Source: Sphingopyxis sp.
GTDB taxonomy: Bacteria > Pseudomonadota > Alphaproteobacteria > Sphingomonadales > Sphingomonadaceae
Reading direction: 5' to 3'
Assembly (NCBI GenBank): GCA_030145715.1
Contig: JAIXHQ010000005.1
Coordinates: 62,001 to 126,000 of the forward strand
DNA: 64,000 nucleotides
The translations under genes were made by a program, and so were the position numbers. Every line of letters begins with the position of its first letter. The first letter of the stretch is position 1. The notes under the pieces are model-generated. The model did not search any database. It saw nothing but the letters and a program-made list of their open reading frames with translations, and was not told where the DNA came from. Shown here one piece after another: positions 1-64,000 of this stretch.

Positions 1-573
1 CTCGACGGCGCCTTCGCGGGCGCCAGCGTCAACGGCGCGGCGGTCGAAAGCATCATTACGGCCTTTCCGGGCAAGGTGCAGGTCGGCGGCGGGATTCGCG
101 ACCGTGCGGGCGTCGACCGCTGGCTGTCGCTGGGCGTCGATCGCGTGATTATCGGCACCGCCGCGCTGAAGGACCCCGAATTCGTGAAGTCCGCCGCGCG
201 CGACCTTCCGGGCCGCATCGTCGTCGGCGTCGACGCGCGCGATGGCATGGTCGCGACCGAGGGCTGGGCCGACGTGTCCGACGTCCGCGTCGAGGATCTT
301 GCCCGCCGTTTCGAGGATGCGGGTGTCGCCGCGCTGCTGTTCACCGACGTCGGCCGCGACGGGCTGCTCAAGGGCTGCAATGTCGACGCGACGGTCGCGC
401 TCGCGCAAACGGTGGCGATCCCGGTCATCGCCAGCGGCGGCGTTGCCGACATCCGCGACATCCATGCGCTGCGCCCGCATGTCGCCGACGGTATCGAAGG
501 GGTCATCACCGGCCGCGCGCTCTATGACGGCCGCCTCGACCTTGCGGAAGCGATCGCGGCGGGCCGCGGATGA
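1..573 (+). CDS. hisA: HisA, ProFAR isomerase (5' end outside window)
   Basis: This is the C-terminal 190 residues of phosphoribosylformimino-5-aminoimidazole carboxamide ribotide isomerase, the (beta/alpha)8 barrel enzyme that opens the aminoaldose ring in histidine biosynthesis. The open frame runs from base 1, so the true start lies upstream. Visible family marks are VQVGGGIRD (phosphate-binding strand), a VVGVDARDG segment, the FTDVGRDG loop with the second catalytic Asp, and IASGGVADI near the end. It ends in TGA and is followed after about 115 bp by hisF, the next enzyme of the pathway, with a repeat element between them. The identification is secure; only the missing 5' end limits the entry. 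Confidence 0.95.
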
Positions 574-594
574 AAGGCCTGCCCCTCTCCGTTC

Positions 595-664
595 GTGTCG
601 AGCGTAGTCGAGACACGTCCTGGCTGGGCGCGTCCTTGCGGCGTGTCTCGACTTCGCTCGACAC
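595..664. repeat. REP-like inverted repeat between hisA and hisF
   Basis: Two 22-bp arms (595-616 and 643-664) are inverted copies differing at one base. The arms start GTGTCGAGCG and end CGCTCGACAC, with a 26-bp G+C-rich loop between. The perfect flanks and intergenic position fit a REP/BIME-type palindrome of the sort scattered in sphingomonad genomes (family knowledge, not checked here). It could attenuate transcription or stabilise mRNA between hisA and hisF. Confidence 0.75.
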
Positions 665-688
665 CAACGGGTTTGGGAGGCTGTGCTT

Positions 689-1468
689 GTGACCGTCCGC
701 GTCCGCGTCATCCCCTGTCTCGACGTCGCCGACGGGCGCGTGGTGAAGGGCGTCAATTTCGTCGATCTGCGCGATGCGGGCGACCCGGTAGAGGCGGCGC
801 GCGCCTATGACGCGGCGGGCGCCGATGAACTCTGCTTTCTGGACATCAGCGCCAGCCATCAGGGGCGCGGGACGTTGCTCGAAATGGTCGCTCGCACGGC
901 CGAGGTCTGTTTCATGCCGCTGACCGTCGGCGGCGGGGTGCGCAGCGCCGACGATGCGCGCGCGCTGCTGCTCGCGGGCGCCGACAAGGTCGCGGTGAAC
1001 AGCGCCGCCGTCGCGCGCCCCGAACTGGTCGCCGACATCGCCGACCGCTTTGGCAGCCAGTGCGCGGTCGGCAGCATCGACGCGCGCCGCGTCGACACCA
1101 AAGGCGATCAGGCGCCGCGCTGGGAAATCTTTACCCATGGCGGACGCCAGCCGACCGGGATCGACGCGATCGACCATGCCATGCGCCTCGCCGAATTGGG
1201 CGCGGGCGAATTGCTCGTCACCAGCATGGACCGCGACGGCACCAAGGACGGTTATGACCTGACGCTCACCCGCGCGATCGCCGATGCGGTCAGCGTGCCG
1301 GTGATCGCGTCGGGTGGGGTCGGCAACCTCGACCATCTGGTCGCCGGGGTGATCGAAGGCGGGGCGAGCGCCGTCCTTGCCGCCAGCATCTTTCACTTTG
1401 GCGAAGCGACGGTCGCCGAAGCCCATGCGCGGCTGGCGGCGGCCGGATTGCCGGTTCGCGCACATTAA
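689..1468 (+). CDS. hisF: HisF, imidazole glycerol phosphate synthase cyclase subunit
   Basis: HisF with HisH makes imidazole glycerol phosphate and AICAR from PRFAR and ammonia. The protein is a TIM barrel of 259 residues, the usual family length. Both phosphate and catalytic regions are present: [18 protein letters not shown] with the first catalytic Asp near the N-terminus, [22 protein letters not shown] with the second catalytic Asp, and [11 protein letters not shown] prefer the GTG at 689 over the GTG at 683, because GGGAGG at 675-680 is then 8 bp away rather than 2. It follows hisA in the same direction and probably belongs to the same his transcription unit, interrupted by the inverted repeat. 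Confidence 0.95.
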
Positions 1469-1517
1469 ATAATTCTGCGGGGTGGCCATGCGGCAAGGCG
1501 GCTGCAATAGAAGCCGC

Positions 1518-2600
1518 ATGACCTCCAAACTCCGCCTCGCCGATCGCACCAACGATCTTTTCCCGATCCTTGGTTTCGTCGCCGCGCTCGCCAGTTTCGC
1601 GATGCCGCTCAATGCGTGGATCGTCGCGATCATCCTGATGGGCGCGGTCGTCGCGGCGGTCCATCATGCCGAAGTCATCGCGCACCGCGTCGGCGAACCG
1701 TTCGGCACGCTGATCCTCGCGCTCGCGGTGACGGTGATCGAGGTGGGGCTGATCCTCACCCTGATGCAGGCCGAACCGGCCAAGGCGCAGACGCTGGCGC
1801 GGGACACGGTGTTCGCGGCGGTGATGGTGATCCTGAACCTGCTCATGGGCCTGTGCCTGCTCGTCGGCAGCATCCGGCACCATGAACAGCGGTTTCAGCG
1901 CACCGGCATCGGCGCCGCGCTGGCGACGCTGACCGTGCTGACGGTGGTGACGCTGGTGCTGCCCAATTTCACGTCGAGCGTGCCCGGGCCCTTTTATTCG
2001 GAGGTTCAACTTGGCTTTGTCGCGGCGGTGTCGCTGATCCTCTATGCGACCTTCGCGCTGGTGCAGACGGTTCGCCACCGCGACTATTTTCTGCCCGACG
2101 GCGATGCACAGGACGAACCCGACGCCCACGCCGCGCCGCCCAGTGTTAAGCGTACCGCGATTTCGAGCGCACTGCTGCTCGCCAGCCTGTTCGCGGTCGT
2201 CCTGCTGGCGAAAAACCTGTCGCCCGTCATGGGCGCGCTGCTCGCCGACTGGGGCGCGCCGCCCGCCGTGCTGGGCGTGTTGATCGCCGCGCTGATCCTT
2301 GCGCCGGAGGGGCTGGCGGCGGTGCGCGCGGCAAAGGCGGACCGGTTGCAGACCAGCCTCAACCTCGCGCTCGGTTCCGCGCTCGCGACGATCGGCCTGA
2401 CCATTCCGGCGGTCGCGATCCTGTCGATCATGACCGACCTGCCAATCAGCCTTGGCCTCGACGCCAAATCGACGGTGCTGTTGTTCCTGTCGCTGATCGT
2501 ATCGGTTCAGACGCTGGCGAACGGCCGCACCACCGTCTTGCAGGGGGTGATCCACCTGATGCTGTTCGCCATCTATCTGTTCACGACCTTCGTGCCATGA
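1518..2600 (+). CDS. chaA: ChaA-type calcium/sodium:proton antiporter
   Basis: This is an inner-membrane Ca2+/cation exchanger of about 360 residues, close to the length of ChaA. About ten hydrophobic segments alternate with short loops. Two internally related acidic motifs, one around HHAEVIAHRVGEPFGTLIL with AVTVIEVGLIL, the other around LIAALILAPEGLAAVRAAK, are the conserved alpha repeats that bind the cation. A hydrophilic loop rich in Asp and His separates the two halves, as usual. The ATG at 1518 fits the family N-terminus; a GTG at 1482 in frame is the alternative, and neither has a strong ribosome site. The exact ion cannot be told from sequence. It lies 49 bp after hisF but is functionally unrelated. 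Confidence 0.85.
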   Translation: MTSKLRLADRTNDLFPILGFVAALASFAMPLNAWIVAIILMGAVVAAVHHAEVIAHRVGEPFGTLILALAVTVIEVGLILTLMQAEPAKAQTLARDTVFAAVMVILNLLMGLCLLVGSIRHHEQRFQRTGIGAALATLTVLTVVTLVLPNFTSSVPGPFYSEVQLGFVAAVSLILYATFALVQTVRHRDYFLPDGDAQDEPDAHAAPPSVKRTAISSALLLASLFAVVLLAKNLSPVMGALLADWGAPPAVLGVLIAALILAPEGLAAVRAAKADRLQTSLNLALGSALATIGLTIPAVAILSIMTDLPISLGLDAKSTVLLFLSLIVSVQTLANGRTTVLQGVIHLMLFAIYLFTTFVP

Positions 2601-2622
2601 TCCGGGCCATGGTATCGCGCGA

Positions 2623-3759
2623 TCAGGTCTTTCGAACGAACACCGTCCCCGCGCTATAACCCGCGCCGAACGAACAGATCAGCCCGGTGTCGCCCGCCGC
2701 CATGTCTTCGTGGTTCAGGTGAAAGGCGATGATCGATCCCGCGCTGGACGTGTTGCCATAGGTGTCGAGCACCGTCGGGCTTTCGTCCTCGCTCGCTTCA
2801 TGGCCCAGGACGCGCTGCGCGATCAGGCGGTTCATGTTGGTGTTCGCCTGATGCAGCCACAGGCGGCGCATGTCTTCGCCTTTCAGGCCCAATAGGTCCA
2901 TCTGTTCGACGATCAGGTTCGCGACCCATGGCACGACTTCCTTGAACACCTTGCGGCCTTCCTGAACGAACAGCTTGTCACTCTTGGGTCCATCCTGATC
3001 GATCCCGCCATGGCCGCGATTGAGGAAGCCGAAATTGTTGCGGATATTGTTCGAAAATTGGGTTTTCAGCTTGGTGCCCAATATGTCCCAATGGCCCGCG
3101 GGCGCGATGTCCCGGTCCTCGACCAGGATCGCGGTCGCGACATCGCCAAAGATGAAATGGCTGTCGCGGTCGCGCCAGTTCAGGTGGCCCGAACAGATTT
3201 CGGGATTCACCACCAGCACGCTTTTGGCATGGCCGGCGCGGATATAGTCGGCGGCGGTCTGGATGCCGAACGTCGCCGACGAACAGGCGACATTCATGTC
3301 GAACCCGAACCCGTCGATCCCCAGCGCGTCCTGAATCTCGACCGCCATCGCGGGATAGGGGCGCTGCATGTTCGATGCGGCGCACAGCACGGCATCGACG
3401 TCGCGCGCGTCGCGTCCGGCGCGCGCCAGCGCGTTCTTGGCCGCGAAAACGCCGATTTCGGCCATGATCGAAATTTCGTCATTGGCGCGTTCGGCGATGC
3501 GCGGCGCCATGTGCCGGGGGTCCAGAATGCCCGCCTTGTCGACGACATGGCGCGACCCGATGCCGCTGGCCTTTTCAATGAATTCGACGCTCGATTCGGA
3601 CAGTTCGGCCATCTCGCCGGCCGCAATGGCAGCGGCATTTTCGCTATTGTGCAGCGCAACATACGCGTTAAAACTGGCCACAAGTTCTTCGTTGGATATG
3701 CGTTCGGCGGGGGTGAAAAGGCCGGTTGCGGAAATGACCGGCTGCGGTGCGTGCGACAT
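2623..3759 (-). CDS. Beta-ketoacyl-ACP synthase III-like protein (FabH family)
   Basis: This is a thiolase-fold condensing enzyme that would join an acyl-CoA to malonyl-ACP. The triad is visible: Cys at about residue 159 in NVACSSATFG, His in LWLHQANTNMN, and Asn in DTYGNTSSAG. At about 378 residues it is 50-60 residues longer than classical FabH. The extra residues lie in an N-terminal stretch rich in Asn, Ala and Glu after the first strand. This resembles the longer FabH-like enzymes described in pseudomonads that divert medium-chain acyl-CoA into lipid synthesis; that substrate assignment is inference. The start is ATG at 3759; another ATG lies at 3771. It is transcribed towards chaA, convergent with it. 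Confidence 0.85.
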   Translation of the reverse strand: MSHAPQPVISATGLFTPAERISNEELVASFNAYVALHNSENAAAIAAGEMAELSESSVEFIEKASGIGSRHVVDKAGILDPRHMAPRIAERANDEISIMAEIGVFAAKNALARAGRDARDVDAVLCAASNMQRPYPAMAVEIQDALGIDGFGFDMNVACSSATFGIQTAADYIRAGHAKSVLVVNPEICSGHLNWRDRDSHFIFGDVATAILVEDRDIAPAGHWDILGTKLKTQFSNNIRNNFGFLNRGHGGIDQDGPKSDKLFVQEGRKVFKEVVPWVANLIVEQMDLLGLKGEDMRRLWLHQANTNMNRLIAQRVLGHEASEDESPTVLDTYGNTSSAGSIIAFHLNHEDMAAGDTGLICSFGAGYSAGTVFVRKT

Positions 3760-3861
3760 GGCGGCTCTCATATGTCTTATGGCTTGAAGACATGTTGATT
3801 AGGGCGCGGCGCGGCATCGTGCAACGCCCGCCAGGCGGCTGAACGGTCGCTAACGCCATGG

Positions 3862-3876
3862 TTAACTTGCCACTAA
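3862..3876. promoter_or_regulatory. CtrA-like binding site (TTAA-N7-CTAA)
   Basis: The sequence reads TTAA, seven bases, CTAA, seven of eight positions matching the CtrA consensus TTAA-N7-TTAA known from alphaproteobacteria. It lies in the divergent region between the KAS III-like gene and the hypothetical gene starting at 3951. This is a motif match only. Confidence 0.35.
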
Positions 3877-3950
3877 CCTTTTTGGTGGCAGATTGTCGAA
3901 TGCAGGCCTCCGGGGGGATGGCTCCCCGGGTGCCGAGCGGGAGCATGACC

Positions 3951-4511
3951 ATGGTTACGCGTTCAGGGCGTTCGGGACCGGCAGCAGGCGACCTGTCCCT
4001 TTCGGAAATCAAGGAATTTGCGGGATTTCCCGCCGCGACGCAGCGGTATATCCGCCGCTCGCTCGACATCGGGCTGGAACGCGACGACGCGATCGCCCGC
4101 TGGTCGCGCGACATGGTCGAGGAAACGGCGATCCGCGTCCAGGCGCGGGTGTATCAGCGGCTGCACGAAATTCGCGGGCATATCCCCGACGACAGCGGGC
4201 TCGACGCGCTCGAACATTTCATGGCGCCGCTGATCGCGGTGTCGGCCTTTGACCTTGGGCAGGACCGGCTGCACGCCTTTGCGCCCTATCGCTTTCTCTA
4301 TGAACGGCTGCTCGGCGCCCATGCGCGGCCGTGGCTGCCCGGTGCCTTTTGCGCCGCCGCATCGCTGCCGCACCTGCATCCCGACAAGCGTCGGCTGCTG
4401 TTGCAGTCGATCAGCGAAGCGGCCGCGACGGCGCCCGGCTGGTCGGCGCGCGAGCCGAGCTTTTTTCCCGAATGGGTGGAAAAGGTCGACGAAACCCGAC
4501 CGGCGACCTGA
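3951..4511 (+). CDS. Conserved hypothetical protein, about 186 residues
   Basis: I do not recognise the family. The protein is soluble and mostly helical by composition, with no signal peptide or membrane segment. A central LERDDAIARWSRDMVEE segment and a later FLYERLLGAHARPWLPGAF segment look conserved in character. The frame opens at 3858, but GGGAG at 3939-3943 is well spaced only for the ATG at 3951; an ATG at 3945 is too close. It stands alone, divergent from the KAS III-like gene and convergent with the exported protein at 4539. Codon use matches the core genes around it, so it is probably real and resident. Confidence 0.7.
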   Translation: MVTRSGRSGPAAGDLSLSEIKEFAGFPAATQRYIRRSLDIGLERDDAIARWSRDMVEETAIRVQARVYQRLHEIRGHIPDDSGLDALEHFMAPLIAVSAFDLGQDRLHAFAPYRFLYERLLGAHARPWLPGAFCAAASLPHLHPDKRRLLLQSISEAAATAPGWSAREPSFFPEWVEKVDETRPAT

Positions 4512-4538
4512 CGGCGCCGTTTCGGGCGACGGCGCCCG

Positions 4539-5345
4539 TCAGTTCAGCGTAACAAAGCGCGCCATGTCGTCGCGCGTCAGATAGCGGACATCGCTGAACG
4601 GGGTGCTGTTGGTCAGCGCGTAAAATTCGCGCGCCTTGGCGTCGTTCAGCCCCATTTCGCGGTAATAGCCCAGATATTCGGCGTGGACCGGATCGTTCGC
4701 CGGATAATCATTCGCCTCGCGGCCATATTCGTCGGCCCAGCTATGGACGCCGAACTCCGCGTCGGGCGCGGCGCGGCGGACGGTGCCGGCCAGCCAAAGT
4801 TCGACCGCCCCCGAACGGATCGACCCGCCCGCCGGGACGACCGTTTCCATCCCTGCGCGGCGGATCGCCCGCGCCAGGATCAGATTGGCTTCCTCGTCCA
4901 GGCTGCCGGGGCAATCGATCATTTCCAGCCGCTTCAGCCCCGGAAAGGCCGCGAGCATCGCGGCGAACTGGCGCGGCGTCGCCGACGTGACATCGCCCGC
5001 CATTCGGACGGTCGCATTGTCGATGACCGAAAAGGGGCCGAAATTCGCCTTTGCATGGCCCAGCGTCGCCAGCGCGGCGTTCGGCGCATAGCGACGGGTC
5101 GAGGCGAAATCGGCATCCTCGGCCAGCGCCTCGTCGTCCAGCAGCGCGGCGTTTTCGTCGATGAAGGCGCCGCCCGCATCGTCGTCTGCGTCCTCGCCCG
5201 CATAGTCGCCCGCCTCGTCAAAGGTCCAGGTCACCGTCGTCGTAGTGATCGTCATCACCTGCTGCGCCTGCGCAGGGGCGAACGCCAGCACCGCGGCGAA
5301 CGATGCGACAATCAGCGTGCGGAACAGGGCGGACGGCGAAACCAT
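4539..5345 (-). CDS. Exported ClpP/crotonase-fold-like periplasmic protein
   Basis: The first 27 residues form a classical signal peptide ending in AQAQ, so the 268-residue product is exported. After an acidic, low-complexity linker (about residues 45-80) comes a domain with a GDVTSATPRQFAAML segment. This is followed by MIDCPGSLDEEANLILARA, then GGSIRSGAVELWLAG and FGVHSWADEYG. This layout, with Ser following GGSI and a His in GVHSW, resembles the periplasmic ClpP-like proteins of COG3904. In those, a Ser-His pair sits on the crotonase fold. Catalysis is inference; the Asp partner is not obvious. Its partners are unknown. Confidence 0.6.
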   Translation of the reverse strand: MVSPSALFRTLIVASFAAVLAFAPAQAQQVMTITTTTVTWTFDEAGDYAGEDADDDAGGAFIDENAALLDDEALAEDADFASTRRYAPNAALATLGHAKANFGPFSVIDNATVRMAGDVTSATPRQFAAMLAAFPGLKRLEMIDCPGSLDEEANLILARAIRRAGMETVVPAGGSIRSGAVELWLAGTVRRAAPDAEFGVHSWADEYGREANDYPANDPVHAEYLGYYREMGLNDAKAREFYALTNSTPFSDVRYLTRDDMARFVTLN

Positions 5346-5430
5346 GCGTCCGCCTTCGCGCGGGCGCGCCTATCAATTGGCAAACAGTCAGCGTCAGCGC
5401 CGCGTTAACCCTGATATGGGACGCCCGGCA

Positions 5431-6084
5431 TCAGTCGCGGTCGGGGGCGCCCAGCGGGAAATAGGCGCGATAGGGGCGCGCGTCCTCGACACAGCGCGCG
5501 ACCGTCGGATAGGCAATCAGGCGGGCGCGATAGGCGCGCAGATTTTCATATGCCTCGGCTATGGGATGCACCCAGTCGGCATAAAAAAGCGCGGGCGCTG
5601 CGGCGCAATCGGCCAGGGTAAAGCCATGCGGGGTCGCCCAGCCGCCGCCGGCCAATTCCCGGTCGAGCCAGGCGTAAATGACGTCCAGCTTTGCCTTTGC
5701 CTGTCCCACGATCATCGGCACATGATTGTCCGGGCCGCGCAGCGCGTCGTTCACCACCGCCTGCGTCCGCTCCATCACATGATTGTCGAACAGGCGGTCG
5801 AACAGGCGCACGGTCAGGGCCGCGTCGAAATCCTGGGGGATCAGCCGCGGTTCGGGCACCAGATGGTCCAGATATTCGATGATGATAGACGATTCGAAAT
5901 AGGGCACCCCATCATGGACGATCAGCGGGAATTGCCCGACCGGCCAATGCGCCCGCAATTCGGGCATATGGTCGGGAAAGGCGGGGTCGACCGATCGATA
6001 ATCGAACTCGATCCCCTTTTCATACAGGGCGATCAGCCCCTTCCATGTATAGGAGGAAAAGGGGTGGCCATAATATATCAGCAT
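5431..6084 (-). CDS. Glutathione S-transferase family protein
   Basis: The 217-residue protein begins with the thioredoxin-fold GST N-domain: MLIYYGHPFSSYTWKGLIAL with the active-site Ser/Thr region, VGQFPLIVHDG with the cis-Pro, and FESSIIIEYLD with the glutathione-binding Glu-Ser pair. The helical C-domain follows and contains the capping motif GFTLADCAAAPAL. Length and motif order are normal. It ends 6 bp from the start of nothing else on its strand; the VOC gene upstream (6091-6603) reads into it with a 6-bp gap, so the two VOC genes and this GST form one leftward operon. The substrate is unknown. Confidence 0.9.
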   Translation of the reverse strand: MLIYYGHPFSSYTWKGLIALYEKGIEFDYRSVDPAFPDHMPELRAHWPVGQFPLIVHDGVPYFESSIIIEYLDHLVPEPRLIPQDFDAALTVRLFDRLFDNHVMERTQAVVNDALRGPDNHVPMIVGQAKAKLDVIYAWLDRELAGGGWATPHGFTLADCAAAPALFYADWVHPIAEAYENLRAYRARLIAYPTVARCVEDARPYRAYFPLGAPDRD

Positions 6085-6090
6085 CAGCGG

Positions 6091-6603
6091 TCATCCTTGC
6101 GCATCGGCCGCGTCCCGCACCGCGGCCTCGATCTTCGCCATGTCGATCTTTTGCATCGTCATCATCACATCGAACGCGCGCTTCGCAACCTCCGGGTCGT
6201 CACCCATCGTCGCGTCGGTCAGAATCCGCGGCGTAATCTGCCAGTTGACGCCCCATTTATCCTTGCACCATCCGCACGCGCTCTCGCGGCCGCCATTGCC
6301 GACAATCGCGTTCCAGTAACGGTCGGTTTCCTCCTGCGTGTTGGTGTGGACCTGAAAGGAAAAAGCCTCGCTGTGGGGAAAGATCGGCCCGCCGTTCAGC
6401 CCCACACAGGCGATGCCCAACAGGGTGAAATCGACGGTCAGCGCATCACCCTTTTTGCCGCCGGGGAAATCGGCGGGCGCCGCGTGGACGGCGCCGACGC
6501 GGCTGTCGGGAAAGGTGGCGGCATAGAAATTCGCCGCTTCCTCGGCATCCTTGTCGTACCAAAGGCACAGGCTCATGGGCTGACGCGTCGGTTGCGGGGT
6601 CAT
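6091..6603 (-). CDS. VOC-family protein, PhnB/3-demethylubiquinone methyltransferase-like
   Basis: A 170-residue vicinal-oxygen-chelate fold protein with the DUF1428/PhnB-like pattern: SLCLWYDKDAEEAANFYAATF at the start, a central HTNTQEETDRYWNAIV, the GWCKDKWGVNWQI segment, and DVMMTMQKIDMAKIEAA at the end. These proteins are often annotated as 3-demethylubiquinone-9 3-methyltransferase, but a methyltransferase role is not supported by fold. The start is the ATG at 6601-6603, six bases after GGGAGG; an ATG at 6607-6609 would overlap the upstream stop as ATGA. It is the middle gene of a VOC-VOC-GST operon. Confidence 0.85.
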   Translation of the reverse strand: MTPQPTRQPMSLCLWYDKDAEEAANFYAATFPDSRVGAVHAAPADFPGGKKGDALTVDFTLLGIACVGLNGGPIFPHSEAFSFQVHTNTQEETDRYWNAIVGNGGRESACGWCKDKWGVNWQITPRILTDATMGDDPEVAKRAFDVMMTMQKIDMAKIEAAVRDAADAQG

Positions 6604-6605
6604 TG

Positions 6606-7025
6606 TCATCCTCCCTTCATCGGCCCGCCGATCGACCATTGATGGCCGAACGGATCCTTGATCTGGCCGTATCGTTCCCCCCAGAACATATCCGCGACGG
6701 GCATGACGACGCGGGCACCGGCGGCGACCGCGCGATCGACCCAGGCGTCGGCATCGTCGACATGCAGGTGCAGCGTCACGCCGTTCGGCTTGCTGGACGA
6801 TTCGCCGACATATTCCGGAAATTCATCATGCATCATCAACGGCGCGCCGTTGACCGTCAGATGCGCGTGCATCAACCGGCTGCCGTCTTCGGTGTACATC
6901 CGCATATCCTCGGCGGCGCCGAACGCCTCGACATAGAAATCGATCGCCTCGCGGGCGCGCCGGTCGGCGATTGCGATGCGCGGGGTCAGGCCGGTCGTCG
7001 GACCATGGCTCGCTTGGTTCATCAT
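6606..7025 (-). CDS. VOC/glyoxalase-bleomycin resistance family protein
   Basis: A second VOC-fold protein of about 140 residues. It shows the PhnB-like layout ARIAIADRRAREAIDFYVEAFGA-type N-strand and helix (starting TPRIAIADRRAR), LMHAHLTVNGAPLMMHDE, VTLHLHVDDADAWVDRA and FWGERYGQIKDPFGHQWSI. A purine-rich GGGAGAAGGAGAAG run lies just before ATG 7025/7022. It ends in TGA two bases before the next VOC gene, so the two are translationally close. A role in metal-dependent detoxification or isomerisation is likely but unspecified. Confidence 0.85.
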   Translation of the reverse strand: MMNQASHGPTTGLTPRIAIADRRAREAIDFYVEAFGAAEDMRMYTEDGSRLMHAHLTVNGAPLMMHDEFPEYVGESSSKPNGVTLHLHVDDADAWVDRAVAAGARVVMPVADMFWGERYGQIKDPFGHQWSIGGPMKGG

Positions 7026-7323
7026 TCTTCTCCTTCTCCCCCGGTCCGTCATCTTGCCTTTCGGGCTTTCCCCGGGACCGGCGGATCCAAGCAACATTCC
7101 GACATAACGCTTGAGATCAAAGCTGGTGCCCTGCGCAATCGCCGGATCGTTCGCCGCTTTGGCCGGACCGAATCCGTCCGGCCCATCGGCAGGCGGCGAT
7201 CGGAAGGGCGGGCGCGCGCGGCGACCGATGGGTCAACGCCTTAAAAAGACTCGACCTTCCCACCGCTTCGCCTAAAAAGGGCGTCGGAACAAAGGGGGCA
7301 CATGATGCTGTTCCGGGGGGAAT
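7026..7323. other. Intergenic region between the VOC operon and comM
   Basis: About 300 bp separate the divergent VOC operon and comM. Frames crossing it are not protein-like. It should hold both promoters, but I cannot point to convincing boxes. Confidence 0.4.
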
Positions 7324-8832
7324 ATGGTCGCAGTCGTTTCCACTGTTGCGTATCTGGGCATCGACGCGCGCGGGGTCGAGGTGCAGTGCCAGATCACCCC
7401 CGGCGTCCCGCGCTTCGTCGTCGTCGGCCTGCCGGACAAGGCGGTCGGCGAAAGCCGCGAGCGTGTCCGCGCCGCGATCGCCGCCATCGGCCTGTCGCTT
7501 CCGCCCAAGGTCATCACCGTCAACCTGTCGCCCGCCGACCTGCCGAAAGAGGGGTCGCATTACGACCTGCCGATCGCGCTCGCGCTGCTCGGCGCGATGG
7601 GCGTGATCGATGCCGAAACGCTCGCTTCCTATGTCGTCGTCGGCGAATTGGGGCTCGACGGGCGTGTCGCGGGGTCGCCGGGCGTGCTGCTTGCGGCGAT
7701 CCATGCGGGCAGCGTCGAACGCGGGCTGATCTGCCCCGCGGCACAGGGACCAGAGGCGGCGTGGGCAGGCAGCGTGGAGGTGCTGGGCGCGCCCGACCTG
7801 CTATCGCTGCTCAACCATTTCAAGGGCCATGCGCCGCTGGCGCCGCCGGTGCCGGGCGAGGTCGATGTTCCGCCGCGCACCGCCGATCTGCACCAGGTAA
7901 AGGGTCAGGAAACCGCGAAGCGCGCGCTCGAGATCGCGGCGGCGGGCGCGCATAATCTGATGATGTCGGGACCGCCGGGGGCAGGCAAGTCGCTGATGGC
8001 GGCCTGTATGCCCGGTATCCTGCCCGACCTGACCCCGGTCGAGGCGCTGGAGGTGTCGATGATCGCGTCGGTCGCGGGTACGCTGGAGGGCGGGCGGCTG
8101 GTCCGGGCACGGCCCTTTCGCGCGCCGCATCATTCGGCGTCGATGCCTGCGCTTGTCGGCGGCGGCCTGCGCGTCCGGCCGGGTGAGGTCAGCCTGGCGC
8201 ATCTGGGCGTCTTGTTCCTCGACGAACTGCCCGAATTTCAACGCGGCGTACTCGATTCGCTGCGCCAGCCGCTGGAAACCGGAGAGGTCAGCGTCGCGCG
8301 TGCCAATGCGCATGTCACCTTTCCGGCGCGTGTCCAACTGGTGGCGGCGATGAACCCGTGCCGATGCGGCCATCTGGGCGACCCGGCGCTGGCCTGCAGC
8401 CGCGCCCCGCGCTGCGCCGCCGATTATCAGGCAAAATTGTCGGGGCCGCTGCTCGACCGGATCGACCTGCATGTCGAGGTACAGGCGGTGAGCGCCGCCG
8501 ATCTTGTCCTGCCGCCCCCGGCAGAGGGCAGCGCGGAGGTCGCGGCGCGCGTTGCCGCCGCCCGCGCCGTCCAGACCACGCGCTATGCACGGGACAAAGC
8601 GCGGACCAACGCAGAGATTGACGGCGATCTGCTGGAAGCGGTCGCCACGCCCGACGAAGCGGGGCGCAAATTGCTGGCACAGGCGGCGGAAGCGATGCGG
8701 CTGTCGGCGCGCGGCTATACGCGCATCCTGCGCGTCGCGCGGACGATCGCGGATCTGGCGGGCGCCGCCGACATCGGCCGCGCCCATATTGCCGAGGCTT
8801 TGAGCTATCGGCGGCAGGCGCCACGGAATTGA
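7324..8832 (+). CDS. comM: ComM/YifB-type AAA+ ATPase (Mg-chelatase-like)
   Basis: The 502-residue protein has the YifB/ComM order: an N-terminal Lon-protease-like ChlI domain (to about residue 165, with FVVVGLPDKAVGESRERVR and YDLPIALALL), a Mg-chelatase-type AAA+ core, and a C-terminal helical lid. Walker A GPPGAGKS is at 216-223 and Walker B LFLDELPEF at about 297. MNPCRCGHLGD and later Cys residues form the family's small Cys cluster. In naturally competent bacteria ComM is a hexameric helicase for branch migration of incoming DNA; the function here is by homology. Length is normal. Confidence 0.92.
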   Translation: MVAVVSTVAYLGIDARGVEVQCQITPGVPRFVVVGLPDKAVGESRERVRAAIAAIGLSLPPKVITVNLSPADLPKEGSHYDLPIALALLGAMGVIDAETLASYVVVGELGLDGRVAGSPGVLLAAIHAGSVERGLICPAAQGPEAAWAGSVEVLGAPDLLSLLNHFKGHAPLAPPVPGEVDVPPRTADLHQVKGQETAKRALEIAAAGAHNLMMSGPPGAGKSLMAACMPGILPDLTPVEALEVSMIASVAGTLEGGRLVRARPFRAPHHSASMPALVGGGLRVRPGEVSLAHLGVLFLDELPEFQRGVLDSLRQPLETGEVSVARANAHVTFPARVQLVAAMNPCRCGHLGDPALACSRAPRCAADYQAKLSGPLLDRIDLHVEVQAVSAADLVLPPPAEGSAEVAARVAAARAVQTTRYARDKARTNAEIDGDLLEAVATPDEAGRKLLAQAAEAMRLSARGYTRILRVARTIADLAGAADIGRAHIAEALSYRRQAPRN

Positions 8833-8959
8833 TGGCCGTGAATATCGACAGGGTCCTTGCAACGGACAATGCCCCGCGCGGGCGGACCCCGCGACCGGCG
8901 GCGGGGCGTGCGTCAACGGCGGTAAAGATTTTCCAATATATTCGTGCGAAGGGACGGTG

Positions 8960-10717
8960 ATGACTGCGGGGGGTGATCTTTTGGAACGGCTGTGCGGCCC
9001 GCTTGTGCGCGGCCTCGCCCTGCTCGTGCTTGCCCTTTTTGCGCTCCCGGCAAGCGCCACCACGCTCGACGTCGATCGCGACTTTTGCCATGCGACCAGC
9101 CGAACCGCGCTTGCCGACGACGGTCTGGCAAATCTTCGCTTTTCCTGCACGGGAACGCCCGCGGGATACCAGCAGGGAAGCCTGTGGCTGCGCACGCCGC
9201 TGGACAATTTCCGCGCCGGGCGAAACGACGCCGCGCTGATGATCCATCATTCGCGGTTCGACCGGCTGGCGGTCGCCTTTTCCTACGCCGACGGCGAAAC
9301 GCGTTGGCAACAGGTGCGCGCCGGCGATTATGGGTCGCACTGGCGCGCGGGTGGGCAAATCCTGTTCGAGGCGCCCGACCGCGCCGTCCCGCTGACCGCG
9401 GTGACGATGCGTTTCGACGGCCTGTCCAGTCACCAGTTCGTCCGCGCACGGCTGGTGTCGCAAGCGGCGGCGGGGATGCAGTCGGCGGGCATGGCGGCGG
9501 CGGTGGGCGCCGCGCTGATGCTGCTTTTGGTGAGTTGTATCTACAGCATGTCGCTGGCCTTTGCCGTGCGTCGCCAATATCTTGCGTGGCAGGCGGCCTG
9601 GTCGGCGACGATGCTGTTGTGGGGCGGCGTCTGGTCGCAGATGCATCTTGCGCTTTTGCCCGGAATGGCGGGCACCCTGTCGGCACAGATTTCCACGTTC
9701 CTTGCCTGTCTTGCGATCGCGCTGGCGACGATCAGCGCGGTGATGGCGGTCGATCGCGGCGCCGTGCCGGAACGGCTGCGGATGTTCGCCTTGGCCTTTG
9801 GCATCGGGGTCGGGCTGGTCGGCATCCCGCTGGCGTTCATCCGCAGCGGCAGCCTGGGGCCGCTGGCCGACATATTGGGCATGGTCGTCATCGCCGACCT
9901 TGTGATCGTCGTCGTCTGTCTTGGCTGGGCGTGGCGGCACGGATCGATCGAGGCGCGCGACTTTCTCGCGGCATGGGGGCTGCCGATGGCGATGCTGGCT
10001 TTCATCCATGTCGTCGATGTCGAGGACGGCTTTTGGGGCGGCGGGTCAAAACTGCTGATCTTTGTCGCCGCGACGTGGCAGGCCTTGTGGCTGGCCGCCG
10101 CCGCGACGCGCCGGCTGGCGCATTTGCGCATCGAGCGCGATCATGCGCGCGATGCCGAGGCACAGGCGCGCCAACTCGCGCGGCGCGATCCGCTGACGGG
10201 CCTGCCCAACCGCCGCGGCTTCGTCGAAAGCGTGACGCCGCTGTTGGCGCGCGCGCGGGCGGACAATCTGCCGGCGGCGCTCCTGCTCGTCGACATTGAC
10301 CGGTTCAAATCGATCAACGATGTCTATGGCCATGACGCGGGGGACACGGTGCTGTGCGGCATCGCCCACCGCATCGAACGCTGGGAAGGGCCGATGTGTA
10401 CGGTCGCGCGGCTGGGCGGCGAGGAATTCGGCCTGCTGACCATCGGCATGGAGGGGATCATCCTCAGCCGTTTTGCCGAAAGCGTCCGGCGCGGAATCGC
10501 CGCCTGCGACCATCGCGAGATTTTGGGCGACCGGTCCGTCACCGCCAGTGTCGGCGTTGCCGAAGTCCGGCCCGCATGTGATTTCCAGCAACTGTACCGG
10601 CTTGCCGACGAAGCATTATATGACGCAAAGCGCGGCGGCCGGGACAAGGTCGTCGTGCAGCGCCACTATGACATGGCGGGACTTCCGCAGGGCCGTGAGG
10701 TCGCCAGATCCAATTGA
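8960..10717 (+). CDS. Membrane-bound GGDEF diguanylate cyclase with 7TM-DISM-like sensor
   Basis: A signal peptide (to about residue 30) precedes an extracytoplasmic domain of about 140 residues. Six to seven membrane helices follow (about 170-400), then a short coiled linker and a GGDEF domain. This is the 7TMR-DISM arrangement of ligand-sensing cyclases. The active site is GGEEF at about residue 486, a functional variant. DPLTGLPNRRGF and DIDRFKSINDVYGHDAGD are intact. The RxxD inhibitory site expected just upstream is absent (the stretch is CTVARL). The cyclase may therefore lack that product feedback. The ATG at 8960 is preferred to GTG 8957 because AAGGGA lies just upstream. It is a single gene. 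Confidence 0.88.
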   Translation: MTAGGDLLERLCGPLVRGLALLVLALFALPASATTLDVDRDFCHATSRTALADDGLANLRFSCTGTPAGYQQGSLWLRTPLDNFRAGRNDAALMIHHSRFDRLAVAFSYADGETRWQQVRAGDYGSHWRAGGQILFEAPDRAVPLTAVTMRFDGLSSHQFVRARLVSQAAAGMQSAGMAAAVGAALMLLLVSCIYSMSLAFAVRRQYLAWQAAWSATMLLWGGVWSQMHLALLPGMAGTLSAQISTFLACLAIALATISAVMAVDRGAVPERLRMFALAFGIGVGLVGIPLAFIRSGSLGPLADILGMVVIADLVIVVVCLGWAWRHGSIEARDFLAAWGLPMAMLAFIHVVDVEDGFWGGGSKLLIFVAATWQALWLAAAATRRLAHLRIERDHARDAEAQARQLARRDPLTGLPNRRGFVESVTPLLARARADNLPAALLLVDIDRFKSINDVYGHDAGDTVLCGIAHRIERWEGPMCTVARLGGEEFGLLTIGMEGIILSRFAESVRRGIAACDHREILGDRSVTASVGVAEVRPACDFQQLYRLADEALYDAKRGGRDKVVVQRHYDMAGLPQGREVARSN

Positions 10718-10744
10718 GCCGGCGCGCGCGGCGCGCCCGCCGGG

Positions 10745-11212
10745 TCAAAGTCCGGCGACGGCCGACTTGTTATCGACGACTTCCAGCGGCGGAGCCTTGC
10801 CGGCCGCGCCATGGCGACGATGGCTCAGCTTGCCTTCGACCTTGCCGCCATTTTCGATCGTGATATTTTCATAGGTCACGTCGCCGGTGATGCGGGCCGT
10901 CGCGTGGACGATCAGCGTCTTGGCCTCGATCGCACCGTCCAGCAGACCGGCGATCTTTGCCGTGTCGGCGATGACCGACCCCTTGATCTCGCTGGCCTCG
11001 CCCTGGACAAGATTGGCGCATTTCAGGTCGCCGTCGATCTTGCCATCGACGTGCAGGTCGACGCTGGCGGCGATATTGCCGGTGACGACGACGTCCGATC
11101 CCAGGATCGAAAAGGTCGTATGACGCGCGCCCGTCGCCATTTTAGCGGGCACCGCGGACGGCTGCGACGGAACCGACTCGCTGCCGGGCGTCGTCTTTGA
11201 CTTCGAGAACAT
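10745..11212 (-). CDS. Bactofilin (polymer-forming cytoskeletal protein)
   Basis: The 155-residue protein is a short right-handed beta helix flanked by disordered ends, as in bactofilins. The repeat core includes FSILGSDVVVTGNI, LHVDGKIDGDL, ASEIKGSVIADTAKIAGLLDG and ARITGDVTYENITIENGG. Bactofilins self-assemble without nucleotide and scaffold cell-wall enzymes. Its start lies inside the end of the M23 peptidase gene (71-bp overlap), the conserved neighbour that in other bacteria acts with it in cell shape. The membrane-targeting hydrophobic N-terminus seen in some bactofilins is not obvious here. Confidence 0.92.
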   Translation of the reverse strand: MFSKSKTTPGSESVPSQPSAVPAKMATGARHTTFSILGSDVVVTGNIAASVDLHVDGKIDGDLKCANLVQGEASEIKGSVIADTAKIAGLLDGAIEAKTLIVHATARITGDVTYENITIENGGKVEGKLSHRRHGAAGKAPPLEVVDNKSAVAGL

Positions 11213-12482
11213 CGGCTTTGGCCTCCAGGAAGCGGCGCGGGTTGACCGCGACGCCGTTCAAACGGACTTCGAAATGCAGGTGGCTGCCGGTCGAGCGGCC
11301 GGTCGAGCCCATTTTGGCGATCTGCTCACCCGCGGCAACCTGTGCCCCGACGGTCGAGGCAAAGCCCGACAAGTGGGCGTAACGGGTCAGGATGCCCTGA
11401 CCATGATCAACCTCCACGACATTGCCATAGCCCGATTTCTGTCCGACGAAAACGACACGTCCGGGCGCGGCGGCCAGGATCGGGCTGCCCATCGGTCCTG
11501 GGTAATCAAGCCCCGAATGCATCGCGCCGGCCCCGGTAAACGGATCGCTGCGATAGCCATAGCTGGACGACAGCATCAGCACATTGGCCGGTTTGCCCGA
11601 CGGGATGGCGACGAGCGTCCGTTCGAGCACTTCCATGCGGAACAATGCGCTTTCGAGTGCGGCAAAGGATTCGCCGAGCGAACTCGCGCGGCCGTTGCGG
11701 CTGCGATAGGGGATGAACGGACCACCGCGCCCGGCGGCGGCGTTGCGAACCAGCGCCGCGGGATTCATGCCCAGCTTGGCGACCGCGCCTTCGGCCTTTG
11801 TCGCGCGGTCGTTGACGGCGGCCAGCAACCGCGTGGCGAAATCTTCCTGCCGCGCTTCCAGCCGGGCCAGCACCTGCGCTTCGGGTGGCAGATTCGGGTT
11901 GATCGCCGCGCCGCTGTTCCGTGCGCTCGTCTTGAGCGGGGCCTTTTCGGCGACCGGCGCCGGGGCGCCTGCTTGCGGCGTCATCACGGCGGGTGCGACA
12001 CCGAAATGCGCCTTCGACCATTCTTCAAGCTGTTCCTGCCGGTCTTCCAGATCGGCGGCGGTTTCGGCCACATTGTCGCGATATTTGGCGATGCGCGCTT
12101 CCGACGCGGCGGCTGCGGCCTGCTGCTTGGCGACGGCGGCGCGTTCGCCCGAATTCAGCAACTGGCTGACCAGCACCGCAATCGTGGCCCCGGCCCACGC
12201 CAGCAGCACCAGTCCGGTGATCAGCGCGACACGCTTTTGCCACAGTGCGCTGACGCGCAGAAAGCGGACGTGGCCGTGGGTGCGAACGAATATCTCATGG
12301 TCCTGAAACAGCGCAGCAAGGCGCCGACGCACATCGCGCAGACCCGTTGTTCTCGATGACAAGTGGCGACCCCATCTTGACTTGTTTTTAGGGAGCCCTC
12401 CCCCCCGATGGACGCGCCCTTTATCAGCCGCGACCGGCCGCGGCGAATCTTTGGCGGGCGAGTCGGGTTGAATCGAAACCAT
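11142..12482 (-). CDS. M23 family metallopeptidase (LytM domain)
   Basis: The gene encodes a single-pass inner-membrane protein with a periplasmic zinc endopeptidase. One transmembrane segment (ITGLVLLAWAGATIAVLV) is followed by a coiled coil rich in Ala and Glu, then the LytM domain. The zinc ligands are His and Asp in HSGLDYPGP and the His pair in SHLHFEVRLNG near the C-terminus. It likely cuts peptidoglycan cross-links. The frame extends to 12575; I use ATG 12482, but no ribosome site is clear and the true start may lie nearer the DVRRRLAALFQDHEIFVR segment. It overlaps the bactofilin gene by 71 bp, so both products come from one message. Confidence 0.88.
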   Translation of the reverse strand: MVSIQPDSPAKDSPRPVAADKGRVHRGGGLPKNKSRWGRHLSSRTTGLRDVRRRLAALFQDHEIFVRTHGHVRFLRVSALWQKRVALITGLVLLAWAGATIAVLVSQLLNSGERAAVAKQQAAAAASEARIAKYRDNVAETAADLEDRQEQLEEWSKAHFGVAPAVMTPQAGAPAPVAEKAPLKTSARNSGAAINPNLPPEAQVLARLEARQEDFATRLLAAVNDRATKAEGAVAKLGMNPAALVRNAAAGRGGPFIPYRSRNGRASSLGESFAALESALFRMEVLERTLVAIPSGKPANVLMLSSSYGYRSDPFTGAGAMHSGLDYPGPMGSPILAAAPGRVVFVGQKSGYGNVVEVDHGQGILTRYAHLSGFASTVGAQVAAGEQIAKMGSTGRSTGSHLHFEVRLNGVAVNPRRFLEAKADVLEVKDDARQRVGSVAAVRGAR

Positions 12483-12604
12483 CATGCGGTGAACGGTGCC
12501 AAAGGCGCTGAAAGCTGCCGTTTTGGTAGGAAACAGGCCCCGAATCGGTCGAATCGTTGACGGCTTGCTTACCAATTTTGGTTAGGGCTAGGCAGGTGAA
12601 TAGC

Positions 12605-14002
12605 ATGGCCAAATCCGCTTCATCCGGTCCGACCGAATCGGCGACCGCCCCGTCCGTCCCGCCCGGCGCGCGTCCGCGTTCGGCGGTCAGCGCCGGGGTG
12701 GGCATCGTCGGCCTTGCAGGGCTGGTCGGCTATTTGCTGATCGCGCGGTTCGCGCCGCAGATCGCGGCCTTTTTCGGCATCGACTGGGGCGATCGCGGGC
12801 CGATGGACGGCCCCAATTCGGCCATCGCCAGTGTGCTGGCGTGCGGCGTGCCGATGGTGCTGTGGTCGGTGCTGGTCGACAAGGTACACCGCAATCCGTC
12901 GACGGGGATCGACTGGGCACAGCGCCGCCCATGGCGCGATACGATCGACATCAGCCTGACGAAACTGGCCGGACTGTGGGCGACATGGGGGCTGATCGCG
13001 CTGATCTATGCCACCATGCGCTATTATTGGGAGGGCAATTACGCCTTTTCGATGAACCTGCTCGAAACCGTCGCGCCGTGGCTGTTGCTGGTTTCCGTGC
13101 CCTATATGTTGTGGCTCGATCGGCGCATGATCGAACCGCGCGACGGGTGCTGGCAATTCGGGCGCTGGCTGATTGCGCCGGGACAGCCGGTTGACGGCCG
13201 CGCGATCGGCCATCACCTGCGCGCCTGGACGGTCAAGGGGTTTTTTACCGCCTTCATGCTGTCGATCGTGCCGGGCAATTTTTCCTCGCTGGTGACCGTG
13301 CCGATGAGCGAGGTTTTCGCCAACCCCTATATGACCGGCCTGTGGGCGATCAATTTCCTCTATCTGGTCGATGTCCATATCGCGACCGTCGGCTATATCC
13401 TGACGCTAAGGCCGCTCGACGCGCATATCCGCACCGCCAATCCCTATGGCATGGCGTGGGTGGCGGCGCTTGTCTGTTATCCGCCCTTCATCCTGATGAA
13501 CGGCGGGCCGCTCGATTATCAGGTCGCCGGGTCCGACTGGGGGTACTGGCTGGCGGGCCATGACAATCTGTTGATCCTGTGGGGCGTCGTGCTGGTCGCG
13601 CTGACCGCCGTATATAGCTGGGCGACGATGGCGTTCGGCATCCGCTTTTCGAACCTGACGCATCGCGGCGTCATCACCCATGGTCCCTATAAATATACGC
13701 GCCATCCGGCCTATATTTCGAAAAATCTCAGTTGGTGGGTCGGCTCGCTGCCGTTTCTGGTGACTGACGGCGGGTGGATAGAGGGCGCGCGCAACGTCAT
13801 CCTGCTGGGGATGGTCAGCGGCGTCTATTATTGGCGGGCAAAGACAGAGGAACGGCATCTGCTCGCCGATCCGGCTTATGTGGCCTATTGGAACTGGGCG
13901 CAGGCGAATGCCGCGATCCCGCGCTTTTTTGCAAAGCTGACGGGCCGGGCGCGCCCGTTGATCCGCCTCGATCCCGACGATCGCGTCGGGCCGGTGGCGT
14001 GA
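12605..14002 (+). CDS. Isoprenylcysteine carboxyl methyltransferase-like membrane protein
   Basis: A 465-residue polytopic membrane protein with about ten hydrophobic helices. The C-terminal quarter carries the ICMT/PEMT signature: GPYKYTRHPAYISKNLSWW, then a helix and KTEERHLLADPAYVAYW, the S-adenosylmethionine and lipid binding region of this family. The N-terminal extension with extra helices is longer than a minimal ICMT, so the substrate may be different; lipids or quinones are possible. The start ATG 12605 is the first in the conserved frame after an AGGCAGG-like site; an in-frame upstream ATG at 12557 looks spurious. It is divergent from the M23 gene. Confidence 0.8.
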   Translation: MAKSASSGPTESATAPSVPPGARPRSAVSAGVGIVGLAGLVGYLLIARFAPQIAAFFGIDWGDRGPMDGPNSAIASVLACGVPMVLWSVLVDKVHRNPSTGIDWAQRRPWRDTIDISLTKLAGLWATWGLIALIYATMRYYWEGNYAFSMNLLETVAPWLLLVSVPYMLWLDRRMIEPRDGCWQFGRWLIAPGQPVDGRAIGHHLRAWTVKGFFTAFMLSIVPGNFSSLVTVPMSEVFANPYMTGLWAINFLYLVDVHIATVGYILTLRPLDAHIRTANPYGMAWVAALVCYPPFILMNGGPLDYQVAGSDWGYWLAGHDNLLILWGVVLVALTAVYSWATMAFGIRFSNLTHRGVITHGPYKYTRHPAYISKNLSWWVGSLPFLVTDGGWIEGARNVILLGMVSGVYYWRAKTEERHLLADPAYVAYWNWAQANAAIPRFFAKLTGRARPLIRLDPDDRVGPVA

Positions 14003-14027
14003 CAGGCACGGACCGCGACGGCGCGCG

Positions 14028-14351
14028 TCAGGGCGCGACGACACCCTCCGCCTTCGCGGCTTTATCGGCTTCGGCATCGCGGCGGGCCTGGATTTTGGCA
14101 TGGCCAGCGGCGATGATGCGCCACGCCCGATCGCATCCGCGCTGGTCGGAAGCCCGCTTGCTCGCACAAATCTGTTCAAGTCGCGCGACGGCCATCTTGC
14201 GCTCTGTGGCACGGTCGGGGCCCCACATGCCAATGCCGCTGTAACTGGAAACTGCTCTTGCGCCGATGGATGCGGCCGAATTGACGGTCTGCGCGGCGGC
14301 GACGGATGGCAGCAGGGCGATCGCGAGAATAGCGGCTTTCAGATAGGACAT
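14028..14351 (-). CDS. Small exported protein of unknown function
   Basis: The product is about 107 residues, starting MSYLKAAILAIALL with a signal peptide cleaved near AAAQT. The mature part is hydrophilic and contains two Cys residues (in EQICASKRASDQRGCDRA) that could form a disulphide, then an Ala/Lys-rich tail. No family is recognised. AGGGAG is six bases before ATG 14351; an ATG at 14354 is the alternative. It lies downstream of gshA on the same strand with about 80 bp between. Confidence 0.65.
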   Translation of the reverse strand: MSYLKAAILAIALLPSVAAAQTVNSAASIGARAVSSYSGIGMWGPDRATERKMAVARLEQICASKRASDQRGCDRAWRIIAAGHAKIQARRDAEADKAAKAEGVVAP

Positions 14352-14428
14352 CATCGGCTCCCTGAAAGGGCTGGATGCCGAATAATAACATGGAAACCGG
14401 GCCTTGCAAACAGGGGCCGGCGCGATGC

Positions 14429-15802
14429 TCAAAAGCTGAGTTCGTCGTAGATTTTCGACAGGTCGTGATTCCACGCGCCCTCATATCGGCTTAGCAGGTC
14501 GTGCGCGGGCGACTTGCCGCTCTTGGCAATGCGCCGCAGCGGTTCGAGGAAGCCGACTTCATTGTCGCCCATCGAATTGACCTCGCCGCGCGCGGCAAGG
14601 CCCGCCGCCGCGATGTCGATAACGCGGTGTGCCAGATCGCCGACGGTGCCGCCGCCGGGGGCCGGGGCGTCGAGTCCTTCGCCTGGCACGGCATCGCGCA
14701 GCGCCTGCTGTTCCTCGATGGTCCATCCCTTGACGAGATCCCAGGCGGCGTCGAGCGCGCCCTGATCATAGAGCAATCCGACCCATAGCGCGGGAAGCGC
14801 GCAGATGCGGTTCCACGGGCCGCCGTCGGCGCCGCGCATTTCGAGAAAGCTTTTCAACCGCACTTCGGGAAAGGCGGTCGACAGATGGTCGTTCCAGTCG
14901 GAAAGCCGCGGCTTTTCGCCGGGCAGCGCGGGAAGCTCGCCCTTCAGAAAGGCGCGAAAGCTCTGCCCCGCAGCGTCGATATATTTGCCGTCGCGGAAAA
15001 CGAAATACATCGGGACGTCGAGCATATAGTCGACATAGCGTTCATATCCGAACCCCTGATCGAAGACGAAGGGCAACATGCCCGTGCGCGCCGGGTCGGT
15101 GTCGGTCCAGATATGGCTGCGATACGACAAAAAGCCGTTGGGCTTGCCCTCGGTAAAGGGCGAACTGGCGAACAACGCGGTCGCGAGCGGCTGCAGCGCC
15201 AGGCTGACCCGGAATTTCTGCACCATGTCGGCCTCGCTCGCATAGTCGAGGTTGGTCTGGATCGTGCAGGTGCGCAGCATCATGTCGAGACCCATGGTGC
15301 CGACGCGCGGCATATGGTCCAGCATGATCTTGTACCGCCCCTTGGGCATGATCGGCAATTCGGCGCGCGTCTTGTCGGGCCACATGCCAAGGCCAAGGAA
15401 ACCGAGCCCGAGTTCGGCGCCGACTTCCTTGACCTGTTTCAGGTGGCGGCCGGTTTCGGCGCAGGTCTGGTGAAGGTTTTCGAGCGGCGCGCCCGACAGT
15501 TCAAGCTGTCCCGCGGGTTCCAGGCTGACGGTGCCGTCGCTGCCCGCCAGCGCGATGACCTTTCCACCCTCGACCACCGGTTCCCAGCCAAAGCGCGTGA
15601 GCGCCATCAACAGGTCGTGGATGCCGCCGGGCTCGTCATAGGAAGGGGCGCGGTGATCGGCGGTGCGATAGACGAACTTTTCATGCTCGGTGCCGATGCG
15701 CCAGCGGTCCTTGGGCTTTTCGCCCTTCGCCATGGGGGCTGCGAGGTCGCTCGCATTCTCGACGATGGGGTCGTTGCCGTCCGATGCGGTTCGCGTGCTC
15801 AT
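14429..15802 (-). CDS. gshA: Glutamate-cysteine ligase (GCS2/plant-alphaproteobacterial type)
   Basis: This enzyme makes gamma-glutamylcysteine from glutamate, cysteine and ATP, the first step to glutathione. The 457-residue protein shows the plant-type family pattern. RIGTEHEKFVY opens the catalytic domain, and EPAGQLELSGAP and DMMLRTCTIQTNLDY carry the Mg-ATP and glutamate binding residues. FLEMRGADGGPWNRI forms the later active-site loop. The start is ATG 15802; ATG 15811 is also in frame. It follows rsmE on the same strand, a pairing usual in alphaproteobacteria. It supplies glutathione for the several GSTs in this window. Confidence 0.94.
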   Translation of the reverse strand: MSTRTASDGNDPIVENASDLAAPMAKGEKPKDRWRIGTEHEKFVYRTADHRAPSYDEPGGIHDLLMALTRFGWEPVVEGGKVIALAGSDGTVSLEPAGQLELSGAPLENLHQTCAETGRHLKQVKEVGAELGLGFLGLGMWPDKTRAELPIMPKGRYKIMLDHMPRVGTMGLDMMLRTCTIQTNLDYASEADMVQKFRVSLALQPLATALFASSPFTEGKPNGFLSYRSHIWTDTDPARTGMLPFVFDQGFGYERYVDYMLDVPMYFVFRDGKYIDAAGQSFRAFLKGELPALPGEKPRLSDWNDHLSTAFPEVRLKSFLEMRGADGGPWNRICALPALWVGLLYDQGALDAAWDLVKGWTIEEQQALRDAVPGEGLDAPAPGGGTVGDLAHRVIDIAAAGLAARGEVNSMGDNEVGFLEPLRRIAKSGKSPAHDLLSRYEGAWNHDLSKIYDELSF

Positions 15803-15904
15803 TTCGCGCATTTAGACGGTTCGGTATAGAATGCAATCGGCTGTTGAATGCGGGGCGCGGCCGCCCGTGCGCCGCTTTGTTCGGCGGCAGGACGATCCCG
15901 TCGA

Positions 15905-16654
15905 TCAGTTCTCGCCCGTCCAGTCGCCGTGCCGTGCCATCCACAGGCTGACGGCCGCGATCGCCGCCGTTTCGGCGCGCAGGATGCGCGGACCCAGCGC
16001 GATACGGCGGACGGCGGCATGACCGATCAGCATTTCGCGCTCGCGATCGGTAAAGCCGCCCTCGGGACCGGTCAGGATCGCGGCGGGCGCCGGGGCATCG
16101 ACAGACAAAAGCGCCTCGCCGCCAGCTTCGTCGGCGAACAGCAGCGCGCGGTCTGCGGGCCAGTTGGCGAGCAACTGGGCCAGTTTGACGGGTTCGCCCA
16201 GTGTCGGGATCGTGGTGCGCCCACATTGTTCGCACGCTTCGACAATCTGCGCTTCGATCCGCTCGCTCTTGACGCGCTCGACGATGGTGCGTTCGGTAAT
16301 CACCGGCTGCAATCGCGCGACCCCCAGTTCGGTCGCCTTCTCGATGATCCAGTCGAGCCGGGCTTTCTTGACTGGCGCAAAGCAGAGCCAGAGGTCGGGG
16401 ACCGTTTCCATCGCTCTCGTCTGCCGTTCGATACGCAGGGTCAGCGATCGCTTCGCCGCGTCGGCTATCACCGCCAGCCATTCTCCGCTGCGGTTGTCGA
16501 ACAGCAGGATCGGGTCGCCGACCTTTAATCGCATGACGTTCAGCAGATAATGGGCCGCGGACCCGTCGATCGTGGGCGCGGCGTCCGGGCCAAGCGGCAG
16601 GTCGACGAACAGGCGGGGGGTGCTGGCGGGCGGCCAGGCGGGAATCGCGGGCAT
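15905..16654 (-). CDS. rsmE: RsmE, 16S rRNA (uracil-1498-N3)-methyltransferase
   Basis: A 249-residue SPOUT methyltransferase. The N-terminal PUA-like domain (HYLLNVMRLKVGDPILLFD) is followed by the SAM-binding knot with ILTGPEGGFTDRE and LGPRILRAETAAIAAV, the hallmark of RsmE. IIEKATELGVARLQPVITERT is the first strand and helix of the catalytic domain. I take the ATG at 16654 (MPAIPAWPPAS) as the start; the frame is open to 16735, but that extension is not family-like. It precedes gshA on the same strand. Confidence 0.93.
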   Translation of the reverse strand: MPAIPAWPPASTPRLFVDLPLGPDAAPTIDGSAAHYLLNVMRLKVGDPILLFDNRSGEWLAVIADAAKRSLTLRIERQTRAMETVPDLWLCFAPVKKARLDWIIEKATELGVARLQPVITERTIVERVKSERIEAQIVEACEQCGRTTIPTLGEPVKLAQLLANWPADRALLFADEAGGEALLSVDAPAPAAILTGPEGGFTDREREMLIGHAAVRRIALGPRILRAETAAIAAVSLWMARHGDWTGEN

Positions 16655-16853
16655 GGCCCGGCGATAGCAGACAGCGATATTTTGCGCATCCGCCGCGTGC
16701 GACCCGCCAACCTGTCCCGGGCTGGCGCAGAACAACCGATTTGGCGGCCGGTCGCGCCCGCGGCGATTAGCGGTTTGGTAAGCAGTTTCGCCTTAGGTGC
16801 GAGATTACCAGCGGCGCATCTAAGTGGGGGCGTGCTGCAAGAGGGGTTATACC

Positions 16854-18863
16854 ATGCGCGGGACTTGGATCAGCCGTATGCGGCAGGGTGCAAAGAAATT
16901 TCTTCGCGATCAGGGCGGCAACGCCATGATGCTGACCGCGGCGGCGATCGTGCCCGTCGTCGGCATCGCCGGATCGGGCATCGACATCGGGCGCGCCTAT
17001 ATGGCGCAGCTTCGCCTGCAACAGGCGTGCGACGCGGGCGTGCTCGCCGGGCGGCGCGTGATGGCGGCCGGAACCTATACGGACGCCGCCAAGGCCGAGG
17101 CGAACAAGATGTTCGGCTATAACATGCCGAACAACATCTATGGCAGCCAGAATGTCGTCTTTACGTCAAAGGCTCAGGGCGTTTCCGACGTCGCGGGCAC
17201 CGCGAGCGCGTCGCTGCCGACGATGGTCATGTATATTTTCGGCACCAACCAGTTCAATCTGGCGGTCGAATGCACGGCCAAGCTGGAAATTTCGAACACC
17301 GACGTGATGCTGGTGCTCGACGTCACCGGGTCGATGAACGACACCAATGCGGGCGATTCGGTCAACAAGATCACCGCGCTTCACAATGCCACGATCGATT
17401 TCTTCAAGACGCTGACCGAAGCGCAGATCGGAGACGGGCGGCTGCGCTTTGGCGTCGTGCCCTACAGCTCGACGGCGAATGTCGGCCAGATCCTGTATAA
17501 AAAGGATCCGTCCTGGCTCGCCGATTCGGTCGTGCTCCCGTCGCGAGAGCCGGTGACGAAGGATGTGTGGAATACGACGTCAAACGTCACGTCCAGCGAT
17601 TATTCCGAAACGGCGCCCGTTGTGGATGGCGGCGCATCGAACCCCAGTTGGACGAACACGGGCAGCACCGGCAATGCCAACACGAGCGCGAGGTGCGGAA
17701 ACCTGACGCCGCCTGACGATTATCCCGACCCGGCGCTGCTTATCAACACCAGCGATACGGTGACGGGAAATCCCGAGGTGGACGGCAACACCCGCGTTAC
17801 CGAATATGATTCAAAGCGGACATATCAATATTACAGCTATCGCTACATATGGTCGAACAAAGCCTGTCGTCTTCAGCAACTGCGTACGACCTTCACCCGC
17901 ACCTACAAGGTGACGAAGACCGAGACGCTGAGCAAGGTCTTTGACAATAAATATACCTATAAGGACCGCGAGTTCAACGTCGCCGACATCAAGAATGGCA
18001 CGACGTCGCTTGTCACCAATGTCGGGGACAGCGGACAGGCGCAGAGCAATGTCTGGGGCGGCTGCGTCATGGAGCGGCAGACGGACGATTTCGCGGCGAA
18101 CGAAACGGCGCCCTCGACGGCGCTCGATATGAAGGTCGATGACAAGCCGACCAGCGAAGACGCCACGAAATGGAGCCTTCTCATCCCCGAAATCGCCTTT
18201 GCTCGCGCCTCCCATCCGGCGAACCAGCCGGCGTCGAACAGCGCGCGCGTGCTCAACTACAGCGACGTCACCACCAATGACAAGACAAGGGGCAGCTGGC
18301 AGAATTATTCGAAATATTGGGCTGATGGCTGGGGCGTATGCCCGGCGCCGGCGATGAAGCTGACGACGATGACCAAATCGGATCAGTCGAGCTTTGAAAC
18401 CTATATCAAATCGCTCAAGCCGATCGGCGGCACCTATCACGATGCCGGGATGGTTTGGGGCGTGCGTCTGCTGTCGCCGACCGGCCTGTTCGCGGATGAG
18501 AATGCCGAGGCGCCGAACAAGCGGACGATCGGGCGTCATATCGTGTTCATGACCGACGGCCTGATGGCGCCCAACATGGGCAACCTGTCGTTCCAGGGAT
18601 ATGAATATCTGATGGGCCGGGTCGGCGGGACCGATGACGCGGCGCTGAAGGCGCGCCATAACAATCGCTTCCAGCAATTGTGCGCGGCCGCGCAGAGCAA
18701 GCAGATCACGGTCTGGGTCGTGTCCTTCGGCATCGGCACCGACGCCAATCTCGACAAATGCGCTTCGTCGGGCAAGGCGCTGGAAGCCAAGAATTCGGCG
18801 CAGTTGAACGAGAATTTCCAGACGATCGCTCGTCAGATTTCCAGGCTGAGACTGTCGCAATGA
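16854..18863 (+). CDS. TadG-like pilus/surface protein with von Willebrand A domain
   Basis: A 669-residue protein with an N-terminal TadE/TadG-type membrane anchor (FLRDQGGNAMMLTAAAIVPV...), then a VWA domain. The metal-ion-dependent adhesion site reads DVTGSMND, a Thr variant of DxSxS, with a later FMTDGLMAP element. The central insertion of about 250 residues is Ser/Thr/Asn-rich and resembles nothing I recognise. Proteins of this type belong to tight-adherence (Flp) pilus loci and are exposed on the cell surface. Start ATG 16854 follows GAGGGG; the frame opens at 16824. It overlaps the next gene by 4 bp (ATGA), showing translational coupling. Confidence 0.88.
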   Translation: MRGTWISRMRQGAKKFLRDQGGNAMMLTAAAIVPVVGIAGSGIDIGRAYMAQLRLQQACDAGVLAGRRVMAAGTYTDAAKAEANKMFGYNMPNNIYGSQNVVFTSKAQGVSDVAGTASASLPTMVMYIFGTNQFNLAVECTAKLEISNTDVMLVLDVTGSMNDTNAGDSVNKITALHNATIDFFKTLTEAQIGDGRLRFGVVPYSSTANVGQILYKKDPSWLADSVVLPSREPVTKDVWNTTSNVTSSDYSETAPVVDGGASNPSWTNTGSTGNANTSARCGNLTPPDDYPDPALLINTSDTVTGNPEVDGNTRVTEYDSKRTYQYYSYRYIWSNKACRLQQLRTTFTRTYKVTKTETLSKVFDNKYTYKDREFNVADIKNGTTSLVTNVGDSGQAQSNVWGGCVMERQTDDFAANETAPSTALDMKVDDKPTSEDATKWSLLIPEIAFARASHPANQPASNSARVLNYSDVTTNDKTRGSWQNYSKYWADGWGVCPAPAMKLTTMTKSDQSSFETYIKSLKPIGGTYHDAGMVWGVRLLSPTGLFADENAEAPNKRTIGRHIVFMTDGLMAPNMGNLSFQGYEYLMGRVGGTDDAALKARHNNRFQQLCAAAQSKQITVWVVSFGIGTDANLDKCASSGKALEAKNSAQLNENFQTIARQISRLRLSQ

Positions 18864-19468
18864 CGCGTCGGCACGCCCTCATCCGCCGCTTGCGACAAAG
18901 CGAGCGCGGAACCGCGCTTATCGAATTCGCGCTGACCGCACCGGTATTCCTGCTGCTGCTGATGGGCATCTTCGACTATTGCTGGCAAATGTATGCGCAG
19001 CAGGTGTTGCAGGGCGCCGTCGACAAGGCTGGCCGCGATTCGGCGCTCGAACAATTTTCAAAGGATCAGGCGGCGCTCGACAACATCGTGCGAACGCAGG
19101 TCAAGAATGTATTTGCGAGCGCCGACGTGAGCTTCGAACGCAAATCCTATGACAGTTTCGCGCAGGTCGGGACCGAGGAACGTTACACCGACAGCAATCC
19201 CAAGAACGGCCGATATGATGCTGGCGAATGTTTCGACGACTTTAACGGTAATGGCAAATGGGACGCCGACCGTGGCCGTTCAGCCAATGGCGGCAACGGC
19301 GGCGCCGACGACGTCGTCCTCTATACCGCGTCGATGAAGTTCAACCGCGTCTTGCCGGTGTGGGTGATGCTGGGCCAGCCACAGGAAACGACGCTGACAT
19401 CATCGACGGTGCTGCGCAACCAGCCCTTTGCCAATGGCAGCGATTCGCCTCCGGATGAATGCAAATGA
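18860..19468 (+). CDS. TadE-like pseudopilin-family protein with Asp-rich calcium-like loop
   Basis: The 202-residue product starts with a positively charged leader and the TadE motif GTALIEFALTAPVFLLLLMG, one transmembrane helix, and a periplasmic domain. Unusually, it contains a loop rich in Asp, Asn and Gly (YTDSNPKNGRYDAGE and DFNGNGKWDADRG). This resembles the Ca-binding loops of dockerin or EF-hand repeats. Calcium binding is inference. The start overlaps the stop of the VWA gene as ATGA at 18860, and its own stop overlaps the next start at 19465. Confidence 0.85.
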   Translation: MTRRHALIRRLRQSERGTALIEFALTAPVFLLLLMGIFDYCWQMYAQQVLQGAVDKAGRDSALEQFSKDQAALDNIVRTQVKNVFASADVSFERKSYDSFAQVGTEERYTDSNPKNGRYDAGECFDDFNGNGKWDADRGRSANGGNGGADDVVLYTASMKFNRVLPVWVMLGQPQETTLTSSTVLRNQPFANGSDSPPDECK

Positions 19469-20124
19469 GGCGCTATCCTGTAACTTTACGCCGTGCGCGC
19501 TATCTGGTCCGCCGCCTGGCGCGCAACGTGCGCGGCGCGGTCATCATCGAAATGGCCTTCACTATTCCGCTTCTCGTACTGCTCGGCCTTGGTGGGCTCG
19601 AAATGGCCAATCTGACGCTCGTCAGCACGCGGGTCAGCCAATTGGGGCTCAGCGTCGCCGACAATGCCTCGCGTATCGCGGCGGGCAGCAATCTGACGCT
19701 GCCGCAGGTGCGCGAATCCGACATCAACGATGTGTTCGCAGCGCTCGACCAACAGGCAAAGAACCTGAATTTCAAGGATAATGGCCGCGTCATCCTGTCC
19801 AGTCTCGAACGCAACGCCGATGGCGGACAGACGATCAAATGGCAACGCTGCTATGGCAAACTGGCCATCAATTCGGCCTATGGCGCCGAAGGAAAAGGCG
19901 CGACGGGCACCAGCTTTGCCGGAATGGGACCGGCGGGCCAGGAGGTAAAGGCGGCAAGCGGCACCGCCGTCATGTTCGTCGAGATTGCCTATGACTATCA
20001 ACCGCTGGTCTATGGCAAGGTGGTGGGGACGCCGCGCATACAGTCGACCGCGGCGTTCAATGTCCGCGAAACGCGCGATTTCACCAAAGTCTATCCGACC
20101 GGGGTCAAATCGAGCTGCGCCTGA
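19465..20124 (+). CDS. TadE/TadG-like pilus assembly protein
   Basis: A 219-residue protein with a basic leader, then the TadE segment GAVIIEMAFTIPLLVLLGLG and a periplasmic domain without obvious motifs. The ATG at 19465 overlaps the previous stop (ATGA); ATG 19459 is an alternative six bases upstream. It is the third gene of a tightly coupled operon (VWA-TadG, TadE with Asp-rich loop, TadE). No cpaA-F or flp gene is in the window, so the assembly machinery must be elsewhere. Confidence 0.85.
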   Translation: MRRYPVTLRRARYLVRRLARNVRGAVIIEMAFTIPLLVLLGLGGLEMANLTLVSTRVSQLGLSVADNASRIAAGSNLTLPQVRESDINDVFAALDQQAKNLNFKDNGRVILSSLERNADGGQTIKWQRCYGKLAINSAYGAEGKGATGTSFAGMGPAGQEVKAASGTAVMFVEIAYDYQPLVYGKVVGTPRIQSTAAFNVRETRDFTKVYPTGVKSSCA

Positions 20125-20202
20125 CCTGGTGGCGCCCTTCAGCGCGCGCCATCGAATCAGGCATTTATCGCCGCGCTTCCCGCTGCTATCGCGCGTCTGC
20201 CG

Positions 20203-21111
20203 ATGACTGCTACCCACCCGCCCGACAGCCAGCTTCGTGGTTTCCTGGCCCTGCTGCCCGCCGCAGCGCGGCCCTATGCGTTGCTCGCGCGGTTCGACCG
20301 GCCGATCGGATGGTGGCTGCTGTACTGGCCCTGTGCCTGGGCGCTGGCGCTGGGCGGCGGCGCGATCAGCCATTGGCCGCTGTTCCTGTGGCTGCTGCTT
20401 GGCGCGATCGCGATGCGTGGCGCGGGATGCGTCTATAATGACATCGTCGACCGCGACCTCGACGCGCGCGTTGCACGCACCGCGTCGCGCCCCGTCGCGA
20501 GCGGCGCGGTGTCGGTGCGCAATGCGCTGCTATGGACGCTGTTTCTGTCGCTGGTCGGCCTTCTCGTCCTGTTGCAATTGCCGCATTCGGCCCAGATCGT
20601 CGCGCTCGCCAGCCTGATCCTGGTTGCCGGCTATCCTTTCATGAAACGCATCACCTGGTGGCCGCAGGCGTGGCTGGGCCTGGTGTTCAGTTGGGGGGCG
20701 CTCGTCGCCTGGGTCGCGGTGGGCGGCCAGGACGGCCTTGCGCTGCCGCTGCTGTACGCGGGCTCGATTGCGTGGGTGATCGGTTACGACACCATCTATG
20801 CGCTGCAGGACATCGAGGATGACATGCTGATCGGCGTAAAGTCGAGCGCGCGCGCGATGGGCACTCATGTCAGGGGCGGCGTCGCGCTATGCTATGGGAC
20901 GGCGCTTGCGGCGTGGGGGGGCGCGCTGTGGGCGGTGCGTCCCGATCCGTTGGTGCTGCTGGCCCTGCTGCCCGCGGCGGTGCATCTGACCGGACAGGTG
21001 GTGACGCTCGACCCCGCGAACGGCGACGACGCGCTCGCCAAGTTTCGCAGCAACCGCTTCGCCGGCCTGTTGATCTTTGCCGCGATGCTGGTGGTCGGCA
21101 CGGCGCCTTAG
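20203..21111 (+). CDS. ubiA: UbiA, 4-hydroxybenzoate polyprenyltransferase
   Basis: This membrane enzyme attaches the polyprenyl tail to 4-hydroxybenzoate in ubiquinone synthesis. The 302-residue protein has eight to nine hydrophobic helices and both Asp-rich prenyl-diphosphate sites: NDIVDRDLD near residue 84 and YALQDIEDD near residue 206. RFDRPIGWWLLYWPCAWAL is the usual N-terminal signature. The TAG stop at 21109-21111 lies inside the start of a dispersed repeat that also ends nudC. Confidence 0.94.
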   Translation: MTATHPPDSQLRGFLALLPAAARPYALLARFDRPIGWWLLYWPCAWALALGGGAISHWPLFLWLLLGAIAMRGAGCVYNDIVDRDLDARVARTASRPVASGAVSVRNALLWTLFLSLVGLLVLLQLPHSAQIVALASLILVAGYPFMKRITWWPQAWLGLVFSWGALVAWVAVGGQDGLALPLLYAGSIAWVIGYDTIYALQDIEDDMLIGVKSSARAMGTHVRGGVALCYGTALAAWGGALWAVRPDPLVLLALLPAAVHLTGQVVTLDPANGDDALAKFRSNRFAGLLIFAAMLVVGTAP

Positions 21112-21210
21112 AGTGATTTCGAGTGAAATGACGCATTTCGCGGCTCGGAAATCACGGAAAAAACAAGAATCTAAAGTGCCGGTTTTGATTCCGTCAAAAC
21201 CGGCACTTTA
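21109..21210. repeat. Dispersed structured intergenic repeat, copy 1
   Basis: About 100 bp nearly identical to 29479-29583. The left half folds as nested hairpins: GTGATTTC pairs with GAAATCAC, with GAAATG/CATTTC inside. The right half is a perfect 16-bp stem. The copy begins at the TAG stop codon of ubiA, as the other begins at that of nudC. Both copies lie between convergent genes. Confidence 0.85.
21172..21210. terminator. Bidirectional terminator-like hairpin between ubiA and smc
   Basis: A perfect 16-bp stem (arms 21172-21187 and 21195-21210, beginning TAAAGTGCCGG) with a 7-base loop lies between the convergent ends of ubiA and smc. Short A/T bases flank each arm, so it could act on both strands. 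Confidence 0.6.
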
Positions 21211-21223
21211 GGCCGGTACCTGC

Positions 21224-24200
21224 CTACTCCGCCGCCAGCAGTTCTTCGGCGCCGCCCAGATCGACCGATACCAGCCGGCTGACCCCCTTTTCGATCATCG
21301 TCACCCCGAATAGCCGGTGCATCCGCGCCATCGTCACCGCATTGTGGGTAACGATCAGATAGCGGGTGTTCGTCTCGCGCGTCATCCGGTCGAGCAGGTC
21401 GCAAAATCGTTCGATATTCGCGTCGTCGAGCGGGGCGTCGACCTCGTCAAGAACACAGATCGGCGCCGGGTTGGTCAGGAACAGGCCAAAGATCAACGCG
21501 ACCGCCGTCAGCGCCTGTTCGCCGCCCGACAGCAGCGTCAATGTGCCAAGCCGCTTGCCCGGCGGCTGGGCCATGATCTCCAGCCCCGCCTCCAGCGGGT
21601 CATCCGAATCGACCAGCTCCAGATGCGCCTGACCGCCGTTGAACAGCGTCGTGAACAACCGTTGGAAATGACCGTTCACCGCTTCAAAGGCGGCGAGCAG
21701 GCGCACCCGGCCCTCGCGGTTCAGATTGCCGATCGACCCGCGAAGCCGGTGAACCGCCTGGGTCAATTCCTCTATCTCGGCGGCGCTTCGTTCGCGCTCG
21801 CTATCCAGTTCGACCAGTTCGTCGGCGGCGACCAGGTTGACCGGCCCCAACCGCTCGCGCTCGGCGATCAACCGGTCGTGCTGGGCCGATTCGGCGCTGG
21901 CATCGCGGACGCTATCGCTTTCGAACCCGGCCTTTTGCGGCAACAGCGGCGGTGGACATTCGAAACGTTCGCCCGACAACCGACCCATTTCGATGCGGCG
22001 CAGTTCGGCATTTTCGGATCGCGCCACCGCACCGGCGCGCGTTTCGCGCGCGGCGGCGACACGTTCGCGGATCGCCGACAGCGCGGTCTCTGCCTCGCGG
22101 AGCGCGGCCTCGGCGGCGCGTTCCTGCGTTTCGGCGGCCGCGACCTTGTCGCGCAGCGCCGCCTGCTGCGTCTCGGCGGCGCTGCGCTGTTCGGCCAGCC
22201 GGGCGGGCGCGTCCGCGATCTTCGCCGCCTCGGCCCCCAGCGCGTCGGACCTTTTGTCCATTTCGGTGACACGCCGCGCCGCTTCGCCCGCGCGCGCCTT
22301 CCAGCTCTTGATCTCCGCATGGACCACCGCCTGCCGCTCGCTCAAACCGGCGAGCGCGCGTTCATGCGCCGTCAGTGCATCGCGTGCGGCGGCGGCATCG
22401 GCGCGCGCGCGTTCGGCCCTTTGGTCTTCGGCGGCAAGTTCGGTGCGGGCGATATTGTCGTCGGGCAGCGCCGCGAGCGCGCGTTCCTGTGCTGCCAGTT
22501 GGTCGGTGGCCTCCTTTGCGGCTTCGGCGATTTCGCCAAGGCGGCGATCGAACAGCGCGGCGGCGTCACGGTGGCGATCGATCGCCGCCTGCGCCTGATC
22601 GGCGGCGCGCAACGCGGCGCGGCGCGCCTCGTCCGCCTGCGCCAGCGTCTTGCGAGCGGCCGCGGCGGCTTCGGTCAGCCCGGTCGCCCTGACGGCGGCG
22701 GCATCGCGGCGGTCGCGCAGTTCCTGCACGCCCAGTTCAACCTGTGGTCGCTGCGCGGCGAGGGCGTCGAGCCGGTTCTGACGCTGCAGCCGTTCGGTCG
22801 CGGTCGCGCCGTCGCCCCGCGTGACAAAGCCATCCCAGCGGCGCATCACCCCATCGGTCGTCACCAGCCGCTGGCCGACGGCAAGCGGCTGGCCGCCGTC
22901 GCCTGTCGTCACCGCGACCTGTGCCAGGCGCCGTGAAAGCGCCGCCGGTGCCTGAACGAACCGGGCGAGCGACTCGGTGCCGGTCGGCAGCGCGGGGTCC
23001 TGCTTTCCGGCATCGGCGCCGATCCAGCTTCGCGCCGCCGCCTGATCGGTCCCGGCGTCAAGATCGTCGCCGAGCGCGGCGGCAAGCGCGGCTTCATAAC
23101 CCGGCGCGACGCGGAGTTGATCGAGAATCCGGCATTCGTCGCTGCGCGCGGCGGCAAGCGCGCGGGTGAGCGTCGTCGCCTCGCCATCAAGCGCGGCGAG
23201 CGCGGCGCGCGCTTCGGCGAGCCCGGCTTCGATGCCGGTCAGGTCGGCGGCCACCGCCTCGCGATCGGCTTCGGCCTGGTGCAGGGCGGTTTCGGCGGCG
23301 GTGATCGCGGTTTCGGCGGCTTCGGCCTTCTGGGTGCTCTGCGACAATGTTGCCGCGAGGGCGCCGCTGTCGCCCAGCGAAGCCACATCGGCGTCGACCC
23401 GCGCCTTGTCGGCGGCGATACGGCGAACCGCGGCCTCGGCGCTGTCGCGGGCGGAAACGGCGATACGCCGGTCGGCCGCTTCGCTTGCCGCCTTGGCGCG
23501 TGCCTGCGCCAGCGCGATTTCGGCATCGCGCAGATGGGCCTGCGCGGTCAGGCTGGCGTCGGCCAGCGCGGCCTTGCCCTGATCGTGCCCGGCGATTTCC
23601 TGCGCCAGCGTTCGGGTTTCGGCATCAAGGGCGGTCAGCGCCGCATGGGCTTCGCGCGCAAGTTCGCCTTCGTGCGCGCGGTCGTCGGCGATGCGCCTGA
23701 TTTGCGCAGCCAGATCCTCGATCCGCTGAATCGCCGCGCGTTCCTCGCCCTGCAATCTTACCTGCGTCGCGGTCGCTTCGGACAGGGCGTCGCGCTGCGC
23801 CTGTGCATCGCTTCGCGCCGCCGCGACCCGGCCCGCGACCTCGACCTGCGCCGCGGACAGCGTTTCCAGTTCCTGCTGCGCCGTCCTGACCGCGGCTTCG
23901 GCGGCGTCGGAATCGCGGCGCGCCTGATCGGCGGCTTCGGCGGCGTCCCGCCAGCGCGCATAGATCAGCCGCGCTTCGGCAATGCGAATGTCGTCGCTCA
24001 GCTTCTTGTATTTTTCCGCCGCCCGCGCCTGTCGCCGCAGCGCGTTGGCGCGCACCTCCATATCCGCGACGATTTCGGACAGGCGGGTCAGGTTGGTTTC
24101 GGTCGCGCGCAGCTTTTGTTCGGCATCCTTGCGGCGGACATGCAGCCCGGCGATCCCTGCTGCTTCCTCCAGCATCGCGCGGCGATCGGTCGGCTTGGCG

Positions 24201-24667
24201 GCGATGACATTGGCGATCTTGCCCTGGCTGACCAGCGCCGGGCTGTGCGCGCCGGTGGCGGCGTCGGCAAAGATCAGCGCGACATCCTTTGCGCGGACGT
24301 CGCGGCCGTTGGCGCGATAGGCCGAACCGGCCCCGCGCTCGATACGGCGGATTACCTCCAGCTCATTCCCGTCGCTGGCGTCGGACAGGCCGGCGACCAG
24401 GGCCCCTTCGGTGTCGCAATGCAGCGCGACCTCGGCGAAATCGCGCGAGGGGCGCGACGACGTGCCCGCAAAGATCACGTCTTCCATCCCGCCGCCGCGC
24501 ATCGATTTCGCGCTCGATTCGCCCATCACCCAGCGGATCGCTTCGAGCAGGTTCGATTTGCCGCAGCCATTGGGCCCGACGACGCCGGTCAGCCCCGGTT
24601 CGATGCGCAGTTCGGTGGGTTCGACGAAAGATTTGAAACCGGTCAGGCGCAGCCGCTTTATCTGCAC
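21224..24667 (-). CDS. smc: SMC, chromosome segregation ATPase
   Basis: The 1147-residue protein has the SMC order. An N-terminal ABC half with Walker A GPNGCGKSN (about residues 32-40) is followed by a long coiled coil, and a hinge lies around residues 505-625. A second coiled coil leads to a C-terminal half with signature LLSGGEQALTAVAL and Walker B PICVLDEVDAPLDD. The coils are very rich in Ala, Arg and Glu, giving long antisense frames that are artefacts. It binds DNA with ScpA/ScpB and organises newly replicated origins. Start ATG 24667 fits the family (MQIKRLRLTGFKSF). Confidence 0.97.
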   Translation of the reverse strand: MQIKRLRLTGFKSFVEPTELRIEPGLTGVVGPNGCGKSNLLEAIRWVMGESSAKSMRGGGMEDVIFAGTSSRPSRDFAEVALHCDTEGALVAGLSDASDGNELEVIRRIERGAGSAYRANGRDVRAKDVALIFADAATGAHSPALVSQGKIANVIAAKPTDRRAMLEEAAGIAGLHVRRKDAEQKLRATETNLTRLSEIVADMEVRANALRRQARAAEKYKKLSDDIRIAEARLIYARWRDAAEAADQARRDSDAAEAAVRTAQQELETLSAAQVEVAGRVAAARSDAQAQRDALSEATATQVRLQGEERAAIQRIEDLAAQIRRIADDRAHEGELAREAHAALTALDAETRTLAQEIAGHDQGKAALADASLTAQAHLRDAEIALAQARAKAASEAADRRIAVSARDSAEAAVRRIAADKARVDADVASLGDSGALAATLSQSTQKAEAAETAITAAETALHQAEADREAVAADLTGIEAGLAEARAALAALDGEATTLTRALAAARSDECRILDQLRVAPGYEAALAAALGDDLDAGTDQAAARSWIGADAGKQDPALPTGTESLARFVQAPAALSRRLAQVAVTTGDGGQPLAVGQRLVTTDGVMRRWDGFVTRGDGATATERLQRQNRLDALAAQRPQVELGVQELRDRRDAAAVRATGLTEAAAAARKTLAQADEARRAALRAADQAQAAIDRHRDAAALFDRRLGEIAEAAKEATDQLAAQERALAALPDDNIARTELAAEDQRAERARADAAAARDALTAHERALAGLSERQAVVHAEIKSWKARAGEAARRVTEMDKRSDALGAEAAKIADAPARLAEQRSAAETQQAALRDKVAAAETQERAAEAALREAETALSAIRERVAAARETRAGAVARSENAELRRIEMGRLSGERFECPPPLLPQKAGFESDSVRDASAESAQHDRLIAERERLGPVNLVAADELVELDSERERSAAEIEELTQAVHRLRGSIGNLNREGRVRLLAAFEAVNGHFQRLFTTLFNGGQAHLELVDSDDPLEAGLEIMAQPPGKRLGTLTLLSGGEQALTAVALIFGLFLTNPAPICVLDEVDAPLDDANIERFCDLLDRMTRETNTRYLIVTHNAVTMARMHRLFGVTMIEKGVSRLVSVDLGGAEELLAAE

Positions 24668-24776
24668 GGGCCATCCCCATGCAGGTCATCGAATCGGAGC
24701 TGTTGCAACCCTGGTGTCACATATCCCCCTGCCAGCCGTCATGCCGCGTGGCCGGGGGACTCGCAAGGGGGTCCTA

Positions 24777-24805
24777 TCCTCCCCATGCGGTCCGCACGGG
24801 GAGGA
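24777..24805. terminator. Hairpin downstream of the DsbA-type gene
   Basis: TCCTCCCC (24777-24784) pairs with GGGGAGGA (24798-24805), with GCGG/CCGC pairs continuing the stem inside. It lies in the 153-bp gap after the leftward DsbA-type gene and before smc. No T-tract is evident, so termination is possible rather than shown. Confidence 0.45.
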
Positions 24806-24820
24806 AGCCGGGTCACCGGG

Positions 24821-25561
24821 TCAGCGCGCGCCCATCGTGCGCAGACGGTCGCGCAGGGCGCTCCATGTCGTGATGCCTTCGGCGACCTGGCCGTTGATGA
24901 CAAAGGTCGGCGTGCCGGTGATCTGATATTTTTCGACGCCTTCGTTGGTGCCCTTTTCGATCGCCGCCACATTTTCGACCTTGCTCAGGCATTGCTGGAT
25001 CGTCGCCGCGGGAACCCCGCGCTGCTGATAGAATTGATCGATGCCCCAGCCCTTGGCGAGCGCGACAAAGCGTTGCGCGGGCGGCAACTGCATCGCCGCC
25101 TCGATTCCCGGCTGCGGCTTTTGCGCGCCCGCGATGAACGCCTCATGTTCGATGAAGGTCGCATCGGCGAGGGGGAAGAAACGGTCGGGGCCGGTGCATT
25201 TGACGATCGCGCCCGAAATCGCGTCGATCGGATGCAGCATGAAGGGGGTCAGCTTGTACGAAACGCGGCCGGTATCGACGAAATCGCGCTTCAACTCCTC
25301 GTTCGATTCCTGCGCGAAACGGGCGCAATGGCTACAGGTGAAGGCGCCATATTCGTGCAATTTGATCGGCGCGTCGGGATTGCCCATGATCGCACCGCCA
25401 TCGGGGGCAAAGCTGACGACCTGCGACCAGCTTTTGCCGGCGGGCGGCGCGACCTTGGCGATCGCGGTCTGTTCCTTTGCGGGATCGGTCTTGCTTTCGC
25501 CGCAGGACGCGAGCGCCAGCGCGCCCATGGTGGTCAAAAGGACGGTACGCAGCAGGGTCAT
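24821..25561 (-). CDS. DsbA-family thiol oxidoreductase with lipoprotein signal
   Basis: The product is about 246 residues. The N-terminus MTLLRTVLLTTMGALALASC ends in a lipobox (ALAS-Cys), so it should be a lipoprotein. The thioredoxin fold carries the active site CSHC in YGAFTCSHCARFAQ and the cis-Pro in QITGTPTFVINGQ. This is the DsbA/DUF953-like Com1 layout used to oxidise or isomerise periplasmic thiols. The frame is open to 25672, but the lipobox fixes the start at 25561. It lies downstream of dciA on the same strand, as in many alphaproteobacteria (dciA-dsbA-smc order). Confidence 0.88.
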   Translation of the reverse strand: MTLLRTVLLTTMGALALASCGESKTDPAKEQTAIAKVAPPAGKSWSQVVSFAPDGGAIMGNPDAPIKLHEYGAFTCSHCARFAQESNEELKRDFVDTGRVSYKLTPFMLHPIDAISGAIVKCTGPDRFFPLADATFIEHEAFIAGAQKPQPGIEAAMQLPPAQRFVALAKGWGIDQFYQQRGVPAATIQQCLSKVENVAAIEKGTNEGVEKYQITGTPTFVINGQVAEGITTWSALRDRLRTMGAR

Positions 25562-25704
25562 AATCTGTCTTTCTTCACTAGCCGGAATATGGCGCGTTTT
25601 AAGGGGCCTTGCGCGCAAGGTCGAGTTTCGATTTGATCGTCGGGCCAGCCGTGTCTGTGGCGCGGCGACCATGATGGCGGAGCGCGACCATCGACCTGTC
25701 CTCC

Positions 25705-26277
25705 TCAGCCGATCCGGGGAAGCTTCGGCGCCGTCGCCAGCCCGGCGGCCATGCGTTCGAGGACGGTGCGCAGTTCGGGGTCGCCGATGTCGCGTAAACT
25801 GTCGCCCAGTTCGGCGGGTACGGGTTTCAGCATCGCCGGCGGCTGAACCGGCGCGGCGGGCGTGACCTGGCCGTGCGTCATCCGGACATGCGCGACGGCG
25901 GCATAGCCAAAGAAACGGTTGACCGCGCCCAATATGTCGGGGGCCACATGTTGCAGCATCGGGGCATGGGCGCCGCTGATCGTCAGGTGCAGTGTGCCGC
26001 CCGCCTTTTGTCCGGCGGGAAAGCGGATCATCGCGGGCTGGGTGACATCGGCAAGCCGGTCGCCGACGATTTCGCGCCAGCGGCTGACAACCGAACTCTG
26101 GATAAAGCCGAATTTGCGAAAGGCGGCGCGACCGATTTCGGGGACAAGGTCGGAAATCATGCGCGCTTCGCCGCCGCGCGGGCGTTCGTAAACGCGCGCC
26201 GCCTGCTTCGTGCGTCCCGCCTTTGCCTTTTTCGGCCGCTTGTCCTGTCCCGCGTCTTCCACCACGCCAAAGGCCAT
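25705..26277 (-). CDS. dciA: DciA-like (DUF721) replicative helicase loader candidate
   Basis: A 190-residue DUF721 protein. The conserved N-domain reads IGRAAFRKFGFIQSSVVSRW with WREIVGDRLADVTQP, then a beta-rich LHLTISGAHAPMLQHV segment and VNRFFGYAAVAHVRM. In bacteria lacking DnaC/DnaI, DciA helps load the replicative helicase DnaB; this role is from the family. A basic N-terminal 30 residues (KRPKKAKAGRTK) precedes the domain. It is divergent from mutY with only about 15 bp between starts, so their promoters must overlap the other gene's 5' end. Confidence 0.85.
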   Translation of the reverse strand: MAFGVVEDAGQDKRPKKAKAGRTKQAARVYERPRGGEARMISDLVPEIGRAAFRKFGFIQSSVVSRWREIVGDRLADVTQPAMIRFPAGQKAGGTLHLTISGAHAPMLQHVAPDILGAVNRFFGYAAVAHVRMTHGQVTPAAPVQPPAMLKPVPAELGDSLRDIGDPELRTVLERMAAGLATAPKLPRIG

Positions 26278-26291
26278 GCCATAAGCTAGGG

Positions 26292-27329
26292 GTGAGCGTC
26301 CAGACTTCTGCTATTCATGCGTTCGCACAGCGGCTTCTTTCCTGGTACGATCGGTCGGCGCGGGTGCTGCCGTGGCGCATCGCGCCGAACAGCGACGAGA
26401 CGCCCGATCCCTATCGGATATGGCTGGCCGAGGTCATGTTGCAGCAGACGACCGTGGCCGCTGTCGCGGGCTATTTCGCACGCTTTACCGAACGATGGCC
26501 GACCGTCGCCGACCTGGCCGCCGCCGCCGATGCCGACGTCATGGCGGCATGGGCCGGCCTTGGCTATTATGCCCGCGCGCGCAACCTGCTGGCCTGTGCC
26601 CGCGCGGTGGTGGCACAGCATGGCGGCCGCTTTCCCGACAGCGAAGCCGGTCTGCGCGCGCTTCCCGGCATCGGGGACTATACTGCGGCATCGGTCGCGG
26701 CGATCGCGTTTGGCCGGGCGGCGGTCGTCATCGATGCGAATATCGAACGGGTGATCGCGCGCCACCGCCTGATCGACACCCCGCTTCCGGCGGCAAAGCG
26801 GGACATTCGCGCGGCGCTGGCGCCGATCGTGCCGCCCGATCGGCCGGGCGACTTCGCGCAGGCGCTGATGGACCTTGGCGCGACGATCTGCACCCCGCGC
26901 GGCCCGGCCTGCGCGATCTGCCCGATCATGGCGGATTGCCGCGCGCGCGCGTCGGGCGATGCCGATCGCCTGCCGGTCAAACCGCCCAAAAAGGCGAAGC
27001 CGCACCGCCATGGAATCGCGCACTGGATCGAACGCGATGGCCGGATCTGGCTTGTCCGCCGTCCGGGCAAGGGGATGCTCGGCGGAATGCGGGCGCTTCC
27101 CGGCGGCGCGTGGACCGACGCGCGGCCCGCCGAGTCGGGTATCGTCCACGTCGATCATGGCTTTACCCATTTCGACCTGACGCTGACGCTTGTGCGCGGC
27201 GACGCGTCCACCGAATCCCTTGATGCCGCAGCGGAAGGCGAATGGTGGTCCATCTCCGACCTTGACGCGGCCGGTTTGCCGACGCTCTATCGCAAGCTGG
27301 TCGAGCGGATGTTGGAGAGGTTGGAATGA
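26292..27329 (+). CDS. mutY: MutY, A/G-specific adenine DNA glycosylase
   Basis: MutY removes adenine opposite 8-oxoguanine. The 345-residue protein has the HhH-GPD catalytic domain: WLAEVMLQQTT with the catalytic Glu, LPGIGDYTAASVAAIAF (helix-hairpin-helix), VIDANIERVIAR with the catalytic Asp, and the iron-sulphur cluster C-x6-C-x2-C-x5-C (CTPRGPACAICPIMADC). The C-terminal Nudix-like domain recognises 8-oxoG. The start is most likely GTG 26292, giving VSVQTSAIHAF; the upstream extension to 26223 overlaps dciA and is not family-like. Its stop overlaps the next start (ATGA). Confidence 0.94.
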   Translation: MSVQTSAIHAFAQRLLSWYDRSARVLPWRIAPNSDETPDPYRIWLAEVMLQQTTVAAVAGYFARFTERWPTVADLAAAADADVMAAWAGLGYYARARNLLACARAVVAQHGGRFPDSEAGLRALPGIGDYTAASVAAIAFGRAAVVIDANIERVIARHRLIDTPLPAAKRDIRAALAPIVPPDRPGDFAQALMDLGATICTPRGPACAICPIMADCRARASGDADRLPVKPPKKAKPHRHGIAHWIERDGRIWLVRRPGKGMLGGMRALPGGAWTDARPAESGIVHVDHGFTHFDLTLTLVRGDASTESLDAAAEGEWWSISDLDAAGLPTLYRKLVERMLERLE

Positions 27330-28612
27330 ACATGATGGTTTCGCGCCGTGCGCTGCTGGGCGGGATGGCGCTGGGCGGTACGGCAATGCTGCTGCCGCGC
27401 GCCGCGCTGGCGTGGAAGGCCGACGGGGCGGCGCTCTATCCGGCCACCGATGCGTATATCAAGGGCTTCGTCGATCGCCGCGAACTCGTCGGGACACTCG
27501 CCGCAATCGGCAAGGGCCATGACGCGCCGGTGTTTTTGGGCGCGGGGGTGCAGTCGATCGACGGCGCGACGCCGGTCGGCCCCGACACGCTGTGGCGGCT
27601 CTATTCGATGACGAAGCCCGTCACCGGCATGGCCGCGATGCTGTTGATCGAGGACGGCAAGATGAAGCTGGACCAGCCGATCGCCGATTTCCTGCCCGCG
27701 TTCGCGAATATGAAGGTTCAGGTGACGCCCGATGGCTCGATCACCGACCTGCGCCCCGCGAAAGGGCCGATCACGGTCCGGCAATTGCTGACCCACACTG
27801 CGGGACTTGGCTATAATATCGTTCAAAAGGGGCCGATCAAAAAGGCCTATGACGATGCCGGTATCGTCGGCGGACAGGCCAGCCGCCTGCCGATCCCCGG
27901 CTTTGCGCCGGTCACGCCCGCGCCCAGCCTTGCCGTCATGGCCGACCGGCTCGCGGCGCTGCCGCTCGTCTATGAACCCGGAACCAAGTGGAGCTATTCG
28001 ATCAGCCTCGACTTGATGGGCCGACTGATCGAGGTCGTGTCGGGACAGGCATTCGATGCCTTTCTGAAGGCGCGCCTGTTCGACCCCCTGGGCATGACGA
28101 GCACGGGCTTCATGGTGAACGCAAAGGATGTCGCGCGCTTCACCAGCAATTATGCGCCGTTCGGCGGCGCTCTGATCCCGTTCGATCCCGCCAAAAGCTC
28201 GATCTATCTCGACCCGCCGCCCTATCCCTTTGGCGGCGGCGGCCTGGTGTCGAGCGCGCGCGATTACGACCGCTTCCTCGCCATGCTGCTGGGTGAGGGG
28301 GAAATCGGCGGTGTGCGCGTGATGAAGGCCGAAACGGCGCGCCTCGCCATGTCGAACCTTCTGGCCGACAGCATCGACCGCAAGGGGACGTTCATCGACG
28401 GACAGGGCTTTGGCGCGGGCGGCCGCGTGTCGTTGCCGACGTCGCCGGGCGGCGAGGGGCTGTTCGGCTGGGCGGGCGCCGCCGGGACGATCGGTTTCAT
28501 CCATCGGCGGCTGGGGTATCGCGCGGCCGGCTATACGCAGATCATGCCGCCTGACGTCGTCCCCTTTCAGGGCAAGTTCGCCGAAGCTGTCATGAAGGAC
28601 ATCGCTGGCTGA
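27326..28612 (+). CDS. Serine hydrolase, class C beta-lactamase/esterase family, Tat-exported
   Basis: A 428-residue protein with a twin-arginine signal (MVSRRALLGGMALGG) and cleavage after AALA. The beta-lactamase-fold catalytic motifs are SxxK as SMTK (in WRLYSMTKPVTGM) and YxS-type YSI in WSYSISLDL. A C-terminal GWAGAAG stands where HxG/KTG is expected. The family includes esterases, D-amino peptidases and true beta-lactamases, and the third motif favours an esterase or peptidase. The start overlaps the mutY stop; the stop overlaps nudC (TGATG), so all three are one operon. Confidence 0.88.
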   Translation: MNMMVSRRALLGGMALGGTAMLLPRAALAWKADGAALYPATDAYIKGFVDRRELVGTLAAIGKGHDAPVFLGAGVQSIDGATPVGPDTLWRLYSMTKPVTGMAAMLLIEDGKMKLDQPIADFLPAFANMKVQVTPDGSITDLRPAKGPITVRQLLTHTAGLGYNIVQKGPIKKAYDDAGIVGGQASRLPIPGFAPVTPAPSLAVMADRLAALPLVYEPGTKWSYSISLDLMGRLIEVVSGQAFDAFLKARLFDPLGMTSTGFMVNAKDVARFTSNYAPFGGALIPFDPAKSSIYLDPPPYPFGGGGLVSSARDYDRFLAMLLGEGEIGGVRVMKAETARLAMSNLLADSIDRKGTFIDGQGFGAGGRVSLPTSPGGEGLFGWAGAAGTIGFIHRRLGYRAAGYTQIMPPDVVPFQGKFAEAVMKDIAG

Positions 28613-29481
28613 TGTCGTTGCCGCTCGGCTTTACGGGCGCGCGGCTCGATCGCGCCGATCAGCTTCGCACCAATGCGGACGGGTTCGCCGCCGCCGCCGC
28701 CGATCCGCGCGCGCGCTGCCTGGCGCTCGACGGGATCGATTTCGTGCCGGGTGAGGGCGGGGGGCTGCGTTGGGATCCGCTCGATCCCGCCGACGACCGG
28801 GCGCTGCTGCTGCTCGGGATCGATGATGGGGGCATTCCCCATTTCGTTCGCGAAGCGGCGGCGGGGACCCGGATCGACGCGCGCTCGCGCACCGTGATGC
28901 GGTTGCTGCCGCTGCTGTCGGGCGAGGATGCGGCGCTGTACGGCGGCGCGCGCAGCCTGGTCGACTGGCATGCGCGGCACCGTTTCTGTGCCGTATGCGG
29001 ATCGCCGACCGACCCGTTTCGGGGCGGCTGGGGCCGCTGCTGTACACAATGCAACGCCGAACATTTTCCGCGCGTCGACCCGGTGGTCATCATGCTCGCG
29101 ACCTATGAAGGGCGCGCGCTGGTCGGGCGGCAGGGCGGATTCCCGCCGGGGTTCTTCTCGGCGCTCGCGGGGTTTGTCGAACCCGGCGAATCGCTGGAGG
29201 AAGCGGTCGCGCGCGAATTGTTCGAGGAAGCGGGGCTGCGCGTTGCGGACGTCCGCTATGTGGCGAGCCAGCCGTGGCCGTTCCCGTCATCGCTGATGAT
29301 CGGTTGCCGCGCGGTCGCGACCGACCCGGCGCTGACGCTCGACACGACCGAAATCGAAGCGGCGATGTGGGTGGACAAGGATGAGGTGCGCGCCGCGCTG
29401 GCGGGCGACATGGGCGCGCCGTTCATGGCCCCGCCGCCACTGGCGATCGCGCGCCACCTGCTGGAAGATTGGGCTGGTTAG
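28612..29481 (+). CDS. nudC: NudC, NAD(+) diphosphatase / RNA deNADding enzyme
   Basis: A 289-residue Nudix hydrolase with an N-terminal domain, then a four-Cys zinc ribbon (CAVCG and CCTQC). The Nudix box is G-x5-E-x7-REL-x-EE-x-GL (GFVEPGESLEEAVARELFEE). The SQPWPFPSSLM motif just after the box is the NADH-pyrophosphatase signature. It splits NAD(H) to NMN and AMP and removes NAD caps from RNA. It starts on the stop of the hydrolase gene. Its TAG stop at 29479-29481 is part of the dispersed repeat. Confidence 0.94.
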   Translation: MSLPLGFTGARLDRADQLRTNADGFAAAAADPRARCLALDGIDFVPGEGGGLRWDPLDPADDRALLLLGIDDGGIPHFVREAAAGTRIDARSRTVMRLLPLLSGEDAALYGGARSLVDWHARHRFCAVCGSPTDPFRGGWGRCCTQCNAEHFPRVDPVVIMLATYEGRALVGRQGGFPPGFFSALAGFVEPGESLEEAVARELFEEAGLRVADVRYVASQPWPFPSSLMIGCRAVATDPALTLDTTEIEAAMWVDKDEVRAALAGDMGAPFMAPPPLAIARHLLEDWAG

Positions 29482-29583
29482 AGTGATTTCGAGTGAAATG
29501 GGATATTTCGCGGCTCGGAAATCACGGAAAAACAAGCATCTAGAGTGCCGGTCTTGATTCCGTCAAAACCGAACGCACTCTAA
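29479..29583. repeat. Dispersed structured intergenic repeat, copy 2
   Basis: Second copy of the element at 21109-21210, about 90 percent alike by eye. It again begins at the TAG stop of the upstream gene (nudC) and runs to the last base before the stop of the convergent gene (popZ). Its right hairpin is imperfect (TAGAGTGC and GCACTCTA outer stem, with a 3-base bulge inside). Confidence 0.85.
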
Positions 29584-30003
29584 TTACAGCCGCTTGCCGG
29601 TGATCCGGCTGATTTCCTTGGCCACCATCGCTTCGACAAGCGGCGGCAGATTGGCGTCGAGCCATTGTTTGAGCATCGGACGCAGCGCGTCGACGACGAC
29701 ATCTTCCATCGTCCGGCCGGCAATTGCGGGTGCGGCGACCGTCGCGGCGGCGACAGCGGGTGCGACGGCGGCGGTCAATGCGTCGAGCGACTGGCGCGCG
29801 GCGTCGGCGCTGGCTTCGGAAACAAGGTCCGGGGACACAGGGGCCGGATCGGCGCCCTCTTCCTCTTCCTGAAGGTCAAGGATGTCGTCGGCTTCGGGGA
29901 CGCGAATCTCCCGCACCGAACCCGGCGTTTCGTCACGCGCGATCACGCGCCGAATCGACGACAATATATCTTCCATCGACGGTTCCCGCGACATATCGCC
30001 CAT
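29584..30003 (-). CDS. popZ: PopZ-like polar organising protein (DUF2497)
   Basis: The 139-residue protein has the PopZ signature at both ends: the N-terminal helix REPSMEDILSSIRRVIARD, a central acidic/Pro/Ala-rich disordered region, and the C-terminal oligomerisation helices MEDVVVDALRPMLKQWLDAN with LVEAMVAKEISRITG. PopZ forms a polar microdomain that anchors centromere proteins in Caulobacter; here function is by family. A CtrA-like box is 25-39 bp upstream of the start. It is convergent with nudC. Confidence 0.92.
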   Translation of the reverse strand: MGDMSREPSMEDILSSIRRVIARDETPGSVREIRVPEADDILDLQEEEEGADPAPVSPDLVSEASADAARQSLDALTAAVAPAVAAATVAAPAIAGRTMEDVVVDALRPMLKQWLDANLPPLVEAMVAKEISRITGKRL

Positions 30004-30027
30004 AGCAAGCCCCTTAAACCACCGCGA

Positions 30028-30042
30028 TTACCGGATGGTTAA
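30028..30042 (-). promoter_or_regulatory. CtrA-like site upstream of popZ
   Basis: On the minus strand it reads TTAA-CCATCCG-GTAA, seven of eight positions of the CtrA consensus TTAA-N7-TTAA, placed just upstream of popZ. PopZ is linked to the cell cycle in relatives, which makes the site plausible, but it is a single motif match. Confidence 0.45.
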
Positions 30043-30079
30043 CGGCCTCTTACCGATTCGGGCTGCATTTTGCCACGCC

Positions 30080-31573
30080 TTATTGCGGCGAAAGCGAGGG
30101 CGGGCCGATGGGAACGGTGGCGGTCGCGGCGGGAACGGCGCGCGTGTCGGTCGCGACCCGCTGCGGCGTCGGATCTTGGGACCAGTCCCAGATCTGGCCC
30201 TTCACCCGCTGATAATTGACCTCGGGATCATATAGCGCGCCGCCTTCGATGCCCAGGTCGCGCGCCTCCGCCTTGCCCATCGCGGCGAGGACCGAAAAGG
30301 CGGCGACATAGGAATTGCGCTGTGCGGAAACCAGTTGGACCTGCGTGTTCAGATATTCCTGTTCCGCATTCAATATGTCGAGGATCGTGCGGGTGCCGAC
30401 GCTGTTTTCGGCGCGCACACCCTCCAGCGACAGCGCGTTCGCGCTGACCGCCTGCTGCGTCGCGGCGATGATGCGTTCGTTCGCCTGCCACGCGGCATAG
30501 GCGCCGCGCGTCTGTGCGATCACCCGCCGTTCGGTTTCGACATATTGTTCGATCGCCTGGCTGTTTCGCGATTGCGCCTGGCGCACCTGCGCCGACCGGC
30601 GGCCCCCGGTGAAGACCGGCATGGTCATCCGGACGCCCGCGACCGCGCTGGTCGTTTCCTGCAACACGCTGAACCCGGGGATACCGCTGTTCAGCGAGCC
30701 GAGGTAATTATTGTAATTGCCGTTGAGGACCGCCGACACCTTTGGCGCGCGCGACGCCTTGGCCGTGCCGACATCGGCCTTGGCCGCCAATATCTGTTGG
30801 TCCGCCGATTCGATGTCGGGGTTGCTGTCGAGCGAAATGGCGACGGCTTCTTCCGCGCTTGCCGGCAGGTTGGGCAGTTGCGGCGGCGCCTCCAGGTCGG
30901 TCGGCGCATCGCCGACCAACCGGATATAGGTTTCGCGGCTGGAAATCAGATTGGCTTCGGCGGTGCGCAGATTGCCCTCTGCGACGGCCAGCCGCGCCTC
31001 TGACTGGGCCACGTCGGTCCGGGTCAGGTCGCCGATTTCGAACCGGTCGCTGGTCGCCTGTCGATTGGTGCGCAGGACCGAAACGGTCTTTTGGTTCAAC
31101 TGCACGATCGCCTGGTCGCGGATGACGTCCATATAGGCGCCGACGACCTGCGAAAATATGCTCGCTTCGGTCGCGCGCAGGTTCGCCTGACCGGCCTCGA
31201 CGCGATATTGCGCCGCGCGCACCGCATTGCGCACCGCGCCGCCCTGATAGATGGGAACGGTCAACTGGCTGCTCGCGCTCAGCGAACGGGATATGGCGTT
31301 AAAGCTATTGCCCGGAACAACGATATTTTCGTCATAATTCGCCTGTGAAGCGACATCGGGAAGGCCATAGCTTTTTTGAATCGGGACATTCTCGTCGGTC
31401 GCGCGCTGACCGGCACGGGCGGCGGTCAGCGTCGGGTTGTTTTCATAAGCCTTGGCCAGCGCCCCCTGCAATGTTTCAGCCTGTGCCGAGGCGGACAGCA
31501 TCAGCGCGCCCGCGGCCAGGCCCGAAAGCCAGCGGGCGCGACGCAGAATCTGTTTCCTGTCAGTATCGATCAT
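30080..31573 (-). CDS. tolC: TolC family outer-membrane efflux/secretion channel
   Basis: The 497-residue protein has a signal peptide ending ASAQA and the duplicated TolC half: ETLQGALAKAYENNPTLTAARAGQRA in the first repeat region and AEEAVAISLDSNPDIESADQQ in the second. FEIGDLTRTDVAQSEARL and VGTRTILDILNAEQEYLN are the matching helical segments of each repeat. It forms the trimeric outer-membrane exit duct for type I secretion or RND pumps. The start is ATG 31573; the frame opens further upstream but the signal peptide sets it. It lies 37 bp after pcm on the same strand. Confidence 0.93.
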   Translation of the reverse strand: MIDTDRKQILRRARWLSGLAAGALMLSASAQAETLQGALAKAYENNPTLTAARAGQRATDENVPIQKSYGLPDVASQANYDENIVVPGNSFNAISRSLSASSQLTVPIYQGGAVRNAVRAAQYRVEAGQANLRATEASIFSQVVGAYMDVIRDQAIVQLNQKTVSVLRTNRQATSDRFEIGDLTRTDVAQSEARLAVAEGNLRTAEANLISSRETYIRLVGDAPTDLEAPPQLPNLPASAEEAVAISLDSNPDIESADQQILAAKADVGTAKASRAPKVSAVLNGNYNNYLGSLNSGIPGFSVLQETTSAVAGVRMTMPVFTGGRRSAQVRQAQSRNSQAIEQYVETERRVIAQTRGAYAAWQANERIIAATQQAVSANALSLEGVRAENSVGTRTILDILNAEQEYLNTQVQLVSAQRNSYVAAFSVLAAMGKAEARDLGIEGGALYDPEVNYQRVKGQIWDWSQDPTPQRVATDTRAVPAATATVPIGPPSLSPQ

Positions 31574-31610
31574 CGCGGTGTCAGCCTGAAACAAGGAAGG
31601 ATAAGGCTTT

Positions 31611-32273
31611 TTAGAATTGAAAGCCCGCCGGCGCGGCAAAGCCGGGCAGCGGCGCGGCGTCCATGTCGGCAAAGCTGCGCAGCGCCACGGTGCCGCCGAT
31701 CTTCACGCCTTCGACCAGCCGCGTGACCGCGCCGTCGCGGCGGGCGGCGACCAGGCGGCCACCCTCGGCAAGCTGGGCGATCAGCGCATCGGGCAGCGCC
31801 TCGACCGCGCCTTCGACGATGATGCGGTCGAACGGCGCCGCATCGGGCGCCCCCGCGTTCAGCGGACCTTCGATCCAGCGGATATTCGCGTCGGCGACCG
31901 CCGACCGGGCGACCGCCATCAATTCGCCCTTTTCCTCGACCGCATGGACTTCGGCGCCCAGCCGCACCAGCAGCGCGGCGGTATAGCCCGTGGCGCTGCC
32001 GACCAGCAGCACGCGCATGGCGGGGCGAATGGCCGCTGCGACCAGCAACCGGCCGGTGACCAGCGGCGCATTCAGCGCGCGCCCGTGGCCCAGCGCGATC
32101 GCGCGGTCCATATAGGCGACGCTGGCCAGCGTGCCGGGCACATGCGCCTCCCGCGGCACCGCGGCCATCGCGCCCACCACGGCGGGGTCGGTGACATCGT
32201 TGGTGCGGAGCTGGCTGTCGATCATCGCCGACCGCATGTCCGCCGCAGTTGTTTCGCTAAACTTCGTTGCCAT
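31611..32273 (-). CDS. pcm: Protein-L-isoaspartate O-methyltransferase
   Basis: A 220-residue SAM-dependent enzyme that repairs isoaspartyl sites. SQLRTNDVTDPAVVGAMAAV and PLVTGRLLVAA match the alphaproteobacterial PCMT N-terminus. Motif I is VLLVGSATGYTAALL, a variant of the usual GTGSGYQ, and IRWIEGPLNAG leads to motif II. DRIIVEGAVEALPDAL is motif II/III. The start ATG 32273 follows a weak site; the frame is open to 32405. It precedes tolC, a pairing common in sphingomonads. Confidence 0.88.
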   Translation of the reverse strand: MATKFSETTAADMRSAMIDSQLRTNDVTDPAVVGAMAAVPREAHVPGTLASVAYMDRAIALGHGRALNAPLVTGRLLVAAAIRPAMRVLLVGSATGYTAALLVRLGAEVHAVEEKGELMAVARSAVADANIRWIEGPLNAGAPDAAPFDRIIVEGAVEALPDALIAQLAEGGRLVAARRDGAVTRLVEGVKIGGTVALRSFADMDAAPLPGFAAPAGFQF

Positions 32274-32516
32274 CAGCCTTTTCCGATTCCCTGCGCATTC
32301 GATGTTGCGGGGCAGCTTTAGCCGAAGCAATGCTGTATTGCAATAGTAATACAGCCCCGCAGCCGCACCATCGCCGCGCATAGCTGGCAACGCGAATGAC
32401 GCCAACCCTCATCGCGCCGGAAGATGCGGTCCTATCCTTGACAAGGCGGCGAAACCCCCTCACTAGCGGCGCCGTCCAACACCCGGCCCATCCCCAGGAT
32501 GCGGCTTTCGGCATGA

Positions 32517-32590
32517 GGCCCGATGGCGGAGTGGTGACGCAGCGGACTGCAAATCCGCGCACGCCGGTTCGATTCCGGCTCGGGCCTCCA
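32517..32590 (+). tRNA. tRNA-Cys(GCA)
   Basis: A 74-base cloverleaf with encoded CCA. The acceptor pairs GGCCCGA with TCGGGCC and the D stem pairs GCG with CGC. The anticodon stem is GCGGA/TCCGC with loop CTGCAAA (anticodon GCA), and the T arm is GCCGG-TTCGATT-CCGGC. It marks the end of the continuous core segment; accessory DNA follows. Confidence 0.96.
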
Positions 32591-32637
32591 GCCATAAAAA
32601 TTATGCATGATTTTCACTATCTTCGAGTGAGGTTAGT

Positions 32638-32736
32638 CTAGCCTCGAATCTTGGTTGGGCATTGCCGGCGTTCGACTGCTTCGACAATCTCAGCGGACAG
32701 ACGGACAGCCAAGCTGTTACCCACTTTGCGACCCGC
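32638..32736 (-). pseudogene. VapB/AbrB-type antitoxin fragment
   Basis: An open stretch of 32 codons on the minus strand contains RKVGNSLAVRLSAEIVEAVE, the N-terminal SpoVT/AbrB swapped-hairpin pattern of VapB antitoxins. It has no start codon at the right place and stops soon after. It adjoins a PIN-domain fragment, so it is taken as the relic of a toxin-antitoxin pair beside tRNA-Cys. Confidence 0.6.
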
Positions 32737-33007
32737 AGTGCGTTTTCAGGGGACGCCCTATCCCGCAACCGGTGTTCCGCAGATCCAGCCACTCGGTTAC
32801 GACGGCATGGGCGTCGAGATAGGCGCAGTCCAACTGGTCCGGCCGTGACAATATGGTGATGGCTTCCCATGCCGCGAGCGTCGGGGTGAACGGTGCGTCG
32901 GCGCTCGCCAGAGCCCGTTCATGACCCGGCGAGCTGTCCTCCTCTGCGAAAATGGAGACGATGGCGCACACATCGGCGCACGGCATCGACGACCGGAACG
33001 GCACCAA
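32717..33007 (-). pseudogene. VapC/PIN-domain toxin fragment
   Basis: The minus-strand frame reads AIVSIFAEEDSSPGHERALA, then FTPTLAAWEAITILSRPDQL and AHAVVTEWLDL. This is the N-terminal half of a VapC ribonuclease, including the AAWEA segment with a conserved Glu. The first conserved Asp strand is blurred, perhaps by a frameshift. The C-terminal acidic half is missing. It lies upstream of, and slightly overlaps, the antitoxin scrap, the reverse of usual vapB-vapC order, which suggests rearrangement. Confidence 0.55.
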
Positions 33008-33034
33008 TGACAGCCGAGGCTTTCGTTCTTTCGC

Positions 33035-33081
33035 TTGACTTACGGATCGGTATGTCGCAGCGCATATATTACGGATCGGTA
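33035..33081 (+). promoter_or_regulatory. Regulon operator pair, promoter of hydrolase gene
   Basis: TTGACT (33035-33040) is followed by TTACGGATCGGTA at 33040-33052, and the same 13 bases recur at 33069-33081. The core TACGGATCGGTA is a near-palindrome shared with the other promoters of this island. The -10 box is not clear. Start of the hydrolase lies 60 bp downstream. Confidence 0.7.
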
Positions 33082-33140
33082 CTACGATGCGGATAATGGG
33101 TGTGCGTTGGCATATCGCGATTCATAGGGAAGGAGACGAG

Positions 33141-34334
33141 GTGACCAGTTCTCAAACAAAGGCTCATGCAGGCGCCTATGGGCCCGAAGGGTGGCTGCAC
33201 TGGCCAGAGCATAGCGAAAAATCCTTCAATTTCATTCGTGTGCTTGCGAGCGCGTACGAGGGTGCCTGCACCGTGGGGGAGGCTTTCCTGGTTGGCTCAC
33301 GGATCGAGCCCGGCAACGACGAAAGCTGGTACGTCGAGTGGACCCGGATGGGTGATGTAAGCCGGACGCGCGCGGAGGATGCGCTTGGAGCAGGTCATCC
33401 CGAGACTGCTCGTGGAAACTTTCTGCGCGCGGCGAACTATTACCGTGCCGCCGAATATTTCATGGATCATGGCGATCCGCGACGCCTCCAGACTTTCGAC
33501 AAGGTCGAAGATTCGTCGCAGAATTTTCTGCGGTTGATGAAACCTGCTGGCGAAGTCCTGCAAATTCCGTTCAACGACTCGTATCTCGACGCCTATTTCG
33601 TGCGAGCGCCTGATGCCGTGGCGCCCTATCCCGTTGTCATCTGCTTTGGAGGTGCTGACGAATATAAGGACGAATTGCTGCATGAGATGCCGCGGCACGC
33701 CTTTCCGCGAGGCCTCTCGTTGCTGCTGGTGGACCTGCCTGGCCAGGGCGGAAGCCTTCGCCGCCGCCAGCTCCATGCTCGCGTGGAAACAGAAAAGCCG
33801 GTCGGTGCCTGCGTCGATTATCTGCTCTCGCGTGGCGACGTCGATAGTGCGCGTATCGCGCTTTATGGCGCCAGCCTCGGCGGCTTTTACGCGCCGCGCG
33901 CCGCCAGTTTCGAGCATCGGCTCGCCTGCGTCGTCAGCGATGGCGCGATCTGGAATCGGTTGTCCGAAGAGGATTTCCTGCGCGCGTTCGAAAAAAACAA
34001 TCCGGACTCGTTGAATGTGCGGCAGCTCACATGGTTGGTTGGCGCCAAAGACTGGGACGAAACGATCGAGAAGTTGAAGAATTTCAAACTTGAGGGGGTC
34101 ATCGACAAAATTCGTTGCCCCTATCTGGTCGTCCATGGCGAGCAGGACTTTCTGGGAGCCGATATCGCCGAGGACAGCGTCAACTACGCGAGGTCCAAGG
34201 GGGTGGATGTGACGTACAAACTGTTCACTCCAGAGGAGACCGGCGCAGCGCATTGCCAAATGGACAATCCGACGCTTGGCCAGGAATATATCTGCGACTG
34301 GATCGCGGACAAGCTTGGGCTTGTTCAGACCTGA
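33141..34334 (+). CDS. Alpha/beta hydrolase, FrsA/dihydroxy-pseudooxynicotine hydrolase-like
   Basis: A 397-residue hydrolase with a helical N-terminal third (about 1-140) and a C-terminal alpha/beta fold. The nucleophile elbow is GASLGG, the acid is Asp in VHGEQDFLG, and the His is in TGAAHCQMD. YPVVICFGGADEYKDE is the oxyanion-hole strand. The size and the N-terminal cap match the DUF1100-type hydrolases that include 2,6-dihydroxy-pseudooxynicotine hydrolase, a C-C bond hydrolase. That substrate is not implied. GTG 33141 follows AAGGAG with ideal spacing. It is the first gene of the rightward operon with the MDR oxidoreductase. Confidence 0.85.
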   Translation: MTSSQTKAHAGAYGPEGWLHWPEHSEKSFNFIRVLASAYEGACTVGEAFLVGSRIEPGNDESWYVEWTRMGDVSRTRAEDALGAGHPETARGNFLRAANYYRAAEYFMDHGDPRRLQTFDKVEDSSQNFLRLMKPAGEVLQIPFNDSYLDAYFVRAPDAVAPYPVVICFGGADEYKDELLHEMPRHAFPRGLSLLLVDLPGQGGSLRRRQLHARVETEKPVGACVDYLLSRGDVDSARIALYGASLGGFYAPRAASFEHRLACVVSDGAIWNRLSEEDFLRAFEKNNPDSLNVRQLTWLVGAKDWDETIEKLKNFKLEGVIDKIRCPYLVVHGEQDFLGADIAEDSVNYARSKGVDVTYKLFTPEETGAAHCQMDNPTLGQEYICDWIADKLGLVQT

Positions 34335-34466
34335 CCAGCGCGCAGCAACCACCATCAGCCGCGGCGGAGCCATGCTTGAGGCTCCGCCGCGTGCTGAACA
34401 TCGCGGACTTGCGGACCATGTGCCTGCGGCCATGCCGAACGCGACATCGGCACTCAGGCAGAGGAA

Positions 34467-35600
34467 ATGGATATGGCCATGACAGGGCGCGAGATGCGGT
34501 CGCGGATCGATGAGACCGGTATCCTGACCCTCTCGCTTGAACCGGTCGCGATACCGGATCCAGGGGATGACGAAGTCATCGTGCGCGTCGAAGCCGCTCC
34601 GATCAACCCCAGCGACCTCGGCCTGCTGCTTGGACCAGCGGACCTTTCATCGATTGCCGAAGTTGGCACCCCGGAAAAGCCGTCATTGGCCTTTCATGTC
34701 CCGACGGCCCGGCTCGCCGGGGTGAAGGGGCGGCTGGGGGCTTCGCTTCGGATAGGCAATGAGGGCGCCGGAACCGTCGTTGCGGCGGGCCGGGACGCGA
34801 AGGCGCTGATCGGAAAGCGGGTCGGCATGATTGGCGGCGGTATGTACGCCGACTATCGGCGTATCGGCCGTCCCGACGTGATCGAACTCCCCGACGGCGC
34901 ATCCGCGGTCGATGGCGCCTCGATGTTCATCAACCCACTTACCGCGCTCGGCTTTGTCGAGACCGCGCGGCGCGAAGGTCACAAGGCCATCGTCCACACA
35001 GCGGCGGCCTCGAACCTTGGCCAGATGCTGCAAAAGATTTGCCTTGCCGACGGCATACCGCTCATCAACATCGTGCGATCGCAGGCGCAGGCCGATATCC
35101 TCAGAAACATCGGGGCGACCCATGTCCTGAACAGCGACGATGAAGGATTTTCCTGTCGCCTCGTCGATATGATCGCGGAAACGGGCGCGACCGTTGCGTT
35201 CGATTCGGTGGGCGGCGGGGCGCTGGGCAACACGATCCTGCAAGCCATGGAGCAGGCCGCAACGCGGCGCATGACCCAGTTTGACCGCTACGGCTCAGGA
35301 AGCTTCAAGCAGCTCTACATATATGGCGTGCTGAACGCGGGGCCGACGACGCTCAACTGCCTGACCTTCGGCTGGGAATGGAGCGTCTCGGGATGGCTCC
35401 TCTGGCCGTTCCTGAGGGATGCTGGGCGAGACGTCGAGAACCGGCTCCGTCAACGCGTCGCGGACGAACTCACCACGACATTCGCCAGCAGCTATTCGCA
35501 AACCATCGGACTCGCCGAAGCGCTGCAGCCTGACATGCTCCGTGCCTATTTCCTGAAGGCGACCGGTCAAAAGTTTTTGATCGACCCGACACGTGCCTGA
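34467..35600 (+). CDS. Zinc-independent MDR-family quinone oxidoreductase-like dehydrogenase
   Basis: A 377-residue medium-chain dehydrogenase/reductase. The N-domain has VRVEAAPINPSDLGLLLGPA, GNEGAGTVVAAG and VGMIGGGMYADYRRI. The Rossmann half has HTAAASNLGQMLQKI, then IGATHVLNSDD and VAFDSVGGGALGN. Zinc ligands (GHE, Cys cluster) are absent, so it is of the quinone oxidoreductase/enoyl reductase kind using NAD(P)H. Start ATG 34467 or ATG 34473; GAGGA at 34460 suits the latter. No regulon operator lies in the 130-bp gap before it, so it probably shares the hydrolase promoter. Confidence 0.85.
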   Translation: MDMAMTGREMRSRIDETGILTLSLEPVAIPDPGDDEVIVRVEAAPINPSDLGLLLGPADLSSIAEVGTPEKPSLAFHVPTARLAGVKGRLGASLRIGNEGAGTVVAAGRDAKALIGKRVGMIGGGMYADYRRIGRPDVIELPDGASAVDGASMFINPLTALGFVETARREGHKAIVHTAAASNLGQMLQKICLADGIPLINIVRSQAQADILRNIGATHVLNSDDEGFSCRLVDMIAETGATVAFDSVGGGALGNTILQAMEQAATRRMTQFDRYGSGSFKQLYIYGVLNAGPTTLNCLTFGWEWSVSGWLLWPFLRDAGRDVENRLRQRVADELTTTFASSYSQTIGLAEALQPDMLRAYFLKATGQKFLIDPTRA

Positions 35601-35698
35601 TTCCCCGGAGGCCGGACAGGCGATGATGAAATACGCATCCGCAAAAGGCACCCGAAAAAACGGCCAATTTTCAAGCGTTCTGCCCAACCGGGAGGCGA

Positions 35699-35740
35699 TT
35701 GACTTACCGAACGGAAACGGGTAATTGTTACGGATCGGAA
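35699..35740 (+). promoter_or_regulatory. Regulon operator pair, promoter of TonB receptor operon
   Basis: TTGACT at 35699-35704 overlaps TTACCGAACGGAA (35704-35716); a second site, TTACGGATCGGAA, is at 35728-35740. A possible -10 (TAATTG) sits 17 bp after the -35. The spacing from -35 to first site equals that at the other promoters. Confidence 0.7.
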
Positions 35741-35796
35741 ACATCTGATGACAAAATGGATATCCGTACACCGGAACGAGCGATAAGGGGATCGAG

Positions 35797-37869
35797 ATGA
35801 CGGGTGCTTCGAAATTAGGGCTGCTGGCAGGTTCCATCCTTGCGACGCTGTCGGGCCTCCCCACTCTGGCATTTGCCCAGGACAGCGGTGCGGCCGCTGC
35901 CGAGGACACGCAAGCTAGTCAGGGCGGCGACATCGTCGTCACGGCGCGAAAGCGCAACGAACGCATGATCGATGTTCCGGAGACGATTTCGGCGTTCTCG
36001 GACGCCTCGCTCCAAAAGGCGGGAATCAACAATCTCGACAAGCTTGGGCAGGCGGTGCCGAACATCGTGCTGAATCGGCGCGGCGACAATGAGCCGAACG
36101 TGGTGATCCGCGGCGTAGGCTCCTTCGGCAATGTTCAGGGCATCGGCTTCTACATCGATGACGTGCAGAACTTCACCGACCAGGCCAGCCGCCTCATCGA
36201 CCTTGAGCGCGTCGAAATTCTGAAAGGGCCACAAGGCACGCTCTACGGAGGCAGTTCGATCGGCGGGGCGGTGAAATATGTCACCAAGAAACCCTCGGAT
36301 ACATTCGAGGGCCGCATGTCCGGCGAGGTGGGCGGGCAATCCATTCTGAACGTCAATGCCTCGGTCAATGTGCCGCTGTCGGATATGGTCGCAGTCCGGG
36401 TATCGGGCTATGCCGATACCGGCGACGGCTTCATGAAAAATCCGATTACACGGATCAACAATGACAAGTCCGAGGAATATGGCTTTCGCGGAGCGTTGCG
36501 CTTCACGCCTTCGGATACGACCGACATCAATCTCAGCGTGCGCTATAGCTATCTGAATAATGGCGGAAACGACTATTATATCACGCCCAACGAGACGACG
36601 TACCAACGCGAATCCGGTCTCGACCAGAATATCTACAATCGTCGCCGCGTGTTCGGAGTCATCCTCAATGTCGAGCAGCAGATCGGCGATCTGTCGCTGA
36701 CCTCGCTGACGTCCTACACCGAGCGCAAGAACCGTATCCTTTGGGACCTCGACTATAGTGCTCTCGACGGTCTGTATGTTGCCCAGCGCGCGCCGATCAA
36801 AACCCGTGTCTTCACGCAGGAGGTTCGACTGCAGTCGGATAATGGCGAAGGTTTCAATTGGCTTGTGGGCGGCTATTATTCGCGGGTTCGCGATCGCAGC
36901 CTGACGCTCGTTGCCGACGCCGTCTTTGGCGTCGACTTTGGCGAGCCCTCCACCGTTCTCGATTTCAGCAATAATCGGAGCGACGAGAAAACCTACGCGG
37001 GTTTCGCCAATATCTCCTATAAATCGGGGCCATTTGAAATTGCGCTCGGCGCGCGGCTCAACCACAACGACTTCTTCGGCCTCAACCGCCTGCTCAATGA
37101 CAGCGCCAACGTGAAAGACACGGTCGTTCTGCCCAAGCTGACGCTGTCCTATAAGATCGATCCGGCGCTGATGCTCTACTTCAACGCGTCAGAAGGCTAT
37201 GAGCCAGCCAGGTTCACCCTTTTCGGTGAAACGTCGATCCTTCCCTACAAGGCTGAAACGGCGCGGAACTTCGAGCTGGGTGCCAAGGGGCAGACCGACA
37301 GCGGTCTGCTGTCTTACGAAGTTGCCGGCTTCTATATCAAGAGCAAGAACCGTCAGTTGGAGACGCTTATCCTCGACGATAGCGGCGTTCCCAACGAGGC
37401 GATCGGCAATGTCGGCGATGCGCGCACCTGGGGTGCGGAATTCTCCTTCACCTTGCGTCCGACGCGGGACCTCTCCTTCAATGCCAATGGCGGCTACATG
37501 AATTCGAAATTCACGGCAGGCCTCTTCGACGGCTTTCGGGTTCCCTATGCGCCGCGCTTTTCCGGCGGTATGAGCATCGACTATACCGCCGATATTTCGT
37601 CCGCCCTGAAGCTTTCGCTGCGTGCGGACGCAGCCCATAATTCGGGCTTCTTCTGGAACACCACCAACACGCTGCGGCAGGAATCCTACGATGTCGTCGG
37701 CGGGCGAATCGCGATCGGTGCCATCGACGACAAATGGGAATTGGCGGTCCGCGCCGATAACCTGCTGAACGAGAAATATCATACCGAACTGCAGCCGTTC
37801 GATCCCGACCTGATTGCACGCCGCGGCCAGCCGCGCCTGATCGTCGGAACGGTCACCGTTCGGTTCTGA
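35797..37869 (+). CDS. TonB-dependent outer-membrane receptor
   Basis: The 690-residue protein has a signal peptide ending TLAFAQ, a TonB box (DIVVTARKR), a plug domain with VVIRGVGSFGNVQGIGFYID, LERVEILKGPQGTLYGGSSI and GGAVKYVTKKPSD, then a beta barrel ending in an aromatic residue (VTVRF). No STN domain precedes the plug, so it is a transducer-free importer. Such receptors take up large or scarce substrates. Its operon partners are an MFS transporter and a GST, and its promoter carries two regulon sites, pointing to uptake of the pathway substrate. Confidence 0.93.
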   Translation: MTGASKLGLLAGSILATLSGLPTLAFAQDSGAAAAEDTQASQGGDIVVTARKRNERMIDVPETISAFSDASLQKAGINNLDKLGQAVPNIVLNRRGDNEPNVVIRGVGSFGNVQGIGFYIDDVQNFTDQASRLIDLERVEILKGPQGTLYGGSSIGGAVKYVTKKPSDTFEGRMSGEVGGQSILNVNASVNVPLSDMVAVRVSGYADTGDGFMKNPITRINNDKSEEYGFRGALRFTPSDTTDINLSVRYSYLNNGGNDYYITPNETTYQRESGLDQNIYNRRRVFGVILNVEQQIGDLSLTSLTSYTERKNRILWDLDYSALDGLYVAQRAPIKTRVFTQEVRLQSDNGEGFNWLVGGYYSRVRDRSLTLVADAVFGVDFGEPSTVLDFSNNRSDEKTYAGFANISYKSGPFEIALGARLNHNDFFGLNRLLNDSANVKDTVVLPKLTLSYKIDPALMLYFNASEGYEPARFTLFGETSILPYKAETARNFELGAKGQTDSGLLSYEVAGFYIKSKNRQLETLILDDSGVPNEAIGNVGDARTWGAEFSFTLRPTRDLSFNANGGYMNSKFTAGLFDGFRVPYAPRFSGGMSIDYTADISSALKLSLRADAAHNSGFFWNTTNTLRQESYDVVGGRIAIGAIDDKWELAVRADNLLNEKYHTELQPFDPDLIARRGQPRLIVGTVTVRF

Positions 37870-37972
37870 CACTCGGGAGCCTGGGGAGCGGGCAGGGCCG
37901 TCCGCTCCCCATTTTTCGGGCAGGACATCATCGGCGAAACCGCTATCCCACGACGGCATTGCAGGAAGAAAC

Positions 37973-39340
37973 ATGGAAGACGGCAAGCAAGCGGCAGGAC
38001 GCGAAGTCTTCGATTTCTCGTGGCGAAGCGAGGCTTATGCATGGGGGGTCGTCGCGCTGCTGATTGTCGCCTTCACCTTTGCCATGATCGACAGGATGAT
38101 CCTGACGCTGCTCGTGGGGCCGCTGAAAGCCGATTTCCTGCTCTCCGACACACAGATCAGTCTCCTCCACGGGCTGGCATTTACGATGCTCTACGTCATC
38201 GTGGGGCTGCCGATGGGATGGCTGATCGACCGCTACAGCCGACGCATGATCGCCGGGGTCAGCGTGGCGGCGTGGAGCTTGATGACCGTTTTATGCGGCG
38301 TATCGGGAAATTTTACCCAGCTATTTCTCGCGCGGATGGGGGTGGGGATCGGAGAGGCCGGAATCTCCCCCGCGGCGCATTCGATGATCGCGGATTATTT
38401 TCCGCCGTCGCGCCTGTCGCTTCCCATCACGCTCTATTCCATCGGCGGGTCGGCGGGAAGCGGGCTGGCGCTGATCTTTGGAGGATCGATCGTCGATTAT
38501 GTGAGTCGGCTAGGGCGGTTCAGCGTACCGCTGTTCGGCGAAATCCATGCGTGGCAGGCCTCCTTCTTCGTCGCGGGTCTGCCGGGATTGGCCGTCGCGG
38601 CCGCCTTTCTGTTGGTGAAGGAGCCGCCGCGTCGAGGACGCCTCGTCGAAGGCGACGTCCGGGCCGTCCCAATCAGTGCTACGATCTCATTGCTTTGGGA
38701 AAAGAGTCGGTTCCTCATTCCGCAATTCTGCGCATCGGCGGCTTGCGCGCTGGCCCTGTTGTCGACGCTCGCGTGGATGCCGACCTATCTGAACCGAACA
38801 TATGGTCTGACCGCCGGCGAAGCTGGGCTTGGCTATGGTCTTGCCGTGCTGATCGGGGGCATTTCGGGGCTTGTGGCGTCGGGATGGGTTGCCAATCGCT
38901 TTGCAGCGGCGGGTCGCCGCGACGCGTCAATCATCGTTGCGCTGGGGTGTACGGTGTTGGCCTTTGTCCCTGCTGCGCTATCTCCGGTCGTGCCTGACCT
39001 CACGGCATCCTTGCTGTTGTCCGCCATAGCCGTGTTTGGCTTTGCTTCCGCCATCGCTCTCGCGCCCGCCGCGCTCCCCATCGTGATACCCAACGAAATG
39101 CGCGGGCAGATATATGCGGTATATCTGCTGACCATCTCCGTTCTGGGATATGCCGTGGGCCCCGTTGTCGTCGCGGTGATTACCGACGGTTTTTTCGGGG
39201 ACGACACGATGGTCGGCTGGTCGATGGCGAGCGTCGTCCTGGTCGCGGGCCCGGTCGCCGTGCTGCTATGGATACGGGCGCGGCAGCAATTTTCCAGACT
39301 GATCGAGAATGGATCGGGCAAAGGCGCGATCGCTATTTAA
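37973..39340 (+). CDS. MFS transporter
   Basis: A 455-residue major facilitator with twelve predicted helices. The first half has FTFAMIDRMILTLLVGPLKA, GLPMGWLIDRYSRRMIAGV (loop 2-3 signature) and ARMGVGIGEAGISPAAHSMI. The second half ends in ALPIVIPNEMRGQIYAV. This is close in style to the spinster-like/ACS subfamilies common in sphingomonad catabolic islands. It would carry the substrate or a product across the inner membrane. It follows the TonB receptor after about 100 bp and precedes the GST by 12 bp, in one operon. Confidence 0.92.
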   Translation: MEDGKQAAGREVFDFSWRSEAYAWGVVALLIVAFTFAMIDRMILTLLVGPLKADFLLSDTQISLLHGLAFTMLYVIVGLPMGWLIDRYSRRMIAGVSVAAWSLMTVLCGVSGNFTQLFLARMGVGIGEAGISPAAHSMIADYFPPSRLSLPITLYSIGGSAGSGLALIFGGSIVDYVSRLGRFSVPLFGEIHAWQASFFVAGLPGLAVAAAFLLVKEPPRRGRLVEGDVRAVPISATISLLWEKSRFLIPQFCASAACALALLSTLAWMPTYLNRTYGLTAGEAGLGYGLAVLIGGISGLVASGWVANRFAAAGRRDASIIVALGCTVLAFVPAALSPVVPDLTASLLLSAIAVFGFASAIALAPAALPIVIPNEMRGQIYAVYLLTISVLGYAVGPVVVAVITDGFFGDDTMVGWSMASVVLVAGPVAVLLWIRARQQFSRLIENGSGKGAIAI

Positions 39341-39352
39341 GGACATCATCCC

Positions 39353-39976
39353 ATGAAGCTTTACTGGGCACCGCCTATGGCGTCGCTAGCCGTCGTGATC
39401 CTTGCCTATGAGACGGAACAGGCCATCGAACTTGTGCAGATGGATATGGAGAGCCGCCGGATGCCCGACGGCCGCTTGCTGTCGCAGATCAGCCCCAAAA
39501 ACTGCATGCCGGTCCTTGAACGAGCCGATGGGTCGATCCTGACCGAGACGGCCGCTATTCTCGACTGGCTTGCCGCCCAGGATCCGCTCGTCAGGCTGAG
39601 CGCGCCGGCGCATAGCGAAGACCATGTGCGTATCACGGAATGGATGGTCTTTTTCGCATCCGAACAGCACAAGCTGGCAACCTTGCTGTTCTGGGACATC
39701 GACGACGTCGCGAAAATGGCGGTGCGCACCCGCGTCATCGAACGGTTCGAGCATAGTGAAAAGGCGTTGGAAACTTCGGACTATCTTGTCGGCAATCGCC
39801 TGACGATCGCAGACCTTTATCTGCTGGTCATGGTCCGGGGCTCGATACACCTGTTCGAAGGCTTCGATCCCGCGATCGAATATCCGCGCCTCAATGCCTG
39901 GATGGGGCGCGTCGTGGCGCGTCCAGCCGTCCGGCGCGCGATGCGCGATCATGGCCTTGGCGATGCGGTGGGTTGA
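39353..39976 (+). CDS. Glutathione S-transferase family protein
   Basis: A 207-residue GST. The N-domain runs MKLYWAPPMASLAVVILAYE, then ISPKNCMPVLERADGSILTETAAILDWL with the cis-Pro and the Glu/Thr glutathione-binding residues. The C-domain has LVGNRLTIADLYLLVM. Its catalytic residue near the N-terminus is not the usual Ser or Tyr (the site is APPMAS). As the last gene of the receptor-transporter operon, it may conjugate or isomerise the imported compound or a reactive intermediate. Confidence 0.9.
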   Translation: MKLYWAPPMASLAVVILAYETEQAIELVQMDMESRRMPDGRLLSQISPKNCMPVLERADGSILTETAAILDWLAAQDPLVRLSAPAHSEDHVRITEWMVFFASEQHKLATLLFWDIDDVAKMAVRTRVIERFEHSEKALETSDYLVGNRLTIADLYLLVMVRGSIHLFEGFDPAIEYPRLNAWMGRVVARPAVRRAMRDHGLGDAVG

Positions 39977-39996
39977 ACCACCGCCGTTTGCCCCGC

Positions 39997-41424
39997 TCAG
40001 TTTCGCCGGATGACGAGATTCCGGATTTCGGTCATATCCTCCATCGCGAAGCGGATGCCTTCGCGACCGAGGCCCGAATCCTTGACGCCGCCGTAAGGCA
40101 TGTTGTCGACGCGATAAGAGGGCACATCGTTGATCACGACGCCGCCGACGTCGAGCCGGTCCCAGGCGTCGAACATCTTGAACAGGTCGCGGGTGAAAAT
40201 TCCCGCCTGCAGTCCGAATTTGCTGTCGTTGACCTCGTCCAGCGCGGCCCCGAAGTCGGAGAAGCGTGAAAGCAGCGCGAGCGGGCCGAAAGCTTCCTCG
40301 GTATAGGCGGCCGCCGACCGGGGGACGTTTTCGAGCAATGTCGCTTCGAGCATCGCGCCCTTGCGCGTTCCGCCGCACAGAAGCGTGGCACCGCTCGCGA
40401 TCGCCTGCCCTATCCAGTCATCGAGCCTGCAAGCTTCGCTTTCGGAGATCATTGGGCCGATGAACGTGCTGCGATCCTTTGGGTCGCCCGACACGAGGCG
40501 CTTGGTTCTCGCGACGAGCATATCCCGAAAGCGGTCATAGATTGTGTCGTGGATCAGGATGCGCTGGACGCCGATGCAGCTTTGGCCCGACTGGTAGAAG
40601 GCGCCGAAGATGACACGTTCGAGCGCATCGTCGAGGTCCGCGTCGGCGTCGATGATCACGGCGGCATTGCCGCCGAGTTCGAGCACGAGCTTCTTTTTGC
40701 CGGACCTTGCCTTCAGGGCCCAACCCACGTCGGGCGATCCGGTGAAGGAGAGGAGTTTCAGCCGGTTGTCCTCGGTGAGGAGGTCGGCGCCGTCTCGGTG
40801 CGCGGGCAGGATGGAGAAGGCGCCTTCGGGCAGGTCCGTTTCGGCGAGTACTTCGCCGATGATGATCGCTCCCAGCGGAGTACGGCTCGCGGGCTTCATC
40901 ACAAATGGGCAGCCGACCGCGATCGCCGGCGCAATCTTGTGGGCGGCAAGATTGAGGGGGAAGTTGAACGGGGAGATGAAGGAGCAGGGTCCGATCGGCA
41001 CGCGCCTCCACATGCCCTGATACCCTTTGGCGCGCGGGCTGATGTCGAGAGGTTGTACTTCGCCATACATCCGCGTCGATTCTTCGGCGGCGATGCGAAA
41101 ACTATCGATCAGCCGCGAGACCTCTCCCTCCGCATCCTTGATCGGTTTGCCGGCTTCGACGCAGAGGGCGAAGGCGAGTTCGTCGAACCGTTCGCGAAAA
41201 CGCCTGACGCAATGGTCGAGCACCGCCTGCCGTTCGTAGCTTGCCATTCGTGCCATCGGTGCGGCCGCACGAACCGCGCCCGCAATCGCCGTGTCGATGA
41301 TGCCTGCGTCGGCTTGCGCCACGCGAAAAGCCACCGCGCCGGTATATTTATCGGTCACCTCAAGGTCGGCGTTGGGCTGTCGTGCCCGATTGTTGAGATA
41401 GAGCGGGTAAATATCTTTGAGCAT
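39997..41424 (-). CDS. NAD(P)-dependent aldehyde dehydrogenase
   Basis: A 475-residue ALDH. The catalytic Glu is in LELGGNAAVI, and the nucleophilic Cys is in FYQSGQSCIGVQRI. PFNFPLNLAAHKIAPA and FTGSPDVGW are the cofactor-binding elements. The start is ATG 41424 (MLKDIYPLYLNN); the frame opens at 41451. It is the last gene on the leftward side after the aminotransferase and kinase; the MITE lies between. It would oxidise an aldehyde formed by the aminotransferase/phospholyase to a carboxylate, though the exact substrate is unknown. Confidence 0.93.
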   Translation of the reverse strand: MLKDIYPLYLNNRARQPNADLEVTDKYTGAVAFRVAQADAGIIDTAIAGAVRAAAPMARMASYERQAVLDHCVRRFRERFDELAFALCVEAGKPIKDAEGEVSRLIDSFRIAAEESTRMYGEVQPLDISPRAKGYQGMWRRVPIGPCSFISPFNFPLNLAAHKIAPAIAVGCPFVMKPASRTPLGAIIIGEVLAETDLPEGAFSILPAHRDGADLLTEDNRLKLLSFTGSPDVGWALKARSGKKKLVLELGGNAAVIIDADADLDDALERVIFGAFYQSGQSCIGVQRILIHDTIYDRFRDMLVARTKRLVSGDPKDRSTFIGPMISESEACRLDDWIGQAIASGATLLCGGTRKGAMLEATLLENVPRSAAAYTEEAFGPLALLSRFSDFGAALDEVNDSKFGLQAGIFTRDLFKMFDAWDRLDVGGVVINDVPSYRVDNMPYGGVKDSGLGREGIRFAMEDMTEIRNLVIRRN

Positions 41425-41451
41425 GATGGTCTTTCGTCTTCCCGTGGGCAC

Positions 41452-41718
41452 TAGGGTCAGGACCCATTAATTTCCCGATCGAGGCGTCGAAATGGCGAAG
41501 ATATCGGGCTCGGGCGGGCGCAGCGGGTAGCATCGCTACCCGCAAGGCCGCTCGGGCCTGAGATCGAAGCCATTTCGGCGTCCCTTGGGATTTGACCGAT
41601 TTTGCCCATTGCTTCGTCGAAAAGTCTTGAAATATTGACATATTCCTTCGCCTTTCCTCCTCGCACTGAGCAAAATCGCTTCAAACCTCGACCGGGGAAT
41701 TAATGGGTCCTCACCCTA
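41452..41718. mobile_element. MITE with 33-bp terminal inverted repeats and TA target sites
   Basis: Arms 41452-41484 and 41686-41718 match at 30 of 33 positions when inverted; the ends read TAGGGTCAGG and, inverted, TAGGGTGAGG. The outermost TA on both sides fits a TA duplication, as in IS630/mariner-like elements. The 200-bp interior has no convincing gene but contains foldback sequence: GCGGGTAGC/GCTACCCGC, flanked by CGAAATGGC/GCCATTTCG. The right end supplies the TAG stop of the aminotransferase gene. An autonomous partner is not in the window. Confidence 0.85.
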
Positions 41719-43041
41719 AGCCTGTCGTTCGCGCAGCAGCATGTTGAGAGCGTCGACGAACATGTCGACATGCTCGGTGCCCCAAATCAGGGGGGGTCTT
41801 ATCTTGAGGACATTGCCGTAAATGCCCGTGGTGCTGATCAATATGCGCTTTTCCCGCAGGCCATTGACGATGCGCTGCGCCAAGCCGGCGTCCGCCACTT
41901 TCCCCTGTCTGTCGCTGACCAGTTCGAGCCCGAGGAAAAGACCGGCGCCGCGGACGTCGCCGATGCATTCATGCTGCGCCATGAGGGCGCCAAGCCTCTC
42001 TTTGAAATAGGCGCCGACCCCATCGGCATTGGCCAGCAGTCCCTCTCTCTCGATGACATCGAGGGTCGCCGATGCCGCCGCGCAGGACACGGTGTTGCCG
42101 CCGAATGTGTTGAAATAGCGCGAGGACTCGCCGAACTGGGCGAGCAGTTCGGGCCGCATGATCGCGGCGGCGACGGGATGGCCATTGCCCATCGGTTTGC
42201 CCAGGGTGACGATGTCGGGCGTGACGCCGTGGCGCTCGAATCCCCACATCGTTCCGCCGGTCCGACCAAACCCCGCCTGGACCTCATCCGCTATATAAAG
42301 GCCGCCCGCCGCCTGAACGGCCGCCACGGCGCCATCAAGCAGGCCGCGCGCGGTGAACAGGCCGTCACTTGAGAAGATCGTGTCGCAGAGTATGGCCGCA
42401 ACGCCATGGCCGGCTGCCTTGAGATCCGCGATCGCGGCGCGGGTCTGACCGGCGAGAGCGCCCGCGACGTCTCCGACCGACCGGTAGGTGTCTGGCGCCG
42501 CTATCGTGCGGACATAGGGCGGCTGCTCGCCCCCGAAACCCAGCGAGGGCGAAACTTCCGATACCGCCTGCGTGACGCCATGATAGGCAAGCTGCGTGAC
42601 GATGATGCCGCGCGCACCGGTGCAATGGCGCGCTGCCCGCAGCGCCAGGTCGTTGGCCTCGCTGCCGGTACAGGTGAACATGATGTTGCCGAGCGAGTCG
42701 GGCACGGTTGCCAATATCCGCTCGGCATAGGTCAGTATCAGGTCGCCGAGATACCGCGTGTGCGTGTTCAGCACGCTTGCCTGCCGCGCGATCGCCCCGA
42801 CGATATGCGGATGGCAATGTCCGACCGACACGACATTGTTATAGGCGTCGAGGTAGCGGTCACCCTTGGCGTCGAAAAGCCATGGGCCTTCGCCGCGGAC
42901 CATATGGATCGGCTGTTCATAAAAGAGCCGGTAGGCCGGGCCGAGCAAGGATCGTCGGCGTTCGATGAGTGCGGCAGTTGCCTGATCGACATCTCCCGCG
43001 CCCGAATAGGCGTTCAGCATACCAGAGGAATCGCGTGTCAT
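41716..43041 (-). CDS. Class III aminotransferase, phospholyase-like (AGXT2L subgroup)
   Basis: A 441-residue PLP enzyme. The Lys that binds PLP is in VTLGKPMGNGHPVAA and the phosphate-contacting Asp is in ADEVQAGFGRTGG. VVSVGHCHPH, FTCTGSEANDLALRAARH and FNTFGGNTVSCA resemble ethanolamine-phosphate/phosphohydroxylysine phospholyases more than ordinary omega-transaminases. Start ATG 43041 has GAGAGGA six bases upstream. It is 10 bp after an APH-type kinase gene and before an aldehyde dehydrogenase. Kinase-phospholyase-dehydrogenase is the known order for degrading amino alcohols such as 1-aminopropan-2-ol. True transamination remains possible. Its stop overlaps the MITE. Confidence 0.88.
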   Translation of the reverse strand: MTRDSSGMLNAYSGAGDVDQATAALIERRRSLLGPAYRLFYEQPIHMVRGEGPWLFDAKGDRYLDAYNNVVSVGHCHPHIVGAIARQASVLNTHTRYLGDLILTYAERILATVPDSLGNIMFTCTGSEANDLALRAARHCTGARGIIVTQLAYHGVTQAVSEVSPSLGFGGEQPPYVRTIAAPDTYRSVGDVAGALAGQTRAAIADLKAAGHGVAAILCDTIFSSDGLFTARGLLDGAVAAVQAAGGLYIADEVQAGFGRTGGTMWGFERHGVTPDIVTLGKPMGNGHPVAAAIMRPELLAQFGESSRYFNTFGGNTVSCAAASATLDVIEREGLLANADGVGAYFKERLGALMAQHECIGDVRGAGLFLGLELVSDRQGKVADAGLAQRIVNGLREKRILISTTGIYGNVLKIRPPLIWGTEHVDMFVDALNMLLRERQA

Positions 43042-43051
43042 GATAATCCTC

Positions 43052-44083
43052 TCATAGGGAATCACAGGCTCCGCCGGAGCGCGGCGCCGCTGATGCAAGC
43101 AGACGGGAGGCGAGCGGAGCATTGCGCAAAAGATAGTCGCGATTGCCGGGATTTTGCGCTGCACGCCAATGCGTTATGGCGATGACCATTGCGGCGCGCG
43201 CCCGGACCAGTACCGGCAGAATGGCGATTTCTTCCTCCAGCAGTGGAATGGTGCGACCATATGCGGCAACCGCCGTAGCCACCAAGGCTTCGAAGCCGTG
43301 CTGCGGCTCCTGATAGGCGATCGCCGTGGCGAGGTCGCAAATCAGCGGCGCGTCGATGACGTCGCCAAAATCGATAATGCCGGTAATCGTGCCGTCTTCG
43401 GCTGCCAAGATATTCGACGGGTTGAAGTCGTTGTGAATGACCTGCCGCCGCAGCTCGCCCAGCCTGGGGGCGGCAATCGTGCGCCAGTCCTCTAACGCGC
43501 ATTCGGCGAGATTGCGCATCGGGGCCAAGGGAATGGCATTGGTCAACGGTGCAGCCTGGTCCGCGTGCGACACGTCCCAGAGGAGCGATCGACTTGCGCC
43601 GGGATGAGAAAATCCGTCGAGCGATCCATCCAGCCTTGCGAGCAGTTCGAATATCGCGTTGCGCTGGGACAAAGACCGAAGCTTCGCGAGCGGTCGGCCC
43701 GACAGGAACGTCGTGGCAAACGCCGCATAACGCCGATCCTGCCCCGACGGCAGCGGCACGACGGCGCTGCCCGCGCAGTTCCTGTGAACCCGCGCAACGG
43801 GAAGCTGCGGCATCGCCGCCGCGATATGGTTCAGGACCGCGACCTGGAGGTCGGCGATGCCATCGCGATTGTCGGTAATCCGGAGAAGATAGGATTCGCC
43901 GCTGCCGGTTTCGGTGAGTCGAAAGACGGCATCCACTTCGCTCGCAATCCGTTCGGCGCGGGCAGTGCAGCCAAACTCGCTCTGCCACAGGCTCTCCGCC
44001 TCAGCGACGCCATATGGCATGTCCGCAGCCCGAGGCCCCGAATTGTCGGCGTCGCCTGGGAGTTCCTGATCAAGCTTCACCAC
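43052..44083 (-). CDS. APH-family small-molecule kinase (hydroxylysine/amino-alcohol kinase-like)
   Basis: A 343-residue aminoglycoside-phosphotransferase-fold kinase. The catalytic loop is VIHNDFNPSNIL with the catalytic Asp, and the metal-binding DFG-like element is GIIDFGDVIDAPLICDLA. The family includes choline, homoserine and hydroxylysine kinases; aminoglycoside resistance is unlikely in this context. It is first in a leftward operon with the phospholyase-like aminotransferase and aldehyde dehydrogenase. It probably phosphorylates the hydroxyl of an amino alcohol before elimination. Its promoter has a perfect regulon palindrome. Confidence 0.85.
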   Translation of the reverse strand: MVKLDQELPGDADNSGPRAADMPYGVAEAESLWQSEFGCTARAERIASEVDAVFRLTETGSGESYLLRITDNRDGIADLQVAVLNHIAAAMPQLPVARVHRNCAGSAVVPLPSGQDRRYAAFATTFLSGRPLAKLRSLSQRNAIFELLARLDGSLDGFSHPGASRSLLWDVSHADQAAPLTNAIPLAPMRNLAECALEDWRTIAAPRLGELRRQVIHNDFNPSNILAAEDGTITGIIDFGDVIDAPLICDLATAIAYQEPQHGFEALVATAVAAYGRTIPLLEEEIAILPVLVRARAAMVIAITHWRAAQNPGNRDYLLRNAPLASRLLASAAPRSGGACDSL

Positions 44084-44103
44084 ATCTCAGCCCATCTATT
44101 AAA

Positions 44104-44144
44104 TTACCGATCGGTATTATCGAAAATGTCGAACATGAAGTCAA
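44104..44144 (-). promoter_or_regulatory. Promoter and operator of the kinase-aminotransferase-ALDH operon
   Basis: On the minus strand TTGACT (44144-44139) is 17 bp from GATAAT (44121-44116), a good sigma-70 promoter. The operator TTACCGATCGGTA, whose core TACCGATCGGTA is a perfect palindrome, covers 44104-44116, touching the -10 box and start site. Confidence 0.75.
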
Positions 44145-44298
44145 CGATGATACGGATTGCGCCAGAATTTTCATCCAATGACAGCGATTTTTGGGGCAGG
44201 GGAGCCTAGATAGATGACCGCCTGTTCAGCCGGATCGCGTGAATTTGGCGGGTGGGGGCGTGGGCTATCGCACATCCACCACCATGTAAATTCGGCTA

Positions 44299-44337
44299 TT
44301 GACTTACCGAAGCGTACAGGTCAATTGCGGATCGGTA
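44299..44337 (+). promoter_or_regulatory. Regulon operator pair, promoter of hyuAB-SDR operon
   Basis: TTGACT (44299-44304) overlaps TTACCGAAGCGTA (44304-44316); a second site, TTGCGGATCGGTA, is at 44325-44337. The arrangement matches the TonB receptor promoter, with 21 bp between site starts. Confidence 0.7.
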
Positions 44338-44403
44338 ACAAATCGACGAGCGCAACCGCCCTCCGGTTGGCACTCGCGGCAAAGCGAACATGAAACGGGC
44401 TAA

Positions 44404-46491
44404 ATGATGCGATTGGCATGCGATACCGGCGGCACGTTTACGGATCTGATCGTCGAGGACGATTCGGGTCAGCTTGGCATGTACAAGGCCTCGACAACTC
44501 CCGCCGACCCGGTTCAGGGCGTCATCGACGCGCTGCAACTGGCAGCCGATGACGCGGCAGTTTCCCTTGCCGATTATCTCGCGCGCGCCGACAGCTTCAT
44601 CCACGGTACGACCCACGCAATCAACGCGGTCATCACTGGCCGGACGGCCCGGACAGCCTTGCTGACAACGCAGGGGCATCCCGACATATTGGTGTTGCGC
44701 GAAGGCGGACGCGCCGAGCCGTTCAACTTCACCATTGCCTATCCCGAACCCTATATTCCGCGGGCTCTCACCTTTGAAGTGCCCGAGCGCGTGAGCGCCG
44801 ACGGCAAGATCGTCCGGGCGCTGGATGAAGCCGCAATTGTCGCGACCTGCGCGAAATTGCGCGAGGCCAAGGTCGAGGCGGTGGCTGTTGCCTTGCTATG
44901 GTCCGTGGCCAATGACGCGCATGAACAGCGCGTTCGCGAGATATTGCGCCAGCATCTGCCATCGGTCCCGGTGACGCTATCGAGCGAACTCAATCCCACC
45001 ATCCGCGAATTCCGCCGTGCTTCGTCTGCTGCGATCGACGCATCGTTGAAACCGCTCATGGCTTCCTATCTCGGGTCGCTGTCCCGGCGGCTGAAGGACG
45101 CAGGTTTCATGGGTCGCCTGCTCGTGCTTACGTCGCAAGGCGGCATGGTCGATGCCGATGAAATCGCCGCCTCGCCGATCCGCGCGATCAATTCCGGGCC
45201 TTCGCTCGCACCGATCGCGGGCAAATATTTTGGCGAATTGGCGAAGCCTGGTGCCGATATCGTCGTGGCCGACACCGGCGGCACGACCTATGATGTCAGC
45301 TTGGTGCGTGGCGGGCGGATTCCGCTCACGCGCGATGCCTGGATCGGACAACCCTTTCGCGGCCATCTGACCGGCTTTCCGTCGGTCGATGTCCAGAGCG
45401 TCGGCGCAGGCGGGGGGAGCATCGCGCATGTCGACAAGGGCGGCCTGCTTCGGGTCGGTCCGCAAAGCGCGGGCTCGACACCGGGGCCGGTTTGCTACGC
45501 CCGCGGTGGCAGCGAGCCGACTTTGACCGACGCCTGCGTGGCGCTGGGTTATGTGGACCCCGACTATTTTCTGGGCGGCAAGATGTGGCTCGACCGCGAA
45601 GCGGCGCGCCATGCGATCAAGGATAGGGTCGCCGATCCGCTGGGCATGAGCGTCGAGGAGGCGGCGGCAGCGATCGTCACGCTCGCGACCGAGAATATGG
45701 CCAGCGCGATCGCCGATATTACCGTCAATCAGGGCATCGATCCGCGGCATTCTGTACTGATCGGCGGCGGCGGCGCCGCGGGGCTCAACTCGATCTTCAT
45801 CGCCCGCCGCATGAACATTCCCCGGCTGGTGATCCCGGAGGTCGGCGCCGCGCTCAGCGCCGCGGGCGCGCTAATGTCCGAACTGGCGGCCGATTATCGC
45901 GCGGTCGAATATATGGTCACGACGAATTTCGACATGGCGCGCGCCAATGAAATTCTGGGTGGCCTCAGGCGCAAGGGCGAGGCCTTTCTTGCCGAAACCG
46001 CGGGTGCGAGCTTCGACCCGCAGATCGAGCTGTCGCTAGAGGCGCGCTACGAGCAGCAAGTGTGGGAAATCGAAGTCCCGCTGTCGTTCGACCATTTTTC
46101 GAGCGAGTCCGATATCGGAAAGCTCGCCGAGGCGGTTCACCGGTCGCATGAGCGCATCTTCGCCTTCCGCGACGAAGGCTCAGCGATCGAGATTATCGGC
46201 TGGTCGGCGCGCGCGAGTTGCCGCGTCCATCAGCACATCATCGGGCGGATGAAGCCCCATGCCAGAGAGGCTGAAAGAGCTGGAACCCGTCGCGTCTATT
46301 TCGGCGGTTCGGGCTTTTGCGATGCGGCCGTGGTTCCATTCGCCACGCTTGCCGTCGACCAGGTTCATGAAGGCCCGGCGCTCATCGAATCGCCGTTCTC
46401 CAGCGTGGTCGCCGACCCCGGTTCGGTTTTTTGGCGGACTAACGACGGCAGCCTCGTCATCGACATCGCCTCGCAGGGAGCCGACGTATGA
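44404..46491 (+). CDS. hyuA: Hydantoinase/oxoprolinase family, A subunit
   Basis: A 695-residue ATPase subunit of the HyuA/OplAH family. The actin-like nucleotide fold begins LACDTGGTFTDLIVEDD, with the second phosphate loop ADTGGTTYDVSLVRGG. VQSVGAGGGSIAHVDKGG, GSTPGPVCYARGG and the late ILIGGGGAAGLNSIFIA-type helix region (GGGGAAGLN) are typical. The family hydrolyses 5-membered and larger cyclic amides (hydantoins, 5-oxoproline, caprolactam) or carboxylates acetone-type compounds using ATP. Its stop overlaps hyuB by 4 bp (ATGA), consistent with a complex. Confidence 0.93.
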   Translation: MMRLACDTGGTFTDLIVEDDSGQLGMYKASTTPADPVQGVIDALQLAADDAAVSLADYLARADSFIHGTTHAINAVITGRTARTALLTTQGHPDILVLREGGRAEPFNFTIAYPEPYIPRALTFEVPERVSADGKIVRALDEAAIVATCAKLREAKVEAVAVALLWSVANDAHEQRVREILRQHLPSVPVTLSSELNPTIREFRRASSAAIDASLKPLMASYLGSLSRRLKDAGFMGRLLVLTSQGGMVDADEIAASPIRAINSGPSLAPIAGKYFGELAKPGADIVVADTGGTTYDVSLVRGGRIPLTRDAWIGQPFRGHLTGFPSVDVQSVGAGGGSIAHVDKGGLLRVGPQSAGSTPGPVCYARGGSEPTLTDACVALGYVDPDYFLGGKMWLDREAARHAIKDRVADPLGMSVEEAAAAIVTLATENMASAIADITVNQGIDPRHSVLIGGGGAAGLNSIFIARRMNIPRLVIPEVGAALSAAGALMSELAADYRAVEYMVTTNFDMARANEILGGLRRKGEAFLAETAGASFDPQIELSLEARYEQQVWEIEVPLSFDHFSSESDIGKLAEAVHRSHERIFAFRDEGSAIEIIGWSARASCRVHQHIIGRMKPHAREAERAGTRRVYFGGSGFCDAAVVPFATLAVDQVHEGPALIESPFSSVVADPGSVFWRTNDGSLVIDIASQGADV

Positions 46492-48212
46492 CCTTCGACA
46501 CGCTTCCCTCGCTGCAGCCGCTCGACGGCGCGCAGCTTGCCATCCTCAACAACCGGTTCGAGGGCGTGGCACGCAAGATGGCGAACACATTGCTCAGAGC
46601 TGGGCGCTCGGGCGTGCTGAACCGCGCGCGCGATTTCTCCGCCTGTATCGTCACCGCCGACAATCTTCTGCTGGCAGCGGCCGAGAGCCTGCCGATCCAT
46701 GTTCTGTCCGGGCCCGACCTGATGGCGGCATCGATGCAGCAATTTCACCCAGATCTGAAGCGGGGCGACGCCTTCCTGCACAACTCGCCCTATCATGGCT
46801 GTTCGCACCCGGCCGATCATACGATCCTTGTGCCAGTGATGGACGATGACGGGGTACACCGCTTCACGGTCGTCGCCAAGGCGCACCAGGCCGACATCGG
46901 CAATTCGATCCCGACCACCTATCATGGCACGGCAAGCGACGTGTATGAGGAAGGCGCGCTGATTTTTCCGGCGGTCAAGGTCCAGCAGAACTATCAGACG
47001 ATCGACGACATCGTGCGCATGTGTCAGATGCGCATCCGCGTCCCCGAACAGTGGAAGGGCGATTTCCTCGCCATGCTCGGTGCCGCACGGATCGGCGAGC
47101 GCGAGATACTCGATCTCGCCGCCGAGATTGGCTGGGACCAGCTCGACGCGTTCCGCGAACGCTGGTTCGACTACAGCGAAAAGAGCATGATCGATGCGAT
47201 CGCGAAGCTTCCGTCAGGCCGGGTTTCGGCGACGAGCACGCATGATCCGATCCCGGGGACGCCGGCAGAGGGAATCGTCATCAAGGCAGAGGTAACCGTC
47301 GACGCCGACGCCGGCCGGATAATCGTCGACTTGCTGGACAATATCGACAGCCTGCCGTGCGGCCTCAATCTCAGCGAAGCCTGCGCGCGGACCAGCGCGC
47401 TGATCGGCGTGTTCAATTCGATCGACCATATGGTGCCAAAGAATGCCGGAGCCTTTCGCCGGGTAGACGTGCGTTTGCGCGAAGGCAGCGTCTGCGGCAT
47501 CCCCGTCCATCCGGCTAGCTGTTCGGCGGCGACGACGAACCTTGCGGACCGGGTTTGTGCCGCGACGCAATCCGCCTTGGCGCAGATCGCCGACGGGGTC
47601 GGAATGGCGGAGGTCGGCGCTGGCCTGTCGCCCGCCAGCGGCGTGATTTCGGGCAGAGACCCGCGCACCGGAAAAAAGTTTATCAACCAGCTGTTCCTCG
47701 GTGCGACCGGCGGCGGCGCCACTGCGCATAACGATGCGTGGATGACCTATCTTCACGCCGGCAACGGCGGTTTGTGCTTCATCGACAGCGTCGAGCTTGA
47801 TGAACTTTGCCAACCGATACTCGTCGAAAGTCGGCGCCTGCTCAAGGATACCGAGGGGCCGGGTCGGCAGCGCGGCGCGCCAAGTCTGGAGGTCGCGTTC
47901 GGGCCCGTGGGTTGCGATGTCGATGTCGCCTTTGTCAGTGACGGCACGGTCAACGGGCCGACTGGCGTTCGCGGTGGCGGAACGGGTGGCCAATCGCGGC
48001 AATATCTCCGGAAAGTCGACGGAACGCTCGTCGAGACCGATCAGGTGAGCGTCCAGCGCGTCAAGGATGGCGAGGTTATCATTTCCATCACCTGCGGCGG
48101 CGGCGGCTATGGCGACCCGCGCGATCGTGACCCGGCGAAAGTTCGACACGATGTCGCGGAGGGCTGGATCAGTCCGCAGCGGGCGGCGGAGATCTACGGA
48201 ATGTCGGAATAA
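46488..48212 (+). CDS. hyuB: Hydantoinase/oxoprolinase family, B subunit
   Basis: A 574-residue HyuB-type subunit. Conserved elements are NRFEGVARKMANTLLRAG, HNSPYHGCSHPADHTILVP with probable metal-ligand His and Asp residues, and RGGGTGGQSR with CGGGGYGDPRDRDPAKVR at the C-terminus. With HyuA it forms an ATP-dependent cyclic amide hydrolase or related carboxylase. No third (gamma) subunit gene follows, which argues against acetone carboxylase and for amide-ring opening. It is followed 11 bp later by the SDR gene. Confidence 0.93.
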   Translation: MTFDTLPSLQPLDGAQLAILNNRFEGVARKMANTLLRAGRSGVLNRARDFSACIVTADNLLLAAAESLPIHVLSGPDLMAASMQQFHPDLKRGDAFLHNSPYHGCSHPADHTILVPVMDDDGVHRFTVVAKAHQADIGNSIPTTYHGTASDVYEEGALIFPAVKVQQNYQTIDDIVRMCQMRIRVPEQWKGDFLAMLGAARIGEREILDLAAEIGWDQLDAFRERWFDYSEKSMIDAIAKLPSGRVSATSTHDPIPGTPAEGIVIKAEVTVDADAGRIIVDLLDNIDSLPCGLNLSEACARTSALIGVFNSIDHMVPKNAGAFRRVDVRLREGSVCGIPVHPASCSAATTNLADRVCAATQSALAQIADGVGMAEVGAGLSPASGVISGRDPRTGKKFINQLFLGATGGGATAHNDAWMTYLHAGNGGLCFIDSVELDELCQPILVESRRLLKDTEGPGRQRGAPSLEVAFGPVGCDVDVAFVSDGTVNGPTGVRGGGTGGQSRQYLRKVDGTLVETDQVSVQRVKDGEVIISITCGGGGYGDPRDRDPAKVRHDVAEGWISPQRAAEIYGMSE

Positions 48213-48222
48213 TAGGGAGCGC

Positions 48223-48984
48223 ATGATGAGACTGGATGGCAAGATAGCAATCGTAACGGGCGGATCGCAGGGCATCGGCGAAGCGATCGCGAAACGGCTG
48301 GCGAAGGAGGGGGCGACAGTCGCCGTCAACTACAGCCGCAACGACGCGGCCGCCCAAAAGGTCGTCGCCGACATCGAGGCGGCGGGCGGAACGGCAAAGG
48401 CGTTTCGCGGCGATTGCTCGAACGTGGCCGATATCAGGCGCTTTGTCGGTGAGGTCGGCGATACGTATGGCCGGATCGACATCCTGGTGAACAACGCCGG
48501 CACCTTCCTCACCGTTCCGGTCGCTGATACGACCGAAGAGATCTGGGACGCTCAGATCGATCTCAACCTCAAAGGCACATTCTTTGCGGTACAGTCGGTC
48601 TTGCCCTGGTTCCGCAAACAGGGCGGCGGAAAGGTCATCAACCTTTCGTCGATCGCCGGCGTCGACGCCTTTCCCAATTGTCCCGCATATTGCGCGTCCA
48701 AGGGCGGCGTTTCTCTCCTTACCAAGGCGCTGGCTTCCGAACTGGCCAGCGAGGGCATCAACGTCAACGCCATCGCGCCGGGCAATGTCGCGACGCCGAT
48801 CAATGCGCATCTGCGCGGGCCCGGGCACGAGGATTATGTCGCGTTGATGAGCAGCCGTACGCCGACCGGCCGGGCTTTCATGGACGCCGATGACATGGTC
48901 GGCGCAGTCGCGTTTCTTGCCAGCGACGACGCCAAGGGCGTCCACGGCCTGATCATGCTCGTCGATGACGGCTGGTGTGCCTGA
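48223..48984 (+). CDS. Short-chain dehydrogenase/reductase
   Basis: A 253-residue classical SDR. Cofactor motif TGGSQGIG is near residue 13. The catalytic set is Asn in LVNNAG, Ser in NLSSIAGV, and Tyr-Lys in YCASKGG. The Arg-like residues after the first strand (NYSRND) favour NADP(H). The start is ATG 48223 or 48226 after AGGGAG. It ends the hyuAB operon, so it probably oxidises or reduces an alcohol/ketone formed from the ring-opened compound. Confidence 0.92.
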   Translation: MMRLDGKIAIVTGGSQGIGEAIAKRLAKEGATVAVNYSRNDAAAQKVVADIEAAGGTAKAFRGDCSNVADIRRFVGEVGDTYGRIDILVNNAGTFLTVPVADTTEEIWDAQIDLNLKGTFFAVQSVLPWFRKQGGGKVINLSSIAGVDAFPNCPAYCASKGGVSLLTKALASELASEGINVNAIAPGNVATPINAHLRGPGHEDYVALMSSRTPTGRAFMDADDMVGAVAFLASDDAKGVHGLIMLVDDGWCA

Positions 48985-49202
48985 CACCCCGACGCAAGCC
49001 CAGGGGCTGGGGACGGTACTTGCGGCTGACGAGCCGCGAACATATGGCATTGAATTGCGCGCCGGGTTCTAAAACAATCACCCCCATCACGGACAGCCGA
49101 CACCTGCCAGCATGATCGTCGTCCGTGATGGCGGGCAAGATAATCCCAGGGGGAAAGGCCCCGCCGTCTGTCGCCGGACGGGCGCCGGAAATCCCGGTGA
49201 TG

Positions 49203-49241
49203 TTACGTGCGACCGCCAGCGGCACCGGCGATCGCACGCAA
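49203..49241. terminator. Hairpin between convergent SDR and SnoaL-like genes
   Basis: TTACGTGCGA (49203-49212) pairs with TCGCACGCAA (49232-49241) at nine of ten positions, with CGCC/GGCG inside. It lies 9 bp from the end of the leftward gene. Otherwise the 265-bp gap shows nothing. No T-run is seen, so the terminator role is tentative. Confidence 0.4.
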
Positions 49242-49249
49242 CGTCAGAC

Positions 49250-49702
49250 TCAGTCTTGAGCGTCCGCTTTGAGAAATGCATCGACCTTGGCCGATCCCCT
49301 TAACGCGCGAAGGAAAATCAGCGGGTTCCAATAGTCGATATAATGGACGATGCGGCCATTACGCGTCCGGATGACGCAGATGTAGCGTTGATCATAGGGC
49401 TCGCCCGTCTGGACTCCCTTTCCGAAGCCGTTGACTTCGATGATGATCGTTTCGGGATCTTTGGTCTCATAGACGACCGGCGTGCTCATCCGGTCGAGCG
49501 TTATCATGCCCGCCAGGCTTTCGAGGTGGGCCGCAATTTGCGCTGATCCCTCAAGCCGCGACGTGCCGCCGGGGAAAGCGAAGGGGAATTCAAACACGAT
49601 ATCGTCGGCAACAAGGTCCAAAAAGCTGTCGCCTGTGCCGCTGATCCGAGCGCCCAGTACGTTGCGCAACATGGCTGTGAAGGCTGGAACGGATTCTGTC
49701 AT
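49250..49702 (-). CDS. SnoaL/NTF2-like protein
   Basis: A 150-residue alpha+beta barrel of the SnoaL-like fold: a helical start (FTAMLRNVLGARISGTGDSF), LVADDIVFEFPFAFPGG, a helix, and strands around IIIEVNGFGKG and YICVIRTRNGRIVHYIDYWNPL. These proteins are cyclases, dehydratases or isomerases of small hydrophobic compounds, or binding modules. It follows the nitronate-monooxygenase-like gene on the same strand after about 128 bp and probably shares its promoter. Confidence 0.85.
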   Translation of the reverse strand: MTESVPAFTAMLRNVLGARISGTGDSFLDLVADDIVFEFPFAFPGGTSRLEGSAQIAAHLESLAGMITLDRMSTPVVYETKDPETIIIEVNGFGKGVQTGEPYDQRYICVIRTRNGRIVHYIDYWNPLIFLRALRGSAKVDAFLKADAQD

Positions 49703-49830
49703 AATATTTCTCCTTGGGGGTGAATTGTGGCTGTCGTGTCAGGTCGCTCGCTGTGACGGTGTTCGAGGCGGCTCCGCCCCGCGACCGCCCCTCGCAACGT
49801 CGAACATGGGACGAAAGATTGTGTGGCGAA

Positions 49831-50859
49831 TTAGCTGGCCGTCAGTTCCCTGGGCTGGCGCTGCGCCGCCTTGACCTCGCGGGCGAGTTCGGCGCGCGCA
49901 TCATGATATTCCTCGGCGAGGCGCGCGATGAACTGCCCGGCGGTCCCGCGCGCCGTCACCGCGCCGATCCCCTGGCCGCAGCCCCAGATGTCGCGCCAGA
50001 CCTTGGCGTTCTGACTGCCTCCGGACCCAAAGCCGCTGCCATTTGTGCCGAAGTCCATCTTTGAGGGATCGCTTTGGGGCAAAGCCTTCGGATCGAGCCC
50101 CGCCTGACGGATCGACGGCGCCAGATAGTTGCCGTGTACCCCGGTGAAGAGGTTGCTGTAGATGACGTCGGATGCCGAACTTTCGACGATCATGTCCTTA
50201 TAGGCATCGACGGCATTGGCCTCGGCCGCGGCGATGAAGGCAGAGCCGATATAGGCAAGATCGGCGCCCATCGCCTGAGCGGCCAGGATGGCGCGGCCCG
50301 AAGCGATCGAGCCCGAGAGAGCCAGCGGGCCTTCGAACCAGGTGCGAATTTCCTGGATCAACGCGAAGGGCGACAGGGTGCCCGCATGACCGCCGGCCCC
50401 CGCCGCGACCGCGATCAGGCCGTCGGCGCCTTTGTCGATCGCTTTGCGGGCAAAGCTGTCGGTGATCACATCATGCATCACAAGGCCGCCATAGGAATGG
50501 ATGGCGTCGTTTACTTCGGCTCGTGCGCCAAGCGAGGTGATGACCAGCGGAGCCCGGTATTTCACGCAAAGCTCGATGTCCTGCTCCAGCCGGTTGTTCG
50601 TCTTGTGAACGATCTGGTTGACCGCGAACGGTGCCGAAGGCGTTTCGGGATGGTCGCGATCCCAGGCCGCCAATTCCTCCACGATACGCGCCAGCCACTC
50701 GTCGAGTTGGGACAGCGGCCGGGCATTCAGCGACGGAAAGGAACCGACGATGCCAGCCTTGCACTGGGCGATCACCAGATCGGGCCCCGAGATGATGAAA
50801 AGCGGCGAAGCGATGATTGGCAACCGGAGGCGCTCGCGCAGAAGGGGCGGCAAAGACAT
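49831..50859 (-). CDS. Nitronate monooxygenase-like flavoprotein
   Basis: A 342-residue FMN-dependent TIM barrel of the NMO/2-nitropropane dioxygenase family. It has IIASPLFIISGPDLVIAQCK at the N-terminus, the FMN-phosphate and catalytic-loop region AVAAGAGGHAGTLSPF, and IASGRAILAAQAMGADLAYIG. The family oxidises nitronates but also contains enoyl reductases, so the real reaction is open. Its promoter on the minus strand carries the regulon operator; it faces away from the XRE-cupin gene. Confidence 0.88.
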   Translation of the reverse strand: MSLPPLLRERLRLPIIASPLFIISGPDLVIAQCKAGIVGSFPSLNARPLSQLDEWLARIVEELAAWDRDHPETPSAPFAVNQIVHKTNNRLEQDIELCVKYRAPLVITSLGARAEVNDAIHSYGGLVMHDVITDSFARKAIDKGADGLIAVAAGAGGHAGTLSPFALIQEIRTWFEGPLALSGSIASGRAILAAQAMGADLAYIGSAFIAAAEANAVDAYKDMIVESSASDVIYSNLFTGVHGNYLAPSIRQAGLDPKALPQSDPSKMDFGTNGSGFGSGGSQNAKVWRDIWGCGQGIGAVTARGTAGQFIARLAEEYHDARAELAREVKAAQRQPRELTAS

Positions 50860-50903
50860 AGAGGGTATCTCCGAAACGCATGGCGCGACGGCCGAGCGAC
50901 ACT

Positions 50904-50932
50904 CATATCGGTATTACCGATACGTAAGTCAA
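50904..50932 (-). promoter_or_regulatory. Promoter and operator of the NMO-SnoaL operon
   Basis: On the minus strand TTGACT (50932-50927) overlaps TTACGTATCGGTA (50927-50915). A possible -10, GATATG (50909-50904), is 17 bp downstream and sits in a second imperfect site (ATACCGATATG). The layout is the same as at the plus-strand promoters. Confidence 0.65.
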
Positions 50933-50998
50933 TGCTCTCCTTCCAATTCTTTCGACGCAACTTTCGTCGTAGAATCTATATGTGTGAAAATTGAACGC

Positions 50999-51010
50999 TA
51001 CCGATCCGTT
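50999..51010 (+). promoter_or_regulatory. Single regulon-like site upstream of the XRE-cupin regulator
   Basis: TACCGATCCGTT matches the regulon consensus at all but the last position. It lies about 110 bp before the regulator's likely start, so autoregulation is plausible. No TTGACT box adjoins it. Confidence 0.5.
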
Positions 51011-51122
51011 GCAGCAAGGGATTTATTCTCGTCTTTGAAGGGGGATGCTGCTAAGCGACCCCCTCGGCTCCTCGCCGATTGCACTCGCATATGCGCGCGG
51101 CAGCCAGTCAAAGGTCAAAAAT

Positions 51123-51899
51123 ATGTCCTCAACAGCCGATACTGACAAAAAGCCCGATTTCGACGGCCTTCCCGATGACGGTCCTTCGGAGCGCAGCGCC
51201 TGGCGCCGCGATTCGGCCGCTCATGATGTGAATGCGCGGCTGGGTCAACGAATCCGCCAGCACCGTGAGGCTTTGGGCATGTCGCTCGCGGTGGCGAGCA
51301 AGGTGACGGGCATTCCCGCCGCGACGCTCTCGCGGATCGAGAACAACCGGATGTCACCGACGATGCCGGTCGTGCTGAAGCTGATGGCGGGGCTGCGGAT
51401 TACCTGGGCGGGACTGATGGCGCCGCTGCCGCCGCAACCCCACGAATCTCAGATCAGCATCGCCTTGCCCGGAGAGGGGGAGGTGATCGACGTCCAGGGG
51501 AACACTTATACGGTGCCGCACGCGACGAGCCGGCTCAACCATCAGATTCAGCCGGTGATCTTCGACATCTGCAGCAAGACTGTGGAGGAGGCCGGCGGTC
51601 TTCGGGGGCATGGCGGGGCTGAACTTTGCTATGTGCTGTCGGGTGTCCTGATCATGCATTTCGTCGATCGCGCGCCGCTGGAACTCGGTGTCGGGGCGAG
51701 TGTGCTGTTCAATGGCGAAATCCCGCATGCTTATGTGGCAAAAGGGCGCGGACCGACGCGCGTGCTCCTGTTCAATGCGGTCGATCCGTTGATGCAAAGC
51801 CCTGACGAGATGAAGCCGTTGATTACGACATTGCGTCAGTCTGCCGTCGCTGTCGCGCCGCCGGTGGGCTTTGCCGGCAATTTCGCCGGCGCCCCCTGA
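51123..51899 (+). CDS. XRE-family regulator with C-terminal cupin domain
   Basis: A 258-residue protein with a lambda-repressor-type helix-turn-helix (LGQRIRQHREALGMSLAVAS, then TGIPAATLSRIENNRMSPT), a linker, and a cupin barrel. Barrel elements are GGAELCYVLSGVLIMHF and LGVGASVLFNGEIPHAY. Such proteins sense small ligands and repress catabolic genes. It is the only transcription factor among the island's catabolic genes, so it is the leading candidate to bind TACSGATCSGTA; the site could equally suit a TetR-type protein encoded elsewhere. The start ATG 51123 is chosen by the domain; the frame opens at 51045. Confidence 0.88.
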   Translation: MSSTADTDKKPDFDGLPDDGPSERSAWRRDSAAHDVNARLGQRIRQHREALGMSLAVASKVTGIPAATLSRIENNRMSPTMPVVLKLMAGLRITWAGLMAPLPPQPHESQISIALPGEGEVIDVQGNTYTVPHATSRLNHQIQPVIFDICSKTVEEAGGLRGHGGAELCYVLSGVLIMHFVDRAPLELGVGASVLFNGEIPHAYVAKGRGPTRVLLFNAVDPLMQSPDEMKPLITTLRQSAVAVAPPVGFAGNFAGAP

Positions 51900-52050
51900 C
51901 TCGCGCGCGGGCAATATCTGGGCCAGGATTACCGAACCGGAATGAAGTAGAGGTGGCAGGCCTTGTGGTCTAATCACAAAATATTGTTATATAGGGATTA
52001 AATTTATAGTTCGAGTTGGATTCACTCCGTAAATTTTCACTATATCTGAA

Positions 52051-52080
52051 TTGACTTACCGATCCGTATTGGCCTACTCA
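52051..52080 (+). promoter_or_regulatory. Promoter and operator of the LLM-fragment/acyl-CoA synthetase operon
   Basis: TTGACT (52051-52056) overlaps TTACCGATCCGTA (52056-52068); TACTCA at 52075-52080 is a weak -10 at 18 bp. The surrounding 150 bp are markedly A+T-rich relative to the genes. Confidence 0.7.
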
Positions 52081-52088
52081 GTGCCATC

Positions 52089-52120
52089 GATGGATTGATG
52101 GTTATCGCCATCAATCCATC
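52089..52120 (+). promoter_or_regulatory. Perfect 13-bp hairpin in the 5' leader
   Basis: GATGGATTGATGG (52089-52101) and its exact complement (52108-52120) flank the 6-base loop TTATCG. It lies after the promoter and just before AGAGGAGG and the ATG at 52141, so it would be in the mRNA leader. It may be an attenuator, an mRNA-stability element or a second operator. Confidence 0.55.
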
Positions 52121-52140
52121 TCCCTGCAGAGGAGGTTCGG

Positions 52141-52338
52141 ATGCGATCTGATCACATGAAACTCGGCGTGATGCTCGATGGGATCGGTGGATCGCACTGG
52201 GGTCGGCGAAGGGCGCCTCTTGATCCGAACGCAGGCACCGACATCGACGCCCTTATCGCGGAGGCTCAAGGCGCGGAGGCGGCCAGGGCCGGGTTTCATT
52301 TCATTGCCGACACGCTCTCGCTCTGCGGGAGCGTCTGA
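52141..52338 (+). pseudogene. Truncated LLM-class flavin monooxygenase (N-terminal scrap)
   Basis: The 65-codon frame begins with a good ribosome site (AGAGGAGG) and reads MKLGVMLDGIGGSHWGRR, then DIDALIAEAQGAEAARAGFH and FIADTLSL. This is the first strand-helix-strand of the NtaA/SnaA-type luciferase-like monooxygenases, which are about 440 residues long. The remaining 370 or so residues are absent, and its stop overlaps the start of the acyl-CoA synthetase (TGATG). The best reading is an internal deletion that joined this gene's 5' end to its former neighbour. It may still serve as a coupling leader peptide. Confidence 0.75.
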
Positions 52339-53879
52339 TGTCGCTGCTTCAGGCAATGCGTCGGCATGCCCGGTTCCGGGCGCGCGAAGTCGCCATGATC
52401 GAGGGTGAGGCGCAGCACGACTGGCGCCGCTTCGAAGACCGCGTTCTGCGGCTCGCGGAGGGGCTGCGGTCGCTTGGCGTCGGGCAGGGGGACCGGGTGG
52501 GCATTCTCGCTCTGAACAGCCGGGCGTATCTGGAGGCCGAGTGCGCGATCTGGGCGGCAGGAGCCGTCATTGTGCCAATGAACATCCGGTGGTCGACGGC
52601 CGAGAATGGCTATGCGATCGAGGATTCCGACATTCGCGTCCTTTTTGCCGACCGCAATTTTCTGGCCGAGGCCGAATTGCTTCGGGCCGCCCGCGAAGAT
52701 CTTCTGATCGTCGGGATGGACGCCGAGGGCGCTGCCGGAGACTGTGTCAGTGAGCAATTGATCGAGGCGAGCAACCGTGCGCTGGACTATGAGCCGGCAT
52801 CCACGGACCTCGCGGGCATTTTTTACACCGGCGGCACCACCGGGCGCTCAAAGGGGGTGATGCTGTCGCATGGTGCGATGTGGATCAACTCGATCGGGGT
52901 CGCGATGGCGACCGGCATCGGCGAAGAAGATCGCCTGCTGCACGCGGCGCCGCTGTTTCATGTCGCCGGCGCCATCATGCTGCAGGCCGGCCTCATCAGC
53001 GGCAGCACGCACATATTCATGCCCCGCTTCGTCGCCGACCAACTGATCCGGGAAGTCGAGCAACAGCAGGTTACCAAGCTCCTCATCCTGCCAACGATGG
53101 TCCAGATGATGATGGACCATGAAACCTATACACCGGCGAAGCTGCAGTCGCTCAAAGGTCTGCTTTTCGGCGGCTCGCCCATGCCGGAGCCGATCCTCGC
53201 GAGGCTGAAAGAGGATCTGCCTCGGGTCTCGCTGGTCCACACCTACGGCCAGACGGAGATGGGACCGGCGATTTCGTTCCTTCATCCGCGCTGGCAGTAT
53301 GTCGGCAGTCCCAAAGGCCTGTCGGTGGGAACCCCTTTCACGACGGTGGAGGTCAAGCTGGTCGATGCGGACGGCCATCCGGTCGCCTTGGGCGAAATCG
53401 GGGAGATTTGGGCACGTGGGCCGGGGCAGATGACCGGCTATCTCAACAAGGCGGACGAGACTGCAAAGGCTATAACCGACGACGGATGGGTCCGGACCGG
53501 GGACATAGCCTATCAGGATGAGGACGGGTTTCTCTACATCTGCGATCGCGCCAAGGATATGATCATTACTGGCGGCGAGAATGTTTTTTCAGGCGAAGTC
53601 GAGAATGTGATCCTTCGTCACCCGGCCGTGCGCGAGGCCGCGGTCGTGGGAATCCCCGACAAGGAATATGGGGAGGCGGTCCATGCCGTTCTCGTGCTTC
53701 ACGAAGGCGCCGAGATCGAGCTTGAAGCCTTGCGGGACCATTGTCGGGCGGCGATCGCGCCGTACAAGAGCCCGCGCTCGCTGGAGGTTCGCGCGTCCCT
53801 GCCTCTGTCACCAGCCGGCAAGATACTGAAACGCGATTTGCGCGCACCTTTCTGGGAAAACCGCACCACCTCTGTATAG
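52338..53879 (+). CDS. Acyl-CoA synthetase (AMP-dependent ligase)
   Basis: A 513-residue ANL-family enzyme. Core motifs are YTGGTTGRSKGVMLSH (P-loop-like), TYGQTEMGP, DDGWVRTGDIAY (ribose-binding Asp), and the hinge DRAKDMIITGGENVFSGEVE. The catalytic Lys is in LSPAGKILKRDLR. It activates a carboxylate with ATP and CoA, most likely a medium-chain or aryl acid product of the island's pathway, feeding beta-oxidation. The start overlaps the stop of the LLM scrap, so translation is coupled to it. Confidence 0.92.
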   Translation: MSLLQAMRRHARFRAREVAMIEGEAQHDWRRFEDRVLRLAEGLRSLGVGQGDRVGILALNSRAYLEAECAIWAAGAVIVPMNIRWSTAENGYAIEDSDIRVLFADRNFLAEAELLRAAREDLLIVGMDAEGAAGDCVSEQLIEASNRALDYEPASTDLAGIFYTGGTTGRSKGVMLSHGAMWINSIGVAMATGIGEEDRLLHAAPLFHVAGAIMLQAGLISGSTHIFMPRFVADQLIREVEQQQVTKLLILPTMVQMMMDHETYTPAKLQSLKGLLFGGSPMPEPILARLKEDLPRVSLVHTYGQTEMGPAISFLHPRWQYVGSPKGLSVGTPFTTVEVKLVDADGHPVALGEIGEIWARGPGQMTGYLNKADETAKAITDDGWVRTGDIAYQDEDGFLYICDRAKDMIITGGENVFSGEVENVILRHPAVREAAVVGIPDKEYGEAVHAVLVLHEGAEIELEALRDHCRAAIAPYKSPRSLEVRASLPLSPAGKILKRDLRAPFWENRTTSV

Positions 53880-53994
53880 GCTGGTGCAGATTCGTCGCAT
53901 TGCTGCGGCCTCGATTCACCTGTCCGCCGTCAGCGCCAATGGCACAGATTTGAGGTTGTGAAGTAAGGCGGGGCAACCCGAATTCCGAAATCGC

Positions 53995-54153
53995 TTAGCC
54001 GTGGGCCCATGAGGGCGCCCTCGCTACCGCTTCAACCAAGCCAGCGGGCGGCCCTTCCCAACTTTCCGCCAGCCCGAGCAGCGAAGGATCACAGTTGAGA
54101 GATCCGTCACTGACATATTCCGCAAGCGCGATCACATCCCTTATGGTGGACAT
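53995..54153 (-). CDS. Small hypothetical ORF downstream of MuB-like remnant
   Basis: The minus-strand frame MSTIRDVIALAEYVSDGSLN runs 52 codons and has protein-like composition. It could start at 54171 instead. It overlaps the end of the 82-residue ORF before it by about 47 bp in another frame, as in compact phage early regions. No family is recognised and no ribosome site is strong, so it may not be expressed. Upstream of it, 53880-53994 holds nothing I can identify. Confidence 0.35.
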   Translation of the reverse strand: MSTIRDVIALAEYVSDGSLNCDPSLLGLAESWEGPPAGLVEAVARAPSWAHG

Positions 54154-54355
54154 GCCGTCCGGCGGGAGCATCTCGCGTAAGGGTGTCCTCCTGTCCGGAT
54201 GAAGCGGTCGGCACCGGCTCCAGCGCCACGAAGGCGCAGGCCGCAACCCAAAGGATGGCGGCGAAGGCGAACGCCGCCGCGACCTCGGCGAGCGCGGCCT
54301 TGCGGATCCGGCCCATGCACAGCGCCGCGACGACGCGATCGATCTGCGCGCGCAT
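54107..54355 (-). CDS. Small membrane protein of phage-like remnant
   Basis: An 82-residue product beginning MRAQIDRVVAALCMGRIRK with one clear transmembrane helix (VAAAFAFAAILWVAACAFVA) and a His/Cys-containing tail (HVHHKGCDRACGICQ). Its ATG overlaps the stop of the MuB-like fragment by one base (TGATG), a sign of coupling. Function unknown; it is probably an accessory early gene of a Mu-like element. Confidence 0.5.
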   Translation of the reverse strand: MRAQIDRVVAALCMGRIRKAALAEVAAAFAFAAILWVAACAFVALEPVPTASSGQEDTLTRDAPAGRHVHHKGCDRACGICQ

Positions 54356-54717
54356 CACAGCACACCTGCCTTGACGTTCCGCTGGCGGGCGGCATCGCGC
54401 AGATGCGCCAGCGTCAGCCTCCTGTCGGTGCCGAGCGCGGCCATCAGGGCTATCTTGATCGTGTGGGTGACCTCGCGCAGCGCACCGGGCATCGCACCGA
54501 CCTTGGCGAGGAAGGCGCGCTGGTCGGCTTCCTCGATCCGCCACGCGTCGAGCAGCGCGTCCATGTTGCCAGCCATCGGCACCGCCTGCACATGGCGGAT
54601 CGAGAAGCGCGAGGCGATTTGGGCAAGCGCGCTCTTGCGGCTGTCGATCTGGCCAACGGTGGTTTCGTTGCCCATGAGGGCAATTCCGACCTTCGTCTGT
54701 CGGCGCGCCCCTTCCGG
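54355..54717 (-). pseudogene. MuB-like DNA transposition ATPase, C-terminal remnant
   Basis: The minus-strand frame is closed upstream by TGA TAG, then reads TKVGIALMGNETTVGQ (sensor I-like strand of AAA+ transposition proteins), SALAQIASRFSIRHV and a helical C-terminal domain REVTHTIKIALMAALGTDRR. The N-terminal half with Walker A and B is missing. This matches the MuB/TniB-type ATPase of Mu-like transposing phages, here reduced to its last 120 codons. Confidence 0.6.
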
Positions 54718-54875
54718 CTATCACGCCCGTCGCGCCGCGCCCCGAAAGCCCGCAGGCCGCCGACACCGCATGGAACAGTTACCAGCAACTGTTGTGGCGG
54801 CGGGTCATGGCGCGCCGGCCCGATGGTCTGCGCCTGTCCGGCGAGGCGACGCTGCGTTTCACGCTCGATGCGAAC
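54711..54875 (+). pseudogene. TonB C-terminal domain fragment
   Basis: The plus-strand frame shows a Pro-rich stretch (TPVAPRPESPQAADTAW), then YQQLLWRRVMARRPDGLRLS and GEATLRFTLDAN. This is the start of the energy-transducer TonB C-terminal fold, after which the reading no longer fits. It has neither the N-terminal anchor nor the end of the domain. It lies beside a TonB-dependent receptor, so a once-local tonB gene is likely. Confidence 0.5.
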
Positions 54876-54988
54876 CAACGAAGCACGGTCGGGGCTTCCG
54901 GCCTCGCCAACTGCGTTGGCCGAAATGGCATTGCCCCCTCGCCTCATGGGACGCGAGGGGGTGATCAGCACTATATTCGCGTGGCCGC

Positions 54989-57466
54989 TCAGAAGCGGAA
55001 CTTCACGCCCATTGCGTATGTGGCCGGGGCGCCGACGAGGCGCGAGGGGCCGTTGAGTTCGGGGAAATACACCGCGTCGGTGATGTTCCGGCCCATCGCA
55101 TAGATCGACCAACCGTTGGGCGATTCCAGGTCGATGCGCGCATTAAGCAACGTATAGGACGGCGAGACATTCCCCGGAACCGCGTTCAGGCGGTTGGACT
55201 CCTTGTCGTGGAACGCGATGTTCGCCCGGCTCGTCAGCGACCAGCCGCCGCCCCAACGGAAACCATGGACGAGGCCGACCCGTGCCGTCCACTTCGGCGC
55301 GCCGGGAAGCGGATCGCCGACGGTTGCCAGCACGTCTGCAATACGACGCGAGTTGAACTCGGTGATCTTCGAGTCGAGATAGGTCGCCGAGGCATCGAAA
55401 TCGAGCTGGTGACCGCCGCTCTTGATCAGCCGCAGGTCGATTGCACCTTCCACGCCGCGCGTGCGCGCCTTGCCGACATTGGTCCGGCCGTTGGTATCGT
55501 TGGCGAGACGCGTTGTGGCCTGCAGGTTGCTGAAGTCATTGGCGAAAGCGTCGAGCGAGACACGAAGCGGCCCCTTGAGGTAGCGTATGCCGGCCTCATA
55601 GGCCCATACCGTCTCGGACGCGAACGGCTCGGTCTCCTCGAGCGTCATGATCGAGGTGCCGTCGAACCCGCCCGAGCGATAGCCGCGCGCAGCCGATGCG
55701 AAGACGTTCAACTCATCATTGATGAACCACTGGATGCCGGCCCGGCCGGAGACATCGTCATCCTTGAACTGCTTGTCCCAGCTGAAGTTCGGCGTGGTCG
55801 CGAAGAAGGCGGTATAGTTGGTGATGCCCCATGGGTTGAGATCGACGTTGCGACCCTTGGAGTCCGTCTGGTCACGCGTGTAACGGAGTCCGCCGCTCAG
55901 CTTGACCTTGGGCAGGATCTCATAATCGACCTGACCGAACAATGCGGCACTGCGGCGGCGCTGGCTGTGGATGTTCTGATAGATCGTGCGGGCGGCCCAG
56001 CTCGTCCAGTCGCTGCTGAAGTCGATCTCGTCGCTCATGTAGAAGCCGCCGACCACCCAGTTGAACTGGCCCTGCTGCTCATTGCGCAGGCGTAGTTCCA
56101 TCGATGTCTGGCTCAGCTTCTCGTCGAACAGATATTCATACTGCGGATAGGGCGTGCCGTCGCCATTGCCGCCTACCTTTCGCGTGCTCGACTGCGCGCC
56201 GACTACGAGATCAAGCCGCACGCTATCGGTCAGAAGATGGGAAAGACTCGCCGAAGTCCCCTTGATGTCGATCCTCTGGTCGTAATATTTGCTGGAATAG
56301 AAGGTGTAGGGATCGTCATTTTCGCCGGCATTGAGGACCGTATTGTCCCGCGCGTTGCTCAGCCGGTCATATTGACGCGCATCGCCCCGATCGCGACTGG
56401 CGAAGGCCTTGAGCGTGAGCGTCGTGTCGGGCGTGAAGTCGATTTCCACGGTGCCGCGCGCGGCGAACAGGTCCTTGTCGCCAAAGCCCTTGCGCGGCCC
56501 GGGATCGCTGATCGCCGGCACCTGGGCCTGCACCACGCCGCCAACGCTAAGCCGCGCGCCGGCAAGCTTGCCGGCACCCGCACCATTCATGAAGCCACCG
56601 CCCTGATCGGTCATCACCGCCAGGCGGACGCGGACCTTGTCCGAGACCGGGCCACCTGCCGCCGCCTCGAAGCGCAGGTTTTCATAGCTGCCATAACGCG
56701 CATCGGCATAGCCGCTGAACGTATCGCCGCCACCGCGGGTGATGGCGTTGATGACGCCTGCCGTAGTGTTACGGCCGTAGAGCGTGCCTTGCGGACCGCG
56801 CAGCACCTCAATGCGCTCCACATCGAACAGCGGCATGCCAAGATAGGCATTTGAGCTTTGATAGACGCCATCGACGTGCAGGGCGACCGACGGGCTGCCG
56901 TTGGGCTTGTAATCGTCCGCGCCACCGATGCCGCGAATACTCAGCAGGCCATAGCCTTCGCCGCCAAAGGCGTAGTTGATCGACAGGCCCGGCACTTCGT
57001 CAACGAGGCTGGCGAAATCGACGATGCGCCGTTTTTCGACCTCGTCAGCGGACACGACCGTAATGGCCTGCGGCACGCGTGACAGGCCCTCCTCGCGCTT
57101 CTGGGCGGTGACGACGATGTCGGTGCTGTCCGTTTCGTGGCTTTCGGAACGCGGAACCGATGGACGTTGCTTCGCCGCTGCGAGCGAAATCATGTTCGGC
57201 CCCTCGAAGGCGATGGAAAGATCGCGGCCGCTGATCAGCCTGCGGATCGCCTCGCCGCGCGTGAAGCGGCCTTTGAGCGCGGCCGCGCGGCGCCCGGTGA
57301 CGCTGTCATAGGGAAAGACCATCTGCACCCCGGCCTGACGACCGAATTCATTGAGTGCCGCGGCAAGATCCTGTTCGGGAATATCGAAGCCGATTGTGCG
57401 CTCGCTCGCCGCCTGAGCCGGCGCAGCGATCAGCAGCATTGGCAATGCGACCGAAGAAAGTTTCAT
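54989..57466 (-). CDS. TonB-dependent receptor with STN signalling domain
   Basis: An 825-residue outer-membrane receptor. After the signal peptide (MKLSSVALPMLLIAAPAQA) comes an STN domain of about 70 residues (FDIPEQDLAAALNEFGRQAG), then a TonB box DIVVTAQKR, plug (LLSIRGIGGADDY, ERIEVLRGPQGTLYGRNTT) and barrel ending GVKFRF. The STN domain is the part that signals to a FecR antisigma factor. Start ATG 57466 follows GGAGGG. It is downstream of fecR and the ECF sigma gene in one leftward unit, the standard surface-signalling order reversed in position (sigma-FecR-receptor). The ligand is unknown. Confidence 0.93.
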   Translation of the reverse strand: MKLSSVALPMLLIAAPAQAASERTIGFDIPEQDLAAALNEFGRQAGVQMVFPYDSVTGRRAAALKGRFTRGEAIRRLISGRDLSIAFEGPNMISLAAAKQRPSVPRSESHETDSTDIVVTAQKREEGLSRVPQAITVVSADEVEKRRIVDFASLVDEVPGLSINYAFGGEGYGLLSIRGIGGADDYKPNGSPSVALHVDGVYQSSNAYLGMPLFDVERIEVLRGPQGTLYGRNTTAGVINAITRGGGDTFSGYADARYGSYENLRFEAAAGGPVSDKVRVRLAVMTDQGGGFMNGAGAGKLAGARLSVGGVVQAQVPAISDPGPRKGFGDKDLFAARGTVEIDFTPDTTLTLKAFASRDRGDARQYDRLSNARDNTVLNAGENDDPYTFYSSKYYDQRIDIKGTSASLSHLLTDSVRLDLVVGAQSSTRKVGGNGDGTPYPQYEYLFDEKLSQTSMELRLRNEQQGQFNWVVGGFYMSDEIDFSSDWTSWAARTIYQNIHSQRRRSAALFGQVDYEILPKVKLSGGLRYTRDQTDSKGRNVDLNPWGITNYTAFFATTPNFSWDKQFKDDDVSGRAGIQWFINDELNVFASAARGYRSGGFDGTSIMTLEETEPFASETVWAYEAGIRYLKGPLRVSLDAFANDFSNLQATTRLANDTNGRTNVGKARTRGVEGAIDLRLIKSGGHQLDFDASATYLDSKITEFNSRRIADVLATVGDPLPGAPKWTARVGLVHGFRWGGGWSLTSRANIAFHDKESNRLNAVPGNVSPSYTLLNARIDLESPNGWSIYAMGRNITDAVYFPELNGPSRLVGAPATYAMGVKFRF

Positions 57467-57549
57467 TCTATAGCCCTCCGAAAAATACGCTCTCGGAAGG
57501 TAAGGATGGGCAGGAGACCGCGCGCCTCTATTGCAGTGCAAAATAAATC

Positions 57550-58491
57550 TCAGATCGCAGTTAGCGCGATGACCCCACTCTGCGTTCGGGTCGCTTTGAT
57601 GCCGAATGAAGCGCGCAGCGCGACGAGCAGATCCTTTGGATCGGTCGAGGTGAACCGGCCGCCAAGCCGGACGCGCGACAGGCTGGAATCTGCGACGACG
57701 ATTTTATGCTCCAGATAGCGGTTGAACTCGGCCACCACGAAATCAAGGCTTTCGCCCTCGAACACCAATTGCCCGTTCTGCCAGCCCCGCGCGCGCTCGA
57801 TGGCTATGGTGTCGGCCGGTTTGACCGACACGGTCGCCCCCACGACCTGCGCGATCGAGCCTGCGGTGACGACGGCCTCCGGCCGCCTGCTCGAAGGAAT
57901 GGTCGCGCGCCCGGAGAGCACGAGAAGCCCGGCGGTCTCGGTGTGGCGGCGCGCGTTGAACATGCCGGCGCCCAGGCGAAAGCTCCGGCTGCCGCCATCG
58001 AGCGTGAGCGCCCGGCGCGCCTGCTGGGGTACGACGATGCCGATTTCGCCTTCCTCCAGCCATATCGTGCCCGCGCCGTCCGCAAAGCGCCAACTGATGC
58101 GGGTGGCGGTGTTGAGGTAGACGCGCGTGCCATCCTCCAGCGTGACCGTGCGCCGCTCACCGACGGCGGTGGACGATGTTTCGCGAGCGGTCGCCTGTAT
58201 GGCGACGACCGATCCGACAAGGGCGCCGACGCCCGCCAGTCCTCCCCCGCGCAACAGCATACGGCGATTGAACCGCGGGACAGACGTTGCGGATCGTTGG
58301 ACGTCGCGCATCACACGCAGCCGACCAACCTGCTGATAGGCGTCTGCAACCTGCGCGAAGGCAACGGCATGTCGTGGATCGGCGGCACGCCAGGCTTCGA
58401 AGGCATCGGGAGCGACCGATCCGGTGTCCAGTCCCGCCAGCCAGCCGGCGGCCTCTTCCATCAGTTCCTTTGATGTTGGTGGCGTCGCCAT
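57550..58491 (-). CDS. FecR-type antisigma/signal transducer
   Basis: A 313-residue protein with a cytoplasmic N-terminal DUF4880 domain (EEAAGWLAGLDTGSVAPDAFEAW). A transmembrane helix at about residues 80-100 (GLAGVGALVGSVVAIQA) and a periplasmic FecR domain follow (VGERRTVTLEDGTRVYLNTA, LEEGEI). A C-terminal STN-like portion ends the protein (LDFVVAEFNRYLEHKIVV). It would hold or activate the ECF sigma factor in response to the STN receptor. The gene overlaps the sigma gene by 31 bp. Confidence 0.92.
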   Translation of the reverse strand: MATPPTSKELMEEAAGWLAGLDTGSVAPDAFEAWRAADPRHAVAFAQVADAYQQVGRLRVMRDVQRSATSVPRFNRRMLLRGGGLAGVGALVGSVVAIQATARETSSTAVGERRTVTLEDGTRVYLNTATRISWRFADGAGTIWLEEGEIGIVVPQQARRALTLDGGSRSFRLGAGMFNARRHTETAGLLVLSGRATIPSSRRPEAVVTAGSIAQVVGATVSVKPADTIAIERARGWQNGQLVFEGESLDFVVAEFNRYLEHKIVVADSSLSRVRLGGRFTSTDPKDLLVALRASFGIKATRTQSGVIALTAI

Positions 58492-59036
58492 AGGGTTGAA
58501 ACGGTCACTCCTTCGTCCGGTGTCGGGGTCTCTTGCAACGCGGAGGCCAGCATGGCCAGCCCCTTTGCAAGATGCTTCTCCACCGTAGAGATGGATAAGC
58601 CAAGCCGCACCGCTATGTCTTTTGGCGGCATCCCCTCGATCCGCCGCAATTTTACGACGGCGCGCTGCTGCTGCGGCAGCATGTCGAGCAGCGCCATCAG
58701 TCGGCCAAGCTCGATCGTTCCGGAAAGGACGGCGAACTGGTCCGGGGCCGCATCGGCAATCTCCAGCGCCCCAAGGTCGGCCAGATGTTCGATCCGCACG
58801 ATCGCGGCGCGGCGATGACGTTCAAAGGCGAGGTTGCGGATGATCGTGAGCACGAAGCCCCGTGCATTGGCAATCTCGCGATGGTGGGACGCATCGATCG
58901 CGCGTGCATAGGCCTCCTGGACGAGATCTTCCGCCTCGCCGGGCGAAACCAGTCTTGTCGCATGCCGCCGGAAGACGGCTCGGTGCGGAAGCACCTCGTC
59001 GATAAACCAGCGGTCAACGTCACGGAGCCAAGCCAC
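58461..59036 (-). CDS. ECF sigma factor, FecI-like
   Basis: A 191-residue sigma-70 family member. Region 2 is VSPGEAEDLVQEAYARAID with NARGFVLTIIRNLAFERHRR, and region 4 is MLPQQQRAVVKLRRIEGM with DIAVRLGLSISTVEKHLAKG. Start is GTG 59036 after AGGGGTGG. With FecR and the STN receptor it forms a three-part surface-signalling system. Possible targets include the receptor itself and the divergent phosphatase gene. Confidence 0.93.
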   Translation of the reverse strand: MAWLRDVDRWFIDEVLPHRAVFRRHATRLVSPGEAEDLVQEAYARAIDASHHREIANARGFVLTIIRNLAFERHRRAAIVRIEHLADLGALEIADAAPDQFAVLSGTIELGRLMALLDMLPQQQRAVVKLRRIEGMPPKDIAVRLGLSISTVEKHLAKGLAMLASALQETPTPDEGVTVSTLWRRHQHQRN

Positions 59037-59149
59037 GCGCCACCCCTCTTATAGCCTGAGGCCGCCGGGTACGCGCCGTGCATGACAAATCGGGGACAGG
59101 GGCAGGATGCGGTCGCGAAACTGTCGCACATGGTCCATAGACGCGCGCC

Positions 59150-60700
59150 ATGCAGGACCATCATTGGCATCGTCGCGCCGTGCTCGCCGCCATGGCCGCG
59201 CTCGCTGCGCGCCCGACCCATCTGCTTGCCGCCGGGACGGCCGCGACAGCCGACCCCTTCGCTCTCGGCGTCGCCAGCGGTGATCCGGCATCCGATGGCT
59301 TCGTGCTGTGGACGCGGCTGGTCGGTCCGGGAGCCGCCCCTCTGCAGGACGGCGCTGTGCCCGTTCGGTTCGAGGTCGCCGAGGATGAGGGCTTTCAGCG
59401 CATCGTCCGATCAGGCACGCAAAAAGCCGTGCAGGATCATGCCCACGCCGTGCATGTCGAGGTCGCGGGCCTGCGTCCGGGGCGCCGCTATTGGTATCGA
59501 TTTCACGCCCTTGGCGCGACCAGCGCGATCGGGCGAACCTCCACCACGCCCGTGCGCGCGGACCGGATGCGCGTCGCGCTCACGTCCTGCCAGCATTGGG
59601 AACAGGGCTGGTTTGGCGCCTACCGCGACATCATCGACGCCGCGCCCGATCTCGTCCTCCAGGTCGGCGACTATATTTACGAACAATCCTATCCCGATCA
59701 GCCCGCGGTACGGCGCTTCGGCGCACCCGATCCGGTCGATCTCGACGGCTACCGTGCGCGCTATGCCCTTTATCGTACCGACCGCGATCTGCAGGAAGCG
59801 CATCGGCTGCTGCCCTGGGTTGTGACCTGGGACGATCATGAGGTGCTGAACGACTATGCGGCGCTCGCCAATCGGGAAGGCCTGCCGCCTGCCATCTTCG
59901 CCGCCCGGCGTGCCGCCGCCTATCAGGCCTATTTCGAACATATGCCGATCCGGCCCAGCCTGTGGCGGGGGCGAAGCAGCCCCCGGCTCTATCGCGGTAT
60001 CGACTGGGGCGATCTCGCGTCGCTCTCCGTCCTCGACACGCGGCAATATCGTTCCACGCCGCCCTGCGCCGCGCCGAATATGGCCCGCAACGTCCGGCTG
60101 GATGGGTGCGCGGTACGCCACCTGCCCGGTCGCACGATGCTGGGAAATGCGCAGGAAAGCTGGCTTTCGACACGGCTGAAGCAGGAGGTGCGGCCGTGGA
60201 GCCTGATCGCTCAAGGCGTGTTTTTCGCGCCGCTCGCGCTCGATGGGTCGGGCGAGGCGGTGTTCAGCGATCAATGGGACGGCTATACCGCCAACCGCGA
60301 CCGTCTGCTCGGCCAATTGGCGAGTCCCTCGGTCCGCAACGCCGCGATCCTCAGCGGGGACGTCCACAGTTTCTGGATCAACGACCTCGCCATTGCCAAG
60401 GGCACCCCGCCCGTCGCCACCGAAATCGTGACATCCGCACTGGCTGCGCAGTCGCCGCCATCGGGGCGGTTCGGCGACGTGCGCACTAACAATCCGCACA
60501 TTCGGTTCAGCAACGTTCAAAACACCGGCTATGCTCTGATCGATCTCGATCGGGCGCGCATGACGACCGACCTGCGCGCGATCGACGCAACGGAGCAGGC
60601 TGGCCGCGTCCGAACTATCGCCCGCGTCGAAAAGCGCGCAGGCAGCCCGCAGATCGAAATAGAGGCCGCTTCGGGCGGGCCTGACACGGATCCCATATGA
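59150..60700 (+). CDS. phoD: PhoD-family alkaline phosphatase/phosphodiesterase
   Basis: A 516-residue metallophosphoesterase. The N-terminus carries a Tat-like signal (HRRAVLAAMAALAAR, cleavage after LLAA). The PhoD N-domain has LGVASGDPASDGFVLWTRL. The catalytic core has LTSCQHWEQGW, LQVGDYIYEQ, VVTWDDHEVLNDY and AILSGDVHSFWIND, which bind Fe3+ and Ca2+ in characterised members. It would release phosphate from phosphodiesters in the periplasm or outside. It is divergent from the ECF sigma gene with 113 bp between, suggesting co-regulation. Confidence 0.92.
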   Translation: MQDHHWHRRAVLAAMAALAARPTHLLAAGTAATADPFALGVASGDPASDGFVLWTRLVGPGAAPLQDGAVPVRFEVAEDEGFQRIVRSGTQKAVQDHAHAVHVEVAGLRPGRRYWYRFHALGATSAIGRTSTTPVRADRMRVALTSCQHWEQGWFGAYRDIIDAAPDLVLQVGDYIYEQSYPDQPAVRRFGAPDPVDLDGYRARYALYRTDRDLQEAHRLLPWVVTWDDHEVLNDYAALANREGLPPAIFAARRAAAYQAYFEHMPIRPSLWRGRSSPRLYRGIDWGDLASLSVLDTRQYRSTPPCAAPNMARNVRLDGCAVRHLPGRTMLGNAQESWLSTRLKQEVRPWSLIAQGVFFAPLALDGSGEAVFSDQWDGYTANRDRLLGQLASPSVRNAAILSGDVHSFWINDLAIAKGTPPVATEIVTSALAAQSPPSGRFGDVRTNNPHIRFSNVQNTGYALIDLDRARMTTDLRAIDATEQAGRVRTIARVEKRAGSPQIEIEAASGGPDTDPI

Positions 60701-60995
60701 GTGCTGAACGCGCATTATCGAATAATCGATGGGGGGACGCAGCAGCGATAAACTCACAAGAGCGAGATGGTAGGCGGATCGGGTCGTATGTCGAAAGGGA
60801 GCGCAACCCGCGCTTTCAATCAGCCAGCGACCTGCGCGGTTTTGTGCCCCGCCCCGTTGATTGGGCGCGCGAGATTCCCGCGCATCGGGCGAACAGGGCG
60901 ATCAACTGGTCGCGCACGACGCAATGGCCTTGGCAGCAGCCGCGCATCAGGAACGCACAAAATCGGAAAGCGCCGTGGCGATGGCCTGCCGATGA
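60701..60995. other. Unassigned stretch before integrase remnant
   Basis: The plus-strand frame over 60697-61074 is long but not protein-like, and I recognise nothing on the minus strand here. It may hold decayed sequence of an old element. Confidence 0.3.
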
Positions 60996-61241
60996 TCAAA
61001 TGGACATCCCACCGATTTTTCTTCCAGGCCGCGCTTGCTCGAACTTGGCCTCTACCATAGCTGCGACGCCATAGAGACGGCGAGCCGCAACCTTTCGGCT
61101 ATCGGTGTCCAGCGAGCGCCAGATTTCATGACACCCGAGCGCCGTCACCAAATCGGTCGGAACCCGCCTTCGGTAATAGAACCGTCCGTTCCGATCAAAC
61201 AGACGAACCGCGCGTTTGTGTAGCAGCTTTGTGTAGCAGAC
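60996..61241 (-). pseudogene. N-terminal remnant of a tyrosine integrase (leftward)
   Basis: The minus-strand frame reads VCYTKLLHKRAVRLFDRNGR, then FYYRRRVPTDLVTALG, EIWRSLDTDSRKVAARRL and MVEAKFEQARPG. This is the DUF6538/SAM-like N-terminus found on many phage-type tyrosine recombinases. It stops after about 80 residues, without core or catalytic domain. It begins about 60 bp from the tRNA-Gly fragment and reads away from it, the usual position of an integrase next to its attachment site. Confidence 0.65.
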
Positions 61242-61301
61242 GCTCGCGGGGGACCGTCGCGAGGATGGTTTGTCGCAGTTTTCTGTCGATTTCTGGATTT
61301 C

Positions 61302-61346
61302 TGGAGCGGGCGAAGGGATTCGAACCCTCGACCCCAACCTTGGCAA
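61302..61346 (-). repeat. 3' fragment of tRNA-Gly(GCC), probable attachment site
   Basis: On the minus strand 45 bases run from the anticodon loop (TTGCCAAGG) through the T arm (GAGGG-TTCGAAT-CCCTT) to the acceptor half CGCCCGC, discriminator T and CCA. The 5' half of the tRNA is absent: no GCGGGCG lies at the needed distance. Such 3' tRNA duplicates are the att cores of tyrosine integrases, and integrase sequence lies on both sides. Confidence 0.85.
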
Positions 61347-61522
61347 TCAGTGCGAAGGCCTACGCCATGGTTACCCACCGCATCTTTTTCTACGATTTTA
61401 CATAGTCTTGTTGAAATTCTCTACTCCAGAGGATACAATTCCGACGACAGCGAATGCTTCGCGTGCGTTACTTTTCCATTACTCGGCACTCGATCGCACT
61501 CGCGTAACGAATGGAGACCTCT

Positions 61523-62791
61523 ATGGCGCTCGCAAAGTTGACCAAGAGAGCAATCGAAGCGCTCGACGCGCCTTCCACTGGTCAAACCTTCCTTTGGGAC
61601 ACCGACATCAAGGGTTTTGGCATTCGCGTCGGGGCGACCGGCACGAAGACCTTCGTCGTTCAGTACACCAATGCTGAAGGTAGAACGCGCAGGGTCAAAA
61701 TCGGCCGCTTCGGAATTCTCACCGTCGAACGGGCGCGCGACCTTGCCAAGATCAAGCTCGGCCAAGTGGCAGCTGGCGAAGATCCCGCCGAAGAAGCGCG
61801 CGCAGCCAAGAAAGCGCTCACTGTCTCGGATCTCTGCGACTGGTATTTGACCGAGGCGCGATCCGGACGCATTCTCGGCCGCAGGAATCTGCCAATCAAG
61901 ACATCGTCTCTCGACATGGACGAAAGCCGGATCAAAACGCACATCAAGCCCCTGCTCGGCAAGCGCAGTGTCCGATCGCTCATCATCGCCGACGTAGAAG
62001 ACATGCAGACCAATGTGCTTTTGGGAAAGACGGCCAAGCCACGCAGTGGCGGCCGAGGCGGGCAAGCGAGAGGCGGACCGGGGGTCGCTGCCCGATGTGT
62101 CAGCACCCTGCAGGCCATATTGGGCCATGCCCAGCACAAGGGACTGATTGCCGAACATCCTGCGCGCGGAGCGCGGAAGCTCGCCGGCAAGAAGCGCACC
62201 AGACGCCTCAGCACCGAAGAAATCGAGCTGATCGGAACGGCCATGGCCCTCGGCGAGCGACAGGGCGAGAATCGTACCGGCCTTGCCGTCCTCCGCACCC
62301 TGCTGTTGACCGGCTTCCGGCGCGAGGAAGCGCAAGCCATGCAGCGGAACTGGGTGAGTTCATCGGGTGGATATGTGGCCTTTCCCGATACGAAGACGGG
62401 CGCACAGCTACGCCTGATCGGCCCTGCAACGCTCGCGGTGATTGACGCGCAGTCCGAGGTCCCCGGCAATCCCCATGTGTTCCCGGCTACGACAGGAAAT
62501 GGTTCCTACACCGCCGTAAGCGACTGCCTTGCACGGACCTGCCAGGCAGCGGGCATACAAGATGTTACACCTCACACCTTGCGCCACACTTTCGGCAGCA
62601 TGGCGGGGGAACTGGGCTTTTCGGAACTGACGATCCGCGCGATGCTCGGTCACGCATCCCAGTCGGTTACCCAAGATTATATTCACATCGACAAGGCGGT
62701 CAAAATGGCCGTCCAGGAAACCTCTCAAGAGATTGCCCGGTTGCTCGACGTCGGAGCCGCCAAGCTCGGCCGCATGAAGTTGGAGAGCTAG
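61523..62791 (+). CDS. Tyrosine recombinase/integrase, P4-like (DUF4102 N-domain)
   Basis: A 422-residue site-specific recombinase. The N-terminal arm-binding domain has LWDTDIKGFGIRVGATGTKT and RRVKIGRFGILTVERARDLA. The catalytic domain has the first Arg in LLTGFRREEAQAM, HxLRH in TPHTLRHTFGSMA, and His/Tyr in LGHASQSVTQDYIHID. All five catalytic residues are visible, so it is probably active. The ATG at 61523 has GGAG nine bases before it; ATG 61511 is the alternative. It lies about 175 bp from the tRNA-Gly fragment and reads into the element that continues past the window. Confidence 0.92.
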   Translation: MALAKLTKRAIEALDAPSTGQTFLWDTDIKGFGIRVGATGTKTFVVQYTNAEGRTRRVKIGRFGILTVERARDLAKIKLGQVAAGEDPAEEARAAKKALTVSDLCDWYLTEARSGRILGRRNLPIKTSSLDMDESRIKTHIKPLLGKRSVRSLIIADVEDMQTNVLLGKTAKPRSGGRGGQARGGPGVAARCVSTLQAILGHAQHKGLIAEHPARGARKLAGKKRTRRLSTEEIELIGTAMALGERQGENRTGLAVLRTLLLTGFRREEAQAMQRNWVSSSGGYVAFPDTKTGAQLRLIGPATLAVIDAQSEVPGNPHVFPATTGNGSYTAVSDCLARTCQAAGIQDVTPHTLRHTFGSMAGELGFSELTIRAMLGHASQSVTQDYIHIDKAVKMAVQETSQEIARLLDVGAAKLGRMKLES

Positions 62792-62893
62792 CGGCCCGCT
62801 GCGGACGCGGCATCAGCCTTCCGCATCCGATCCGCAACGGCTCACGCGAAATTTGCCCGAATCACAGCCGGAAATGCCAATTGAAAGGGGCGC

Positions 62894-62942
62894 TTGACTT
62901 ATATGCAATACGCATCTATCTAAGATGCGTATTGCATATAAG
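62894..62942 (+). promoter_or_regulatory. Promoter embedded in 20-bp perfect inverted repeat (nrtR operator)
   Basis: Arms 62898-62917 and 62923-62942 are exact 20-bp complements around the 5-base spacer ATCTA. TTGACT (62894-62899) and TATCTA (62917-62922) are 17 bp apart, so the repeat covers the whole promoter. Each arm also contains ATGC-N5-GCAT, a smaller palindrome, suggesting two bound dimers. Confidence 0.8.
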
Positions 62943-62949
62943 GTGCGCC

Positions 62950-63675
62950 ATGACCGAAGCAGAACTCCTCAACGACTATGATCCGGCCGCCTTCGAAAGG
63001 CCATCCGTAACGGTCGATCTTGTGTTGCTCGGATTGCTGGAGGGCCGCCCGGCGGCGCTTCTTCTCCAGCGCGACCACCACCCCTTTGCCGGCCTCTGGG
63101 CTCTTCCGGGTGGCTTCGTCCGGATCGATGAAGCGCTCGATGATGCAGCCGAGCGGATATTACGCGAAAAGGCAGGGATCGGCGCTGCACATCTGGAACA
63201 GCTTTACAGCTTCGGGGCGGTAAAGCGGGATCCGCGCATGCGGATCATCACCGTCGCCTATCTTGCTCTGCTTGAAGAGAGGGCATTTGCGGAAGCGCTG
63301 AAAGCAACCCCAAGCCTGCTGCCCGCGATCATCGATGTACCGTGGTCAGGAGAGACGGGCGGTCCGGTAGAGACCATGGGTCCAAATGGCGAAGCGTTGG
63401 CCCTTGCCTTCGATCATTCCGACATATTGGCGATGGCGATCCTGCGACTGCGCGGCAAGCTAGACTATTCCGACGTCGGCTTTGCGCTGCTTCCCGATCG
63501 CTTCACCCTGCGCCGGCTGCAGGATGTCCACGAGGCGATCCTTGGCGTGCCGCTCAACAAGCCCGCCTTTCGTCGCCGTATGCTCGACAAGGGCTGGATC
63601 ACGGCCACCGGCGATCGTCAGGAAGGCACATCCTTCCGCCCCGCAGAACTCTATCGTTTCAATCGGCCGCTCTGA
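62950..63675 (+). CDS. NrtR-like Nudix-domain transcriptional regulator
   Basis: A 241-residue protein with an N-terminal Nudix domain and a C-terminal winged helix. Evidence is LALLLQRDHHPFAGLWALPG-type Nudix start (RDHHPFAGLWALPGGFVRID), a degenerate box ending RILREKAGI, and LLPDRFTLRRLQDVHEAILG with NKPAFRRRMLDKGWI. The box lacks the catalytic REL and second Glu, as in NrtR regulators that sense ADP-ribose or NAD-related metabolites without hydrolysing them. It sits directly behind a palindromic promoter and before an SPFH gene, so autoregulation of a two-gene unit is likely. The target metabolite is inference. Confidence 0.85.
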   Translation: MTEAELLNDYDPAAFERPSVTVDLVLLGLLEGRPAALLLQRDHHPFAGLWALPGGFVRIDEALDDAAERILREKAGIGAAHLEQLYSFGAVKRDPRMRIITVAYLALLEERAFAEALKATPSLLPAIIDVPWSGETGGPVETMGPNGEALALAFDHSDILAMAILRLRGKLDYSDVGFALLPDRFTLRRLQDVHEAILGVPLNKPAFRRRMLDKGWITATGDRQEGTSFRPAELYRFNRPL

Positions 63676-63689
63676 CACAGGAGGACAAC

Positions 63690-64000
63690 ATGGCCACTAT
63701 TCGTAACTTCGCCTTCCTCGCCCAGCTTCGCAGCGAAGCAAGCAGCCACATCATCCGCTATCGTGGCGGACGCGTGAAGCAGAGCGGGCGGGGTCTCGTC
63801 TTCTGGTTCCGGCCCGAGACGGCAAGCATCGCCGAGATTCCGATGGACGATCGCGAGATGACGCTATTCGTGAAGGGGCGCAGCCAGGACTTCCAGACCG
63901 TGTCCGTCCAGGGCACGATCGGCTGGCATGTCGTCGATCCGGAACGGCTTGCCGAGCGCGTCGACTTCAGCATCGGGCTGGCGCACGGCCGGCTACAGGG
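63690..64000 (+). CDS. SPFH/Band 7 domain protein (cut by window end)
   Basis: The frame opens with ATG 63690 after CAGGAGG, 15 bp from the nrtR-like stop, and is still open at base 64000 (103 codons). MATIRNFAFLAQLRSEASSH, GLVFWFRPETASIAEIPMDD and VQGTIGWHVVDPERLAERV match the start of an SPFH (stomatin/prohibitin/flotillin) domain. Unlike most family members it shows no N-terminal membrane helix in the visible part. It probably forms a ring or scaffold; its link to the NrtR-type regulator suggests control by NAD status. Confidence 0.75.
   Translation, partial: MATIRNFAFLAQLRSEASSHIIRYRGGRVKQSGRGLVFWFRPETASIAEIPMDDREMTLFVKGRSQDFQTVSVQGTIGWHVVDPERLAERVDFSIGLAHGRLQ

Follow-up and report, generated by a model that had tools for sequence, protein, structure and literature searches.

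In Pseudomonas aeruginosa, the XRE-cupins (PauR, PsdR, ErfA and others) are described as inhibitory and as binding next to their own genes (PMC7901475). They join an XRE DNA-binding domain to a cupin domain, their sites by their own genes are palindromic where determined, and their targets act in the uptake or processing of small molecules (PMC7901475). In a large-scale prediction, palindromes before XRE-family genes were taken as autoregulatory sites (PMC12565409). The Sphingopyxis island described here resembles the P. aeruginosa systems in the domain pair, in the palindromes by the regulator gene and in the kind of putative targets. It lies in the window, by which we mean the whole 64,000-nucleotide stretch analysed, and belongs to a Sphingopyxis assembly of 2.83 Mb (89 contigs, 87.8% complete). 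Its sequence makes it highly probable that the island forms a single regulon under its own XRE-cupin repressor, which would act via a 14-bp palindrome and be released by an inducer.

The catabolic island and its palindromic sites

The genes considered are the following.

33141-34334, + strand: alpha/beta hydrolase, FrsA-like; GTG at 33141 after AAGGAGA, picked by eye, the frame being open from ATG 33087
34467-35600, + strand: zinc-type alcohol dehydrogenase-family protein (MDR), next after the hydrolase in the same direction
35797-37869, + strand: TonB-dependent receptor
37973-39340, + strand: MFS transporter
39353-39976, + strand: glutathione S-transferase family protein
39997-41451, - strand: aldehyde dehydrogenase
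41716-43164, - strand: PLP enzyme with class III aminotransferase fold; coordinates of the open frame, true start maybe further in; below-cut-off match to the PLP part of PRK06148
43052-44083, - strand: APH-type kinase, with which the kinase-PLP enzyme-aldehyde dehydrogenase set begins; below-cut-off match to the kinase part of PRK06148
44404-46491, + strand: HyuA-like subunit; scores highest with the NCBIfam model for caprolactamase alpha, at 556.4 bits (cut-off 1000)
46488-48212, + strand: HyuB-like subunit; scores highest with the model for caprolactamase beta, at 244.2 bits (cut-off 1000)
48067-48984, + strand: short-chain dehydrogenase; open frame overlaps hyuB
49250-49702, - strand: SnoaL-like protein
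49831-50859, - strand: nitronate monooxygenase (NMO)-family flavoprotein
51045-51899, + strand: XRE-cupin regulator; start at ATG 51045 or 51123
52141-52338, + strand: luciferase-like monooxygenase stub of 65 codons; S. panaciterrae has the whole gene plus about 5.8 kb extra here
52338-53879, + strand: AMP-forming acyl-CoA ligase, directly 3' of the 52051 promoter and the stub

Caprolactam as the substrate, with a CapAB identity for the HyuA-like and HyuB-like subunits, was considered and rejected, as both miss the curated CapA and CapB cut-offs (1000 each). The tRNA-Cys gene (32517-32590) was considered as an insertion site; its last 15, 18 and 20 bases are unrepeated on either strand of the window and on the + strand of the S. 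panaciterrae stretch.

The original prediction had proposed a six-promoter regulon from ten sites resembling the 12-mer TACSGATCSGTA. All ten are present in the sequence, four as perfect matches, four with one mismatch and two (35705, 44305) with two. Two of the listed coordinates were exact, and the other eight lay one base to the left of the 12-mer, at the start of the 14-mer TTACSGATCSGTAA. The list had overlooked two conserved sites, at 35631 (ATACGCATCCGCAA) and 51929 (TTACCGAACCGGAA). With up to two mismatches, the window contains 18 matches, against 5.62 expected (sd 2.23; maximum 12 in 100 dinucleotide shuffles), and 13 of these 18 fall in 33035-52080. One of the 13, at 42475, lies within the PLP-enzyme gene and was excluded. 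With the two overlooked sites there are 12 sites at seven promoters, at least one site preceding nearly every island operon. Six of these promoters have TTGACT, and the seventh is that of the XRE gene itself (50998).

33035-33082, + strand: TTGACT promoter before the hydrolase-MDR operon; a pair of operators (33040-33053, 33069-33082) with 29-bp spacing, both kept in S. panaciterrae
35631-35644, + strand: weak upstream operator, identical in S. panaciterrae
35699-35741, + strand: TTGACT promoter before the TonB receptor-MFS-GST operon; a pair of operators (35704, 35728) with 24-bp spacing
44104-44144, - strand: promoter before the kinase set, with TTGACT-17 bp-GATAAT; operator TTACCGATCGGTAT (44104-44117) overlaps the end of the -10
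44299-44338, + strand: TTGACT promoter before hyuA-hyuB-SDR; a pair of operators (44304, 44325) with 21-bp spacing
50914-50932, - strand: promoter of the NMO-SnoaL set; TTGACT; operator TTACCGATACGTAA (50914-50927)
50998-51011, + strand: operator CTACCGATCCGTTG preceding the XRE-cupin gene; unchanged in S. panaciterrae
51929-51942, + strand: operator-like site past the XRE-cupin gene; unchanged in S. panaciterrae amid a diverged stretch
52051-52069, + strand: promoter upstream of the luciferase-like stub; TTGACT; operator TTACCGATCCGTAT (52056-52069)

Perfect matches to the 12-mer occur only within the 19-kb island in its own assembly (4 of 4), and the same holds for Sphingopyxis panaciterrae (5 of 5), which carries an orthologous island with every site kept. 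The motif is, therefore, not equally frequent at random genome positions. Between the two islands, 162 of 168 site positions are identical, compared with 559 of 913 other noncoding positions. Allowing one mismatch, 8 of the 16 places in the own assembly are in the island; the remaining eight look like background, since a reversed-pattern control gives 9 places genome-wide, and a wider regulon in the own genome was rejected on this count. The observation is confirmed and is stronger than first stated. The uptake and catabolic genes appear to form a local regulon, with all perfect sites confined to the island in both genomes.

Other patterns gave few matches. The strict pattern TTACNNAWNNGTAA occurs at three places in the own genome, including 50914, and TTGACTTACSGATCSGTA with up to one mismatch was found in just 3 of 397 family genomes, all sphingomonads and the own genome among them. 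Contig C6 of the own genome, viewed there only as open frames, has two near-matches 151 bp apart.

Most putative operators overlap promoter cores

The promoter architecture is as originally described. At five promoters the 14-mer begins at the last T of TTGACT, at the sixth (44104, minus strand) the operator lies on GATAAT, and several promoters carry paired sites (spacings of 29, 24 and 21 bp). The window has 12 TTGACT hexamers on both strands, and site-bearing promoters account for six of them. At 17-bp spacing, two promoters have the -10 hexamers GATAAT and GATATG, and the -10 is poor at the other four of the six (CAGCGC, TAATTG, CAATTG and CTACTC). Nine of the 12 sites fall within the -35/-10 spacer or by the -10 or start, positions that imply repression and with which a repressor would be compatible.

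An XRE-cupin protein as the probable common regulator

The protein encoded at 51045-51899 matches helix-turn-helix models (PF13560, 41.0 bits, cut-off 27; PF01381, 39.8 bits, cut-off 23) and, at its C-terminus, a cupin model (PF07883, 44.5 bits, cut-off 27.2). A profile search with its sequence retrieved no close solved structure with DNA, the nearest being 1y9q, for the HTH part only. It had been named as the only regulator of the island, and it is indeed the sole one among the 15 island proteins scanned. The palindromes at 50998 and 50914 adjoin its gene, and both are identical in S. panaciterrae.

Three plasmids, two of Burkholderia arboris and one of Phyllobacterium, encode XRE-cupins 32-40% identical to it. 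The genes of these XRE-cupins adjoin a homologue of the FrsA-like hydrolase (53-55% identical), and TTAC-N6-GTAA palindromes lie in that promoter region. One B. arboris locus (L112) has TTACGTATCCGTAA and TTACGGATAGGTAA, and the other (L115) has TTACCGATACGTAA, TTACATATACGTAA and TTACGTATCAGTAA, all lying ahead of the hydrolase gene, the XRE-cupin gene or both. These exact palindromes number two in L112 against 0.16 expected from base-shuffled stretches, and three in L115 against 0.10. In the Phyllobacterium locus, fetched afterwards as a test, TTACATATATGTAA lies 65 bp ahead of the XRE-cupin gene. The association of the site with this regulator clade is, thus, seen in Sphingopyxis, Burkholderia and Phyllobacterium. 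The Phyllobacterium stretch has one more TTAC-N6-GTAA, at 28399, far from the regulator. Plasmid stretches of Cupriavidus and Niveispirillum, with HyuB 65-66% identical, gave no XRE-cupin match at E<=1e-8; they hold 2 and 4 sites, respectively, with up to two mismatches to TACSGAWCSGTA, and a single one of these sites differs at just one base.

Because the sites are conserved in a second genome and no TetR gene was found in either island, and because the same operator type occurs beside distant relatives and the operator pattern of the family tracks the recognition helix, the island's regulator is very probably the XRE-cupin protein, as originally proposed.

Alternative explanations

Palindromes next to the -35, like those at five of the island promoters, typify TetR operators. 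A regulator of the TetR or another type, its gene lying outside the island, could bind the sites, the XRE-cupin gene being only one of its targets; such a gene could be missing from view, as the own assembly is only 87.8% complete. TetR domains number 12 in this assembly and 50 in S. panaciterrae, with none in either island. No site with up to one mismatch lies within the fetched flanks of the 12 own TetR loci, two of which (L018 and L024) have one weak site each, of the two-mismatch class. The sole S. panaciterrae near-match beside a TetR gene (C2:512397) was rejected, as it lies inside a 638-codon open frame. In B. arboris L115, a TetR gene does lie 0.7 kb past the XRE-cupin gene, but its front has no TTAC-type site and carries two copies of a different palindrome, ATATCAACTGATAT, instead. 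A tblastn search with this TetR gave no match in the window, in the S. panaciterrae island or at the other two plasmid loci (L112 and Phyllobacterium). The 23 features of the Phyllobacterium stretch include none named as TetR, and the subset of L112 frames scanned contains none. We consider an outside regulator quite improbable.

It is also unlikely that the XRE-cupin binds the sites mainly as an activator, or in both roles. Three sites (50998, 35631 and 51929) overlap no evident promoter core, as activation would allow, but the nine sites in spacers or by the -10 or start, together with the inhibitory action of the P. aeruginosa XRE-cupins tested (PMC7901475), argue for repression. As for chance or compositional enrichment, about 5.6 of the 18 window matches are expected and the non-island matches are at control level; however, none of the 100 shuffles reached the window count, and the genome-wide counts, with perfect matches confined to the island in two genomes, and the conservation of the sites far beyond that of their flanks already refute this explanation, which we regard as having practically no chance of being right.

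Operator pattern across the XRE-cupin family

The family count was based on 82 homologue loci returned as loci, not on every match of those searches. With the window, S. panaciterrae and the two B. arboris regulators they make 86, and with four plasmid loci 90; at least one gene was entered twice (L050 and L122, no site). The 90 upstream regions contain 33 TTxC-N6-GyAA palindromes, where dinucleotide shuffles give 3.16 (at most 9 in any of 100), and the exact TTxC palindrome is absent from 63 of the 90 regions. TTTC-N6-GAAA ranks first of 256 half-sites, with 22 occurrences upstream, none in the coding control and two in the downstream control; the TTAC half-site occurs seven times upstream and in neither control. 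TTAC-N6-GTAA was found in five of the 90 regions, those whose regulators have a P(A/E)AT(L/F)SRIE recognition helix, yet L147 and L149 have ATLSR in the helix and are siteless. These five regulators form one clade (99/89) with long joining branches, and the helix-operator association, therefore, rests on few events. For four of the five the site was known before the family count, making Phyllobacterium the only fresh test. A search for further TTAC-type regulators matched 0 of 303 genomes of the class of G551 at E<=1e-30, a result that carries no weight as evidence of absence.

We tentatively suggest, at somewhat less than even chances, that many proteobacterial XRE-cupins share a TTxC-N6-GyAA frame in which the recognition helix sets the third base (STLSK-like giving T, hence TTTC-N6-GAAA; P(A/E)AT(L/F)SRIE giving A, hence TTAC-N6-GTAA). 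If so, the operators of uncharacterised XRE-cupins could be predicted from the protein, and whole catabolic islands of the Sphingopyxis sort may travel as sealed units of repressor plus operators.

Proposed mechanism

In the repressor model, an XRE-cupin dimer would recognise the 14-bp palindrome, which lies between the -35 and -10 at five promoters, and by the -10 or start at one promoter and at the second sites of three others. Protein bound there would block the start of RNA polymerase, repressing rather than activating transcription, and the operator before the regulator's own gene would make it autoregulated. A substrate or intermediate of the pathway may bind the cupin domain and release the protein from DNA, upon which the receptor, transporter and enzyme operons would be switched on together. 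Since the island encodes the HyuAB pair, the kinase, the PLP enzyme and the aldehyde dehydrogenase, the inducer is perhaps an amide, lactam or amino-alcohol compound; whatever it is, it would be a handle on what the island degrades.

Comparison with known systems

The analysis assigns, from sequence alone, a putative regulator and operators to a whole uncharacterised catabolic island. It also suggests that operator and recognition helix are linked in a simple way within this common, poorly mapped regulator family. Like the caprolactam cluster of Pseudomonas jessenii, the island combines a HyuAB-type ATP-dependent pair with an aldehyde dehydrogenase and a PLP enzyme of class III (PMC6061476; PMC8453981). 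The island differs in that its HyuAB falls far under the CapA and CapB cut-offs, its kinase and PLP enzyme match the two parts of PRK06148, and it has in addition a hydrolase, an NMO-family protein, a GST and a TonB receptor. Two DNAs tested in the large-scale XRE study have a TTAC segment, as do the Sphingopyxis sites; the main-text passages of that study on these predictions describe neither the Sphingopyxis regulon nor a TTTC/TTAC split that follows the helix (PMC12565409). The PsdR site is TTAAG-N5-CTTAA (PMC10965056), unlike the TTAC-N6-GTAA of Sphingopyxis. For most P. aeruginosa XRE-cupins, the targets described as direct number one or two, and for PauR 29 scattered genes are given (PMC7901475), whereas the Sphingopyxis regulator would control about seven promoters in one accessory island. 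Local XRE-cupin repressors are already known as a kind, to which the island system adds another.

Island genes and operator sites

The palindrome had been predicted to define one regulon in which an XRE-cupin protein is the only regulator among the island genes. This sole-regulator status was confirmed for the 15 proteins encoded at 33018-53880. The assembly (GCA_030145715.1) is a draft of 2.83 Mb in 89 contigs, 87.8% complete.

Genes of the catabolic island (33018-53880), by type
33018-53880, hydrolase and dehydrogenase genes: alpha/beta hydrolase, MDR dehydrogenase, aldehyde dehydrogenase, short-chain dehydrogenase
33018-53880, uptake genes: TonB receptor, MFS transporter
33018-53880, other enzyme genes: GST, class III PLP enzyme, APH-type kinase, HyuA, HyuB
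33018-53880, remaining genes: SnoaL-like protein, nitronate monooxygenase-family protein, XRE-cupin regulator (51045-51899, plus strand), acyl-CoA ligase

A tRNA-Cys gene (32517-32590) lies about 430 bp left of the conserved island's left end; a search for direct repeats of the gene's end found none.

Allowing two mismatches, the palindrome TACSGATCSGTA matched the window 18 times, against 5.62 expected and a maximum of 12 in 100 shuffles; 13 of the 18 matches lie in the island, one of them (42475) within coding sequence. The motif is not equally common across the genome, as all four perfect matches of the assembly fall within the island; with one mismatch, 8 of 16 places do, and a reversed control pattern yields 9. 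The predicted architecture was recovered as well: TTGACT is present at six promoters (half of the window's 12 occurrences), with the predicted operator occupying the first part of the spacer at five and overlapping the end of the -10 at the sixth. The expected pairing at 21-29 bp was found at the hydrolase, TonB and hyuA promoters, where a second operator lies 29, 24 and 21 bp downstream, respectively.

Conservation and gene loss

One genome-collection scan, which detects only proteins sharing exact short peptides, returned a single close relative of the regulator, 88% identical, in Sphingopyxis panaciterrae DSM 27164 (C2:745831-746604). The islands are collinear (33018-53880 in the window against about 30 kb), with 14 matched proteins 77-97% identical. 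All the island's sites are present there, including those at 35631 and 51929, which the original prediction did not list. In the five noncoding stretches compared, the two genomes agree at 162 of 168 site positions and at 559 of 913 other positions, the latter including the -35 boxes. All five perfect matches in the 4.8-Mb S. panaciterrae genome lie within its island, as do 12 of its 21 matches when one mismatch is allowed, the reversed control yielding 13. Since the regulator was found in only 2 of 80 genus genomes (E <=1e-30), the island is accessory within the genus.

S. panaciterrae carries about 5.8 kb extra ahead of the ligase gene, beginning after the start of a luciferase-like monooxygenase gene and comprising the rest of that gene as well as an MFS gene and a TonB receptor gene under two more sites. 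The monooxygenase is reduced to a 65-codon stub in the window (52141-52338), whose strain probably lost these genes; the ligase gene retains an operator-bearing promoter upstream. At 48986-49136 S. panaciterrae is about 3.3 kb longer, with a TonB receptor and a frame of 287 codons that matches no Pfam family; here the window has a short remnant matching the end of the S. panaciterrae TonB protein.

The palindrome beside distant XRE-cupins

Scanning relatives for the motif together with the XRE-cupin gene, as had been proposed, placed a palindrome of this type beside an XRE-cupin in S. panaciterrae, Burkholderia arboris and Phyllobacterium. Two B. arboris plasmids encode XRE-cupins with 37-40% local identity to the window's (32-34% over the alignment), near hydrolases 53% identical to the window's; one of the two stretches also holds HyuA, HyuB, kinase, PLP-enzyme and SDR homologues. 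TTAC-N6-GTAA occurs twice in 45 kb and three times in 30 kb, against 0.16 and 0.10 expected from base-shuffled stretches, and always upstream of a hydrolase or XRE-cupin gene. The Phyllobacterium sp. 628 locus was fetched afterwards, with a TTAC-N6-GTAA site predicted in advance. Its regulator is 57% identical to a B. arboris XRE-cupin and its hydrolase 55% identical to the window's; TTACATATATGTAA lies 65 bp ahead of the XRE-cupin gene, as predicted. The 28.6-kb stretch holds one further site, far off (0.26 expected over the whole stretch).

Which regulator

A TetR-type protein encoded elsewhere would be the alternative repressor. TetR domains number 12 in the assembly and 50 in S. panaciterrae, none within either island. 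The fetched flanks of the 12 TetR loci contain no site with up to one mismatch, and two of these loci hold a site with two. A TetR gene 0.7 kb beyond the XRE-cupin gene on one B. arboris plasmid counts against the XRE-cupin. We rejected it as the shared regulator because it has no island-type site in front and is unmatched in all four of the other sequences compared: the second B. arboris stretch, that of Phyllobacterium, the window and the island of S. panaciterrae. A different palindrome, ATATCAACTGATAT, stands in two copies ahead of it (16160-16270 of that stretch), likely a TetR operator unrelated to the island motif. Taken together, the sequence comparisons make it highly probable that the island is one regulon under its own XRE-cupin repressor.

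Operator pattern and recognition helix

The symmetric pattern TTxC-N6-GyAA was found in 24 of 86 XRE-cupin upstream regions (30 sites, against 1.65 expected from base shuffles). Where a site is present, helices ending in K (e.g. STLSK) accompany TTTC in 16 of 18 loci, and the six loci with helices ending in R have TTAC (four: the window, S. panaciterrae and the two B. arboris) or TTGC (two). With four plasmid loci added, the 90 regions contain 33 sites, where dinucleotide shuffles give 3.16 (maximum 9, n=100); 63 have no exact site. TTTC ranks top of all 256 four-base half-sites (22 sites in 18 loci), with none in equal-length coding DNA and two downstream; those ranking after it are G+C-rich and turn up just as often in the downstream control. 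For TTAC there are seven sites in five loci and none in either control.

The helix P(A/E)AT(L/F)SRIE occurs in exactly the five TTAC loci, whose regulators group as a single clade (support 99/89) on long branches, so the helix-base association rests on few events. Phyllobacterium is the sole fresh test, the site having been known in four of the five loci before the family count. Two other XRE-cupin loci (L147 and L149) share ATLSR but lack the P and the IE; no site lies upstream of either. These two loci and the B. arboris TetR gene slightly lower our confidence both in the island regulon and in the helix-base relationship. There is good evidence that the P(A/E)AT(L/F)SRIE clade would read TTAC-N6-GTAA, and weaker evidence for a general helix-to-base code across XRE-cupins; that the helix sets the third base of the operator is a tentative reading, somewhat short of even. 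A related XRE-cupin gene (L146) is preceded by TTGCATAACTGCAA along with further half-sites resembling TTGC/GCAA, which may represent a third type of operator.

Proposed mechanism and comparison with known systems

The Pseudomonas aeruginosa XRE-cupins studied are described as inhibitors that bind beside their own genes and govern how small molecules are taken up and processed (PMC7901475). Control of the island is probably by repression: bound operators in the spacer or near the start would stand in the way of polymerase, pairs of them possibly more strongly, and the protein would come off once its cupin domain binds a pathway compound. Caprolactamase is the closest family for the HyuAB pair, which nevertheless scores far under the caprolactamase cut-offs. 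The overlapping frames of the kinase and PLP enzyme (41716-44083) each correspond to one part of the fused protein PRK06148 and may encode an amino-alcohol kinase/phospholyase pair. Family architecture and known pathways suggest that an amino alcohol is first phosphorylated, elimination then giving an aldehyde on which the aldehyde dehydrogenase would act.

Among the papers searched, which took in a minority of the subscription journals, none dealt with this regulon. XRE-cupin regulators as such are already known; that of the island departs from those described by its operator and by the clustering of about seven promoters.
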